Shown piece after piece: positions 1 through 64,000 of a DNA stretch of 64,000 bases. Each line of letters begins with the position of its first letter. Within the stretch, counting starts at the first letter, position 1. The DNA is from Pseudonocardia kunmingensis (lineage in GTDB: Bacteria; Actinomycetota; Actinomycetes; Mycobacteriales; Pseudonocardiaceae), in the NCBI RefSeq assembly GCF_006716445.1, contig NZ_VFPA01000001.1, forward strand, positions 2,542,001-2,606,000, written 5' to 3'. A program made the position numbers and the translations under genes. The notes below the pieces were generated by a model, which made no database searches, was not told where the DNA came from, and saw only the letters and a program-made list of their open reading frames with translations.

Positions 1-2
1 GC

Positions 3-239
3 CCCGGCGAGATCCTCGTGACCACCGTGACCAACATCGGCTGGACGCCGCTCTTCCCGCGGGCCGCCGCCGTCGTCACCGACGTCGGGGCACCGCTGTC
101 GCACGCCGCGATCGTGGCGCGCGAGCTGGGCATCCCGGCCGTCGTCGGGTGCGGGAACGCGACGAGCGTGCTGCGCACCGGTGACCGCGTGCGGGTGGAC
201 GGCAGCCGCGGGACGGTGGAGCCCCTCCCCAGCGGCTGA
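3..239 (+). CDS. PEP-utilizing enzyme, mobile (phosphohistidine) domain, C-terminal fragment
   Basis: Only the last 78 codons lie in the window; the gene enters from the left edge and ends at TGA 237-239. The translation shows the swivelling phosphohistidine domain of the PEP synthase / pyruvate phosphate dikinase / rifampin phosphotransferase superfamily. It has a conserved Gly-rich strand followed by the signature LSHAAIVARELGIPAVVG, whose His is the residue that carries the phosphate between the two active sites. The terminal VDGSRGTVEPL strand is typical of the domain end. Which member of the superfamily this is cannot be decided without the upstream ATP-grasp and TIM-barrel regions. The domain call is firm, the substrate unknown. 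Confidence 0.85.
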   Translation, partial: PGEILVTTVTNIGWTPLFPRAAAVVTDVGAPLSHAAIVARELGIPAVVGCGNATSVLRTGDRVRVDGSRGTVEPLPSG

Positions 240-294
240 CGGGTCACGGCCGGGGACGGCCACGGTCAGGCCGTCCAGGCGTAGGCCGGGGCCC

Positions 295-420
295 CTGGAG
301 CAGGCCCGCCACCGGCACGCCGACGCCTCGGTCAGCGACCGGATCGCGGCGGTCTGCCGCGCGATGCGCGCCTGGGCGATCACCCATCGCGCGGAGTTCG
401 GCACGCTCAGCGGCTGCCGA
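295..420 (+). pseudogene. possible remnant of a TetR-family regulator C-terminal domain
   Basis: A plus-strand frame here reads AVCRAMRAWAITHRAEFG, which resembles the helix of TetR C-terminal (WHG-type) domains, where R-A-W-A-x-x-H/N-P-x-x-F is typical. Nothing on either side in the same frame looks like a TetR DNA-binding domain, and the frame soon becomes low-complexity Arg/Pro. It may be a decayed fragment between the PEP enzyme gene and the membrane protein gene, or chance similarity in GC-rich DNA. Low confidence. Confidence 0.25.
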
Positions 421-1003
421 CGGGAGCCCGGGGCGGGGCCAGCGTCGTCCACAACGGCCAGCCGACGAACCAGATGCCGACGACCGGGGCGAGCCGCGCA
501 CCCCAGGACCACATCGGATCGGTGAACCAGTCGGGCGGCGCGGGGATGCCGGTGCCGGCCACGAGGGCCGTCACCGCGATCACGCCGAGCGAGATCGCCC
601 AGGCCAGCAGCATCTTGCCCCACTCCTTCCACTCGTAGGCGACCTTCGCGGCGCCGTAGCGGGGCGGGCGCGGCGGGGGCGGGCCGCCTGCGAAGCGGTG
701 GGCGAACCGGCCGTCGGCCCAACGGACCATCGAATGTCCGAAGGCCACCGTGAAGCCCAGGTAGACCGCGGCCAGCCCGTGCGTGAGCCCGGGAGGGGAC
801 CCGTTCGCGACGTCGACGAGGGACGCCGTCACCAGCACGACGTCCAGCACCGGCACCAGCACCAGCAGCACCGTGCTCAGGCGGCGTGCCCGCAGCACGT
901 ACCGCGCCACCAGGCCGGCGCCCAGCAGCACCCAGAAACCGACCTCGCAGGCACCGATCAGCAGCACCAGCGGGTTCTCCGACACGAAGCGACCCATGGC
1001 CAC
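407..1003 (-). CDS. integral membrane protein, unknown function
   Basis: This is a 198-residue protein with about five hydrophobic segments: residues about 11-35, 42-65 and 75-95 near the N-terminus, then about 132-150 and 170-190 near the C-terminus. A Pro/Arg loop (GPPPPRPPR) lies in the middle, followed by a conserved-looking KVAYEWKEWGK stretch before the fourth segment. The start is the ATG at 1001-1003, with an in-frame ATG two codons later as alternative. I do not recognise a family beyond conserved actinobacterial membrane protein. It is convergent with the preceding PEP gene and lies downstream of the YeiB-like gene on the same strand, separated from it by a strong hairpin at 1080-1130. 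Confidence 0.7.
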   Translation of the reverse strand: MAMGRFVSENPLVLLIGACEVGFWVLLGAGLVARYVLRARRLSTVLLVLVPVLDVVLVTASLVDVANGSPPGLTHGLAAVYLGFTVAFGHSMVRWADGRFAHRFAGGPPPPRPPRYGAAKVAYEWKEWGKMLLAWAISLGVIAVTALVAGTGIPAPPDWFTDPMWSWGARLAPVVGIWFVGWPLWTTLAPPRAPVGSR

Positions 1004-1079
1004 GAGCCTCGCCGGTGGCGGCGCTCCTGTCGTCCGTCGCAGGACCGATCTCCCCCGTACGACCTTCGACGGACCCCCA

Positions 1080-1130
1080 TGACGAACGGCACTCTCGTCG
1101 GCTAAGTGGCGACGAGAGTGCCGTTCGTCA
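1080..1130. terminator. 21-bp perfect hairpin after the DUF418 gene
   Basis: The arms 1080-1100 and 1110-1130 are exact reverse complements around a 9-nt loop. The right arm ends on the stop codon of the DUF418 gene. No U-tract follows. It probably ends or insulates minus-strand transcription before the small membrane protein gene. Confidence 0.6.
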
Positions 1131-2279
1131 GCGGGGGGTGTGCTCGCGGGGCGCGTAGAGGTTGTGCATCAGCAGCTCCAGGGGGCCGCGGTCGAACCTG
1201 CGCAGCCACAGCGGCGCGGCCACCAGCAGCGCCGCGGAGATGCCCGCCCAGAGGCCGACCACCCACCACGGGCCTGCGGTCGCGAACCGCTCGGCGAGCC
1301 CGAGGCCCCAGCCGTAGCAGAGCGCGGAGGCGAGCACGTTCTGCAGCACGTAGCACGACAGGGCGGTGCGGCCGACCGCCGTGACCCCGCGGCGCAGCGG
1401 GCCCGCCGGGCCGCGGGCGCGCAGGACGAGGGTCGTCACCAGCGCGAGCAGGCCGAGGGCGACGAGCGGCGGGGCCAGGTAGCGGTCGACCAGGAACCAG
1501 TCCTGCCCGAGGGTCGCCGTCAGCGCGTTGAGCGGGATGCCGATCCCGAGCCCGGCGGCCATCAGCCGCCGGCGGATCCGCGCGCCCGCACCGGTGTCCC
1601 CGAACGCCCCCGCCCGCACCAGCCGGGACCCGACGAGGAACAGCACGACCGACGACGGGACGATCAGCACGAGCTCGATCCGGAACAGGGCGATGTCCTC
1701 CAGCCGCGCGGCCACCTGATCCGGCCAGCTCGCGGTGAGCGCCGCGTCCGACGCCGTCCGCGCGGCGGGGCCGTCGGGTGCGGCGAGCAGCAACCCGGTG
1801 AGCCCCGCCACGATGACGGCGTACAGGCCGCCGACGACGCCCACCCACGCCCGCACGGCCCGGTCGCTGCGCCCCACCAGGTAGGCGACCAGCAACGACG
1901 CGATCGCGTACCCCATCAGGACGTCGAACTCGAACACGAGCACGTAGTGCACGAGCCCTTCGACGAACAGGATCGCGGCCCGGACCGGGTACCGGCCGGG
2001 CCACGGGTTCCCGCGGCGCACCGCCGACCGGTACTGCAGCTCGATCCCCACCCCGAACAGCAGCGTGAGCAGGGCGAGGAACTTCCCGTTGGCGATGGCC
2101 TGCATCGTGCGCTGCACCGGATCCGCAGCCGCGAGGCCCTGGGTGAACAGCGCCGCCGGACCGCCCGGATCGGCGAACAGCCAGACGTTGGTGCCGAGGG
2201 TGCCGAGGATCGCGACGCCGCGCAGGACGTCGAGCGCGGCGACCCGGTCCGGTGCGCGCACGGCGGTGGTCGAAGCCAT
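1128..2279 (-). CDS. DUF418 / YeiB-family membrane protein
   Basis: This 383-residue polytopic protein has the family N-terminus RVAALDVLRGVAILGTLGTN, a first transmembrane helix that starts with the L-D-x-x-R-G signature shared by YeiB-type and acyltransferase-like membrane proteins. Roughly ten hydrophobic segments follow, and the C-terminal DUF418 half (SCYVLQNVLASALCYGWGLG and after) is present. Length is normal for the family. The biochemical role of DUF418 proteins is not established; transport or membrane acyl transfer has been suggested. Start is ATG 2277-2279. No clear Shine-Dalgarno is visible, and the gene diverges from the sensor kinase gene across a gap of about 120 bp that must hold both promoters. 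Confidence 0.85.
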   Translation of the reverse strand: MASTTAVRAPDRVAALDVLRGVAILGTLGTNVWLFADPGGPAALFTQGLAAADPVQRTMQAIANGKFLALLTLLFGVGIELQYRSAVRRGNPWPGRYPVRAAILFVEGLVHYVLVFEFDVLMGYAIASLLVAYLVGRSDRAVRAWVGVVGGLYAVIVAGLTGLLLAAPDGPAARTASDAALTASWPDQVAARLEDIALFRIELVLIVPSSVVLFLVGSRLVRAGAFGDTGAGARIRRRLMAAGLGIGIPLNALTATLGQDWFLVDRYLAPPLVALGLLALVTTLVLRARGPAGPLRRGVTAVGRTALSCYVLQNVLASALCYGWGLGLAERFATAGPWWVVGLWAGISAALLVAAPLWLRRFDRGPLELLMHNLYAPREHTPR

Positions 2280-2401
2280 GACGGGAGGATCGCTGCCACG
2301 GCACCGGCGGGTCGTCGGTCGCGGGGATGATCCCCGCGCGCCCGGTCGTGCGACCTTCGATCGACGCGGTGCGCGCGCGTGCCGTGTTCAATGGCCCCGT
2401 G

Positions 2402-3598
2402 ATGGCGCTGCTGTCGACGGGACGCGCGCGGCGGGTCGACGCGCTCTACGCCCTCGGCTACTTCGTGATCGGCACGCTGCTGCACCTGGTCGTGCCGGAC
2501 GTCGCCGTCCGCCTGAACGAGGGTTCCGATCCGTCGACGTGGCTCGTGCTGGGTGGGCTCGCGGTCGCGGCGCTCGGCGAGACCCAGCGCCGGGCGCGAC
2601 CGGTCCTCGGGCTGGTGATCGCGCTGGTCGCCCTGGTCGGGATGGTGCAGCTGGCGTTCGTCCCGCTCGCGATCATGCTGGTGCTCGGCGACCTGCTCTA
2701 CTGCTCCGTCCTGCACACGTCGCGGCGGGTGAGCTGGGCGGTGGCCGGTGCCTGCGCGGTCGTGGCCGGCGGGGCGGCCCTGATGAGCCTCGTGTTCGAG
2801 GGCGGTCGCGCCGCCGTCCTCGTGCTCCTCAACCTCGGGCTCGTGCTCGCCGTGCCGGTGCTGTGGGGGCGCGAGGTGCGCCTGCACAGCGAGCACGCCG
2901 CGGCCGAACGGGAGCGCGCCGAGCAGGCCTCCCGGATGGCGGAGCTGGACCGCTCGGCCGCGGTGGCCGCGGAACGCGCGCGGATGGCCCGCGACCTGCA
3001 CGACGTGATCGCCGGGCAGCTGTCGGGGATCGCGATCCAGTCCGAGGCCGCCCTCACCCTGCCCGATCCGGACCCGGTCGTCCTGCGGCGGGTGCTCGCG
3101 TCCGTGCGCCGCGACAGCGTCGCGTCGCTCACCGAGATGCGCACGATGATCGGCCTGCTGCGCGCGGACGGCGCGGGCGACGCCGACCCGCGCACCGCCC
3201 CCGCCGGGCTCGACCGGCTGGACGCGCTGCTGGAGTCCGCACGGGCCACCGGGCTGCGCATCACCGTGGACGACGCCCGCGCCGGGGCGCCGGTGCCGGC
3301 CGCGGTGGACCTCGCCGCGCACCGCATCGTGCAGGAGTCGCTGACCAACGCCGCCAAGCACGCCCCCGGCTCCCGGGCACGCCTGCACCTCGACGACTGC
3401 GACGGAGAACTGGTGATCGAACTCGACAACGACCTCGTGCCCGACGCCCCACCCGGCGGCGGCACCGGCACGGGGCTCCTCGGGCTGCGCGAGCGCGCGG
3501 ACGCCGTGGGCGGCACCGTCGCGGCCGGGCCGGACGGCGGGCGCTGGCGGGTCCGCGCGGTGCTGCCGGTGCCCGCACCGGCCGAGGTGGCGCGATGA
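2402..3598 (+). CDS. NarL-type sensor histidine kinase
   Basis: The N-terminal ~165 residues form several membrane helices. A short coiled coil follows, then the HisKA_3 dimerisation helix ARDLHDVIAGQLSG with the phosphoacceptor at His200 (counted from ATG 2402), then a HATPase domain with the N-box region HRIVQESLTNAAKHA and G-box GTGLLGLRERA. It would phosphorylate the response regulator encoded next. The signal is unknown; there is no extracytoplasmic sensor domain. I chose ATG 2402 because residues upstream of it are Arg/Pro-rich and outside the first helix; an in-frame ATG at 2327 is possible. The gene ends in ATGA at a repeat insertion that separates it from its partner. Confidence 0.9.
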   Translation: MALLSTGRARRVDALYALGYFVIGTLLHLVVPDVAVRLNEGSDPSTWLVLGGLAVAALGETQRRARPVLGLVIALVALVGMVQLAFVPLAIMLVLGDLLYCSVLHTSRRVSWAVAGACAVVAGGAALMSLVFEGGRAAVLVLLNLGLVLAVPVLWGREVRLHSEHAAAERERAEQASRMAELDRSAAVAAERARMARDLHDVIAGQLSGIAIQSEAALTLPDPDPVVLRRVLASVRRDSVASLTEMRTMIGLLRADGAGDADPRTAPAGLDRLDALLESARATGLRITVDDARAGAPVPAAVDLAAHRIVQESLTNAAKHAPGSRARLHLDDCDGELVIELDNDLVPDAPPGGGTGTGLLGLRERADAVGGTVAAGPDGGRWRVRAVLPVPAPAEVAR

Positions 3599-3770
3599 GC
3601 GAGCGTCAGCGAGCGAATCATGGGCACAGTGCCTGCGCGCTGCGTTGTTCCCCGATGGGCCGGGCGAGCGTCAGCGAGGCCGAGCGATGAGCGAGCGTCA
3701 GCGAGCGAATCATGGGCACAGTGCCTGCGCGAAGCGCCGGCCGAGCGTCAGCGAGGCCGAGCGATGAGCG
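3592..3770 (+). repeat. two tandem intergenic repeat units between kinase and regulator genes
   Basis: Two related units (92 bp, 3595-3686; 77 bp, 3687-3763) share a first part of about 46 bp and a common end carrying GAGCGTCAGCGAG. The 10-base junction gcgatgagcg occurs three times, at 3592, 3684 and 3761, once at each boundary. The first copy contains the kinase stop and the last the regulator start. This suggests that the units were inserted into an original ATGA stop/start overlap and duplicated it. Confidence 0.85.
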
Positions 3771-4420
3771 CGCCCGCGGTGCCCGTCCGCGTGGTCGTGG
3801 CCGACGACCAGGCCGCGATCCGCACGGGACTCGGGATGATCCTCGACGCCGCCCCGGACATCACGGTGGTCGGTGAGGCCGCCGACGGGCTCGCCGCCGT
3901 CACGATGGCCCGCGAACAGCGTCCCGACGTCGTGCTGATGGACATCCGCATGCCCGGGATCGACGGCATCGAGGCCACGCGCCGGCTCGTCGGGGACGCG
4001 GTCTGCGAGGTCCTCGTGCTCACCACGTTCGACCTCGACGAGTACGTCGACTCGGCACTCGCGGCCGGGGCGGCGGGCTTCCTGCTCAAGTCGGTCGACG
4101 CGCCCGCGCTGCTCGCCGCGGTCCGCGCGGTCGCCCGCGGCGACGGGGTGCTCGCCCCCGAGATCACCCGGCGGGTCATCGCGCGCCTCGGCGCCCCGGC
4201 CCGCAGCCCGGCCCGGCCGGCCGGGCTGGACGACCTCACGCCCCGCGAGACCGACGTGCTCGCCTGCCTGGGCCGCGGCCTGTCCAACGCGGAGATCGCG
4301 GCGGAGCTGGTGATCACCGAGGCCACCACGAAGACGCACGTCTCCCGGGTGCTCACGAAGCTCGGGTTGCGGTCACGGGTGCAGGCCGCGATCGCGGCCC
4401 AGGACGCCGGGCTGACGTAG
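3764..4420 (+). CDS. NarL/LuxR-family response regulator
   Basis: This 218-residue regulator has a receiver domain (acidic pair ADDQ near residue 14, phosphoacceptor Asp60 in VVLMDIRMPG, Lys in GFLLKSVD), a short linker and a C-terminal LuxR-type helix-turn-helix (LTPRETDVLACLGRGLSNAEIA..TTKTHVSRVLTKL). It is the expected partner of the kinase encoded just upstream. The frame stays open to 3620, but translated repeat DNA precedes MSAPAVPVRVVVADDQ, so ATG 3764 is the start. Because the repeat units now separate the two genes by 165 bp, the translational coupling usual for such pairs is lost. Target genes are unknown. Confidence 0.92.
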   Translation: MSAPAVPVRVVVADDQAAIRTGLGMILDAAPDITVVGEAADGLAAVTMAREQRPDVVLMDIRMPGIDGIEATRRLVGDAVCEVLVLTTFDLDEYVDSALAAGAAGFLLKSVDAPALLAAVRAVARGDGVLAPEITRRVIARLGAPARSPARPAGLDDLTPRETDVLACLGRGLSNAEIAAELVITEATTKTHVSRVLTKLGLRSRVQAAIAAQDAGLT

Positions 4421-4442
4421 GCCGGGGCCGCAGGCAGGGGCG

Positions 4443-5513
4443 CTAGCGCATCCTGGCGGACAGGCCGATCCGCTGCGGCGGGCCGGGCGCGTCGGCCACG
4501 CTCGTGAGCGGCGCGGGCACGTGCGCGGGCGGCGCCGGCGTGGCGGCGGCGGAGAGCGAGGCCACCGCGACGATGAAGCCCGCGAGGGCCATCCGCGAGG
4601 CGGCGCGCGACCCGGGACGGCCCAGGCGGTGCCTGCCGTGGCGGACCACGGGCGACGGGACGGGCCGCGCGGGCCCGAGCGCCGCCGCGGGCGAGGCCGG
4701 GTCGGCGGCGAGGGCGAGCGCGACGGCCTCCGCGCTCGGCCTGCGGCGCGGGTCGTCGCGGGTCATGGCGGTCAGGACGGTGCCGAGCCCGGCGGGCAGC
4801 CCGTCGGGCACGGCGGGAGAGCGGTACAGCCGGGCGGTGGCCGACTCGACGGCCATCCCGGGGAACTCCCGGCGGCCGGTCAGGGCTTCGAGCAGCACCA
4901 GCCCGAGCGCGTAGATGTCGGTGGCCGGCCCCACGAGCTCGCCCCGCACCTGCTCGGGGGCGAGGTAGGCCGCGGTGCCCACCACGCACCCGTTCGCGGT
5001 GGCCGTGGTGGCGTCGAGCGTGCGGGAGATGCCGAAGTCGGCGAGGCGGGGGTGGCCGCCGTCCCCGAGCAGCACGTTGGCCGGCTTCACGTCGCGGTGC
5101 ACGATCCCCGCGGAGTGGACGTGGGCCAGCGCCTCCGCCAGCTGCGCGCCGAGGCGCCGGACGGCGCCCGGTGCCAACGGCGGGCCGGCGGCGATCCGCT
5201 CGGCGAGCGTCGGGCCCTCGACGAGGTCGGTGACGACGAACGGGCGGCCGTCCTCACTCCCCCCATCGTGGAGCCGGACCAGGCCCGGATGGTCCAGCTG
5301 GGCGAGAGCGTTCATCTCCTGGCGCTGCTGGCGCAGGTCGTGCGCGGTAGCACCCGGCCGGAAGCACTTGATCGCTACCGCGTCACCGCACCGCAGGTCA
5401 CGAGCCCGGTACACGACGGCGGAGGACCCGGCGCCGAGCACCGGACCGAGCTCGTAGCGACCGGCGACGACGCGGGGCGCATCGCCGGTCGCAGGAGCCT
5501 CGTCGGGGGCCAT
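4443..5513 (-). CDS. Hanks-type serine/threonine protein kinase with C-terminal membrane anchor
   Basis: A complete eukaryotic-like kinase domain lies at residues ~18-275. It has the Gly-rich loop GAGSSAVVY, catalytic Lys49 in VAIKCF, the catalytic loop HRDVKPAN (His139, Asp141), DFG at Asp159 and an APEQ activation-segment end. An Ala/Pro/Arg juxtamembrane linker follows, then a single hydrophobic helix (MALAGFIVAVASLSAAA, ~residues 307-323) and a short outside tail without PASTA repeats. ATG 5513 is preferred over the upstream ATG 5546 because GGGGGAAGG lies just before it. It starts 67 bp after the stop of the cox-type FAD subunit on the same strand, so it may be cotranscribed. Substrates are unknown. 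Confidence 0.93.
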   Translation of the reverse strand: MAPDEAPATGDAPRVVAGRYELGPVLGAGSSAVVYRARDLRCGDAVAIKCFRPGATAHDLRQQRQEMNALAQLDHPGLVRLHDGGSEDGRPFVVTDLVEGPTLAERIAAGPPLAPGAVRRLGAQLAEALAHVHSAGIVHRDVKPANVLLGDGGHPRLADFGISRTLDATTATANGCVVGTAAYLAPEQVRGELVGPATDIYALGLVLLEALTGRREFPGMAVESATARLYRSPAVPDGLPAGLGTVLTAMTRDDPRRRPSAEAVALALAADPASPAAALGPARPVPSPVVRHGRHRLGRPGSRAASRMALAGFIVAVASLSAAATPAPPAHVPAPLTSVADAPGPPQRIGLSARMR

Positions 5514-5580
5514 GAGGGTGACCTTCCCCCGACCGGGGCAGTGCATGCATCAATTCGCAAAAACACCGCCCGGAAGGGCG

Positions 5581-6392
5581 TCACACGCCGGAGGCGGTGC
5601 GCAACGCTCTGCCGGTGAGGACCCGGGCCAGGTGCCGACGGTAGTCGGGCGTGGCAGCGAGGTCGTTCGGGGGTTCGGTGCGCTGGTCGGCGAGCGCCGC
5701 GGCCTCCTCGATCGAGGCGCCGTCGGCCAGCGCGGCCTCCGTCGCCGACGCGCGCAGCGGGGTGGAACCCATGTTGACCAGCCCGACCCGGCCGTCCACG
5801 ACCGCGACGCCGACGATGGCCCAGTCGTTCGCGCGCCGGGTGAACTTCTCGTAGGCCCAGCCCACGCCGCCGGTGCGCGGCACGCGGACCTCGACGATCA
5901 GCTCGTCCGGCTCCTTCACCGACGAGAACACGCCGGTGTAGAAGCCGGTGATCGGCACCTGGCGCTCCCCGCGCGGGCTGCGCAGCACGACGGTGCCGCC
6001 GAGTGCGAGCACGGCCGCGGGCAGGTCGGACGCCGGGTCGGCGTGCGCGAGCGAGCCGCCGAGCGTGCCGCGGTGGCGCACCTGCGGGTCGCCGACCGTG
6101 CGGGCGACCGCGGGCAGTAGCGGGCACTCCGCCGCGAGCTCCTCGGACGCCTCGAGGGTGCGGTGCCGGGTGCCGGCACCGATCGCGATCTCGTCGCCGT
6201 CGACGCGGACGTACTGCAGCTCCGCGAGCTTCCCGATGTCGATGACCAGCTCGGGCGCCGCCAGCCGCAGCTTCATGACCGGCAGCAGCGAGTGGCCGCC
6301 CGCCAGCACGGTGGCGTCCTCGCCGTGCTCGGCGAGCAGCGCGAGCGCGCCGTCCAGCGAGTCGGGGCGGGCGTAGTCGAAACCGACGGGGA

Positions 6393-6396
<4 letters not shown>
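5581..6396 (-). CDS. coxM: molybdenum hydroxylase FAD-binding subunit (CoxM/CutM type)
   Basis: This 271-residue protein is the medium subunit of a xanthine oxidase / CO dehydrogenase-family enzyme and passes electrons from the iron-sulfur subunit to FAD. It shows the two FAD-contact loops, AGGHSLLPVMKLR near residue 32 and TLGGSLAHADPASDLP near residue 110, and the C-terminal CO-dehydrogenase flavoprotein domain. Its ATG overlaps the coxS stop in ATGA (6393-6396), so the pair is translationally coupled. Order of transcription is coxL, coxS, coxM. Length is normal for the family. The natural substrate cannot be told from this subunit. Confidence 0.9.
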
Positions 6397-6922
<526 letters not shown>

Positions 6923-6926
<4 letters not shown>

Positions 6927-9187
6927 CGGTTCCCTCCTGCCTGCGCAGCCTGGATGGCCTCCCACACCCGCAGCGGGGTGGTCGGCATGTCGATGTGGCG
7001 GACGCCGAGGTGCGACACGGCGTCGACGACGGCGCTCTGCACGGCGGGCGTGGCGCCGATGGTGCCCGCCTCGCCGATGCCCTTCGCGCCGATCGGGTTG
7101 AGCGTCGTGGGCGTCTCCATGTCCAGCAGCGTGAAGCTCGGCAGCTCTGCGGCGGACGGGAACCCGTAGTCGGCGAACGTGGCCGTGAGCGGGTTGCCGT
7201 CCTCGTCGTAGGCGACCTCCTCGAGCAGGGCCTGCGAGATGCCCTGCGCGATGCCGCCGTGGCGCTGCCCCTCGGCGAGGAGCGGGTTGAGCACGGGCCC
7301 CGCGTCGTCGACGGTGATGATGCGGTCGACCACGACCTTCCCCGACTCGACGTCGACCTCCACGACGGCGACGTGCGCGCCGAACGGGAACGTCGGGGCG
7401 CCGCTGTCGAAGGTGGTGTCGACGCGCAGCTGCTCGCGCTCGGCCAGCTCCGCGAGGTCGACGCCTGCGCCGGTGCCCTTGACGGTGACCCGACCCTCGG
7501 CGACCTCGAGGTCCTCGGCGCTCGCCTCGAGCAGGTCCGCGGCCCGCTGCTTGGCCAGCTCGACGAGCTCACCCGCCGCCTGGTAGACCGCGACGCCGCC
7601 GGTCTGCAGGCTCCGCGAGCCCATGGTGCCGGCGCCACGCGGGATGAGGTCGGTGTCGCCGTGCTTCACGGTGATCTTCTCGACCGGGATGCCCAGGTGC
7701 TCGCTCGCGAGCATCGCCCACGCCGTTGCGTGACCCTGACCGTGTGGGGAGGTACCGGTGAGGACGGTGACCGTGCCGTCGGCGTGCACCTCCACCGCCG
7801 CGTCCTCGCTGAACGCGCCGCCACCGGTGATCTCGACGTAGGAGGAGACGCCGATGCCCAGCTGCAGGACGTCGCCGCGCTCGCGGCGCGCCGCCTGCTC
7901 GGCGCGCAGGTCGGCGTAGCCCGACGCCTCCAGCACGCGGTCGATCGCCTTCGCGTACTCGCCCGTGTCGTAGACCGCGCCGCCCTTCGTGGTGAAGGGG
8001 AACGCCTCCGGCGGGATCACGTTGCGCTTGCGCACCTCGGCCGCGTCCATGCCGATCTCGGCCGCGAACAGGTCCATCGCCCGCTCGACGGCCGCCGTGG
8101 CCTCGGGGCGCCCGGCTCCGCGGTACGCGCCGGTGGGCGTGGTGGTGGTGACCAGCGCGCGCGCCCGCGACTCGACCTTCGGGATGTCGTAGACGCCCGG
8201 TGCCATCTGGCGGGTGAAGAACGGCAGGAACGTGCCCAGCGAGGGGTAGGCGCCCGCGTCGGCGAGCACGTCGAGGCGGTAGGCGAGCACGGTGCCGTCG
8301 CGCCGGCCGCCGATGGTGACGGTCTGCAGCTGGGCGCGGCCCTGCAGCATCCCGGTCATGTTCTCCGAGCGGCTCTCGCCCCAGCGCACGGGCCGCCCGA
8401 CCCGCTTGGCCAGCCAGGCCACCAGGGCGAACGTGGGGTCGGCGCCGATCTTCGCGCCGAACCCGCCGCCGACGTCCGGGGTGATCAGGTGGATCACGCC
8501 GGGCTCGACGCCGAGCCAGCCCGCCACCTCGTCCCGCGCGGCCTGCGCGTTCTGCGTGGAGGCGAACAGCGTCACCCGCCCGTCGTCGCCCCAGACGGCC
8601 GCGGCCGCGCGCGTCTCCAGCGGCGCGGCGGCGAGTCGCTGGTTGACGACCTCCTGGGTGACGACGACCTCGCAGTCGTCGAACAGGTGCTCGTCGAAGG
8701 GCTCGTCGTGGCCGAAACCGAGGGCGAGGTTCGTGCCCACGTCCTCGAACAGCAGCACGTCCTCGGCCAGCGAGGCCTTCAGGTCGATCACCGCCGGCAG
8801 CGGGTCGTAGTCGACCTCGACCAGCTCCGCCGCGTCCGGGCCCTGGTACGGCTGCTCGGTGAGCACGGCGGCGACCGGCTCCCCGACGAAGCGCACCCGG
8901 TCGGTGGCGAGGAACGGCCGCACCATGCCCCTGGCCGCCGCTGGGAACAGCAGGGCCGGGGCCAGGTCGACATCGGCGCCCGTGAACACCGCGACGACGC
9001 CGGGCGCCGAACGGGCGGCCTCGACGTCGATCGCGGTGATGCGAGCGTGCGCCATAGGGGACCGCACGAGGGTGAGGTGCAGCGCACCGGTCAGCCGCTC
9101 GTCGGTCAGGTCGTCGGTGTAGGTCGCGCCCCGGGAGAGGAACACCGGATCCTCGGTACGGACCACGCGCGTGCCCATGATGCTCAT
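6923..9187 (-). CDS. coxL: molybdenum hydroxylase large subunit (CoxL-like, form II / aldehyde oxidase type)
   Basis: This 754-residue protein is the molybdopterin-cytosine-dinucleotide-binding subunit of the xanthine oxidase family. The active-site loop reads AYRGAGR (about residue 354), the form II signature, not the AYRCSFR of true form I CO dehydrogenases, so CO oxidation should not be assumed. Further family motifs are GGGFGAKIG and GQGHATAWAM, and a C-terminal conserved GAKGIGEAG provides the catalytic Glu. It heads a three-gene operon with 4-nt overlaps. The TAGGCT box 10-16 nt upstream of ATG 9187 suggests a leaderless transcript. No cofactor-maturation genes are adjacent. Confidence 0.92.
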
Positions 9188-9205
9188 CGTCGGGGAGCCT
9201 AGCCC
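9188..9205 (-). promoter_or_regulatory. probable leaderless promoter of the cox operon
   Basis: On the minus strand TAGGCT lies 8-10 nt before the coxL ATG with no Shine-Dalgarno between, as in actinobacterial leaderless genes with a TANNNT -10 box. The -35 region is not obvious. Confidence 0.45.
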
Positions 9206-9665
9206 GACACCGAGGGGATCGCCCGAACCGGCGACGCCTCACGCGAAGGGCGACCACGCAGTCACACACCGATTGCGGTGCTGCCGCACCGACTGCAGTC
9301 GGTGCGGGAGCACAGGAGTCGGTGTGTCAGCGAGCTACAGCGGATGATCCTGCACAGGATTTTCCTGCGCCGGATCCTCCTGCGCAGGATCGTGCCGGGA
9401 GGCTGGTGTCGCCGGCGGACATCTACACCCAGCCCTTGGCAGGCCGGCACGGATCGCCCGACCCACTCCTTCGAGAGCCCGCACATACCTCCCGGGCCCC
9501 GCACATATGTTCGGGAGTCTGTGCGAGGTCCCGGAGATGTGTGCCACCGGTCCGATCCCCGCCGAGCGGCGCCATGCGCCGCGTCAGTGATCCAGAGGAA
9601 GTACGCACGCTGCACTACGCCCGCAGCCTTCACCAGGGGGCCGACAGCCGGCTCGGTATCGACGG
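9206..9665. other. gene-free palindrome-rich stretch
   Basis: No credible gene is seen. A perfect 24-bp palindrome (9284-9307) sits inside a wider inverted repeat (about 9264-9326). At 9345-9392 follow several short palindromes built on atcctgc/gcaggat. At 9475-9545 a cluster of related gcacatat / cccggga words occurs in direct and inverted copies. Open frames here lack codon bias or motifs. Confidence 0.6.
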
Positions 9666-9721
9666 CGAGATGGCAGTCAGCGCTGTCCGACGAGCGACGG
9701 ATCGCACTGACTGCCATCTCG
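9666..9721 (-). terminator. hairpin downstream of thiC
   Basis: Arms 9666-9680 and 9707-9721 are exact reverse complements (15 bp), with a smaller tccg/cgga hairpin in the loop. It begins 7 bp beyond the thiC stop, so it is the likely thiC terminator. Confidence 0.6.
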
Positions 9722-9728
9722 GCGGGCC

Positions 9729-12324
<2,596 letters not shown>

Positions 12325-12332
12325 TCGTTGCC

Positions 12333-12415
12333 TCCCTACGCCGGCATTACCCGGACAGGTTCCTGCGGTCGGTGGCGCCCCAGCCACCCTCTCAGCCCGC
12401 TGCTGCGAGCTCCCG
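12333..12415 (-). ncRNA. TPP riboswitch (THI element) of thiD
   Basis: The minus strand shows GGGAGCTCG, GGGCTGAGAGGG, GGAACCTGTCCGGGTAATGCC and GGCGTAGGGAGG, a full THI element. The last GGGAGG is also the likely ribosome site 6 nt before the thiD ATG. Confidence 0.95.
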
Positions 12416-12423
12416 TCCGCCCG

Positions 12424-12429
12424 ACCGTA
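12424..12429 (-). promoter_or_regulatory. putative -10 box of thiD
   Basis: TACGGT (TANNNT) on the minus strand ends about 9 nt before the first base of the thiD THI element, a sensible transcription start. No clear -35 is seen. Confidence 0.35.
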
Positions 12430-12484
12430 ACCCGATCCGGGAGCGGAGGGAAGATCCTCCGCCCCTGCGGTGTTGGATGCGTAC

Positions 12485-12925
12485 ATGCCATTGGACGGTG
12501 AGTTCGAGCTGAGCCCCGAAGGCTGGGTCCGCGACCAGACCCAGAAGATCATGGAGACGGGCACCACCGAGAGCGTCGACATCAAGGGCAGCCCGGTCGT
12601 GCTGATCACCATGCGCGGAGCCAAGAGCGGGAAGCTGCGCAAGGTGCCGCTGATGCGGGTGGAGAACGACGGCCGCTACGCCATCGTCGCCTCGCTGGGC
12701 GGCGCCCCGAAGCACCCGGTCTGGTACCACAACGTCAAGGCCGACCCCCACCTCGAACTGCAGGACGGCACCGAGAAGGGCGACTTCGTGGCCCGCGAGG
12801 TCACCGGCGACGAGAAGGCGCAGTGGTGGGAGCGGGCCGTCGCGGCCTACCCGGACTACGCCGACTACCAGCGCAAGACCGACCGTCAGATCCCGGTCTT
12901 CGTGCTGGAGCCGGTCGCGGGCTGA
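12485..12925 (+). CDS. nitroreductase/DDN-family deazaflavin (F420)-dependent oxidoreductase
   Basis: This 146-residue split-barrel protein of the Rv3547 (Ddn)-like family uses reduced F420 to reduce quinones or nitro compounds. Family features are [22 protein letters not shown], where the G-x-K-S-G-K-x-R segment binds the cofactor phosphate or ligand, the block [17 protein letters not shown], and a C-terminal [19 protein letters not shown]. Length is typical. ATG 12485 is preferred to GTG 12470. The gene diverges from thiD and ends five bases before the stop codon of the giant gene on the other strand. Confidence 0.9.
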
Positions 12926-12930
12926 TCGGC

Positions 12931-15900
12931 CTACCGGCCGGACCGCGTTCGGAGCTTCCGGACGAGCGCCTGCGCCGCCCGGTTCCCGGCCGCCAGCAGG
13001 ACGGTCAACCCCGGCACCGCGCCGCCGCCGATCCAGCGACGAACCGCGGTACGGGGCGGCGTCCGTCCACCCGAGTGCGGGACGAGCCGGTGCAGCAGCC
13101 ACAACCCGGTGGCGCTGAGCCAGGCGGAGATCGCCGTGACGGTGGTCGGCCGGTCCGGATCCAGCCCCAGCACCACACCGACCCCGGCGAGGGCGGCGAG
13201 CAGGGCAGGCGACGCCGCCTTCGCCGTCGCCGCGACCCAGGGCCGGACCTGCGGCGGGCTGTGGGTCAACCGCGCCCGCCACGCGGCGATCTTCGAGCGT
13301 CCGCGCAGCCCGCCCGCGCCGATCCCCACCACGGCGCCCCCGGCCACCAGCGGGAGCCACTGCGCGGGCCACAGCGCGAGCAGCCCCCAGTAGAGCAGGC
13401 TGACGTTGCCCGCAGCGCCCATCACGCGCAGGTAGGTGCTCCCGAAGCGGCCGGGACGGGCGGCCTGGAGCATCCCCAGCAGGCTCGCGTACGCGAACGT
13501 CACCGTCAGGACCACGGTGACCGCCTGCATCACCGGGTCGAACGTCCCCCAGCCCGTGTCGATCGTCAGCAGCAGGTTCCCCGCGTTCGAGGTGATCGGG
13601 AACGCCACCCAGGTCACCAGCCACGCGGCCGCCCGGTCGAACCGCTCGCCGCGGCCGTGCACACCCCGGTACGCCGCACCCACGACGGACGCACCGAACA
13701 TCGCGCCGGTGGCCGCGTAGAGACCGGAGATCCAGGCACCGACCCCCGAGCCGGCCACCGCCGACGGGACCAGCCAGGCCAGGTTCACCACGAACGTGCT
13801 CACCAGCGCGACCGCCAGGACGACGCCCGGTAGCCCGCCCCGGGGCGGCAGCAGGTTCAGGCCGCCCCGCAGCGCGAACGCGGCGTTGCTCGCCCGGCCC
13901 TGGAACAGCAGCGCCAGCACCACCGACGGAACCGCGACGAGCAGCGCCGCCACGCCGGTCTGCACCCACCGCACCAGCGTGTCGGCCAGCGGGTGCGCGA
14001 ACCGGATCGGCGACGACCACGCCCCGACACCGACGACGAGCGAGCTCACCACGATCAGCCACCCGCGCGCCACGTCCAGCGGCGCCGTGGCCGACACCGC
14101 CGTCCAGATGCCGACGCCGGCCGCGACCGACGTGGCGACCTGCAGGCCCAGGTGCGCCAGGTTCGGGAGGAGGTGTTCGCGGTCCGCCGCCTGCCACCGG
14201 TCCCGCCCGCGGGCCCGGGCGGCGCCGGCGGCGTCGGCCACCGCGGCCCCGACGTTCCGCAGCCGCTCGGCACCCCGCACCCCGGCGGCGCCCACCGCGG
14301 CGCGGCCGCGCCACCAGACGTCGACGCCCCACCGCCACGCAGCGCGCACCGCGGCCCCGGCGGGCCGCGGCAGCACCGTTCCCGCGCGGGGCCGCTCGAG
14401 CAGCGCCGCGACCCGGCGCGCTGCGGCGCGCAGGACGAGCACCACCGCCGCCGACGCGAGCGTCCCGCCGACGAGGAGGCGCAGGAGCGACCCCCATCCG
14501 CCACCGGCGCCCGGAGGAGCTCTCGGCTCGGCGGAGTGATCGGGGGTCGGGCGCGTCGGCCCGGCCGACTCCGGGTCGCCCGGTGCCGGCTCGCCCGGCA
14601 GCGGCTGCTGCCCCGGCGGCGGTGTCCCCGGCGCGGGGTGACCGGTCCCGGGCGGGACGACCACCCACTCCCCCGGCCGGATCGCATCCCGGCTCCGCGG
14701 CGTCGGGAACCGATCTCCCTGTGCGTCGGCGAGCACGGCGACATCGACGCCGAACCGGGCCGCGATCGCGGTCAGCGTGTCTCCGGGCTGCACCCGCCAC
14801 CGGCCGTCCCGGTTCGCGGGGAGGCGCAGCGGCTCGGCCACCACGATCGCGTCCCGGCTCGCGGGGGTCGGGAAGCGGGAGGCGTTCGCGCGGACGAGAT
14901 CGGCGACCGGGACGCCCAGCCCGGCCGCGATCTCCGAGACGGTGTCACCCCGCTGCACCGTGACCGCGCGGGGCTCCTCGACGCGAGCAACGCCCACCGG
15001 CGCAGTCGGTGCCGCCGCCGCGGCGGACGGCGCGGTGCCGACCACGGGCAGGGCGAGGACGCCCAGCACCGCGGCGCCGACCAATGCCCGCCGGACGGCC
15101 GACGACCACGGGCCCCGGCGCGCCACCGCGGCGGTGGACACGTCGACACCGGATGCCTCGGACCGGGCGTCGGCCACCGGCCGGGCGTCGTGACCGGGGT
15201 CGGGTGGCCCGTGGAAGTGCTCCGCCTCGTGCGCCGCGACCTCCTGCTCCAGCGCGGCCTCGTGAGCCGGGTCCACCCGGCCACCGGTGACGAGCGGCCC
15301 GCGACGGCCGTCGTCCCCTGCGGGCGCGTGCTGAGGGGCGATCAGGCCGGAGTCGCCGGAGAGGTCGCCGACCGCCGACGGACCGCTGCCGTGGTGCGGG
15401 AACAGCCTGCTCCACCACGGACGGGCTGCCGCGCGCGCCGGAGCCCCGGGAACGGCCGTGGTGACGTCCCACGTCCCCGCGCCGCGGTGGTCGTGCACCC
15501 ACACCGGGCGGCCGGCGCGCACGAGGTCCGCCAGCTGCCCGCTGCTGAGGATCCGGCGCTCTCCCGTCGCGAGGAGGTCACGCACGTACGGCTCCGCGTC
15601 GGGGAGGGGCAGGCGGTGGGCACCCGGCGGGACCACCTCGTGCGGGTGCACGCGGGCCAGTTCCTCCCGGGCGTTCTGCAGCGACCGGCCCTCCACCTCC
15701 GGGAGCGCACCGGCCTCGAGCACCTCGGCGAACCAGTCCAGGCGCTCCGCGACCTGGGCCGCGAGGTCGTCGTTCGGCATCACGGACAGGACGGCGGCGT
15801 GCTCCGCGAGCAGGTCGGCGAACTGCCCGAGCACGTCCTCCTCCGTGAGCCGGCCGAAGATCTGGCGGAACATCGGCACCACCAGCGCGAAGAACGCCTC

Positions 15901-18900
15901 CGACCGGCCCAGCGCCTGGTCGAAGTCGATGCGGTGCAGCTCCCCGCCCCCCAAGAGCAGGTTGGTCTCGAGCAACCCGTCCCAGTCGCCGAGCAGCGCC
16001 GTGATCGCGTACTGCTGGGCGAGGGCGTCGCGCAGGTGCGCGGCCTCCGGGGTGGAGAGATCGACGTGCCGCCGACCCCCGGGGCTCTCGACGTACTCGT
16101 GCAGCTCCACCACGTCGCCGACCCGGACGACCTGGTCCCCGTAGGACGGGTCGACGATCGGCTCGACGGCGACGGCCAGCCGCACCAGCGGCACGCGGAC
16201 GCCGGACACGGCGAGCCTCCGGTACGCGGTCGCCGCCGTGACGCCGGGGAGCATCGCGCCGACGTCGCCGGTCCGCTGCTTGACCACCCATCGACGACCC
16301 GCCGCGTCGACGGCCACCAGGAACTTCGGGCGCCCGTCGCGCAGCGCCCGGCCCGGCGCGAGGTCCCGCACGTAACGCAGCCCGCTCAGCTCGGCCAGCG
16401 GCATGCCCCCGACCCGCCGCGCCGGGCCTGCGGTGCGCGACACGCGGTAGTCGGCGGCGACGGCGCGGTGGATCCTCGCGGTCAGCGCGCGGACCTCCAG
16501 GTCGTGCTCCGCCGCGTCGGCGAACCCGTCCCGGCCGTGGCGGCGCTCGTGGGCGAGCACCTCCTCCCACATGCCGATGCGTTCCAGCACCGCGCGGCGG
16601 TGCGCGAACGCCGCGACGACGAGGGTGCCGCTCGGCTCGCGCCAGCTGAACGCCCAGACGCCGAGGATCCGGCGGATCTGCTCCGGCGTGGCGCGGAGTG
16701 CGCGCAGCGCGTCCGCCACCGCGGCCGGGTCCGGCACGACGAGCTCCTCCGCCGGTTCCGGGGGCGGGGCTCGGGCGTGCACCGGATCCGCCCCGCTCCG
16801 CGGCCGGACGGCGGTCGACGCCACGGCGAACGCGTGGCGCGCCAGCGCGGTCTCGTGGGCGGAGAGCAGGCCCAGCGGGCCGCCGCCGCGCCCGTCCGTC
16901 GAGATCCACAGCGTGTACTCCGCCCGGCCCAGCCGGATCCGGTCGTGGTGCCCCACGCGCGTCACCGCGTCCGCACGGACCCCGTTGACCCTGATCGGCG
17001 TCGCCGGAGCGAGCGCGACGAGGTACCAGCCGCCGGCCCGGTGGACCAGAACCGCGTGGACGCGGGACACGGCGCGGTCGGACAGCCGGACGTCCGACGT
17101 CGGGCGCCTGCCGATGACCGCGGTCGCTCCGGTGATCTCGAACCTCTCGGCCGCCACCGGGTCCGTCAGGCGCACGCTCGTCCCCGGCGGGACGGCGTCG
17201 CGGTCCTGCGCGTCCACACCGGGCGGCGCCGCCACCACCAGCCGGTCGCCCTCGACGCGGCCCTCCCCGCGGGACACGAAGAAGCGATCCGAGCGCTCCA
17301 GCGCCGCCACCAACCTCGACGCGTCCTCCTGCAGGTGGATGGCCAGCTCACCCAGCCGCATGCCCTTCGCCTCGCGCACGAGCTCCTCGGCTGCGGCGAG
17401 CCGGCTCACCGGCACCTGGTGGCCGACCCGCTCCGGCTCTCCGGTCGACACGATCCGTCCGTCGACGGGCTCGAGGGCGGCCATGGGCGCGGCCGCGAGC
17501 GCGCGAGCACGCGCGTAGGCGTGCCGGAGCACCGCGGCGGCCGCCTCCGGTTCCTCCCGTTCGTACGGCTCGAGCGCTCCTGGGCGGACCGCCTGCAGCA
17601 GGGCGAGCTCGGCCCGGGCGCGGTGCACCGCCTCGGTGAAGACCGCGGCGCGCGCGGCGGGCTCGGTGCGCGCGACCTTCACCGCGACCACGGTGATCCC
17701 TTCCCGGCCGTGCACGGCGACCCGGGCGCCCAGCTGCCGCAGCAGGGCTGTCACCTCGGGCATGTGCGACCGCACGTTCACCCCGGTGTGGATGATCAGG
17801 GTCCCGCCGACCCGCAACGCCGTCATGACCTCGGCGAGCGCGCCGATCCGGTGCCGGGTGAACGCCACGTACGGCAGCCGCTCGAAGAACACCTCCTGGT
17901 AGTGCTCCGGAGGCAGCTCGAGCGCGGCGAGGTCACCCATGATGTCCGGCGCCGCGCTGGGGAGGATGTTGAGCGTGTCGTCGCGCGCCGACAACGGCGG
18001 CATGCGCGCGGCCCACCCACCGCCCACGACGAGCCGGCGCCCGTTCGGTGCGGTACGCATGCCGTCGGCCGGGGAGGCGGCGTCCGCCCCGGTCCCGCCG
18101 ATGTGCACGTGGTGCCGGAGGCGGGGGAGCTCTCGACGGACCGCGTCGCGGACGACGGCGGACCCGAGCGCGCCGCCGCGGATCGCCGCGAGCGTCCGGG
18201 GATCGGTGAACAACCAGTCGCCGTGGCCGCGGAACAGCAGGTCACCCGCCCGCTCGGCGAAGCCCTCGACGGCGCACAGGCCCGTGGCACACGGAGCGAT
18301 CTCGTGCAGACCGAGCCCGGTGAGCTGCACGAGCTCGCCGGGCAGGAGCACCTCGGTGGCGCGGCTCGGGACGAGGAGCGGCGCGAGGGCCTCCCGCCGC
18401 TTCGCGTCCACCCGCGGCGCCACCAGCCCCTCGACGTGGCCGCGCTGGTGGTCGAGCGCCTCGGCCGGGCCGGCCGCCGGGGACGCGGGTACCCCGCTCG
18501 CGCGGACGAACGCGGCGACCGTCGTGCCCTCCACCGCGAAGCCCATCGCGCCTTCGCCGCCGGCTCCCTCCAAGAGGCTCTGCATCAGACCGTGGACCGT
18601 GCCGTCGGGCCCGACGACAGGCCCACCGGAGTTGCCGGCGACCGCCCAGTCGTCGCCGACGAACGCCACGCCGGACCGGTCGATCCGCGTCACGAGGCCA
18701 CCGGTGACGAGGGCGTACTCGCCGCGGGTGGCCAGCGGCCCCGAGCTGATCGGGATGGTCGTGCCCGGGTAGCCGAGCACGGCCACCGCGACCCGCGGCC
18801 GGCCGGCGGCGAACACGACCGGGGCGACCGCGTGGCGCGCGAGCCGCGCGTCGTCGACCCGGACGACGGCCAGATCGAGGTCCCGAACGGTCGCCAGCAG

Positions 18901-21900
18901 TTCGTCGCGACCGCGACCCGCGCCGTCCCGGGCTGCGAGCTCGTCCACGACCGCCGCGGCGGTGGGGACGGGCAGGACCGTTCCACGGAACGTGCCCGCG
19001 GCCATCGTGACCGTGACCTGGGCGCCTGCCGGGTCCCACCCGTCGAAGCCCGCGTACTGCGAGTGCTCGGGGTCGACGACGTGCCGGTTGGTCACGACGT
19101 ACCCCGTGGTGCCCCGCACCGCGTACACCAGCCCGGACCCCCACCCCCCTCGATCGGGAACCACGTGCGCCAGCCGGGCGAGGACCGGATGCGGGCGGAG
19201 CCCGAACTCGGGTGCCTGCATGGCCGCCCGCTCCCACCCCTGCAGCGGGCCGGACGCGTCGAGGACCCCGGCGAACACCGTCTGCAGCTGCGGTGCGACC
19301 CCGACGGCGGCGGCCAGCGGTGCGAGGTCGGGCAGCGGCGCCCGGTCGTGGACCTGCCACTCCGCGGCGTCCGGACGCGCAGTGTGGGTCAGCTCGTGCG
19401 CGAACAGGGCGTGCCGCGCGGACGCATCCAGCACCCCCGCGCGCAGCGCGTCGTACACCCGCCGGTCCAGCGTCAGCCTGCCGCCCCCGTCCGCCCACAC
19501 CGCCAGGTCGCCGGGACCGCCCGCCGCGGCGATCTCGGCGTTCAACCCGTCGACCACGCAGACACCCGTGCAGCCGCGCCCGCGCATCCCCTCCGCGGTC
19601 CACCCACCGGTGAGCGACACCAGCCCCGGGTCGTCGACGCCCAGCCGCAGCCCGACCGGCATCCGGGCGACCACGTGCGCGACCACCGCCTGCTGCCGCT
19701 CGGTCGCCATCCCGCCGCCGAGCAGCGACGCGCCGCCCGGTGGGCCGTGGTCGCGCACCACGTCGCGCCGTCCGCCGGTGGGACGGTGCGCGAGGGTGCG
19801 GGCCACGAGGACGCCGACGGCGGCGGCCGTCGCGGCGGTCGCCGCGGTCAGCAGCGGTGCGACACCCGGGCCTGCGGCCGACACCGCCACCGGCGCCGCG
19901 GCGGCCGCAGGCGCGACCACCAGCACCACGAGCACGGCGACCGGAACCGCCACCGCGAACCGCGCCGTCCACGGGTGGGCGTCCGCCCAACGGGCGACGG
20001 CGGCCGCGGACGCGCGGAACCTGCCGGCGATCCCGCCGCGTTCCGGCGCCGGCCCCGCCGCCGGCGCGGCGCCCGGGATGCGGGCGAGCTCGGCGCCGCG
20101 CGCGACGGCGGCGGCCAGCCGGTCCTGCAGTGCCCGCTGTCGTGCTTCGAGGGCGCGGGCGCGCGGGCCGGTGTCCTGCGCCGCCGCGATCCGCGCGTCC
20201 ACCCGGGCCAGGGCGGCGGCCAGTCGCTGCTGCCGGTCGTGCTCGCGACCGCGCGCCCAGTGCAGGTGCCGGCTCTCGTGCAACGGTGGTGCCGCGGCCT
20301 CCGCGGCGGCCCGGGCCACCCGGCTCCACTCGGTCCGCAGGCGCTCCGTCCGCGCGGGCAGCCACTTGCGCCCCGGCTTCCAGTCGCGCCGCTCATCGAT
20401 CTTCGCCAGCTGCGCGACCAACCGTTCGAGCGTCGCGCCCCGGCTCGCCGAGGCCCGCCGGGCGAACTCACCCGGCAACCGCGCGAGGCTCTCCCGGATC
20501 TGGGCCGCGCGCTCCTCGTTCTCCTCCAGCGCGGCGCGCAGCCGCGCCCGGGCGCGTTCCGACCTCGCCTTCCCCAGCTGCGCGCGCTGCCACGCCTGCT
20601 CGGTCAGGTTGCGCACGAGCATCCGCTGGGCGTGGTTGACCAGGTGCCGGAACGCGCGGTCCGCCCACCGGTCCGGCACCCCCGCGAGCAGGCGGCCCAG
20701 CCGCCCGGGCGCCACCTTCACCAGGCCACGGGCCAGCCCGGACACCATGCTGCCGACGACCCGGCTCAGGCCCGTCCACAGGTCGAGCACCTGCCGGCGC
20801 GCGTTCCGCTCGCGCACGAGCTCCTTGTAGAGCCGCCGCGGCTCCACGATCGGCGTATCCGCGTACGCGACGAGGAACCCGACGAAGTGGAACGTGTACA
20901 GGGTCAGGCGCCGACCGGCGACACCCTTGTCGTACGAGGCCACCCAGTTGCCCAGCCGCTGCCGGACCCGCGTCCACCCGACCACCTTCGGCGCCGGCAC
21001 CCCCGGCATCGTCGTGACGTCCACGGGGCTCTGCACGAACGTGTAGAGGAACGGCCCGAACTGCAGTCCGAGGACGTTGAGCCGTAGCCACAACCGCGCA
21101 TCCGGGATGACCGTGACCGGCCACTTCATCCGGTTCTCCGGCTCTTCCCGCAACCCCCGCGACATCGACGTCGACAACGTCCCGAGCAGCACCGAGACGA
21201 CGCCCACCAGCTCCACCAGCACGAACGGTGCCAGCGCCCACGTCCACAGCGGCACGCTCGCCAGCGGGAACAGCAGCGCCACCATCCACGTGCGCTCCCA
21301 CCGGATCGAACCGAGGAACCCCCGCAACCCCGGCTGCGCACCGGGCGCCCGCGCGGTCTTCAGGTGCGGGAACATGAACCAGAACGGCAGTACGGCCGCC
21401 GCCCACTGCGGGCCCAGCACCCACGAGACGACCGCGACGATCGCGGCCGGGACGATCGGCACGTAGATCCGCCCCTCGGTGCCGAACCGCGCGTGCCCAC
21501 CCACCTTGCGCACCCGGTGCGCGCTCAGCCCCTGTGCGGCGGCCACCTCCCGCGCCGCGCGCACGGACTGCGCCAGTGCGCGGCCCGCCTCGTCCCGGGT
21601 CGCGGCCGGCCCCGCGAGCTCGGCGGCGGTGGCGTCCGCGGCGCGTGCCGCGGCGAGCTCCGTCGACGCCCGGACCAGATCGGTCAGCTGGGCGCGCGAG
21701 GCCTTGACGCGACGGCGCACGTCATCGGCGGTTCGCCACGACCGCAGCCGCAGCGGAACCATCCGTCCCGGGCCGCGCTCGACCTGACCCCAGGCCAGGA
21801 CGGCGTCGGTGAGCCACGCGCGGACCGCGGCGGCCTGTGCCGGGAGCGGCAGGCCGGCCAGGCCCACACCCGCCACACCCAGCGGGTTGCGCCACAACGC

Positions 21901-24900
21901 GTCGACGACCTGGGGCGGCGCCCGGGCGAGCACCTGCCCGAACACCCCGCCGGGGCGGAACCGCTCCACCCCGGCGCCGTCGACCGACCGCTCCAGCAGC
22001 CCGACACCCGCGAGGTCGCGCAACCAGCCGGCGATCTTCGTCGGTCCCGCGCCCCGGTGCGGGCCACCGGCCACCACGTGCCGCGCGGCCGACACCGTCC
22101 AACCGGGGAGGCCGACCGCGCGCTCCGTCGCGGGCCGCAGGCCGAGGTCACCGAGCACGGCGTGCAGCTCGTCGGCCGAGAGCCCCTGCGGCGAGCGCCG
22201 CCACAGCCCCGGGCCTGCACCGTCCGCGCCCCACCACACCGCTCCCAGCAGCCGCCACGCGTCCCAGGCGGCGGCGTCGCCCGCGCCCGGCCGGGCCGCC
22301 GGCAGCCGGCCCCAGCGCAGCACCGCCGCGCGCAGTCCCCGCTGCCGCGCCGCCACCCGTCCACGGTCGGTCACCGGCACCGACCCGGGCGCCGCCCCCG
22401 GCCGCCTGCCGAGCCGGGCGTCGACCGCGGCGAGCAGGTGCGCGGCCTCGGCCAGCAACGCCGCCCGCTCCACCCGGGACGCCCCGCGCAGCCCCCGGTG
22501 GGTCTCCGCCAGCCGGGTGAGCAACTGCTGCACCGCCGCCGGCTCCCGGGAACCCCGCACCCCGAGCGCGGACCCCACCGTCCGGCGCAGCCTCGCGAGC
22601 CCAGCCAGCAGACCTCGCCCGCCACCCCCACGCCGCACGCCCGGCGCCACCTCGATCCGCCGGTCCACGTACTCGGCGAACGCCGCCGCCTCGTCCAGCA
22701 GGTGGTGGCGCACCTCGTGCCGACCCCGGAAGACGGGGTCGCCGCGGTGCGCACCGGGGTGGTCGAAGCGCACCTCCTCGTGCCGGAACACGTCCAGCAC
22801 CCAGCCGTCCAGCAGGCGCTGCAGCTCCCCGGCGAGATCGTCGCGGCCGAGGTCGCGCGCTACCTCGACGACCTCGTGCACCCGCTGGACCCGCGCGAAC
22901 ACCTCCGCGTCCACCGCCACCAGCCGCTCCCGGCTGCCCGCCCAGGCGAACCTGGTCACGCCGTCCACGCCGTACTTCGCAGCCGCGCGTGCCGACAGAC
23001 CCCGCACCGGCAGCACCCGCAGGACCCCGACCGGCCGGCCGCGGCCGTCGCGCACCGCCACCGGCACGATCACCGCGCGGCCGCTCCGGTACCGCCCCGT
23101 CAGCCACCGCGCCAGTCCCGCGTCCGCCCGTGCCGGGAGATCGCCCGCATGCACCGACGGCACGCGGGACGCGGTCGACCCGGCGCCGGCCGCGGTCCCG
23201 GCCGTCGCCCGCAGCGGGCTCAGGTCCGGCAGCGGCGGCAACCGGTCGTGCGCCACCCGCTCCCCGGCCGGCAGCCGGCCGTTGCGCAGCTCGGCGAGCT
23301 CGTGGGTGCCCAGCATCCGCAGCGCCGTGTGGTCCAGCGCCCCCGCGTCCAGGGCCGTCAGCACGTCCGCGTCGACGTACAGCAGGCCGGTGCGCGCGTC
23401 GGCGTGGACCACGAGGTCGTCGACGCCGCTCACCCGCGCGACGTCGCGGGTCAGCCCCCGCACCGCGCACAGGCCCCCGCAGCCGGCGTTCTCCACCTCG
23501 GCGTGGGGGAGGCCGAACAGGTCGGCCACCTGCTCCGGCCCCAGCCGCGTGACCACGGGCGCCCGGTCGAGCAGGGCGACGATCGCCACGAGCTGGTCAC
23601 GGGTGAGGTCGGCGCCGGAGATGCGGGCGGGCCCACCGGCAGGCTCGGTCGGCTCGCTGCCCGGCGGTCCCCGCGCGGGGTCGGTCGTGCCCGTCCACCT
23701 GGAGGCACCCGGCAAGGCGGGGCGGGTGCCGGCATCCGGGTCGCCCACGCCGGGATCGGCGAAGGACGGCGCCCAGAACCCGGTGGTCGGGAACTCCTCG
23801 GGTGCGCTCCAGGCGGCCTTCCGCTGCGCGAGCCAGGTCCGCCCGGTGATGGAGCCCCCGCGGACCTCGTGCAGGCGGGCCAGCGCCGTCTCGATCTCGT
23901 AGCCGCCCAGCCCTGCTCGTTCCAGCCGGGCCTTCAGCGCCGCCCCGTCCACGCGGTCCACCGCATCGCGGACGGCGCCGCTGAGCGGGCTGCCCTGCTG
24001 GGCCAGCACGAACTCCGACCCCCGCGTCAGCAGCCCGTCCAGCTCCGCGCGCGGGAGGAACGCGAACCCGTGGTCGATGAGCTGCAGCCGGGCGCCGTAG
24101 GACAGGTAGTTCGACTCGCGCCGATCGGTGTTCGCCATCACGTAGTCGAGGACCGCCACGCGCTCCCGGTCCCACGCGTCGTACCCCGAGATGTCCTCGA
24201 CACCGCCGTACGCGAGGTGCACCCACCGCTGGACCGAACCGGGCCCGTGCTCGCCGTTCCACGCGACGGTCACCGGCACGAGGTCCTCCCAGCCCAACGC
24301 CACCGCCAGCTCGTACGCGGCGATCTCGCGCGCCGGTTCGCCCGGTGCGGTGCTCTCGGGCTTGTAGACGCCCACCAGGCGGCCGTCGACGAACACGGCG
24401 TACGGCCCGCCCGGGTACCCGTCGATCGCCCCCAGCTGCACGTCGCCGCCGAGCATCCGACGGAACTCGCGGCGGGTCTGCGCGGCGGGCACCTCGGTCA
24501 GCCGCTCGACGACCCACCGCGCGTGCTCGTCGTGGACGTGCTCGTCGTAGGCGTCCCGCGCAGGCGCGTCCGGGTCCAGGTGGAACAGCCGCGCGTGCTC
24601 GACGGCGTGGTGGAGCAGACCGTGGCGGCGCAGCTCGGCGAGCCGGTGCTCGGGCACGACGATCACGCCGACGCCGGTCGCCGTGTCCGGCCAGGAGAAC
24701 TCGACCACGCGCCGCGCGAGGTCCACCGCCTGCCGCTGCGGCACGCCGTCGCGCCGCAGCTGCCCGACGACGTCGGAGACCTGCGGGACGAAGAGCTCCT
24801 CGTCGTCGCGCAGCCCGGCCTCCGGCGGACCGCGGTTGCGCACCGGGCGCCCGTCGCGACGGGCCACGGCGGCCTTCCACATCCGCGCCAGCGCCTGCTG

Positions 24901-27900
24901 CACCAGCCGCGCCTCCTCCCGCGAGAAGCCGCCCTCGGCGATCGGGCCACCCCCACCACCGGATGCGCCCTGGTAGCTGCCGCCGCCGAACCTCACGTCC
25001 GGGCCCGAGCCCCACCCCGGCACCGGCCACGCCGGAGCGTCGCCGACGAGCCGGGCCAGGTCCGCCTCGAAGGCCGTGACGAACACCCGGCCGTCGGCGA
25101 CCGGGAGCACGATGTCGCGGAACGACTTCCGGACCACACCGTCGTGCATGCGGACCCGGCGCGCGGTCACCCGGTAGACGACGCCGAGCTCGACCGTGGA
25201 GACGACGCCCTTCTCGAACTTGCTGCGCTCGTCGCGGTTGCCGCCGCCCGCTCCGCCGTTGTGCGATCCCTGCGCCATGCCGCTCGCGGAACCGCTCACG
25301 GGCGCCTCGGCGTGCCCGAGGCCGCCGCCGACGGCCAGCGGGATGCGATAGCCGACCGTGGCGCTGTTGCGCGCGAACGCCTGGCGGCGGTGCACGGTCC
25401 GGATCTCCACGTTCTTGCGGCCCCGGACCGTCACCTCGTCGAAGAGCAGCTCCGCGCCGATCCGCAGTTCGACGAAGGTCGTCGACCTGCCGGGGACGGC
25501 GAGCCGGGCGAGCAGCAGACCCTCCGGGCTGTTCATCCCGTGCAGGAACGCGCTGAGCGCAACCGGGGACAGCGCCGCGACCAGACGCTCGTGGTGCTGT
25601 TCCACGCCGGCCCGGCCCAGCAGGCGCCGGTCGATGAGCATCTCGCCGACCCGGTCGGCCAGCCGGTCGGGCCGCACGTCGACCCGGGCCTCGGTCGGCA
25701 GCTCGAACCGCCGCTCCCGGCCGGACCGGCCCGGTTCGCGCACGGCGGGCTGCGCCGCTGGCCGGCCGGGCGCGCGCCGCGCCGCCAGCCCGTCCGCGAC
25801 GAGCCGGACGATGCTGCCCGCCAGCTCGACGCGCTCGGCGCCTGCAGGCGGGCCGCGCGGGCCGTGGCGCCCGGCGATCGCGGCACGGGCCCGGTTGAAC
25901 CGGACGGGGCTCGTCCACGCCTGGACCTGGACCGTCAGGCCCTGCCGGATCCGGTCGACGCCGTCGAAGGAGGCGAGGCCGCGCAGCGTCGTCTGCTGGA
26001 AAGCCGCCTCGGCACCGACGCCGCGCATACGGTCGCTGCCCACGTTGGTGTTCGGTCCGAACCCACCGAGGACACCGAGGTCACCGCTCCCCCCGGCACC
26101 GTGCGTCCGGCCGCTGTTGCGGGAGGTCTTGGTCTCGAGGTAGCCGTAGTCCTGGAGGATCATCACGACGTCGTCGGTCCGGCCGATCCGGGTCGCGGCG
26201 GCGGCCAGGCTCGCGCCGACCCGGACGTTCAGGTACCGGATCCGGTCGGCGCCCGGCCGGTAGCCGATGCCCCGCTGGCCGACCCGGACCGGCACGCGCA
26301 GCTCGAGCCCGTCGCCGGCGAGCATCGCGTCGATGTGCCCCAGCCACCGGTTGGCCGCGAAGATGTTGAACAGCCAGTTCCAGAGCACCGCGTCGCGCTC
26401 CAGCGCGCCGGGCGCAGCGCGGCGCACCGCGCCGAGGACCGCCTCGAACAACTCGATGTCCTGCGGTCGCGCGGTCGTGGTGTGCAGCCGGACCTGCTCC
26501 ACCGTGCTTTCGGCCATCCCGTCGCGCAGGTGCGCCGGCAGGTCGACGGTCCCGTTGCCCTGCCAGCGCCCGTCCCACGTCTCCCGCGCCACGGCCACGT
26601 CGAGCGCCTGCGCCAGGGCGCGGTTGGTGTGCTCCTCGACGAACGGGGGCAGCGTCGCGTTCTCCCTGACCGCGGCACCGAGGTCGGTGCGGTAGCGGGC
26701 GAACAGGCGCTGGGTGAGCACGGCGTCGAGTCGCAGGTCGCCCTGCCGGACGCGCTGCACGGCGTCGGCGACGAGCTCGAGTGCCAGTGGCAGCTCACCG
26801 CGCGAGTACAGCTCGACGACGTGCCGCTCGGGCACCAGGTACAGCGACTTCCCGGACACGGTCGTCGGATCCGACGCGGCCCGCTCGCCCGCGAAGGCCA
26901 CCGAGACGTCGATGTCGAGCCCCATCGTGCTGACGTACTTGCGGCCGGTCTCGATCGTCATCGGCTCGCGGCCCCAGATGCGCATCCACGTGCGCGTCGT
27001 GCCGCTGTTGTGCGCGCGCGAGGCGTTGCCGCCGACGCCTCCCTTCGGCTCGGAGAGCTGGCTGAACATCCCCTTGATCGACCACGCCCATCCACGGCCG
27101 CGGGAGCTTCCGGAGTCCGCGCCGATGCTGCCGAGGGTCAGCCGGATGACCCCGGACACCAGGTCGGCGACCGTGACGTGGGTGGAGCGCCCCGCGTGGC
27201 CCTGCAGCCGCACCTCGACCCAGCGGCGCTGGTGCAGCGGCCCCTGCACCAGCAGCCGCGTCCGCCGTCCGGGGCCCAGCAGCTCCAGGAACTGCGAGCG
27301 CAGGCTCTCCACACCGGTGAGCTCGCGCAGCTGCGCGGCGGCGGCCGGGTCCAGCCGCCAGCCCTGCCCGAGCCGCTGCTCGATCGCGGCGAGCACCGCG
27401 CCCTCGACGTCCCCGGCGTCGAGCGCGAGCGGCGTCATCAGCGGCAGCACGGCGGCCGGCGTGTCGTAGGCCTGCGCGGTCACCGGGTTCGCGTCGGGCA
27501 GCAGGTCCGCCGGGAACAGCAGCTGCGCGGAGACCGGCCCGGCGGTGAGCCGCCGACCCGCGCCCCGCTCCGGCACGAGCTCGACCGTCATCCGGTGCTC
27601 GACCGTGAAGATCGCCGTGGTCGTCGTGCCCTCGACGAGCGTCACGCCGTTGCCGGTGCGTCCGGACGACTGGGCCGAGCTGCGGCCCCAGCTGCCCTGG
27701 AAGCCGGTCTCGCCCGCCGCGCTCGACTCGGTCTGGTAGCCGTCCTCGGCGGCGTCCGCGTCCGCGCCGATCGCCACGCTCGAGCCGAGGGTGGCGGCCG
27801 TGGTCTGGCTGCGGCCCTGCGACGTCGTGCGCCCGGACGTGTTCGAGCCGATGTCCAGCCCGACCATCGTCCACGCGGTCGTGTGGCCGTCGTAGGTGAA

Positions 27901-30900
27901 CCGGATCCGGCCGGTGCCCGGCTCCGTACGGACCTCGAGGCGCAGCCGCAGCAGCAGCCGTTCCGACGACCGCCAGCGGCGGTGCCGCACCAGCGACACG
28001 ACGAGCCCGCCCTGCATCGCCTGGTCGTAGCCGGTCTCGAGGCGCGCGGGCGAGAGCTGCTCGGCGATCTCCCGCTGGTTGGCCAGCTGGCCGGCGAGCT
28101 CCTGCTCGTCGGTGGACCACTTCGCCGGGTCCGCAGGCGGCAGCAGTCCCTCCTCGCGCAGCGCCTTCTCGACGTCGCGGCGGATGTCGTCGATACCGGT
28201 GACGTTGCGGACGAGACCGTGCCCGACGCCCCGGATCCCACCCGGCCCGTACCACTGCGGCAGCTCGGCCAGGCGTCCGAACGGGGCTTCGGCGACCGGG
28301 TCGTCACGCAGGCGCGCGTCGCGCTCGGCGTACCGGGTGACCGGGACACCTGGTTCCCGGACGACAGCGGCGGCGTCCACCGGCCCGCCGAACCGGAAGA
28401 TGTCCGACTCCGCGGCCCGCAGGAACGCCTCCACGTCACCCCGAACGGCCGGCACGGCCGGCGTGCCGCGGTCGATCCAATCGATCTCGACCGTCACGTC
28501 GAACCCGACGAGACCGCCCTGGCTGTGCCCCGAGAACCTCGGCACCCCGGCGTGGATCGCCTGGCTGCTGCTGCTCGAGCCCACGGATCGCGAGGCCGAG
28601 CGGCCGTACCTGACGTTGCCTGCCGGGCCGAGCCGCCCGGTGAACGCCCGGAACAACGCCGTCACCAGCGCAACGGTCGCCTTCGTCGCGGCGACCGTGA
28701 CGTCGAGGGTGGTCGAGCGCCCGGTCGACTGGTTCGCCGAGGTGCCGGAGAACGCGACGCGCAGGTCCTCCAGGAACTCCTTGACGCTGGCGGTGCCGAT
28801 CGCCCTCCAGGTGCGCGGCGTCGCCTTCACCGTGAGGTTCGCCAGCGGGCGGCCGCGGTCGTCGGGGACGGTCCGCTGCAGACCGGCCGGGTCGTTCACC
28901 GCGGCCGCGAGCCGTCCGGGCAGCTCCTCCACCAGGAACGCCCGCACGTGGTCGCGGGTCAGCGCACCCACCAGCGCGTGCGTGCGCAGCGCCTCGAGGG
29001 TCCGGTCGGAGAGCGACTCGAGGCCCTTCACCCCGAGCGGCGCGTTCGCGGGGAACGGCGTCTGCCCGCGCTGCTCGGCCCTCAGCCTGACGGTGCGCGG
29101 CGGCCCGCGGGCCTGGTAGGCGTGCGAGACCCACAGGCGCATGAGGTCGGGCCCGCCGAACAGCCTCGATCCCGCGGCGCCGCGGAAGGCACCCACGCGC
29201 TGCGGCGGGGTCCACTCCCAGCCGGGGTTGCCCGGGTCCGCCGACCCGCGCACCGAGACCTCCCACGCGGTCTCCACCTCGACGAGGAACGAGTCGCCGC
29301 GGTTGTCGGACACGCCGCCGCTGAGCGCGAAGCCCGAGGTCCCGCTGCCGGTGGACTCGTTGCGACCGCGGCTCCCGCCCAGCTTGACGTCGACGAACTG
29401 CAGGATGCGCTTGATCGTGCCGTCGGGCAGCTGGTCGACGAGCTTGGCGCTGTCCAGGCTGCCCGAGAGCCCGAAGCTGCGCGCCGCGCCGGCCCCTGCC
29501 GACGAGCCGCCCTGGGTCAGCGTGCCGCTGATCCCCTCCGACGCCGTGCGACCGAGCAGCAGTTCGGGATCCGCCACCTCGACGATCTCGCCGGTGCGCA
29601 TCCTGATCCGCACCTCGACGCCCGTGTGCTTGCGCGGATCGCGCCCGAGCTTGCGCCGCACCGGCACCTGGACCACGAGGCCGTCCCCGGACATCCGGCC
29701 GGGGTTGGCCATCAGCTGGCCGTGCAGCTCCTCCTGCGTGAACCGGTGGCTCAGGCCGCGCTCGTGGAGTTGCGCGTTCACCGTCTCGGTGAGTTCGGGC
29801 AGGTTCGGGAGCTCGCCCGTCGGCGCCCATGCCGGAAGCGTCGGCCGGGGCGGCAACGCCGCCACGAACGCCTTCCGGTACGCCCGCACCGCGGCCGCCG
29901 CGGTCCGGGCGAGCCGCACGACCTCCTCGACCTGCCCGGCAGCGGCCGGGCCCGCGCGCAGCCCCTCGACCGCCCGGTCGAGGACCGCGAATGCCGCGGC
30001 CGCCGCCTCGGCACGCTGCCCGGCGGCGCGGTAGGCCGCGGCGGAGCGGCGGGCGCCCTCCTCGGCCGCGACCGCGGCCGCGATGTCCGCGCCCGCCTTG
30101 CGCGCGCGCTCGGCAGCGCCGCGGTCGGACCGGGCCGCCCCCTCGTCCGCCTTCTCCATGGCCGCGATCGCGCCCGCCACCGCCGCCTCGGCCGCGGTGG
30201 TCTTCGCGGCCACCAGCTCGGTCAGCCCACCTGCTGCCGAGGCCAGCTCGCGCCGCAGCTCCTGCACGCGTGCGAGCAGCTCGTCGACGGCACCGGCCGG
30301 CGGAGCCTCGCCCCAGCTCTCGGCACGCAACACGATCGTGTTCGCCGGCCCACGCAGGTCACGACGCAGAGCCGCCCGCCGTGCCGTCGGCCCGTCGACG
30401 AGCGCCTCGACGAACGACACGGCGCCGGCGGACAACGCGCCCGCAGGCACCGCGGCGAGCCCGCCGTTGTGCACCAGCAGCTCGCGCGCGACAGCGGTCG
30501 CGACCTCCGCGCGGGTGGGCTTGCGGGCGGCCAGCTCGGCCAGTGCGTTCAGCGCGCCGCCCAACGGCGAGCCGCCCTCGGCCCCGGCGCGCTGCGCGCC
30601 CCACCAGCCGATGGCGGCGGTGCCCGGGCGCGGGCCACGGGGGTGCTCGGCGACGATCGCCGCGAGTGCCGCCCGTCCGCGGCGCACCTCGTCCGCGGGC
30701 ACGTGCAGCTGGGTGCCGTCGATCCGCTGGATCGTGACCCCACCGTCGGTCCGCCAGCGCACCGTCGCACCGTCCGTGGGCGCGGCCGCGGTGAGGATCT
30801 CGTGTCCGCGCCAGGCGTCCTCCGCCAGCGCGTCGAGCTCGGCCAGCAGCGCCCGCGCCTCGTCGAGCAGTCCTGCCACCGGCGGCGTCCCACCGTCACG

Positions 30901-33900
30901 CAGCTGCGTGATGCGGCGATCCAGCGCGGACAGCACCCGCTCGCGAACCCGCTCCGCGTGGGCGCTCGCGCTCCACCCCGCGCGTACGCCCTCGGCCACC
31001 CGCGCCCGGGCCTGCTCGGTGCGGACGGTCAGCCCCACCACGGTGACCGGCCAGCCGGCGATCCGCGCCACGACCTGCTCCGCCACGCCGCGCTCCACCG
31101 CCACGACCACCGCTGCGGTGACGTCTGCGAGCGCCTCGGCCCCGTCGCGCGCCGCCGCGTACCGCTCGGCCGCAGCAGCCAGCGCGATCCGGGCCTGCCG
31201 CCGCTGGAACGCGCCGCGCAGCCGCACCACGAGTGCGGCGATCATGCTTCCCGTGGCGGCGACCGCCACGGCGACACGGGCGGCAACCGCCCGCAGGGAT
31301 CGGCCCGACGCCGGCGGGGCGCGCGGCTGCACGGGCGAGAAGCCGCTCGGCGGAGTCACCATCGCCACTGCCGCGACCACCCCGCCCACCGGGGCCCACG
31401 GCCACCCCGACCCGTCCCGCACGAGCCCGAGATCGCCGCCCTGCAGCAAGGCGTCCACGGCGGACGGGTCGGTGAAGAGCAGCCCGGACCGGCCGTCGGC
31501 GTACACGCCCGAGCTGCGGGTTCCGGTGGCCTGCGCGACCTGGTCGGCGAGCCCCGGCACCACGCACATCCCCGTGCACCCGGCCGCGAGCACCTCCTCC
31601 ACCGGGAGGCCGAGCAGGCGCGCGACCTGCAGTGGCGGCAGGACGGCCCGAGCGGCCGTCGGGTCGAGCAGCGGCGCGATCGCGGCCCGCTCGGCGGGGG
31701 ACAGCCCGCCGGCACCCTGCTCACCCGCAGGCGGGGGCACGCCGGACGCGGTGCGCCCGATCCGGTGATCGTTCTTGTTCGGCGCACCCTCGCGGGTCTG
31801 CGGCGCGGCCCCCGCCTGCGGGGCGGCGCCGTCGTCGTGCGGCGGCGTGCCCTCGACACCGCCGCCGGTGTCACCGCCGGGCGGCCCGACGTCACCGGTT
31901 CCGGCGGCAGCCGCCGGACCGCCCGCGGGAGCGTCGGCAGGCACCGGCGGCTCCGGCGGCAGCGTGCGCAGCGCGGCCCGCAACCGGCGCTTGGTGCCCT
32001 TGCTCCAGGCGAGTCCGTGCTCCGCCGCGAACTCGCCGATCGCCTGCGCCGGGCGGGCGTGACCGAGCCACCGGCCGGTGAGCACCAGGGCCCGCAGCTG
32101 CGCGGCGTCGACGAGCTGTGCCGTGGCGAGCCGGTGCAGGTCGGCGATGACCTCGGCGGGCGCGCCCGCCTGCTCGAGGCGGTTCAGCTGCACGCGGGCC
32201 TCGTTGCCCATGGCGAGCGTGAACACCTCGGCGGCCGCCCCGGCGGGCCGCGTGTGGAGCAGCCCCTCGAGCCGGGCCAGCGCGTCGGTGTACCCGCCGC
32301 GCTCGTTCTCGTCGTCCATGACGGGGCCCCGGGTGTCGGCGAGCCGCTGGAGGGCGGCGGCCGCCTGGTCGGCCGCGACCGCGACGTGCTCGGCGGCACC
32401 CCAGTCCTGCTCGGCGAACCGGCCGAGGACCAGCGCTCCGCGTGCGACGCGTTGGAGCGTCGCGACCGCGCCGGCGTAGTCCTGCGCCGCGATCTGCTCG
32501 TGGGCGAGTGTGACCGCATCGTCGGTCACACCGAGCAGCTCGGCGGCGCTGCGGTCTGCGGCGGCCGACGCGCGGGTGGCGGGCTTCGCGGCCAGGTCGG
32601 CCGCCCCGGCAGGCTCGGCGAGTGCGCGGAAGTCGCGCAACGCCTGCGTGATCTCGTTCTCGACCCGGCACACCTGCGCGCAGGCCCGCGACACCCGCGC
32701 CCAGCCGCCACCCTTCGCGAAGCTCGCCCCGGCGGCGCCGAGCTCCTGCCGCGCGGCGGCCACGTCGCGCTCCAGCCCGTGGATCCTGTCGACGGCGGCG
32801 TCGAGTGCCGCGTCCCGGGCGCTGAGCCGACCGCCCGTGGCGTCGAGCTGCCGGGTCACGCCGGGGAGCTCGTGGCCGCGGCGACCCCGGACGACGTCGA
32901 CGAGCTGCTGCTCCTGCGCCTTCGTCGCCCGCTTGACGGCGTTCTCCACCAGCGAGGTGACCGCCGCGGACGAGATCCGGTGCGGCTGGTCGGCGAAGTC
33001 CTTCTTCAGCTGTGCCAGGGCCGCCTGGTCGGCGTGCTGGGCCAGGATCGGGTCGTCGAGGGAGATCACCTCGCCCGCCGATCCGGGTTCGTCCTTCCGC
33101 CCGGCCCGCCCGAAGGCCTGGTCGGTGGCCCGCCGCAACTCGAACAGGTTCGCGACCGTGACCCGCAGGCCGCCCGCCTCGATCACCGCCGCCCTGGCGC
33201 GCGGGTAGGCCTTGCCGCCGAGCAGGATGTCGGTGCCGCGCCCCATGATGTTGGTCGCGACGGTGATCGCGTGCGGCCGGCCGGCCGCGGCGATCACCGC
33301 GTCCTCGAAGCCGATGCGCTGGTCCAGCGCGTTGAGCACCTGCGCCGCGACCCCGCGCTCCTTCAGCGCCGCGGCGAACGCCTCGGCCTGCGCCGGCGTG
33401 CGGAAGATCAGCAGCTCCGGGGCGGCGCTGCTCTTGCGCGCCACCACGCCGTCGGCGAGTGCGTTGAGCCAGGCCTCGGAGCCGGCGTACACCTCGAGCG
33501 GCCGCTCCTCGAGCCGCTTGGGCTTGTTCGTCGGGATCTCGACGACGTCCATCCGGTACAGCTTGTGGAACAGCGACGCCGCGCGCGTCGCGGTGCCGGT
33601 CATGCCGGCGACGTCGCGGTAGCCGCGCAGGTAGTCCCGCACCGTGATCTGCGCGATCGTGTGCTGCGGGCGCCCGATCGGCAGCCGGTGCTTGACCTCG
33701 ATGGCCTCGTGCAGGCCCGCGCTCCACCGCTGGCCGTCCAGGGCTCGGCCGTTCAGGTTGTCGAGGATCTCCACCCGGGCGCCATCGGCGATCTTGTAGT
33801 GGACCTCCGCGTGCAGGCGCTCGGCCCGCTTGGCGTTCACCAGGTCCCGGATCTGCTGCTCGGACAGCGGGTGGCCGAGGCGTCGACCGATCCGCTTCGC

Positions 33901-36900
33901 CTGGGCAGCACCGATCGTCACCGGCTCGCCGTCGACGGCGCGGAACTCACCGGTGCGCAGCTCCGCCGCGACGTCGCGCGCCCAGGCCAGCTCGGCGTGG
34001 CGGATTCGGCTCTCCACGGCCTGGGCGAGGCGGTGCGGGCTGCCACCCCAGTCGAGGAGGATCATGTCCGCCTCGTCCACCAGGGCGTACTCGTGCCCGC
34101 GCTGCACCTTCGCGCCGGCCGGGCGCTGCCCGTCGTCGAGCAGGTCGAAGAGGAAGTCGCTCGCCGACCCGATGGTGACGTCGGCCTCGTAGGCCGCCTT
34201 GCGCAGGTGGACGGGCTCGCCGTGTCCGCGCAGGCGCCCGACCTCCAGGCCGAGCTCCTTCGCCACCGGGCGGTACACGGCCGCGGTGTCCTTGGCCAGC
34301 TGGACGCTGCTGGTCAGGACGTGCACGCCACCGCGTTCCTGGTAGCCGCGCTTCAGCGCAGGGAGCATGCCCGTGAGGGTCTTGCCCTCGCCGGTCAGCA
34401 TCTGCACGACGTTGCCGCGCAGCGCGCGCCGCAGCGTCAGGTACCGGGATGCGCCACTCGCGCCGCGGTCCAGCGCGATCGCGCCGGCCAGCTGCACGTC
34501 GTGCAGTCGCTTCCCGAGGGTGAGTCGGATCTCTTCGGCGATCAGCGCGAAGTACTCGGCCTGCGAGACCTTCTTCGGGTTGTCGAGGGCCTTCGCGCGC
34601 AGCTCCAGGTACTTGCCGTGATCGAGCCCGGACCACACCTCCTTGATCTCGTTGATCTTCTTGCGCACGCTGCGCAGCGCACGCTCGTTGGACAGCTCGT
34701 GCTGGGTGTCCCTCAGCAGCCGATCGCGGACGTCGAGCAGATCGCGCCGGTGGGCACGGTCCGTCGTCTCCCGGATCGCGGCGTCCAGCCTGGCCAGGCG
34801 CTCGTCCCGGTCAGCCTTGATCGCCTTGCGGTTCGGCGCCTCCGCGCCGGTCGGTCGCGGCGGCAGCTCGTCGCCGGTCCGCGCCGACTTGCCCGAAGGT
34901 GTGGTGTCGTCGCTGCCCAGGTGCGGCGGGTCGCCACTGCGCCGCTTGCCGTCGTGCTTGCGCGTGCCGCCCGGCGCGGACGTGTCCACCGTGGCGCTGC
35001 CGTCGTCACCGTGCTGCCCGGCTCGCGGACCGGTGTGGGCGCCGGCGGTCGGGGCGCCTCCGTCCCCGGACGAGCTCGCCTGGGTACGTGCGCCCCCCGC
35101 CGAGGAACCGGGGGGCAGCGCTCCCGGCTGCCCGTCGCCGGGCTTCGGCGTGCTCGGCGTCCGGTCGGTGCCGCCGTCGGCAGGCCCGTCCCGGTCGGGA
35201 CGCTGCACCCAGGCCGTCCCGTCACCGTCGCGCACGACCTCGGCACGCGGGCGGGCACCGACATCGGCCCGGTCTGCCGTCTCGGTGCGGAGGGCGTCGT
35301 GGATCTGGCTCTTCTTGACCCCCAGGTCGCGGGCGAGCGATGCGACCGTCACCGGCCCGTCGCCCCGGGCGGAGAGCGCGTCGTCGATCTGCTGCGCGAG
35401 GGCGCGCTGCGCCGGGGTCCCCCGCACCGGGGAACCGGCGGGGCGCCCGATGCCCTCGGGTGCCAGGCCCGGCTCGGGACGCTGCGCCCACGCGGTGCCG
35501 TTGCGGTCACGCACCAGCTGGACGCGCGCGCCGCCGCCGAGCTCGCCGCGCAGCGCGGTGTCGCGGCTCAACGCGCTCCGGATCGCGGACTTCTTGACGC
35601 CGAGGTCGCGGGCCAGCGAGGCGATCGTGACGGGGGCGTCCCCGTTCTGCCGCAGCCGTGCGTCGACCTCGTCGGCCAGGCGGCGCTGCGCCCGGGCGTG
35701 CGCGGTCTCCCCGCCCCGGGGCCGGACCACGATCTCCGCCCCGCTGCGGTCGCGGGCCAGCCCGACGCGCGGGCCGTTGCCCAGCCCCGCCCGCTCGGCG
35801 GTCTCCCGGGCCAGTGCGGCACGGACGGCGCGCTTCCCGACGCCGAGCTCACGGGCCAGCGACGCCAGGCTCACCGGCTTGTCGCCCTTCAGCGCGAGCA
35901 GGTCGTCGATCTTCCCCGCGAGGTGGCGGTCGCGCCCGCCGTGGCGCTCCATCGCCGCGAACCGGCGCTGCTCGACCACCCGGAGCGATCGCTCGAGCCG
36001 GTCCAGCCGCGCGGCGCGAACCGGGTCGCCGGCCTTTCCGCCCCGCTCGACGCGGGCGACGCGGGCGGCGTAGGCCGCCTGGACCGCCTCGTCGGTCGCG
36101 AGCCGGCGGACACCGATGTCCCGACGGGCGGCGCGCTCGCCGGCCTTGCCGAAGTACCCGTAGCGGGCCGTGACCCGACCCCACTCGGCCGTCCGCCCGA
36201 GCCGGGTGGCCACGCCGTCCAGCGCGCCGGAGGCCCGTCCCCACAGCCCGGCCGTCGGCCGGCCGGCCACCGCGCCGGCCAGCCCCCGCATGCCTGCCCT
36301 GTTGCCCGCCGCCTTCGCGGCGCGCGCGGTCGGAGCGGCCAGCGCACGGACGGCGACCGCCCCGGCCCGGACCGGGAGGCCCGCCACCTTGAACGGTGCG
36401 GCCGTCACGCGCCACGGGATGCTCGCGACCTGGCTGATCGCGTTCCGCCGCATCGCCTGGCCGTCGAACCTGGCGATGTCCGCGGCGAGGGAGCGCGCAA
36501 GCGCGGTGTTGCCTGCGGTCCGGGGTAGTTCGTTGAGCCGGGCCAGGCCCGCCCGCGCCGTGGAGGCACGGGCCGCGGCGGCGATCGACCCGCCCCGGAA
36601 CCCGGCGGCGACCGGGCCGGTCACCAGGAGGATCGGGGTCGCGTCCTCCAGGAGGGAGATGAGCGGGCGCTCGAAGTAGTCCTTGGAGGCCGAGCCGTCA
36701 CCGAAGTGCCGGTTGACGGCGTTGGCGATCGGCGTCCGGACCATGCTGCCGGTCAGCGGGGCCATCCGGTTGTAGTAGTCCGCGTCGGACTCGACCGTGC
36801 CGTCCGCGTTCCGCTTGCGCGGCTCGTCGAAGTAGTCGCCGGGGTTGACCATCGAGTCGACCAGGCGCGGGATGCCGGTCACCGGCGACAGGTACAGGGC

Positions 36901-39900
36901 CGCGCCCCAGCCCTCGTTCTCGACCCGGTTGGCGCCCTCGGTGACGCCGCCGCCGATCACCACACCCGGCAGCGAGAGCAGGCCTGCGCCGACGGTGACG
37001 GCGTCGCGGCCGAGGTTGCGCCCGAAGTTGTCGGTGCCGGCGCCGAACTCCTTGTTGTACAGCCGCACCGACTCCGCGGTCGTCCAGTGCGCGCCGTCGA
37101 GCATGAACTCGAAGAAGCCGAGGACGCTCTTCGGGTCGTGCTCCTCGACCTTGTCGGCGAGGTTGTCCTGCTCCTCCTCCGACAGCACCGACCCGACCTT
37201 GCTGCGCAGCCAGCTGTGGTTGATCTGGCGGAGGATCGCGTCCTTGCGCTCGCTGTAGCCCTCCCCGCCCGACCAGCCGAGCAGCATCCCGGCGGCCTGG
37301 TCGGCGGTCGACGGCGTGCTGGCGAGCCCGGCGACCTCGAAGTCCGTCATCCGGCCCGGGTCGCGGTCCCCGTAGGTCCAGGTCGCGGCGATGTTGGAGA
37401 GCTCGTCCGGGTTCAGGTTCGCGAACGGGCTGTTCGCGTCGTCGGCGACCTCGAGGATGTAGGGGTATCCGGCGGCGGCCCGCATCGCCAGCGCCAGGTC
37501 CGCCGAGCCCGTCGACGGCAGGTGCATGTCGCTCAGCCGGTTGGACGGCGCCCGCGGCGCTTCGATGGCTGCCTCGTAGCCCATCCGGACCGCGTCGCTG
37601 AAGGTGGCGATCGTGACCGCCGTGGCGAGCTGTTCCTTCGTCTCGGCCGCCGGCAAGGCCTCGACCACGCCGTTGATCGCATCGAGGTTCTGCCTGGCCA
37701 GCTCGATGTCGGCGGCGTAGCCAGGGGCGTCCGCAACACCGGCGGCGTAGGCGTCGTAGGCGCGCAGGACGTCCTGCGACCCGTCGAGGGTCTCGAGGAA
37801 GGGCTTGCGGTCCGCGGCGAGGTCGGCGGCCAGCTCGTTGATCGCGAGCCGCTCGGCCTCGAGGTCCTCGTAGCTGCCCCCGCGTCCGGCGTAGTAGTCC
37901 TGGACGGCCTTCTCGTAGGCCTGCTGACGGCGGTCCAGCGCGTCCTGGCGGGGCTGCAGCTCGCCCAGGTCCTCGGCGGCGATGCGGGAGACCTCCTGCT
38001 GGTCGAGCAGGATGTTCTTCGCCCTGGTCAGCTCCTCGTTGGTCGGGTCCGTGAGGTTCGGCTGCCCCAGGATGTCGCCGACGAGCTCGGGGTTCTCCGC
38101 GAGCTGCCGCTCGATGTCCTGCGTGGTCCGCTGCTGGGTGCCCTTGACCTTCAGCACGGTCCCGAGGGCGTCCTCGGTCCGCCCGAGGCGCTCGCGCGTC
38201 TTGGGGGAGAGCGCCTCGATCTGCGCGGCGAGCTCGTTCGCCTCGGCCTGGGTGATCCCGCCCTTCTTCGCCTCCGCGAAGGCGTCCGCGACCGGCTGGA
38301 CCTCCTCGTTGCCGTCCTCGGCCATCCACCGCAGGTGGCCCTGGTCGCGGGTGAACTCGAACGCCGCCCGGCCCCGGTCCAGGAGCGAGTCGGAACCCTG
38401 GTTCGCGATCGGGCCGATGAACCCGTCCGGACGCTCGCCCGGCTCCGTCATGCCGAGCGCCTCGGTGACCTTCCGGTCCGGCTCCACCCACTCCAGCCGT
38501 CGCTCGGCCGGTTCCGACCCGCGGCACGAGCTCCCCGCGCCCGCCACGCACGCCTGGCCCTTGTTGTAGCCGTCGGACTCGGCGTAGAGCAGCGCGGTGC
38601 GGCCCTTGTCGCCGCTGGTCGTGACCCAGTTGCCGAAGGCGTCGCTCCCGTACGCCGTGGCGTCGCCGCTGAGGAAGGCGACGGCGCCACCGCCGCTGCC
38701 GTCGGCGTTGCGCAGGTACTGGACGAAGTCGGCCTTGCCCTCGTCGCCGCGGTCGACGTTGATGTGCTGGTAGTCCCGGCCACCGTCCTTCAGCGGCACG
38801 CCCCAGCCGCTGCAGCTGCCGCCCGTGCCGACCGAACAGAAGTTGGTGCCGCCCTTGCCCTTCTCGGTCGGCATGTAGTGGCCGCCGGTGCAGCCGTAGC
38901 ACGACAGCTCGGCGCCCTCGGCCGACAGGACCGTGCCCCAGCCGTCGATCTTCAGCAACCCGCCGAGACCATCGGCGCCGCGGGTCACGATGTCGATCTT
39001 GCCGTCGGCCATCCCGGTCGGGCTCGTCACCACGTCGCCCTCGGCGGAGGTGAAGCGTCCCTTGCCGTCCCAGGAGATCCGCGCGGGGTTGCCGTGGACG
39101 TCCCGCCCGACGATCGAGCCGGACGGGGCCTCGATCACGGCCTTGTCCACCCCGGGCTTGCCCTCCAGCTCCGCGCCCGTGTAGATGCAGCCGCCGTTGC
39201 AGGTGGACGTGAACGGGGAGCCCTTCGGGTTGGTCAGGCGGAAGGTGTTGGTCGCCTTCTCCGACGGCGCGGACCGGGTGTACTCGACGGTCTCCCCGGT
39301 GCGGCCGTTGGTGACCGTGCCCGTGCCGCGCACGTACCCGCCGCCGTTGCCGTTCTTGTCGCGGGCGATTCGCACCCCGTCGGAGCCGGTGGCGGAGTCA
39401 CGCTTGCTGCTGCCCGTCTCGACCGGCATCGAGGCGCGGTAGCGCTCGCTGGCCTTGCGGTCCGGGTCGTAGCCGACGCGTTCCCCGCCGGGGCCCTGCT
39501 CGTCGACGCCCGCGCAGGGCGACGGGCAGGTCTCGCCGTAGACCTCCCCGCCCTTCGGCTTGATCTTCCAGACGACGTCGCCGTCCTCGTCGCGCTCGAT
39601 GAGCACGGCCTGCTCGTCCTTGCCCAGTTCCTCGATCTTGACGGGCTCACCGTTCTCGTCGAGGACCTCGCCGGGGCCGAGCTCCACCTCAGGCGCGGTG
39701 GAGGTGAAGGTGTTGCCGCCGTCGGTGTCGCAGGACGAGTAGGTCCCCGAGCAGGAGCCCCCGCCACCGCCACCGGGGCCGGCCTGCGCCCACGCCGTGA
39801 CGCCGCACCCACCGCCGGACGAGCCCCCGCCCGAGCAGGTGGCCTCGCCGAAGGCGTCCCAGTACCCGCCGTCGACGTCCTTGTGGTCACGCGCCTCCGC

Positions 39901-42900
39901 GTGGGCCGAGTAGCTGGTGCTGCAGTTGGCGGCGCCGGAGCAGGTCGCGCTCGCGTTCGCCCAGCCGGGGCCGGCCGAGGCCTGGGCGCTCACGCTGACC
40001 CCGCCGCTGCCCTGGCCGCCGCCCCCGGAGCCGGAGGCGTTGGCCTTCGCCCACGAACCGGACGGGTCGGAGGCCGACGCCGACGCGCTCGCGGAGTAGG
40101 AGTGCCGGCAGTTGGCGGCACCGGAGCACGACGCGCTCGCGCTCGCCCAACCCGGACCGGCCGACGCCTGGGCCGACACCGCGACACCGCCGCCGCCCTG
40201 GCCACCACCACCCGAGCCCGACGCCGACGCACTCGCCTGCGCACCCGCCGCCGACGCCGACGCCGACGCGGACGCCGAGTACGAATGCCGGCAGTTCGCC
40301 GCGCCCACGCACGACGCCGACGCCTGCGCACTCCCCGGGCTCGCCGACGCCTGCGCCGACACCGCCACGCCACCGCCGCCCTGGCCACCACCACCCGAGC
40401 CCGACGCCGACGCACTCGCCTGCGCACCCGCCGCCGACGCCGACGCCGACGCGGACGCCGAGTACGAATGCCGGCAGTTCGCCGCGCCCACGCACGACGC
40501 CGACGCCTGCGCACTCCCCGGGCTCGCCGACGCCTGCGCCGACACCGCCACGCCACCGCCGCCCTGGCCACCACCACCGGACCCGGACGCGGACGCCGAC
40601 GCGCGCGCCCCCGGGGCGGACGCCGACGCGGACGCGGACGCCGAGTAGGAGTGGCTGCAGCGCGTGCCCGCGGTGCCGCTGCAGGAGGCCGACGCCTGGG
40701 CGCTGCCCGGGGCCGCCACCGCCGCCGCGGTGGTGACCGCCTGGCCCCCGCCGAACGTCCCCGACCCCGACCCGGTGGCGTGCGCGCTCGCCCGCGCACC
40801 GGCGGCGCTGTCGGACGCGCTGCTGTGGGCCCGGTAGGAGTAGGAGCAGCCGGACCCGGCGCTGCCCTGGCAGGCGGCGCCGGCCATGGCGTGGTCCGCG
40901 CTCGTGTCGGCGGCGGCGCTGGTGGCGCACCAGCCCGATCCGGTGCCGCCGGCGGTGCCGCACGTGGCCTTCGCGGTGGCGGTGTTCCCGCCGGAGCTGC
41001 TGGCCGCGGTGCTCGAGGCGGAGTAGCTGTGCCGGCAGGTGGCTCCCTCGCTGCCCTCGCAGGAGGCCGAGACCTGCGCTCCGGTCTCGTCGGCACCCAC
41101 GCGGGACGCTCCCGTGCACAGTCCGCCCGTGCCTGCGGTGCAGTCGGTGCGCGAGTTCGCCGTGTTCTGCCCGTTGGGCGCGGCCGCCCGTGCGCTTCCC
41201 TCGGTGTGGGTGCGGCAGCCGGTACCGGCGCAGGTGGCGGTGACCTCGGCGAGGTCCTTCGCGGCGAACCCGCCGGTCGCGGCCTGGCAGGCTCCGGCCG
41301 CGGCGCAGGTCGCCGTGGACCTCGCGGTCACCTGCGACGCTCCGGTGACACGCGTGGCCGACGAGGCGCGGGTCGCGCAGCCGGTGGCCGATCCGTCGTC
41401 GCACGCCGCGGTGACCGACGCGCTCGTGGTGGCGAAGCGCTCGTCCTCGGCGGCGCCGGGGGCGGTGGTCGAGTCGCTGGAGGAGGCGGTGAGCTGTGCC
41501 GTGCACGCCCGGGTGCCGTCGCAGCCGGTGCCGCCGGTGGCCGTGCTGTGGCTGGTGCGCCCGGCCGGGCCGGCGGTGGCGTCGGCGGACCCGGTGAGGG
41601 TGTCCGTGCAGCCCGCCTCCGGGCACACCAGCTGCGAGCTGGTCTGGCCGCTGGTGGTGCGGCCGGGGATCGTCTCGGGCTTCTCGCCCTGCGTCGTGCC
41701 GGCGTCGCGCACCAGCGTGGCGGCGGCGTCGCTCGCGACGGCGCAACCGCTCTCGGCGGCGGTGCAGCTCGCGTCGGTGCGCGACCCGCCCGCAAGACCC
41801 GCGGTCTCGCCGCTGGTGCGGGCGGTGCAGCCCGCCCCGGCGCACTGTGCCGTCGCCGAGGACTGCGCCAGCGCGGCCGGCGCGTCCGTCACCGGCTTCG
41901 CCGCCAGGTCGGCCGCCTCGCGGGCGGCCTGGCGGGCCTCGGTGGCGGCGGTCGCCGCCTCGCGGGCCGCCTTCTTCTGTTCCGGGGTGGCGCCGGTCTG
42001 CGCGGCGATCCGCGCGGCGTCTGCGGCGTCCTTCTCCGCCTGCGAGGCCTGCGCGGCCTGCTGCTCGGCGGCGTCGTTCTGCTGTTCGGCGATGATGTCG
42101 GCCACGACCTGGCCGGATCCCGCCGTGGAGTTGCTCTGCGCCTGGCAGCCGCTCTCGCCGGCCGCACAGCTCGCGGTGGTGCTGGATCCGCCGGCCGGTG
42201 GGCCGCGCGCCCCGTTCCCGTCGTTCACGGCGGTGGGGCCGTCGCTGCCTGCGGCCGAGGTCCGGGTGGTGCCGGCGCAGTCACCGGAGCCCCCGGCGCA
42301 GTCCAGGGTGGCCGAGGCCATCGTCCAGCTCGACGCGCCCGCCACGGTGGGGCCACCGGTGTTCGCGCTCGAACCCGGCGCGGTCGGCGCCGGCGGGACC
42401 GAGGGCTGGTCCTGGCCATCGGCCGGGGCCTGCTGGTCCTGTGCCGGGGCGTCGCCGGTGGTCTCCGACGCCACCGTGGCGTTCGCCGTGGAGCGCTCGG
42501 CCACCAGCGGCGCGATGACGTTCGCATCCGGACCGCTGGACGCCCCGGAGTTCGTCACGGCCTGGCACACCCCACCCGAGACGCCCTCGCACGAGCCCTC
42601 GCTGCGCGAGCCGCGCGGGTCCGGCGAGACCGACGGGTCGGTCGCGGTGGCGGCGCTGGAGACCTTTCCCTCGCAAAGCGCCTGCCCGTCACACATCAGT
42701 GCCGCGCCGGCCGCCGACGCCGCCGACGGCCCCGCGGGGAGACGGGCGGTGTTGACGCCCTTCGGCGCACCGTTGGCATCGAGCTGCTCACCCGAGAGCG
42801 CGAGCGCCGCGCCCGACCCGGTCGACGCCTGCGACACCGAGTGCACCTCGCACGCGCCGCTGCCGCTCTCGCAGCTCGCCGTGCCCTCCGACGTGCGCGG

Positions 42901-45900
42901 CGTACCGCCGTTCACGCCACCGTCCCAGGCGGCGGTGCTGGTCTTCACGGTGCCCGAGCACGCGGTTCCGCCCTCGCACCACAGGCTCGCCGACGACGAG
43001 GCGGTCGAGGTCGGGCCGCTGGCCGGCTGCCCGGCGACCGGGAGCCCGGTCTCCGGGTCGGTCACCACGAAGTCCGGCGCCGACGACGCCGACGACGTGC
43101 TCGACCCCTCGCAGCCGCCACCGGTGACCGTGCAGCCCGCGGTGGCCCGGGTGCCGCGGGCGTGTGGCGAGACCGCCGTGTCCCGTGCGCTCGTCTGCGA
43201 CATCGTGGTGCCGCCGCACTCCCCGGCACCGCCGTCGCACCGCACCGACGCGTTCGCCTGCGACACGCTCACCGGCCCCGACACCGCGGTCACACCCGCC
43301 TCCGCGGCCTCCCGCGCCGAGACCGGGTCGCGGTCGCCGACCATCGTGCCGGCCTGCGCCCCGCACCCACCACCCTCGCCCTGCACCGAGCACGTCGACC
43401 TCGCCGTGCTGTCCCGCACCCCGGTGACGTCCCCCGACGCCGCACCGGAGGTCGTCGCACGGCCCGAGCCCGTGCACGCCGCGTCGTCACAGTCGACCTG
43501 CGCGTCCGCGGTGCTCGACGCCCTCAGCTCGCGGGCCGCGACCGGCGCGACCGCGGCCAACCCGTCCGCCCCGTCCCACCTCGGCTCGCCCGCCCGGTCG
43601 CCCACCTCGGACGACGAATCGGTCGCGCAGTCGCCGGCCGAGGCCGCGCAGCTCGTGGAGGCGCTGGTCTCGCGGACCGGCGCCGCCGCACCCGCGGCCG
43701 CGGCGGTGCCGGTGACCTTCCCGCCCGTGGACGACTTCGCCGTGCCCGCGCAGCCCGCGGCACCGTCACAGTCGACAGAGGCGTCGGCGTCGCTGGTGCC
43801 CGCGCTGTCACCGTCCTCGGCATCGGTGGCGGAGTCGCTGCGGGTCTCGCAGCCACCGGCGCTGACCGTGCAGCTCGCCGAGCCGTTCGTCGCCGTGCGC
43901 GGGGAACGCGTCGCGGCGGTGGCGCCCGCGGCGTCGGTGACATCGGCGATCGCGACGTCGTCGTGGCCCGCGGCGGTGGTGCTGGTGGCCTTCCCGGTGC
44001 AGGCGGCCTCGCAGTCGACGGACGCGTCGGCGCGCGCCTCACCGTCGGTGTCGGAAAGCTCGACGGAGCTGGCGGTGCCGCAGCCCGCGGCCGAGTCGCA
44101 GTGCGCCGAGCTCGTGCCCTTGCCCCGCTGCTCGCTCGCCGGGCCGGTCGCCGCCGGGACCGTCCGGCCCGCCGCCACGAACCCGGCACCGCCGTCCCCG
44201 CCGTCCGACCCCGCCGCGCGCGCCGCGTCCCGATCGGTCCTCGACCCGCTGCTGGTGCTGTCGCACGCCCCGCCGTCGGTGTCGCAGCCCGCCTCGGCCT
44301 GCGACCGGTCCGCGTACGAGTCCGTGGCGCACCCACCGGTGCACGAGGCTGCCGCCGACGCCCGCTCGTCGGGCGCCTCGGACCGCTCCGCCTGTGAACT
44401 GCCGGGCCCCGAACTGTCACTGCGACACGATCCGCCACCGGAGTCGCACGCCGCCGCCCCGCCGTCCGGGGTCGCGACGCTGTGCTGGGAACAGCCGCGT
44501 GCGTCGCCGTCGCACCGCGCCGACGCCGTGGTCTCCTCCCCGTCCGCGCCCCGGCTCGACGCGCTGGAGCCGCAGCCGGCGTCCGCGCCGGACAGGTCGC
44601 AGGAGGCCTTGCTCGTGTTCTCCCCGGACTTCGACGACGTCCCGCACCCCGACGACACCCCCGACAGGGCCACGCACCGGTCCTCGTCGCGCTCGCCGTC
44701 CTCGGACTCCGAGACCGACCCGCACTCCACGAACGCGCCGTCCGACCCGCAGCCGGCGGCGGACCCCTCGCCGTCCAGGCCGTCCTCGGGCACCACCCGC
44801 GCGTCCCGGTCGGTGACCTCCATCAGCTCGTCGGTGGCCTCGTAGACCTCGTCGCGCTGCTTCTCCAGCTCCGCGACGCCCCGCGCGTGCTCCTTCTTCG
44901 TCACCGACCCCGCGGCGACCTTCTTCTCCTCGGCGTCGAGCTTCTTCTGCGCCGACTCCAGATCCCGGTGCCCGTCGACGACCTCGTCGACCAGCTCCGC
45001 ACGATCCTCCGACAGCTCCGCCCGATCCTGCGCCACCTGCTGCTCCAGCTGGGCGTGGTCGGCGGCCTTCTTGTCGTAGGCGGCCTTGCTCAGCTCACCC
45101 GACGCGACCTTCTTCTTGTCCCGCGCCAGGTCCTTCTCGCTCTTGTCGACCTCGATCCGGCCCTCGAGCACCCGCTCGGTGTGCTCGGCCGAGTCGTCGT
45201 ACTCGCGATCCTCGTCGTCGCGATCCTCGTCGTCCTCGTCCTCCGCGAGCAGCAGGCGGTCCGCGGGCGGACCCCGCGACTTCGCATCGGAGAACTCCCG
45301 CGACCCGGCCTGCGACCGCTCGCACCCGTCGCCGCCCGCGCCGCAGGCCCGCGAGCGCCCCTTGCGGTCCGGTCCCACACCGTCGAGGGAGAGGTGCTCA
45401 CCGTCGCCCGTGCTCAGCAGCTGCGCGAGGACCGCGTCCTCGGCCGCGGCCCGGTCGCGCGACCCCTCCGACTTCCGGTCGCCGCGCTCGGCCCCCTTCT
45501 CGACGGCGGCCCCTGCCTCCTCCGACGCCTTCCGGACCGCCTTGCGCACAGCGCCGGCCACCCGCTCGGCGTCGTCCTCCGACACGCCGGCCCGGTCCGC
45601 GGCGAACCGCACCGCGTCGTCGACCAGGTCGCCGACCGCACCGGACACGTCGCGATCCGAGTCGCGGTCCGAGTTGCGGCCCCGCGCCTCGCGGGCCAGG
45701 TCCCCGGCGCGCTCGACAAGGCGCCGCACGTCCTCGCCCCGGCCCTCGCCGTCATCGCCGCGCGCGAGCTCGGACGCGACCTTCTCGGACACCGCGCGCC
45801 GCAGCGCTCCCGTGGCCTCATCGCGGTCGCCGTGCTCCAGCGCGTCGCGCACAGCCTTCCGCGACCGGGAGGCCTTCTCCTCGGCGCGCTCGTCGGAGTG

Positions 45901-47886: not shown

Positions 47887-48533
47887 GACGAACGACTCCC
47901 GTGGATCGACGCGATCAGGAACGGACGTGCGGAAACCGACGGCCAGCGCCGTGGACGCACAGAGCTACTGCAGACATGCGAAGAAAGGGGATACCCGCAC
48001 GTCGCGCCTGAGGCAGCGACCCGCCACCGGACGGTGGAATACACGTCCGGCAACCCCTGCGGTTCGCCGGGCCGCCCGTTGCGCAACGTCAGCAACCGGT
48101 GGGAACCGGAACCGCAACCTCCCCCACAGGGCGAGGCAACGGGGAAGCTACCAGATGTTCATGTGATCCGCGAGCCCTTGGCCGAGCGTTTCCCCCGCAG
48201 TCGCGGGTGCGGAGCCGGAGCGGGCCGGTCACCAGCTCGGGTCGCGGGGCCCGGCACCAGGCCGAACCGGACGGGGTGCGCCGGCTCTCTCACGGCGCCC
48301 GGCGCCGGGCTCGCAGCACCCTCGGTCGCCGGCGCCGGTACCGCCCCCACCCCCGCGCGTTGACATCCGCGCCCGCCTGCACGGGCCGTTCACCGGTCCC
48401 GGCCGCTGTTCCCACCGACCGTTCTCCCCGCCTCGACGCCGCGGTCCGGCGTCGTGATCGCCCCCGCCCCACGCCACCCGCCCCGACGGTGGGCGGAAAT
48501 CCCTGCACCGACGGAAACGGTGGCAACCGATTC
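47887..48533. other. 647-bp leader region of the giant gene, no gene seen
   Basis: It contains GGGAG (47896-47900, minus strand) 9 nt before the giant ATG. No confident -10/-35 pair, riboswitch or gene was recognised. Open frames here lack recognisable protein features. The length suggests regulated expression. Confidence 0.5.
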
Positions 48534-50468
48534 TCAGTCCTCCCTGGCCGGTGCGGCCGTGACGGCCCGCAACAGTGGTCGCGACGCCGCGGAAGCGGCC
48601 ACCACCACCGCGACGCCGGCGAGCAGCGATACGCCCAGGACGACGATTCCCGTCGGCTCGAACGCGTTCGCCGCCGCGGCGAAGGGGAATGCGCACAGGA
48701 GCCCGAGGACGAGTGCGATCGCCGCGAGGACCAGCAACGGGCGGACGGTCTCCGCCCGGCGGGCGGAATCGAGCACCGACATCGGGGTGCCCGCCAATCG
48801 CAGCAGGCGCAGGGTGCGCCGGTGGTCGAGCACGCGGGCGGCGGCCGCGGTTCCGGTCGCCGTGGCCGCGATGAGGAATGTCCCGGCGAGTACGACGAAT
48901 GCGCCGCGCTGCAGATCCGCGACGAACACCGCGTTCTCCGATCGCGCCTCGCGCTCGGTGAGAACGGGGCCGGACGCGACGGGCGCGAGCGCCGTGCGAA
49001 CCCGATCGCGATCGGCCGGGAGCGTCGGCGTGACCGCCACGCCCACCTCGCCCCCGACGTCGGCGATCGCGACATCGGCCGCGATCGCGCGGGCTCCGAG
49101 GCGGTGCGCGACCTCGGCCTGCAATTCGCCCACCTCGCCTGCGGGTGCCTCGACCCGCAATGCGGAGTCGTCATCCGGTGTCGAGCCCGAAAGCGCCGCC
49201 GTCAGGGGAGCGAGGAACCCCGCGACGAATACCGCGAGCGTGACGCCCGCGAGAGGGCGGAACGCTCCGCGCGGGTCGTCGAGCATCCGGCGACCGGCGA
49301 TCAGGGCGGCGGGGGAACGCGCGCTGCGGGTCATCCCGATCCCGAGCAGCCGGACCACGAGCGGGCCGACGAGCGACACGGCACCGAAGAGCGCGAGCAC
49401 CCCGACCCCGAACACCAACCCAGCGACATCGGCGGGTCCGGCCTGCCGCGCCCCGTTCGCGACGGCGAAGACACCGATGCCGGCGGCCACTCCGAGCAGC
49501 CGCAGCAGCCGCGCCGAGCCGGAGCGCTGCCGCCGGACGACGCCCAGCGGCTCGACCACCACCTCGCGCATACCGCCGAGGGCGGCCAGCAGGGCCAGCA
49601 CGACCACCCCGGCGACGAGGCCCGCGGCCGCCGCGGGCCCCGGCCGCAGATCGCCGGCGAACCAGCCGCCGCCCCCGAGCTCGATCGCCGCCAGCGCGGG
49701 GGCCGCGAGCCACTGCACCCCGATCCCGAGCACCGCCGCGCCCGCCGCGATCGCCGTCACCTCGGTGACCGCCGCGACGGTGACCTGCCCCGTCGACGCG
49801 CCGAGCAGGCGCAGCACCGCCAGCCGCTCCGCGCGCCGCGTGGCGGTGAGCCGCGCCGACGCCCCCAGCAGGCCGGCGACCGGGAACACCAGCAGCGCCG
49901 CGGCCACGTAGGTGAGCTGGCGGTAGATCTCCAGCAGGCCGGGCGAGCCGGCGGCGAAGGACGCGATCGGAGTCGCGCCCGGGATGTCGGACGGCGCACG
50001 ACCGACGACGGCCACCAGCTCGTCCGGGCGCACCAGACCGGCCGGGGTGATCTCGCCGGTCGGCGCCGGGAACCGTTCGGCGAGCGCGTCCGGCGGGAGG
50101 TCGCGCAGGAGGGCGGCGAGCGCGGGCGACACCCACATCTCTCCGAGGCCCGGCACCCGGGGCAGCCCCGGCGGCGGTGCCGTGGGCGCCATCGCGGCGA
50201 CGTCGACCCGGTGGAGGGGCCGGCCCGCCACTGCGTCGGTCGCCGTCGCGATGGCCGCCACCGGCGCGCCGGCCGCCGGGACGGGCTGTCCGGTGCGCCA
50301 GCCCGCACGGGCCTCGCGCGCGTCCCAGCCGTGCACCGCGCCGAGCGCCACCGCGAGCAGCGCCGTGCCGACCGTGATCCCGAGCCCGATCAGGGCCGCC
50401 GATGTCGCGGCGCGCCGTCCGCCGAGGCGCAGCAACCGCAGGCTCAGCGCCGCCGTCGCCACGTTCAC
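48534..50468 (-). CDS. ABC transporter permease, FtsX/MacB-like
   Basis: This 644-residue membrane protein has an N-terminal helix (ATSAALIGLGITVGTALLAV), a large extracytoplasmic segment and groups of helices around a second periplasmic region, the layout of a fused two-module FtsX-type permease. A conserved-looking LTATRRAERLAVLRLLGAS block is the cytoplasmic coupling region contacting the ATPase. The start is GTG 50468, which overlaps the stop of the ATPase gene as GTGA; the frame remains open far upstream but only antisense to the ATPase. It likely exports or extracts a lipid, peptide or drug. Substrate unknown. Confidence 0.88.
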   Translation of the reverse strand: MNVATAALSLRLLRLGGRRAATSAALIGLGITVGTALLAVALGAVHGWDAREARAGWRTGQPVPAAGAPVAAIATATDAVAGRPLHRVDVAAMAPTAPPPGLPRVPGLGEMWVSPALAALLRDLPPDALAERFPAPTGEITPAGLVRPDELVAVVGRAPSDIPGATPIASFAAGSPGLLEIYRQLTYVAAALLVFPVAGLLGASARLTATRRAERLAVLRLLGASTGQVTVAAVTEVTAIAAGAAVLGIGVQWLAAPALAAIELGGGGWFAGDLRPGPAAAAGLVAGVVVLALLAALGGMREVVVEPLGVVRRQRSGSARLLRLLGVAAGIGVFAVANGARQAGPADVAGLVFGVGVLALFGAVSLVGPLVVRLLGIGMTRSARSPAALIAGRRMLDDPRGAFRPLAGVTLAVFVAGFLAPLTAALSGSTPDDDSALRVEAPAGEVGELQAEVAHRLGARAIAADVAIADVGGEVGVAVTPTLPADRDRVRTALAPVASGPVLTEREARSENAVFVADLQRGAFVVLAGTFLIAATATGTAAAARVLDHRRTLRLLRLAGTPMSVLDSARRAETVRPLLVLAAIALVLGLLCAFPFAAAANAFEPTGIVVLGVSLLAGVAVVVAASAASRPLLRAVTAAPARED

Positions 50469-51172
50469 CGGGTGCCCGCGGTGGTCGGGACGCGAGCGGC
50501 GCCCGTGTGCCCGTCGCGCAGGACGACGGTGCGGTGGCAGCGGGCGGCGACGTCGGCGTCGTGGGTGACCACGACGAGCGCGGCGCCGGTGCGGGCGGCC
50601 AGCGCCACGAGCAGCTCCATCAGCCGCCGGCCGGTCTCGCTGTCGAGCGCGCCGGTCGGTTCGTCGGCGAAGACCACCTCCGGCTCGGTCACCAGCGCCC
50701 GCGCGATCGCCACCCGCTGCTCCTGGCCGCCCGAGAGCTGCCCGGGCCTGCGCTGCTCGAGCCCCGCGAGACCGAGCGCGGGGAACCACGCGCCCGCCCG
50801 CGCCACCGCCGCGGCCCGCCGCACGCCCCGCAGCATCAGCGGGAGCGCCACGTTCTCGACGGCCGGGAGCTCGGGCAGCAGCTGGCCGAACTGGAACACG
50901 AAACCGAGCCGCGCCCCGCGCAGGGCGGTGCGCCGGGCCTCTGGCCAGGCGTCGATACGGTCGCCGCCCAGCCACACCTCACCCTCGTCGGGCGCCAGGA
51001 TGCCGGCGAGGCAGTGCAGCAGCGTCGACTTCCCCGAGCCGGACGGCCCGGTCACGGCCAGGACCTCGCCGCGGTGCACGGCGAGGTCGGCACCGCGCAG
51101 CACGGTGGTCGCCCCGAACCGGCGGGTGAGCCCGACGCCCCGCAGCACGGGCGGTGCGACCGGCGGCGTCAC
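50465..51172 (-). CDS. ABC transporter ATP-binding protein (LolD/MacB type)
   Basis: This 235-residue ATPase has Walker A GPSGSGKST, Q-loop FVFQFGQLLPELPAVENVALP, signature LSGGQEQRVAIARAL, Walker B VVFADEPTGALD and the H-loop THDADVAARC. The FVFQ..LLP..ENVALP block is typical of the MacB/LolD subfamily that pairs with FtsX-like permeases. GTG 51172 overlaps the stop of the small membrane gene upstream as GTGA, and its own stop overlaps the permease start the same way, so three genes are translationally coupled. Confidence 0.93.
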   Translation of the reverse strand: MTPPVAPPVLRGVGLTRRFGATTVLRGADLAVHRGEVLAVTGPSGSGKSTLLHCLAGILAPDEGEVWLGGDRIDAWPEARRTALRGARLGFVFQFGQLLPELPAVENVALPLMLRGVRRAAAVARAGAWFPALGLAGLEQRRPGQLSGGQEQRVAIARALVTEPEVVFADEPTGALDSETGRRLMELLVALAARTGAALVVVTHDADVAARCHRTVVLRDGHTGAARVPTTAGTR

Positions 51173-51291
51173 CGCCGCTGCTCCGCGTCGGCCACCGACT
51201 CGAGCAGCGGCAGCGCCGCCATCAGCACGAGCACGAGCACACCCGCGAGCCACGCCGTGGCGCCCAGCACCGAGGCGATCATCTCCGTCAT
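51169..51291 (-). CDS. 40-residue single-pass membrane peptide, first gene of the ABC operon
   Basis: The peptide is one membrane helix (WLAGVLVLVLMAALPLLES) with short ends. It starts at ATG 51291, with GGGGAG about 11 nt upstream, and its TGA overlaps the GTG of the ABC ATPase gene. The overlap mode is the same as between the next two genes, which argues that it is a real gene rather than chance. It may be a small regulator or subunit of the transporter. No family was recognised. Confidence 0.65.
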   Translation of the reverse strand: MTEMIASVLGATAWLAGVLVLVLMAALPLLESVADAEQRR

Positions 51292-51396
51292 GCCACGACG
51301 ATCTCCCCGGACCGGCGCGGGTCGCTTCGGCCGGAGGATCGAACGCGATCGCCGCGGGTCGTACTTCCGGCCGAGGAACGGCGGCACCGTCCTGCC

Positions 51397-51402
51397 TAGG
51401 CT
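51397..51402 (+). promoter_or_regulatory. -10 box of a leaderless kinase transcript
   Basis: TAGGCT is followed by six bases and then GTG 51409, with no Shine-Dalgarno. The same box precedes coxL. Confidence 0.5.
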
Positions 51403-51408
51403 CGTGGC

Positions 51409-52584
51409 GTGATCCGCCTGTTCCGCTGGGTCCGGAGGCACCTCGGCCTGGCCGTCGAACTGGCGGCCTACGGTTTCTGGCTGCTCGTCGACCTCGTCGT
51501 CGTCACCAGCAGCACCACACCGCTCGCCCTCGTGCCGGCCGTCGCCGTCCCGCTGATCGTGCTGCTGCGACGTCGGCCACAGGCGCGGCTGGTCCCGACC
51601 GCGGCCGCGGCGCTCACCGTCTCGGTCCTGGTCTCGGTGCTGGCCCGGACACCCCTCGCGCTCCTCGCACCGGCGGGCAGCACCGTCTTCACTCTCTCCT
51701 TCACCGAGCAGCTGACGCTGGCCGTGGTCGTCGTGCTGGTGCTGCACCGCTGCGAGCTGCGCCCGGCGCTCGTGCTCACCGCGGTCGCGGCGGTCGCGAT
51801 CGTCGGCTCACCGGTCCTGCGGATGACCGACACGAACGCCAACAGCTTCAGCGTGCTGTCCGCGCTCGGCTGGGGCGGCGCCGTCGCGATCGGGCTGGTG
51901 CTGCGCGAGGTCGACACCCGCCGCCGGGCCGCCGTCGAGGACACCCGTTCCGCGGAGCGGATGGAGCTGGCCCGCGAGCTGCACGACGTCGTGGCCCACC
52001 ACGTCACCGGGATCGTCGTGGCCGCGCAGGCCGCGGCGGTGGTGGCCCGCACCTCCCCGGACGACGTCGACCGCGCGCTGCACGCGATCGAGACGGCGGG
52101 CACCGACGCGCTCACCGCGATGCGCCGCATGGTCGGCGTCCTGCGCGGCCAGGACACCGAGGGCGCCCGCACCCCCGGGGCCGAGCTGGGCGAGGTGCCC
52201 GCCCTCGTCGCCCGGTTCGACCCCGACGGGCGGCTCGTGCGGCTCGTGACCGACCCCGGCCTGGAGCACGCCGTGCTGCCGCCCGGGGTCGCTGCGACCG
52301 GCTACCGGGTGGTGCAGGAAGCTCTCACCAACGTCCGCAGGCACGCGCCCGAGGCCGCGACCGTCGAGGTGGACGTCCGGATCCGCGAGGAGGCCCTGCT
52401 GGTGACGGTGCGCAACGACGGCGTCCCACCCGGTCCCATGACGCCGCGGGCGGGGGGCAGCGGCTTCGGGTTGGTCGGCATGGGGGAACGCGTGACCGCC
52501 CTGGACGGCGCGCTCGCCGCCGGGCCCACCGCCCCGGGCGTGTGGACGGTCTCCGCAAGGCTCCCCTTGCGAGGATCACGGTGA
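51409..52584 (+). CDS. NarL-type sensor histidine kinase
   Basis: This 391-residue kinase has about four to five membrane helices in residues 10-165, a HisKA_3 helix ARELHDVVAHHVTGIVVAAQ with phosphoacceptor His192, and a HATPase domain (RVVQEALTNVRRHAPEA, then GSGFGLVGMGERV). This is the DesK/NarX-like type common in actinobacteria, often placed beside ABC exporters. It starts with GTG 51409 behind a TAGGCT box and ends overlapping the regulator gene as GTGA. It is divergent from the ABC operon across 117 bp, so that operon is a plausible target. Confidence 0.92.
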   Translation: MIRLFRWVRRHLGLAVELAAYGFWLLVDLVVVTSSTTPLALVPAVAVPLIVLLRRRPQARLVPTAAAALTVSVLVSVLARTPLALLAPAGSTVFTLSFTEQLTLAVVVVLVLHRCELRPALVLTAVAAVAIVGSPVLRMTDTNANSFSVLSALGWGGAVAIGLVLREVDTRRRAAVEDTRSAERMELARELHDVVAHHVTGIVVAAQAAAVVARTSPDDVDRALHAIETAGTDALTAMRRMVGVLRGQDTEGARTPGAELGEVPALVARFDPDGRLVRLVTDPGLEHAVLPPGVAATGYRVVQEALTNVRRHAPEAATVEVDVRIREEALLVTVRNDGVPPGPMTPRAGGSGFGLVGMGERVTALDGALAAGPTAPGVWTVSARLPLRGSR

Positions 52585-53252
52585 CAGCGCCGAAGGTCGC
52601 TCCGCAAGCTCCGCTCCGGGTCCTGCTCGCCGACGATCAGGAGATGGTCCGCACCGGGTTCCGCCTGATCCTCTCGGCCGAGGGCGACGTCGAGGTCGTC
52701 GGTGAGGCCGGCACCGGGGTCGACGCGGTCACGCTCGCGCGCGAGCTGCGCCCGGACGTCGTGCTGATGGACATCCGGATGCCGCAGCTCGACGGCCTGG
52801 AGGCCACGCGCGCGCTCGCCGCGGACCCGGAGCCGCCGCGCATCGTGGTCGTCACGACGTTCGACCTCGACGAGTACGTGTACGGAGCGCTGCGCGCGGG
52901 TGCGTGCGGGTTCCTCCTCAAGGACGCCGGGCCCCGGTTGCTCGTCGAGGCCGTCCGGGCCGCCGCGGCGGGCGACGCGCTCGTCTCCCCGTCGGTCACG
53001 GTGCGGCTGCTCGAGCACCTGGCCGCGGGCCCGGCCGCCAGGGCCCCCGCGCTGCCCGACCCGCTCTCGCCCCGCGAGCTGGAGGTCGTGCGGGCGGTCG
53101 CCCGCGGCCGGACCAACGCCGAGATCGCGGCCGAGCTGTTCGTGTCGCTCTCCACGGTGAAGACGCACCTGACGAACGTCCAGGCGAAGCTCTCGGCCCG
53201 CAACCGCGTCGAGATCGCGGCCTGGGCCTGGGAGCACGGCCACGTGCGCTGA
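52581..53252 (+). CDS. NarL/LuxR-family response regulator
   Basis: This 223-residue regulator has a receiver domain (LLADDQ, phosphoacceptor Asp64 in VVLMDIRMPQ, Lys in GFLLKDAG) and a LuxR-type helix-turn-helix (LSPRELEVVRAVARGRTNAEIA..STVKTHLTNVQAKL). GTG 52581 overlaps the kinase stop in GTGA, so the pair is translationally coupled, unlike the pair at 2402-4420. A 13-bp hairpin 9 bp after the stop probably terminates the transcript. It may control the divergent ABC exporter; that is inferred from position only. Confidence 0.93.
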   Translation: MTAPKVAPQAPLRVLLADDQEMVRTGFRLILSAEGDVEVVGEAGTGVDAVTLARELRPDVVLMDIRMPQLDGLEATRALAADPEPPRIVVVTTFDLDEYVYGALRAGACGFLLKDAGPRLLVEAVRAAAAGDALVSPSVTVRLLEHLAAGPAARAPALPDPLSPRELEVVRAVARGRTNAEIAAELFVSLSTVKTHLTNVQAKLSARNRVEIAAWAWEHGHVR

Positions 53253-53260
53253 CCCCGTCC

Positions 53261-53300
53261 GTGAGTGGATACGAGTGCCGGAGCACCCGTATCCACTCAC
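53261..53300. terminator. bipartite hairpin between convergent genes
   Basis: Arms 53261-53273 and 53288-53300 are exact reverse complements (13 bp). Inside them gtgc-cgga-gcac forms a second hairpin. It separates the response regulator (+) from the PDZ protease (-) and can serve both. Confidence 0.7.
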
Positions 53301-53306
53301 GATCGG

Positions 53307-54218
53307 TCAGCCGAGCTCGGTGGGCACGGCGACGACGTCCACCATCGCCCCGTTGCGCAGCACCGTGACCGGCAGCGGCACTCCGATCGCGTCGGCGAAC
53401 AACTGGCGCTGGATCCCCTGGGCGTCCTGGACCGGACGGCGCCCGACGTCGAGCACGAGGTCCCCGGCCCGCAACCCGGCCCGGGCCGCCGGGCTGCCCC
53501 CGATCACCTCCGCGAGCCGGAGCCCGTTCGTGCGCCCGTGCTTCGCGGCGACGGCCGCGGGCACCGGGGCCGGGCTGCCGACCACCCCGAGGTAGGCCCG
53601 GCGCACCCGCCCGTCGGCGAGCAGCGCCGCCACGATCCGGCGGGTCGTGGCGTTCACCGGAACGGCGAGCCCGAGGCCGACCCCCGCGACGGCCGTGTTG
53701 ATCCCGACCACCCGCCCCCGGGCGTCGGCCAGCGCGCCGCCGGAGTTGCCGGGGTTCAGCGCCGCGTCGGTCTGGATCACGTCCTCGACGACCCGCCCGG
53801 CGCGGCCGCTGCGGGTGGGCAGGGCGCGACCGAGCGCGCTCACGACACCGGCGGTCACCGAGCCGGCGAGCCCGAGCGGGTTGCCGACCGCCACGACGAG
53901 CTGGCCGACCACCAGGCCGTCGGCGTCGCCGAGCCGGGCGGGCGGCGGGAGGTCGGCCGCCCGGTCGGCGCGCAGCACGGCGAGGTCCGACAGCGGGTCG
54001 GCACCCACGACCGTGACACCCGTCTGCACGCCGTCGACGAAGTCGGCACGGCCGGTACGGGCGTCCCCGACGACGTGGGCGTTCGTCACGAGGATCCCGT
54101 CGCCCGGGACGACCACCGCGGAGCCGCTGCCCCGGCCGGCCCGGATCGCGGCGACCCGTCCGGTGAGCTCGGCGGCGACGGTGCTGACGGTGCGGGAGTA
54201 GGAGTCGAGCTCGTCCAC
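53307..54218 (-). CDS. HtrA/DegP-like serine protease with PDZ domain
   Basis: This 303-residue S1C-type protease has a triad of His in VTNAHVVG, Asp in LSDLAVLRAD and Ser in NPGNSGGALAD, then a C-terminal PDZ domain (GLRLAEVIGGSPAARAGLRAGDLVLDVG). The N-terminus is short and lacks a clear signal peptide or membrane helix, which is unusual for HtrA proteins and suggests a cytoplasmic or non-classically located protein. GTG 54218 is chosen because GAGGAGG ends five bases before it; an ATG at 54248 is further from any ribosome site. The role is presumably protein quality control. Confidence 0.9.
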   Translation of the reverse strand: MDELDSYSRTVSTVAAELTGRVAAIRAGRGSGSAVVVPGDGILVTNAHVVGDARTGRADFVDGVQTGVTVVGADPLSDLAVLRADRAADLPPPARLGDADGLVVGQLVVAVGNPLGLAGSVTAGVVSALGRALPTRSGRAGRVVEDVIQTDAALNPGNSGGALADARGRVVGINTAVAGVGLGLAVPVNATTRRIVAALLADGRVRRAYLGVVGSPAPVPAAVAAKHGRTNGLRLAEVIGGSPAARAGLRAGDLVLDVGRRPVQDAQGIQRQLFADAIGVPLPVTVLRNGAMVDVVAVPTELG

Positions 54219-54306
54219 GCGGGCCTCCTCGCGCTTACAACGTTGCACGCGTTGCGTAGGAGGAGAACGTCGGGCCCGCCGCCCGTGTTCCGGCGGGCAC
54301 CTGCGG

Positions 54307-54879
54307 TCAGACGTCCTCGGCCTCCTGGGTCGCCGGGTCCCAGGAAAGGCCGGGGACGCCCCAGCCGTTGCGCCTGAGCGTCTTCTTCGCCGCGCGCTGG
54401 TTGCGACCGACGAGCCGGTCCACGTAGAGGAGGCCGTCGAGGTGGTCGGTCTCGTGCTGCAGGCAGCGCGCGAGGAAGCCGCGGCCCTGCACCTCCACGG
54501 GCGCCCCGTCGACGTCCACCCCCGTCACGCGGGCCCAGTCGGCCCGGCCGGTGGGGAAGCTCTCCCCGGGCACGGAGAGGCAGCCCTCCTCGTCGTCGTC
54601 GGGGTCGGGCATGGTCTCGGGTCGCGGCGAGGTCTCCAGCACCGGGTTGACGACCACGCCGCGCACCCGCGTTCGCGTCTCCTCGTCGGGGCAGTCGTAG
54701 ACGAACAGGCGCAGGTCCACACCGATCTGGTTGGCCGCCAGCCCGACACCGTCGGCTGCGGCCATCGTCTCGAACATGTCCTCGACCAGCGCCTTCAGCC
54801 CGTCGTCGAACGCCTCGACGGGGCGGGTGGGGCGGTGCAGGACGGGATCGCCGATGATGCGGATGGGTCGGACGGCCAC
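54307..54879 (-). CDS. def: peptide deformylase
   Basis: This 190-residue enzyme removes the formyl group from new proteins. All three metal motifs are present: [19 protein letters not shown] (Cys ligand) and QHETDHLDG (HExxH with two His ligands). An acidic insertion DPDDDEEG precedes the second motif, as in mycobacterial enzymes. GTG 54879 is preceded at 8 nt by TAGGGT and no Shine-Dalgarno, so it is probably leaderless. It starts the block syntenic with M. tuberculosis Rv0429c-Rv0440. Confidence 0.95.
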
Positions 54880-54971
54880 GATGACCGACCCTACTGCGCG
54901 CCGATCCACCCCATCGGGGCAGCGCGTCCCTGCACGGTTCTCGTCAGGCTCGCGTGGTTGAATGGCCGACG

Positions 54972-54993
54972 CGAATGACAGGCGTGTCATTCG
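54972..54993. promoter_or_regulatory. 9-bp inverted repeat, possible operator
   Basis: cgaatgaca-ggcg-tgtcattcg is a perfect inverted repeat in the divergent space between def and the DUF3263 gene, 28 bp before the latter's start. It could be a regulator site or a leader hairpin. Confidence 0.4.
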
Positions 54994-55020
54994 TTGTGAG
55001 CGAGGCCATCGAGGAGCGTG

Positions 55021-55326
55021 ATGGAGTCGGCCACCGAACCCATCGAGAGCCTTCCCACCGCAGGGGCGGCGGGCGCCCTGGAACGCCGGGAGCGCGAGAT
55101 CCTCGCCTTCGAGGCCCAGTGGTGGAAGTACGCGGGCGCCAAGGAACAGGCGATCCGCGAGCTCTTCGACATGTCCGCCACGCGCTACTACCAGATCCTC
55201 AACGCCCTCGTCGACAAGCCGGCCGCGCTCGCCGCCGACCCGCTGCTCGTCAAGCGGCTGCGGCGGTTGCGCGCCAGCAGGCAGCGCACGCGTGCGGCGC
55301 GTCGCCTGGGAATCGAACCCTGGTGA
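55021..55326 (+). CDS. DUF3263 family protein (Rv0430-like)
   Basis: This 101-residue protein has the DUF3263 core [20 protein letters not shown], then [20 protein letters not shown], which resembles a small helix-turn-helix, and an Arg-rich tail. ATG 55021 is chosen with GAGGAG 4-5 nt upstream. The same gene lies between def and virR in M. tuberculosis (Rv0430). Function is not established; DNA binding is suggested by the helix and basic tail only. Confidence 0.88.
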
Positions 55327-55438
55327 CGGCAGCATGATCGACAACCGGGTCGCTCCAGCGCCCGGCCGCTGATCGAACCACCCCACCGCATTCGGAGGCC
55401 AGCGTGACCGAGCTCGCGACCGTCGATGGGGTCCGGCC

Positions 55439-56347
55439 GTGACCACGCCCTCTTCCGGTGGCGGCCCCACCCCCCTGCGCGTCGGTGGCCTCGCGCTGAT
55501 CGGTGTCGCGGTCGTCGCCGCGATCATCGGGCTCGCCGGCCTCGCCGCGAACGGCGACCCCACGCCCACCGCCGCCCCGCAGCCCGACACCCCGACCACC
55601 GCCCCTGCCCCCGAGGCCGCACCGCCGCCGGTCGTCCCGCCGCCGCCGCTGCCCACGGACGACGCCGGCGTCCCGGTCCCGTCGTTCGGCGAGCCGGTTC
55701 CGGGACAACCGGTGCCCGGCGAGCCCGCGCCCGGTCAGCCGGCGCCCGGCGAGCCCGCGCCTGGCGCCCCTGCCCCTGCCCCGGGGGCACCGGCACCCGC
55801 ACCGGGCGAGCAGGCCCCGCCGGAGGCCGCACCCGCACCCGCCCCGGCACCCGCCCCGGCACCCGCCCCTGCACCGGCTCCCGCTCCCGCTCCCGGGGGC
55901 GCACCCGAGGCCCCGGGCGCGCCGGCTGATCCCGGCGCCCCCGGGCAGCCCGCACCGGCCCCGTCCGACGGCGGCAACGGCAGCGGCCCCGCGGTCCAGG
56001 GCCGCGTCGGCGGTGGCGGCGGCGACGCCGGCAGCGGTGCCCGCCAGGCCACCCCGGGCGTCGAGCCCATGCCGCTGCGCGTCTACAACAACAGCACCAT
56101 CAGCGGCCTCGCCGCGCGCGCCGCCGAGGACTTCCGCAAGGCCGGCTGGCCGATCGACGTGGTCGCCAACTACCCGCAGGGCATCATCCCGACCACCACC
56201 GTCTACTACCGGCCGGGCACCCCGGAAGAGGCGGCGGCGAAGGCGCTGGCCGAGCGGTTCGGCATCCGCGCCAACCCGCGCTTCGAGGGCCTCGAGGACG
56301 CGAGCCCGGGACTGATCGTGATCGTCACCAACGACTACGGGCGCTGA
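55439..56347 (+). CDS. LytR_C domain membrane protein (VirR/Rv0431-like)
   Basis: This 302-residue protein has one N-terminal membrane helix ([20 protein letters not shown], ~residues 14-33), a long Pro/Ala/Gly/Glu spacer (~40-200) with many A-P-A-P and G-E-P-A-P repeats, and a C-terminal LytR_C domain starting [20 protein letters not shown]. In mycobacteria the homologue by position, VirR, is an envelope protein affecting vesicle release and cell-wall links. GTG 55439 is the only start before the helix. The repetitive spacer is likely to vary in length between strains. Confidence 0.88.
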
Positions 56348-56373
56348 CGCCCGCCGGCCGCAGGCGACCGCGG

Positions 56374-58617
56374 TCAGGCCGGGCGGCGGTCGGCGTAGGC
56401 CTGCAGCTCGGCGAGCTGCACCGGGTCGAGCGACGCCGGCACGGCGGAGCGGGCCGCGGCGATGTGCGCGCCGGTCACCTCGCTGGCCTCCAGTGACTCG
56501 CGCATCGCGGTGAGCGCCGCCTCCCGCAGCACCGCGGTGCAGTCCGCCGCCGAGTAGCCCTCCAGCTCCGCGGCCAACGCGTCCAGGTCGACGTCCGCGG
56601 CGAGCGGCGTGTGGCGGCTCGCGGCCCGCAGGATCTCGGCGCGCGCGGCGGCGTCCGGCGGCGGGACGTAGACGAGGCGCTCCAGGCGGCCGGGGCGCAG
56701 CAGGGCCGAGTCGATCAGCTCGGGCCGGTTCGTGGCACCGACGACGATCACGTCCCGGCGGGGCTCGGCCCCGTCCAGCTCGGTGAGCAGCGCCGCCACC
56801 ACCCGGTCGGCTACACCCGAGTCCGACGACTGGCCGCGCCGCGGCGCCAGCGCGTCGACCTCGTCGAGGAACACGAGCGCGGGGGCGGCGTCGGCGGCCT
56901 TGCGGAACAGCTCGCGCACCGCCCGCTCGGACTCGCCGACGTACTTGTCGAGCAGCTCGGCACCCTTCACCGAGAAGACGTTGAGCTGGCCCGTGCCGGC
57001 GAGCGCGCGGAGCAGGAACGTCTTGCCGCATCCCGGCGGGCCGTAGACGAGCACCCCGCGCGGGGCGGCGACGCCGAGCCGCGCGAACGAGTCGGGGTAC
57101 TGCAGCGGCCACAGCACGGATTCCGTGAGCGCCTGCTTGACCTCGGCCATGTCGCCGACCTGGTCGAGGGTCACGCCGCCGGTCTGCAGCGTGTCGGAGG
57201 ACGACATGGAGATCGGGCGCACCGAACCGACGGCGTCGAGGAGGTCCTGCTGGCCGATCTGCGGCTCGCCGTCGCCGCCGGAGCCGCGAGCGGGGTGGCG
57301 CAGGGCGGCCTGCACGGCGGCCTCCCGGCGGACGGCGACGAGGTCGGCCGCCACGAAACCCGGTGCGCGCTCGGCCACCGCCTTGAGATCGGCGCCGTCG
57401 GCCAGCGGCACCGTCGCCAGCAGCCGGCGCAGCAGCTCGGCACGGGTGCGCAGGTCGGGCAGGGCGAGCCCGAGCTCGCGGTCGACGAGGTCGGGAGCCC
57501 GCAGCCGCGGGTCGACCGACTCCGGCGCCGCCGTGGTCGCGACGAGCACGAGCCCCGGCGTCGCCACCGCGGCACGCAGCGCGTCCAGCACGACCGTGGC
57601 GAGCGGCGGCGGTGACGCGGCCGGGAGCAGGGCCTCGACGTCGGTGACGACCAGGACCGTGCGGGTACCGGCAGCGGCCGACGCCCGGGCCCCGCCGACC
57701 ACCTCGCGCACCCGCTGCGACGCGGTGCCCGCCTCGAGCGCGGCCACGCTCGGTGCGGCGAGCTCCACCGTGGTGGCCCCGACCGCCGCGGCCGTGCTGC
57801 GGGCGAGCGTCAGCTTCCCCACGCCCTCCGGACCGACCACGAGCACGCCGAGCCGGGCGGTGCCGCCGAGGCGGGTGAGCAGCTCGGGCCGGTCGAGCGT
57901 GAGCTCCAGCCACTCCACGAGCCTGCGGGCGGCCTCGGTGTTGCCGACCAGGTCGTCCACGGGGAGGGTCGGCTCCGCGGGCGCGTCGGCCACCACCGGC
58001 GCCGAGCGCGCCATGCCGGGCGCCGGCACCGGGGCCTCGACCGGCGGGGCGCCCGTCGTCACGCCGCCCTCCCAGCCGACGACGGTGCTCGGGCGCACGG
58101 CCACCGCTCCGGCGGGCTCCACGGCGGCGACCGTGAGCAGCTCGGTGGTCCACGCGCTCCCCAGCGCGCCCGCGACCCGCTGCCGGGCCGCCGGGGCGTC
58201 CAGACCGGGCGCCGGCTCGACGTCCTGCGGGAGAAGCGACACCGCGTCCCCACCCGTGACGACCTTGCCCACCAGCGCGAGCCGCACCGTCTCCGGGGTG
58301 AGCGCCGCGCGCGCCAGCCGCGACCCGGTGAGCAGGACCCGCCGGGCCGGCTCCACCCGCGCCGGCGCCACCACGACCGCGGCGCCGTCGGTCAGGCCGG
58401 CGTTGGAGAGCGTGACGTCGTCCAGCGTGGCCTGCCCGGGCGGGCCGTCCGAGGGGGCGACGAGCCCGGTGGTCACCCGCGCCCCGGTGAGCGTCACCGC
58501 GTCCCAGGAACGCAGTCCGAGCGCGTCGATGACCTCGGGGTGCAGCCGGATGACGCCGCGCCGCGCATCCGCCGCCGACGCGGCGAGCCGGGCGACCAGG
58601 GTGATGGAGGGGGCCAC
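56374..58617 (-). CDS. Cdc48-like double AAA ATPase (Rv0435c-like)
   Basis: This 747-residue protein has an N-terminal double-psi-barrel-like region (SITLVARLAAS..GVIRLHPEVIDALGL) and two AAA modules. The first has a weakened P-loop, GPEGVGKLT, with Leu where Ser/Thr normally follows GK, so it may bind but not hydrolyse ATP. The second is intact: GPPGCGKT, Walker B LVFLDEVDALAP and sensor/arginine region ATNRPELIDSALLRPGRLE. It probably unfolds or remodels proteins. GTG 58617 follows TAGCGT by 7 nt with no ribosome site, so it looks leaderless. Frames upstream run into repeat DNA and are rejected. Confidence 0.92.
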   Translation of the reverse strand: MAPSITLVARLAASAADARRGVIRLHPEVIDALGLRSWDAVTLTGARVTTGLVAPSDGPPGQATLDDVTLSNAGLTDGAAVVVAPARVEPARRVLLTGSRLARAALTPETVRLALVGKVVTGGDAVSLLPQDVEPAPGLDAPAARQRVAGALGSAWTTELLTVAAVEPAGAVAVRPSTVVGWEGGVTTGAPPVEAPVPAPGMARSAPVVADAPAEPTLPVDDLVGNTEAARRLVEWLELTLDRPELLTRLGGTARLGVLVVGPEGVGKLTLARSTAAAVGATTVELAAPSVAALEAGTASQRVREVVGGARASAAAGTRTVLVVTDVEALLPAASPPPLATVVLDALRAAVATPGLVLVATTAAPESVDPRLRAPDLVDRELGLALPDLRTRAELLRRLLATVPLADGADLKAVAERAPGFVAADLVAVRREAAVQAALRHPARGSGGDGEPQIGQQDLLDAVGSVRPISMSSSDTLQTGGVTLDQVGDMAEVKQALTESVLWPLQYPDSFARLGVAAPRGVLVYGPPGCGKTFLLRALAGTGQLNVFSVKGAELLDKYVGESERAVRELFRKAADAAPALVFLDEVDALAPRRGQSSDSGVADRVVAALLTELDGAEPRRDVIVVGATNRPELIDSALLRPGRLERLVYVPPPDAAARAEILRAASRHTPLAADVDLDALAAELEGYSAADCTAVLREAALTAMRESLEASEVTGAHIAAARSAVPASLDPVQLAELQAYADRRPA

Positions 58618-58652
58618 ACCCCAGACGCTATCGGTGCCGCCCACCACCCCCG

Positions 58653-58796
58653 ACGAGCCGCCCGAACCACCAGCGCGAGTCCCCCGAACCAACAGCGCGA
58701 GTCCCCCGTTCCGACCGGGCGAGTCTCCCGAACCAGCAGCGCGAGTCTCCCGTCCCGACCGGGCGAGTCTCCCGAACCAGCAGCGCGAGTCACGCA
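58653..58796 (-). repeat. minus-oriented array of 22-bp repeats
   Basis: Six clear units (gcgagt at 58675, 58697, 58719, 58741, 58763 and 58785, exactly 22 bp apart) and one degenerate unit at 58653. Read on the minus strand the unit is GACTCGCGCTGCTGGTTCGG plus two bases, related to the plus-oriented array 200 bp away. It begins just upstream of the AAA gene promoter. Confidence 0.9.
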
Positions 58797-58994
58797 CACC
58801 GACAGGGCGGCACGGTCGCCGGCGATATGAGGGACGCTCGGAGGCGACGGGGGCTCCTCCGCCCGACCAGGAGATTCGCCCTGCTCTGAAGGAGGCTCGG
58901 TACGAACGCGGCACTCCCCCGTCCAGATCGGATCGCGCGGATCGAGTCGGGGACTCGGCCGGCCTGGACAGGCCGCTCACCGCCGTCCCGGTGG

Positions 58995-59480
58995 GAGCCT
59001 CGCGCCGTCCGGAGGGCAGGCTCGCCCAGCCCGGAGGGGAGACTCGCGCTGTCCGAACGCGAGACTCGCGCTGTCCGAACGCGAGACTCGCCCCGCCCGA
59101 ACGGGAGACTCGCGCTGTCCGAACGCGAGACTCGCGCTGTCCGAACGCGAGACTCGCCCCGCCCGAACGGGAGACTCGCGCTGTCCGAACGCGAGACTCG
59201 CCCCGCCCGAACGGGAGACTCGCGCTGTCCGAACGCGAGACTCGCCCCGCCCGAACGGGAGACTCGCGCTGTCCGAACGCGAGACTCGCGCTGTCCGAAC
59301 GGGAGACTCGCGCTGTCCGAACGCGAGACTCGCCCCGCCCGAACGGGAGACTCGCGCTGTCCGAACGCGAGACTCGCGCTGTCCGAACGGGAGACTCGCG
59401 CTGTCCGAACGCGAGACTCGCCCCGCCCGAACGGGAGACTCGCGCTGTCCGGACGGGAGACTCGCGCGCTGTCCGCGCCG
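58995..59480 (+). repeat. plus-oriented array of about 22 units of a 22-bp repeat
   Basis: Units start every 22 bp from 58995 to 59457. Two alternating types occur, one with GACTCGCGCTGTCCGAACG and one with GACTCGCCCCGCCCGAACG cores. The first two and the last units are degenerate. There are no spacers, so it is not a CRISPR array. The 22-bp period is not a multiple of three, arguing against coding. Confidence 0.95.
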
Positions 59481-59509
59481 GGGACTTGGGCGGGCGGGGG
59501 CTTGGGGTG

Positions 59510-60520
59510 TCAGCGGCGGCGGGCTCGGCGCAGGCCCAGGCGCAGGCGGTTGCGGGGGGACTGGCGCGGGGACTGGGCGGCCGGGCCCGGGGCGCGGCCG
59601 TTGCCGGGTCGCGTGGCCCGCTGCATCGCGCCGGCCGGATCGTCGCCGAACCGGCGGACGGCGCGGGCGACGGCGCTGGCCCGCCCGGCGACGCGGCGCC
59701 GCAGCGGCGAGCGGAGCCCGAGCCGGCGCGCCGAACGCGCCGCGCGCGCGATGGCCCGCCGTTCGCGGACCGGGACGCCCCACGCCTCCGGGTGCTGGGT
59801 GAGCCAGCGGTGCCGGTGGACGGTGTAGGGGATCAGGCAGAGGTAGACCAGCGACACGATGGCCAGGCCGAGGAACGGCACGGTGATCAGCACCGCGGCG
59901 ACGAGCCCGACGAGGACGAGCAGCGGCGCGATGTAGTTCGCCGGCACGCGCACGCTCTTGAACGACACGGTGGGCAGCCTGCTCACCATCAGACCCGCGA
60001 CGGCGAGCGCCCAGACGGCCACCAGCGGCGCCGAGGACCACCAGCCGGGCCCGAAGTGCAGCTCGACGTAGAGCGGGATGCCGGCCGACAGCGCCGCCGC
60101 GGGCGCGGGCACGCCGACGAAGAACTCCCGGGTGAACGGGAACTCGTCCTCCTCGTCGATGAGCGTGTTGAACCGCGCGAGCCGCAGCATCATGCAGACG
60201 GCGAACACGAGCGCGACGATCCAGCCGTACCGGTTGCCCTCGAGCGCCCAGATGTAGAGGACGAGCGCGGGCGCGACGCCGAAGGAGACGAGGTCGGCGA
60301 GCGAGTCGAGCTCGGCGCCGATCCGGGTGGTGGCGTCGAGCAGCCGGGCGAGCCTGCCGTCCAGCGCGTCGCACAGGGCCGCCGCCCCGACCGCCGCGAC
60401 GCACAGCTCGAACCGGCCGCTCAGCGCGAAGTAGACCGCGGACAGGCCCGAGCACAGCGCGAGGACGGTGACGGCGTTCGGCAGCAGCCGGACGCCGGCG
60501 GGGTAGTCGGGGCCGGGCAT
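59510..60520 (-). CDS. pssA: CDP-diacylglycerol-serine O-phosphatidyltransferase
   Basis: This 336-residue membrane enzyme makes phosphatidylserine from CDP-diacylglycerol. The CDP-alcohol phosphotransferase motif is exact: CDALDGRLARLLDA followed by TRIGAELDSLADLVSFG, that is D-G-x2-A-R-x8-G-x3-D-x3-D. About eight helices span residues 10-240. An unusually long Arg/Pro-rich tail (~residues 250-336) follows and runs up to the repeat array. Its ATG overlaps the psd stop by one base, so product and decarboxylase are coupled. Confidence 0.94.
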   Translation of the reverse strand: MPGPDYPAGVRLLPNAVTVLALCSGLSAVYFALSGRFELCVAAVGAAALCDALDGRLARLLDATTRIGAELDSLADLVSFGVAPALVLYIWALEGNRYGWIVALVFAVCMMLRLARFNTLIDEEDEFPFTREFFVGVPAPAAALSAGIPLYVELHFGPGWWSSAPLVAVWALAVAGLMVSRLPTVSFKSVRVPANYIAPLLVLVGLVAAVLITVPFLGLAIVSLVYLCLIPYTVHRHRWLTQHPEAWGVPVRERRAIARAARSARRLGLRSPLRRRVAGRASAVARAVRRFGDDPAGAMQRATRPGNGRAPGPAAQSPRQSPRNRLRLGLRRARRR

Positions 60521-61314
60521 CAGGCGGCCCCGGGCAGTTCCGCGAGGACCGTCTCGCCGCCGATCGTCCGCTGCCCGGGCGCCACGGTGACCCGCGACCC
60601 CGGCGGCAGGTAGACGTCGACCCGCGAGCCGAACCGGATCAACCCGTAGGTCTCCCCGGCGGCCACCTCGTCGCCGGGCCCCACGTCGCAGACGATGCGG
60701 CGGGCCAGCAGCCCGGCGATCTGGACGACGCCGATGCGGGCGCCGTCGGCGGTCTCGAGCAGCAGCGCGTTGCGTTCGTTGTCCTCGCTGGCCTTGTCGA
60801 GGTCGGCGGAGAGGAAGGTGCCGGGGCGGTAGGCGACGTCGAGCACCCGCCCGTCGACGGGGATGCGCTGCACGTGCACGTCGAGCACGGACAGGAACAC
60901 GCTCACCCGCGGCACCGGGTGCCGCGGCAGGTCCAGCTCGGTCGGCGGCGGGACCTCGGACACGGTGGCGACGGTGCCGTCGGCCGCGGCGAGCACGACG
61001 CCGGTGAGCGGTGGACGCACGCGGCGCGGGTTGCGGAAGAAGAGGGCGGTGGCGGCGGTGGCGAGCGTCCCGGCGACGGCACCGCGGCCGGTGGCGACCC
61101 GGACGAGGGCGGCGGCGCAGGCGACCGCGGCCACCAGCGGACGGCCGCCGGGGTGCATCGGCGGGACCGCGGCCCGGACCAGTTCGGCGACGTGCGGCAG
61201 GGACAGCCCTGCGCCGGCTGGCCGCTGCGGGGTCGCGGCCGGCTCGCGAGCCGGTGGGGATGCCGCGCCGGGCAGGCCGGCCGGGGCGGCCACGGGGGGC
61301 GTCGGGTCGAGCAT
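60520..61314 (-). CDS. psd: phosphatidylserine decarboxylase proenzyme
   Basis: This 264-residue enzyme converts phosphatidylserine into phosphatidylethanolamine. The self-cleavage site is the Gly-Ser in YGLIRFGSRVDVYLP near the C-terminus, where Ser becomes the pyruvoyl group; the RFGS form matches actinobacterial enzymes. VSVFLSVLDVHVQRIP is the conserved catalytic-His block. ATG 61314 is chosen; a Pro/Ala stretch precedes the first hydrophobic segment. It is upstream of and coupled to pssA, although its reaction follows that of PssA. Confidence 0.94.
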   Translation of the reverse strand: MLDPTPPVAAPAGLPGAASPPAREPAATPQRPAGAGLSLPHVAELVRAAVPPMHPGGRPLVAAVACAAALVRVATGRGAVAGTLATAATALFFRNPRRVRPPLTGVVLAAADGTVATVSEVPPPTELDLPRHPVPRVSVFLSVLDVHVQRIPVDGRVLDVAYRPGTFLSADLDKASEDNERNALLLETADGARIGVVQIAGLLARRIVCDVGPGDEVAAGETYGLIRFGSRVDVYLPPGSRVTVAPGQRTIGGETVLAELPGAA

Positions 61315-61728
61315 GGGCGCGGATCGGCTCCTCCGGCGTGGCGACCCGGTCGGGCCGCGGGGGCGGCGGCTACGGTACGCCAGGGAAGGCCGCCCTCGAG
61401 CGCAGCGGTCACCGTCTGCCACATCGCCGTCACGTCGGCGGGGACCGGCACCACGCAAAGGGCCGGGGCCGCCATCCCCCGAGACGACGACCCCGGCCGT
61501 GGAACCGCTCGTCCGCTCCCCAGCGACGGGCGGTAGGTCCAGTGCGTGTGGTCCGGTTACCCGGACCGTGGAGAAAGTATCCCCGAGCCCCCGTTCGATC
61601 GTCCAGGTCGTGCGGTCAGGAACCGCACGATGTGCACCGATCGGCCGAACACTCACCTGTAAGACGCTCCGAAAGCTCCGATCGTTGCCTGCTCCGTTTG
61701 TGATCCCTGCCACAATCTACTGGACCGA
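61315..61728. other. 414-bp leader between moeA and psd, no gene seen
   Basis: It holds a perfect 7-bp hairpin (61550-61567), a CRP-like palindrome (61699-61714), and on the minus strand a weak promoter-like TGGACG / GATACT pair just upstream of the hairpin. Minus-strand frames here are open, but I find no recognisable protein. Confidence 0.45.
61699..61714. promoter_or_regulatory. CRP/GlxR-like palindrome
   Basis: TGTGATCCCTGCCACA matches TGTGA-N6-TCACA in nine of ten positions. It lies 15 bp beyond the moeA stop, upstream of psd-pssA. Confidence 0.35.
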
Positions 61729-62955
61729 TCAGCCTTCCAGCAACCACGTCTCGACGCTCGCGCCCTCGTCGAGCTCGGTGACGCCCTCGGGAACCACCAC
61801 CAGGCACTCCGCACGCGCGAGCGACCCGAGCAGGTGCGATGCCGGTCCGCCGAGCTCCCGGACGGTGCCGCGCACGGCGTCGAGCACGCCGCGGCGGAAC
61901 TGCCTGCGCCCCTGAGGCGATGTCCAGCGCTCACCCAGCGTGGTCGTCACGACCGGCCGCTCGGGGTGCGGGTGGCCGAGCGCGGCGCGCAGCGCGGGTC
62001 GCACGAAGACCTCGAACGAGACGTGCGAGCTCACCGGGTTGCCCGGCAGGGTCACGACGCCGACGCCCGCCGGATCGGTGAGCCGCCCGGCCCCCTGCGG
62101 CCCGCCGGGCTGCATCGCCACCTTCACGAACTCGACGCCGCGACCGGTGAAGGCGTCCTTGACGACCTCGTAGGCGCCCGCGCTCACACCACCGGAGGTG
62201 AGGAGGAGGTCGACGGGGCCGTCGGCGAGGCGCTCGCGCAGCCTGCCGAGGAACTGCTCGACGTCGTCGGGGACGAACCGCAGCAGCTCGGCGCGGCCAC
62301 CCGCGTCCTCGACCGCGGCGGCGAGCATTGGCCCGTTCGACTCGTAGATCTGTCCCGGCTGGAGCGGGGTGCCCGGCGCGACCAGCTCCGATCCGGTGGA
62401 GAGCACGAGCACGCGGGGCCTGCGCCGCACGGGGACGGTGGCGCAGCCGACGGCGGCGGCGACGCCGATCTGCGGAGCGCCCAGCACGGTGCCGGCGGAC
62501 AGGACGACATCACCCGCGCGGACGTCCTCCCCCGCGCGCCGCACGTGCGCGCCCGCGGCGGGTTCCGCCGACAGCCGCACCCGCTCGAGCCCTGCGTCGC
62601 TCTGCTCGACCGGCACGATCGCGTCCGCGCCCGGCGGCACGGCCGCGCCGGTCATGATCCGGTGCGCCGTGCCCGGCTCCAGCGCGGGGACGTCGGTGCG
62701 GCCGGCCGGGATGTCGGCCGCCACCGGCAGCTCGACGGGCGCGGACGCCGTGGCGCCTGCGAGGTCGGCGGCCCGCACCGCGTAGCCGTCCATCGCGGAG
62801 TTGTCGAACGAGGGCAGCGCGACGGCCGCGACGACGTCCGCGGCCAGCACGCGGCCGCGCGCCCGCCCGATCGCGACGTCCTCGGCCGGCATCGGGGGCA
62901 GCAGCGCGGCCACGACCGCGCGGTGCTCGTCGACCGTTCTCGGGGAGCTCACCAC
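61729..62955 (-). CDS. moeA: molybdopterin molybdenumtransferase MoeA
   Basis: This 408-residue enzyme inserts molybdate into adenylylated molybdopterin. Recognisable blocks are [20 protein letters not shown] (active-site D-N-S-A-M-D-G-Y), [20 protein letters not shown], the MoCF fold [20 protein letters not shown] followed by IYESNGPML, and [15 protein letters not shown]. Start is GTG 62955 (a second GTG follows) with AGGA about nine bases upstream. It could supply cofactor to the CoxL-like enzyme elsewhere in the window. It matches moeA2 in the mycobacterial gene order. Confidence 0.94.
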
Positions 62956-63014
62956 GAGCGCCCATCCTGCCCGACCACCCCGTCTCCGTCCCGGACGGCG
63001 GGCCCGATCTGGGG

Positions 63015-63020
63015 TAGCGT
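63015..63020 (+). promoter_or_regulatory. -10 box of the cold-shock gene
   Basis: TAGCGT lies 71 bp before the GTG start, followed by an A-rich untranslated leader and GGAGG. A long leader is typical of cold-shock genes. Confidence 0.4.
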
Positions 63021-63090
63021 CGGCCGCGTCAGAACAGCACCACGCACGAGCAGCACAGCAAGAAGAACAGCGCAGCAACATGGAGGTGCC

Positions 63091-63294
63091 GTGGCCCAGG
63101 GCACGGTCAAGTGGTTCAACGCGGAGAAGGGCTTCGGCTTCATCGCCACCGACGGCGGGCCGGACGTCTTCGTCCATTACAGCGCGATCCAGTCGGAGGG
63201 CTTCCGCACCCTGGACGAGGGCGACCGCGTGGAGTTCGAGACCACGGCGGGACGGGACGGCCGCAGCCAGGCCGACGCCGTCCGCCGCATCTAG
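63091..63294 (+). CDS. cspA: cold-shock protein (CspA family)
   Basis: This 67-residue RNA/DNA chaperone of one cold-shock domain has RNP1 KGFGFI and RNP2 DVFVHYSAI and starts [20 protein letters not shown] 63091 is preceded by GGAGG at four bases; a frame that starts at the ATG ten bases upstream is out of phase and wrong. A 12-bp terminator follows. In M. tuberculosis this slot next to groEL2 is occupied by a different gene, so it is a local replacement or insertion. Confidence 0.95.
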
Positions 63295-63330
63295 GACCCG
63301 CATCCACCGAACCCGAACCACGCGTCGCAA

Positions 63331-63360
63331 CGGGGGGACCGGCCGCAGCCGGTCCCCCCG
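63331..63360 (+). terminator. 12-bp GC hairpin after the cold-shock gene
   Basis: cggggggaccgg and ccggtccccccg pair perfectly around ccgcag, 36 bp after the stop. Confidence 0.8.
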
Positions 63361-63385
63361 ACCCGTTCCCGGACCCGCCCGTCGC

Positions 63386-64000
<615 letters not shown>

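Follow-up and report, generated by a model that had tools for sequence, protein, structure and literature searches.

In the passages available from PMC12992588, RGPP and RAPP are reported to arrest ribosomes in many contexts, to resist EF-P and to be avoided in proteomes; RGPP is described there as the tetrapeptide most strongly under-represented across ten major groups of bacteria, with stalling named by its authors as the likely cause. Extracts of two further papers describe the cancellation of such arrests by the pull of the localisation machinery (PMC10951233, PMC7897499), and an extract of another states that most of 23 RAPP-like fragments from ordinary E. coli and B. subtilis proteins cause no efficient arrest (PMC10987492). 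In the literature listings and passages covered, no ladder of such motifs turned up, nor did an arrest that paces the construction of one giant protein. As for architecture, a passage of PMC8195603 refers to secreted toxins of giant size in actinobacteria that combine HTH arrays with a SecA-like ATPase. The first-pass annotation of the locus analysed here held that no described system shares its architecture; that mention gives SecA-bearing giant actinobacterial proteins a known precedent.

The window, the whole stretch of DNA analysed, comprises 64,000 nucleotides of the Pseudonocardia kunmingensis genome. It contains a gene for an 11,651-residue protein (12931-47886, minus strand), which runs from an ATG to a stop codon at 12931-12933 with no interruption. 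We propose that this giant is composed of a predicted exported stalk, a core with a SecA-type motor and an exchangeable tail, and that its RGPP/RAPP-type motifs likely stall the ribosome until a pull on the chain, exerted by export, membrane insertion or folding, releases it, a reading to which we give an even chance.

The length of the frame is in itself little proof, because the DNA has 75% GC and a shadow frame antisense to the gene (21364-36528) reaches 5,054 aa. GC3 of the giant gene is 0.88-0.97 in 30 of 30 blocks (29 of 400 codons and one last, short block). Compared with the closest relative, G064, codon position 3 tops the substitutions (0.26-0.48, versus 0.11-0.29 at positions 1 and 2; blocks below 60 codons dropped) in nine of ten blocks, and in the tenth (aa 7727-8033, 41% identity) the three codon positions differ little (0.38/0.44/0.41). 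The giant frame is a real gene, and the single open 34,956-bp frame for 11,651 residues described at first pass is borne out by an open frame and coding GC3 along the full length. For the tail, the signs of selection are less clear-cut: position 3 leads, but narrowly, in 12 of 13 tail blocks compared with other relatives, and several tail blocks have a crude dN/dS of ~1. A largely passive surface protein or an eroded fusion of adjacent genes, its functionless frame kept open by the rarity of stops at 75% GC, would accommodate these dN/dS values, the long shadow frames and the standalone-type enzymes and transporters in the tails. We consider this very improbable, given a coding signature over the entire length, the position-3 excess against the closest relative, invariant motor motifs and stalk motif sites that align between members.

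The features of the giant are listed below, with topology based on hydropathy, charge and cysteine patterns.

47674-47787, minus strand: export-type hydrophobic segment, then A-x-A-like sites, aa 34-71 (from sequence; putative signal)
45187-47673, minus strand: low-complexity stretch rich in Lys/Asp/Glu/Arg/Ser, aa 72-900 (composition)
39637-44799, minus strand: Cys-rich stalk (4-5% Cys), Ser/Thr/Gly/Ala-rich, aa 1030-2750 (composition)
36367-39561, minus strand: family-defining conserved region, aa 2776-3840
36592-36666, minus strand: moderately hydrophobic helix with a basic flank after it, aa 3741-3765 (conserved in 10 of 10 aligned members)
35197-35922, minus strand: three HTH-like repeats, aa 3989-4230 (below Pfam cut-offs)
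33022-34692, minus strand: SecA-type motor (NBD1, preprotein clamp, NBD2) with motor motifs, aa 4399-4955
31957-32916, minus strand: helical tail of the motor, aa 4991-5310 (family-conserved; no match to the SecA scaffold)
12934-31986, minus strand: exchangeable tail, aa 5301-11651 (comparison of relatives)
31312-31722, minus strand: CxGxC module 1, aa 5389-5525
25000-29958, minus strand: tail module, aa 5977-7629 (common to G010, G017, G080a and G080b; first 524 aa aligned)
23767-24969, minus strand: kinase-like (SCO1664-like) module, aa 7640-8040 (weak)
23242-23649, minus strand: CxGxC module 2, HELAE, aa 8080-8215
19297-19707, minus strand: CxGxC module 3, HELTH (HExxH) motif, aa 9394-9530
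18586-19140, minus strand: Trypsin_2 with GNSGGP, aa 9583-9767 (over Pfam cut-off)
18097-18456, minus strand: module 4, degenerate, related to the CxGxC modules, aa 9811-9930
17617-18069, minus strand: methyltransferase-like module, aa 9940-10090 (weak)
16927-17118, minus strand: FHA, aa 10257-10320 (over Pfam cut-off)
15442-16449, minus strand: second kinase-like module, aa 10480-10815 (motif only)
14653-14967, minus strand: two LysM in the loop between two hydrophobic segments, aa 10974-11078 (over Pfam cut-off)
13057-14199, minus strand: C-terminal membrane part, aa 11230-11610 (hydrophobic segments)

The N-terminus is matched by BLASTP in four of five relatives (windows of 46-83 aa), the fifth, G017, being cut. 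The conserved region aa 2776-3840 has a part predicted as beta-sheet (aa 2793-3125), in which Cys pairs are invariant, followed by long helices; within it, the helix aa 3741-3765 is, by its sequence, a probable stop-transfer segment. In a Pfam scan of aa 2701-11651 at curated cut-offs, the SecA motor, Trypsin_2, FHA and LysM are secured; Yop-YscD_cpl matches the same stretch as FHA. The first-pass annotation counted at least ten domain types, of which these four stand by curated models and the others are unsecured. Its three HTH repeats are present below the cut-offs (best score 20.8 of 25 bits), and its kinase-like assignment finds a weak TIGR03843 match (41 bits, far below the cut-off of 172), with no database support for the second kinase-like stretch. 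The signal-like N-terminus, the Cys-rich repeats and the hydrophobic segments at the C-terminus are all present. An NCBIfam scan of aa 60-2800 gives no match, and no known fold was found by sequence for the tail module aa 5977-7629.

In the motor, the SecA profile matches with E ~1e-106, and SecA_DEAD, SecA_PP_bind, P-loop_SecA and DEAD lie over the Pfam curated cut-offs. Specifically, Walker A, the DEAD box and the helicase motifs of both NBDs are invariant in six aligned members, TGxGKT and DEAD are invariant in seven of seven, and the preprotein cross-linking (clamp) domain is present. The profile alignment stops at about residue 630 of the 884-aa SecA, beyond which a structure model is helical with middling confidence, and SecA_SW (scaffold/wing) has no Pfam match in aa 2701-11651; in SecA, the helical scaffold, two-helix finger and wing are required for docking to SecY. 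The idea of a self-contained export machine, raised at first pass, retains its ATPase and clamp signatures and lacks a detected helical scaffold/wing.

A search for homologues in Pseudonocardiaceae, as the first-pass annotation had suggested, returned giants of this family in at least 22 of 62 Pseudonocardia genomes (up to 12 candidates scored per genome). None occurs among the matches scored in 159 other genomes sampled within the order (up to four candidates per genome; up to seven in a class search). Relatives are at most 70% identical to the P. kunmingensis giant. The 14 discovery relatives have frames of 8,036-58,239 codons without N, counted from stop to stop and so possibly including up to several hundred pre-start residues (e.g. 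G080b); two of them, G017 and G060, lie on short contigs, and contig ends cut or shorten these two and H080. With its 58,239-codon frame the family contributes a very long frame from a cultivated actinomycete. Most members share one layout: a stalk of the exported type, a conserved core that includes a SecA-type motor, and a tail composed of exchanged modules. The core of the window giant is covered 28-100% by 17 of 20 giants compared and 9-19% by H062, H010 and H080, and coverage of its tail ranges from 0 to 63%. Tail blocks are out of order in 7 of the 11 giants having at least two of them (in one of the seven, G011a, only via a repeated LysM block). The number of hydrophobic segments varies from 2 to 131 per giant.

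A conserved front and an exchangeable, partly reordered tail are also what a secreted giant of the polymorphic-toxin type would display, with tail effectors for other cells, a SecA-like ATPase that aids secretion or translocation, and motifs of secondary importance. Proteases in relatives' tails, a PF15644 (papain-fold toxin) match in one piece of one relative's tail, and the architecture predicted for giant actinobacterial proteins in the passage of PMC8195603 fit this explanation. However, no toxin model matches the window gene (Pfam over aa 2701-11651, NCBIfam, PADLOC) and no immunity gene is recognised in ten neighbouring frames, eight of which have household or regulatory domains (the frame 12470-12925 is not among the ten). 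The other two, upstream of the giant's start, have no Pfam match and failed the codon-position filter. The complete transporters, GGDEF and NUDIX domains in several relatives' tails, and the many hydrophobic segments, are odd for a secreted toxin, and the motif is left unexplained. We therefore consider a toxin unlikely, though the strongest of the alternatives; the "giant polymorphic effector" of the first-pass annotation, which it offered beside the export machine and a scaffold, retains its kept core and exchanged, partly reordered tail and lacks a recognised toxin domain or immunity gene.

In 15 discovery giants including the P. kunmingensis one (259,921 aa), RGPP occurs 133 times versus 7.7 expected, RAPP 46 versus 11.5 and HGPP 12 versus 1.8, with total PP at expectation (830 versus 848). 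The 211 sites fall into 146 context clusters and their codons mostly differ, so neither a single repeat nor a motif at the DNA level accounts for them. Six held-out giants, two of which (H033 and H064) are closely related (54-97% across blocks), have 49 RGPP versus 2.6 expected and 25 RAPP versus 3.8; their 80 sites form 52 clusters, 38 of them absent from the discovery set, and one site per new cluster still leaves 23 RGPP and 10 RAPP. RSPP is in excess in the discovery giants (15 versus 4.1), which is not replicated in the held-out ones (2 versus 1.4). Each giant frame has 6-34 motifs; the 58,239-codon relative, with 0.43 per 1,000 aa, has half the usual density. In control frames, which are ORFs chosen by codon-position GC and not annotated genes, RGPP and RAPP number 3 and 1 in the own-genome background (306 frames; 4.3 and 6.1 expected), and RGPP shows no depletion in a first control set (177 frames; 2 versus 1.9). 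In 13 long NRPS-region Pseudonocardia frames, none of five motif variants occurs (~10.5 expected), and PP is also low there (230 versus 340). RGPP is concentrated 17-fold in the giant family, at aligned places in the stalk, although it is reported to be under-represented in bacterial proteomes. Three SecA-bearing giants that do not belong to the family carry 1, 0 and 0 motifs; the motif therefore does not go with the motor itself.

The P. kunmingensis giant has twelve R/H-A/G-P-P motifs, where one is expected. They are listed with one HSPP and with their conservation in alignments to relatives.

45265-45276, minus strand: RGPP, aa 871, stalk site 1 (within 13 columns in 13 of 19 giants)
42196-42207, minus strand: RGPP, aa 1894, stalk site 2 (within 2 columns in 15 of 19 giants)
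31312-31323, minus strand: RAPP, aa 5522 (kept in 1 of 4)
29098-29109, minus strand: RGPP, aa 6260 (R[AG]PP in 4 of 4)
25846-25857, minus strand: RGPP, aa 7344 (0 of 4)
24823-24834, minus strand: RGPP, aa 7685 (RGPP in 7 of 7, five relatives)
23662-23673, minus strand: RGPP, aa 8072 (1 of 1)
21913-21924, minus strand: RAPP, aa 8655 (3 of 4)
19738-19749, minus strand: HGPP, aa 9380 (0 of 4)
16762-16773, minus strand: RAPP, aa 10372 (RGPP in 5 of 6)
15202-15213, minus strand: HGPP, aa 10892 (0 of 2)
14512-14523, minus strand: RAPP, aa 11122 (4 of 11)
13252-13263, minus strand: HSPP, aa 11542 (1 of 2)

The stalk counts are from an alignment of 19 unselected giants, the window giant included and the cut G017 and G060 left out, with motifs masked as X residues that could slightly favour each other; an earlier line-up of seven giants had been picked for both stalk sites and aligned on the motif itself. 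Stalk site 1 is unaligned in G000b, G080b and G009, G010 and H021 have site 2 only, and G011a has no stalk site. In the tail, 26 of the 49 alignments between a site of the window giant and a relative keep the motif, and sites 7344, 9380 and 10892 are kept in none. The 900 residues from Walker A onward are free of motif sites in 10 of 10 giants carrying GEGKT; in G021 and the 58,239-codon relative the largest motif gap lies elsewhere than in the core, and the conserved pre-motor stretch of G017 contains an HGPP. The repeated RGPP/RAPP, absent from the first-pass annotation, is the feature of this DNA that we judge most informative.

Several motifs sit between modules, as would be expected of a processing or linker signal R/H-G/A-P-P at which a protease, perhaps the giant's own trypsin-like or HExxH domain, cuts a polyprotein. 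Protease modules do lie inside the giant, and Trypsin_2 occurs in 5 of 18 pieces of relatives. However, lysine is not in excess (KGPP 1 versus 1.8 expected in the discovery giants; KGPP and KAPP 1 each versus 0.6 and 0.9 in the held-out ones), and both prolines are required, RAGP, the SecM version, showing no enrichment (19 versus 20.9) and RGPA being at expectation (20 versus 20.9). The preference for G over A matches the reported arrest strength, the avoidance of RGPP is ascribed to stalling in the passages of PMC12992588, and sites 6260 and 7685 lie inside conserved modules. Cleavage is thus improbable in our judgement, although the lack of RAGP enrichment also tells against the stalling proposal.

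Sites at most 20 aa after a hydrophobic segment number 44 of 211 in the discovery set (10.7 expected) and 17 of 80 in the held-out set (7.4 expected). The ribosome exit tunnel holds ~30-40 aa, so a segment 0-20 aa before the motif cannot itself pull.

Under stalling with release by pull, the chain is likely directed to Sec by its hydrophobic N-terminus; the part that leaves the cytosol would comprise ~3,700 residues, in which cysteines are paired as far as aa 3121. The ribosome would pause at aa 871 and 1894 and resume only if the stalk is pulled out, which would place a checkpoint ahead of most of the 35-kb message. The helix aa 3741-3765 with its basic residues likely ends transfer, so that, from charge and cysteine patterns, the HTH-like repeats and motor would stay cytosolic. 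The tail, built from exchanged modules, would form membrane hairpins and a LysM loop, which likely holds on to the cell wall, and its motifs, which family-wide lie beside membrane segments above chance, would pace insertion and folding. From the sequence we infer that synthesis of the giant would be gated by export and membrane insertion. The stricter form, an internal arrest ladder that would halt the ribosome at intervals of about 900 residues except in the motor core, with a restart only on an export, insertion or folding pull, we rate somewhat below even. The weakest step is function: the giant may span the envelope as a device that serves contact with other cells, and its motor and proteases would move or free tail modules. 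If true, force-gated synthesis would be how a bacterium builds and quality-checks envelope-spanning proteins of 8,000 to 58,000 residues, which bears on how cells make, export and fold chains of more than 10,000 residues without jamming.

Among known giants, the Omnitrophota ORFs (up to 85,800 aa, PMC12057145; 39,678 aa, PMC10066038) resemble the window giant in size and membrane segments, but belong to another phylum and are described, in the passages available, with few annotated domains and poor conservation. The Streptomyces polymorphic toxin SACTE_5178 (13,652 aa) is likewise giant, actinobacterial and of several domains, but the ART, caspase and lethal-factor-like domains given for it in the extract of PMC3482391 were not found in the window giant. 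The toxins in the passage of PMC8195603 share with it HTH-like repeats (below cut-offs in the giant), a SecA-like ATPase and protease motifs, with transporters in relatives; GT4, the reason for their mention, is found neither in the giant (aa 2701-11651, E 0.1) nor in 34 pieces of relatives, that passage has nothing on arrest motifs, sizes or topology, and the window giant has no toxin domain. SecA itself has NBD1, the clamp, NBD2 and the motor motifs in common with the giant, in which no scaffold/wing is detected and the motor is fused into the giant chain. Finally, the RAPP-type arrest peptides (ApdA, ApdP, ApcA and the RQH family) share with it an RGPP/RAPP motif shunned elsewhere in proteomes and an export signal upstream, which is putative in the giant. 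In the extracts of PMC12992588 and PMC10987492 they are mostly small, with the motif near the C-terminus and upstream of a regulated gene, whereas the motifs of the giant are internal to 11,651 aa and the next frame downstream (12470-12925) is on the opposite strand. If our proposal is true, arrest peptides would act here as construction checkpoints within a protein, not as regulators of a neighbouring gene.

The first-pass annotation had described one giant gene whose frame is unbroken, and this holds: the frame is open throughout, starts with ATG and encodes 11,651 aa. The features of the locus are listed below, with residue numbers referring to the product.

12931-47886, minus strand: the giant gene, encoding a stalk (Cys-rich at aa 1030-2750), a core (aa 2751-5300) with a SecA-type motor and an exchangeable tail (aa 5301-11651)
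35930-36130, within the giant gene (about aa 3920-3985): a putative J-domain-like segment (LGVxRxAT...AY), with DPV in place of HPD
21364-36528, plus strand: an antisense shadow frame of 5,054 aa opposite the giant gene
48290-50136, a stretch of ~2 kb on the 5′ side of the start codon: no convincing gene; two frames without a Pfam match

The antisense shadow frame indicates that the length of a frame says little by itself at such GC. Within the giant gene, third-position GC is 0.88-0.97 in 30 of 30 blocks, and second-position GC is 0.44-0.80. The assembly totals 9.14 Mb, and its contig 1 contains the window. By Pfam, the giant gene is flanked by household genes (ThiC, phosphomethylpyrimidine kinase, molybdopterin-binding and Fer2 domains, an ABC transporter, a histidine kinase and a trypsin-PDZ protease). 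No common gene neighbourhood around the giants was seen across 8 relatives.

The motor part matches giant open frames in many Pseudonocardia genomes, including one of 10,474 aa with 60% identity (genome G007) and others of 16,249, 14,950, 15,668 and 12,473 aa. The family-defining stretch, aa 2776-3840, is present in 22 of 62 genus genomes (12 of the 40 with at least 90% completeness and at most 5% contamination), and across the order in 1 of 160 genomes, that one being the window's own. The latter also encodes another giant, 8,036 codons long (contig 1, 3,291,549; loci L031-L032), with an N-terminus and motor of like kind. Genome G011 contains frames of 58,239 and 40,947 codons without N and without a stop. 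The larger, a member of the family (contig 3, loci L036-L045; measured stop to stop), has a GC3 of 0.85-0.91 along its whole length and 131 hydrophobic segments; it carries MFS transporter modules near the C-terminus (L036), and GGDEF, TauE, NUDIX and cation efflux modules elsewhere. Family probes hit ten frames in G011 with a combined length of about 240,900 codons, or roughly 7.5% of 9.6 Mb; four of them were read as sequences and the others taken as open-frame lengths from probe searches.

We read a discovery set of 15 giants, window included, and a held-out set of six, two of which are close relatives of each other. The core is 28-100% covered in 17 of the 20 other giants and 9-19% in three, and coverage of the window tail ranges from 0 to 63%. 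Tail blocks are out of order in 7 of the 11 giants having at least two, in one case owing solely to a repeated LysM block. The G064 giant matches at 52-69% over much of the front up to aa 5299 and over aa 5389-5522, beyond which the match largely stops. In G017 (L094), a well-conserved stretch (58% identity) is followed by a distant SecA-type motor (28% identity) in place of the family one. The held-out giant H010 joins a window-like tail (63%) to a differing core (19%). These comparisons give the pattern expected of modules that recombine. Outside the family, giant proteins P0003 (Elusimicrobiota), P0004 and P0005 have a SecA-like motor beside C39, Ulp1 or PF14113 domains; the pairing of motor and peptidase may be more widespread.

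The giants are enriched in RGPP and RAPP, the core of RAPP-type ribosome-arrest peptides, and in HGPP. By four-residue pattern counts in the 15 discovery giants, RGPP, RAPP and HGPP are 17-fold, 4-fold and 6.6-fold above composition; the PP dipeptide total is close to expectation, and altered patterns show no excess (KGPP, 1 vs 1.8 expected; RGPA, 20 vs 20.9; RAGP, 19 vs 20.9). By sequence context, the 211 R/H-A/G/S-P-P sites group into 146 clusters, of which 84 are RGPP. The window gene has 12 R/H-A/G-P-P sites vs 1.0 expected (200 local shuffles: mean 1.28, maximum 5). Controls gave RGPP 2 vs 1.9 and RAPP 3 vs 2.9 in 177 other frames of the fetched loci, and RGPP 3 vs 4.3 and RAPP 1 vs 6.1 in 306 own-genome frames; 13 NRPS-region frames of 3,850-6,665 aa had no motif and were low in PP as well. 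The excess recurs in the held-out giants (RGPP, 49 vs 2.6; RAPP, 25 vs 3.8), where 38 of 52 clusters are new, among them 23 RGPP and 10 RAPP; that of RSPP was not repeated in these six.

With the motifs masked, an alignment of residues 1-3,300 from 19 giants (7,928 columns) placed the RGPP at aa 1894 (site 2) within 2 columns in 15 of 19; for that at aa 871 (site 1), 13 of 19 fell within 13 columns; G011a had neither. At site 1, G and A interchange among giants having both sites. In 19 of 21 giants the motor falls within the largest motif-free gap (exceptions, G021 and the 58,239-codon frame); this gap starts at residue 0 in G011a and in G060, the latter a cut sequence. The held-out giants have 1-3 sites before aa 2400 and none between there and aa 5227; in G017, an HGPP lies inside the conserved pre-motor stretch. 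In the tail, sites are over-represented near hydrophobic segments: with all 211 sites counted, 44 vs 10.7 expected lie at most 20 aa after a hydrophobic segment, and 46 vs about 16 at most 30 aa before one; held-out counts are 17 vs 7.4 (after) and 19 vs 10.4 (before). For 11 window tail sites, R/H-A/G/S-P-P is kept in 26 of 49 alignments to relatives.

Charge, Cys and hydropathy patterns agree, short of proof, with a predicted topology of stalk out, motor in and LysM out. The N-terminus with its hydrophobic segment is matched in 4 of 5 relatives by BLASTP; the G011 and G009 giants have a differing N-terminus in which a hydrophobic stretch is seen by eye, that of G011 below the 1.9 threshold. 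Cys content is 4-5% at aa 1030-2750 vs 0.1% in the tail, and the Cys pairs invariant across 9 sequences reach as far as aa 3121. The helix at aa 3741-3765, with a hydropathy of only 1.0-2.0, is preceded by a net charge of 0 to -3 and followed by 15 residues of +2 or +3 with no acid in 10 of 10 members. In 7 of 7 places, a LysM pair is flanked by a hydrophobic segment on either side. The downstream segment is positive on its far side in 6 of 7, the upstream segment is positive on its near side in 4 of 7, and the orientation of the upstream segment is the opposite in G021 and G009.

The simplest reading is that the giant is an envelope-spanning protein whose synthesis would be gated by the export and insertion of its own chain. 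Ribosomes would arrest at the motifs and be released by force, and the protein may act in contact with other cells. The reading builds on the gene, its family, the module exchange, the motor motifs, the motif excess and the aligned stalk sites as observed results, whereas the arrest, its release by force, the topology and the contact role are proposed. Arrest peptides have RAPP or RGPP as their core, with RGPP giving the most stable arrest, being refractory to EF-P and ranking as the most under-represented tetrapeptide across ten major bacterial groups (PMC12992588). S. lividans has nine proteins with RAPP or RGPP, and arrest occurred in 7 of 7 tested (PMC12992588). As counter-evidence, most of 23 RAPP-like fragments of ordinary proteins gave no efficient arrest (PMC10987492). 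No motif ladders inside giant proteins were found in the literature searched. The ribosomal mechanism of RAPP-type arrest has been solved (PMC10951233), and such arrests are cancelled by engagement in translocation or insertion, with pulling thought responsible (PMC7897499). SecA-like ATPases and HTH arrays are mentioned in giant actinobacterial secreted toxins (PMC8195603).
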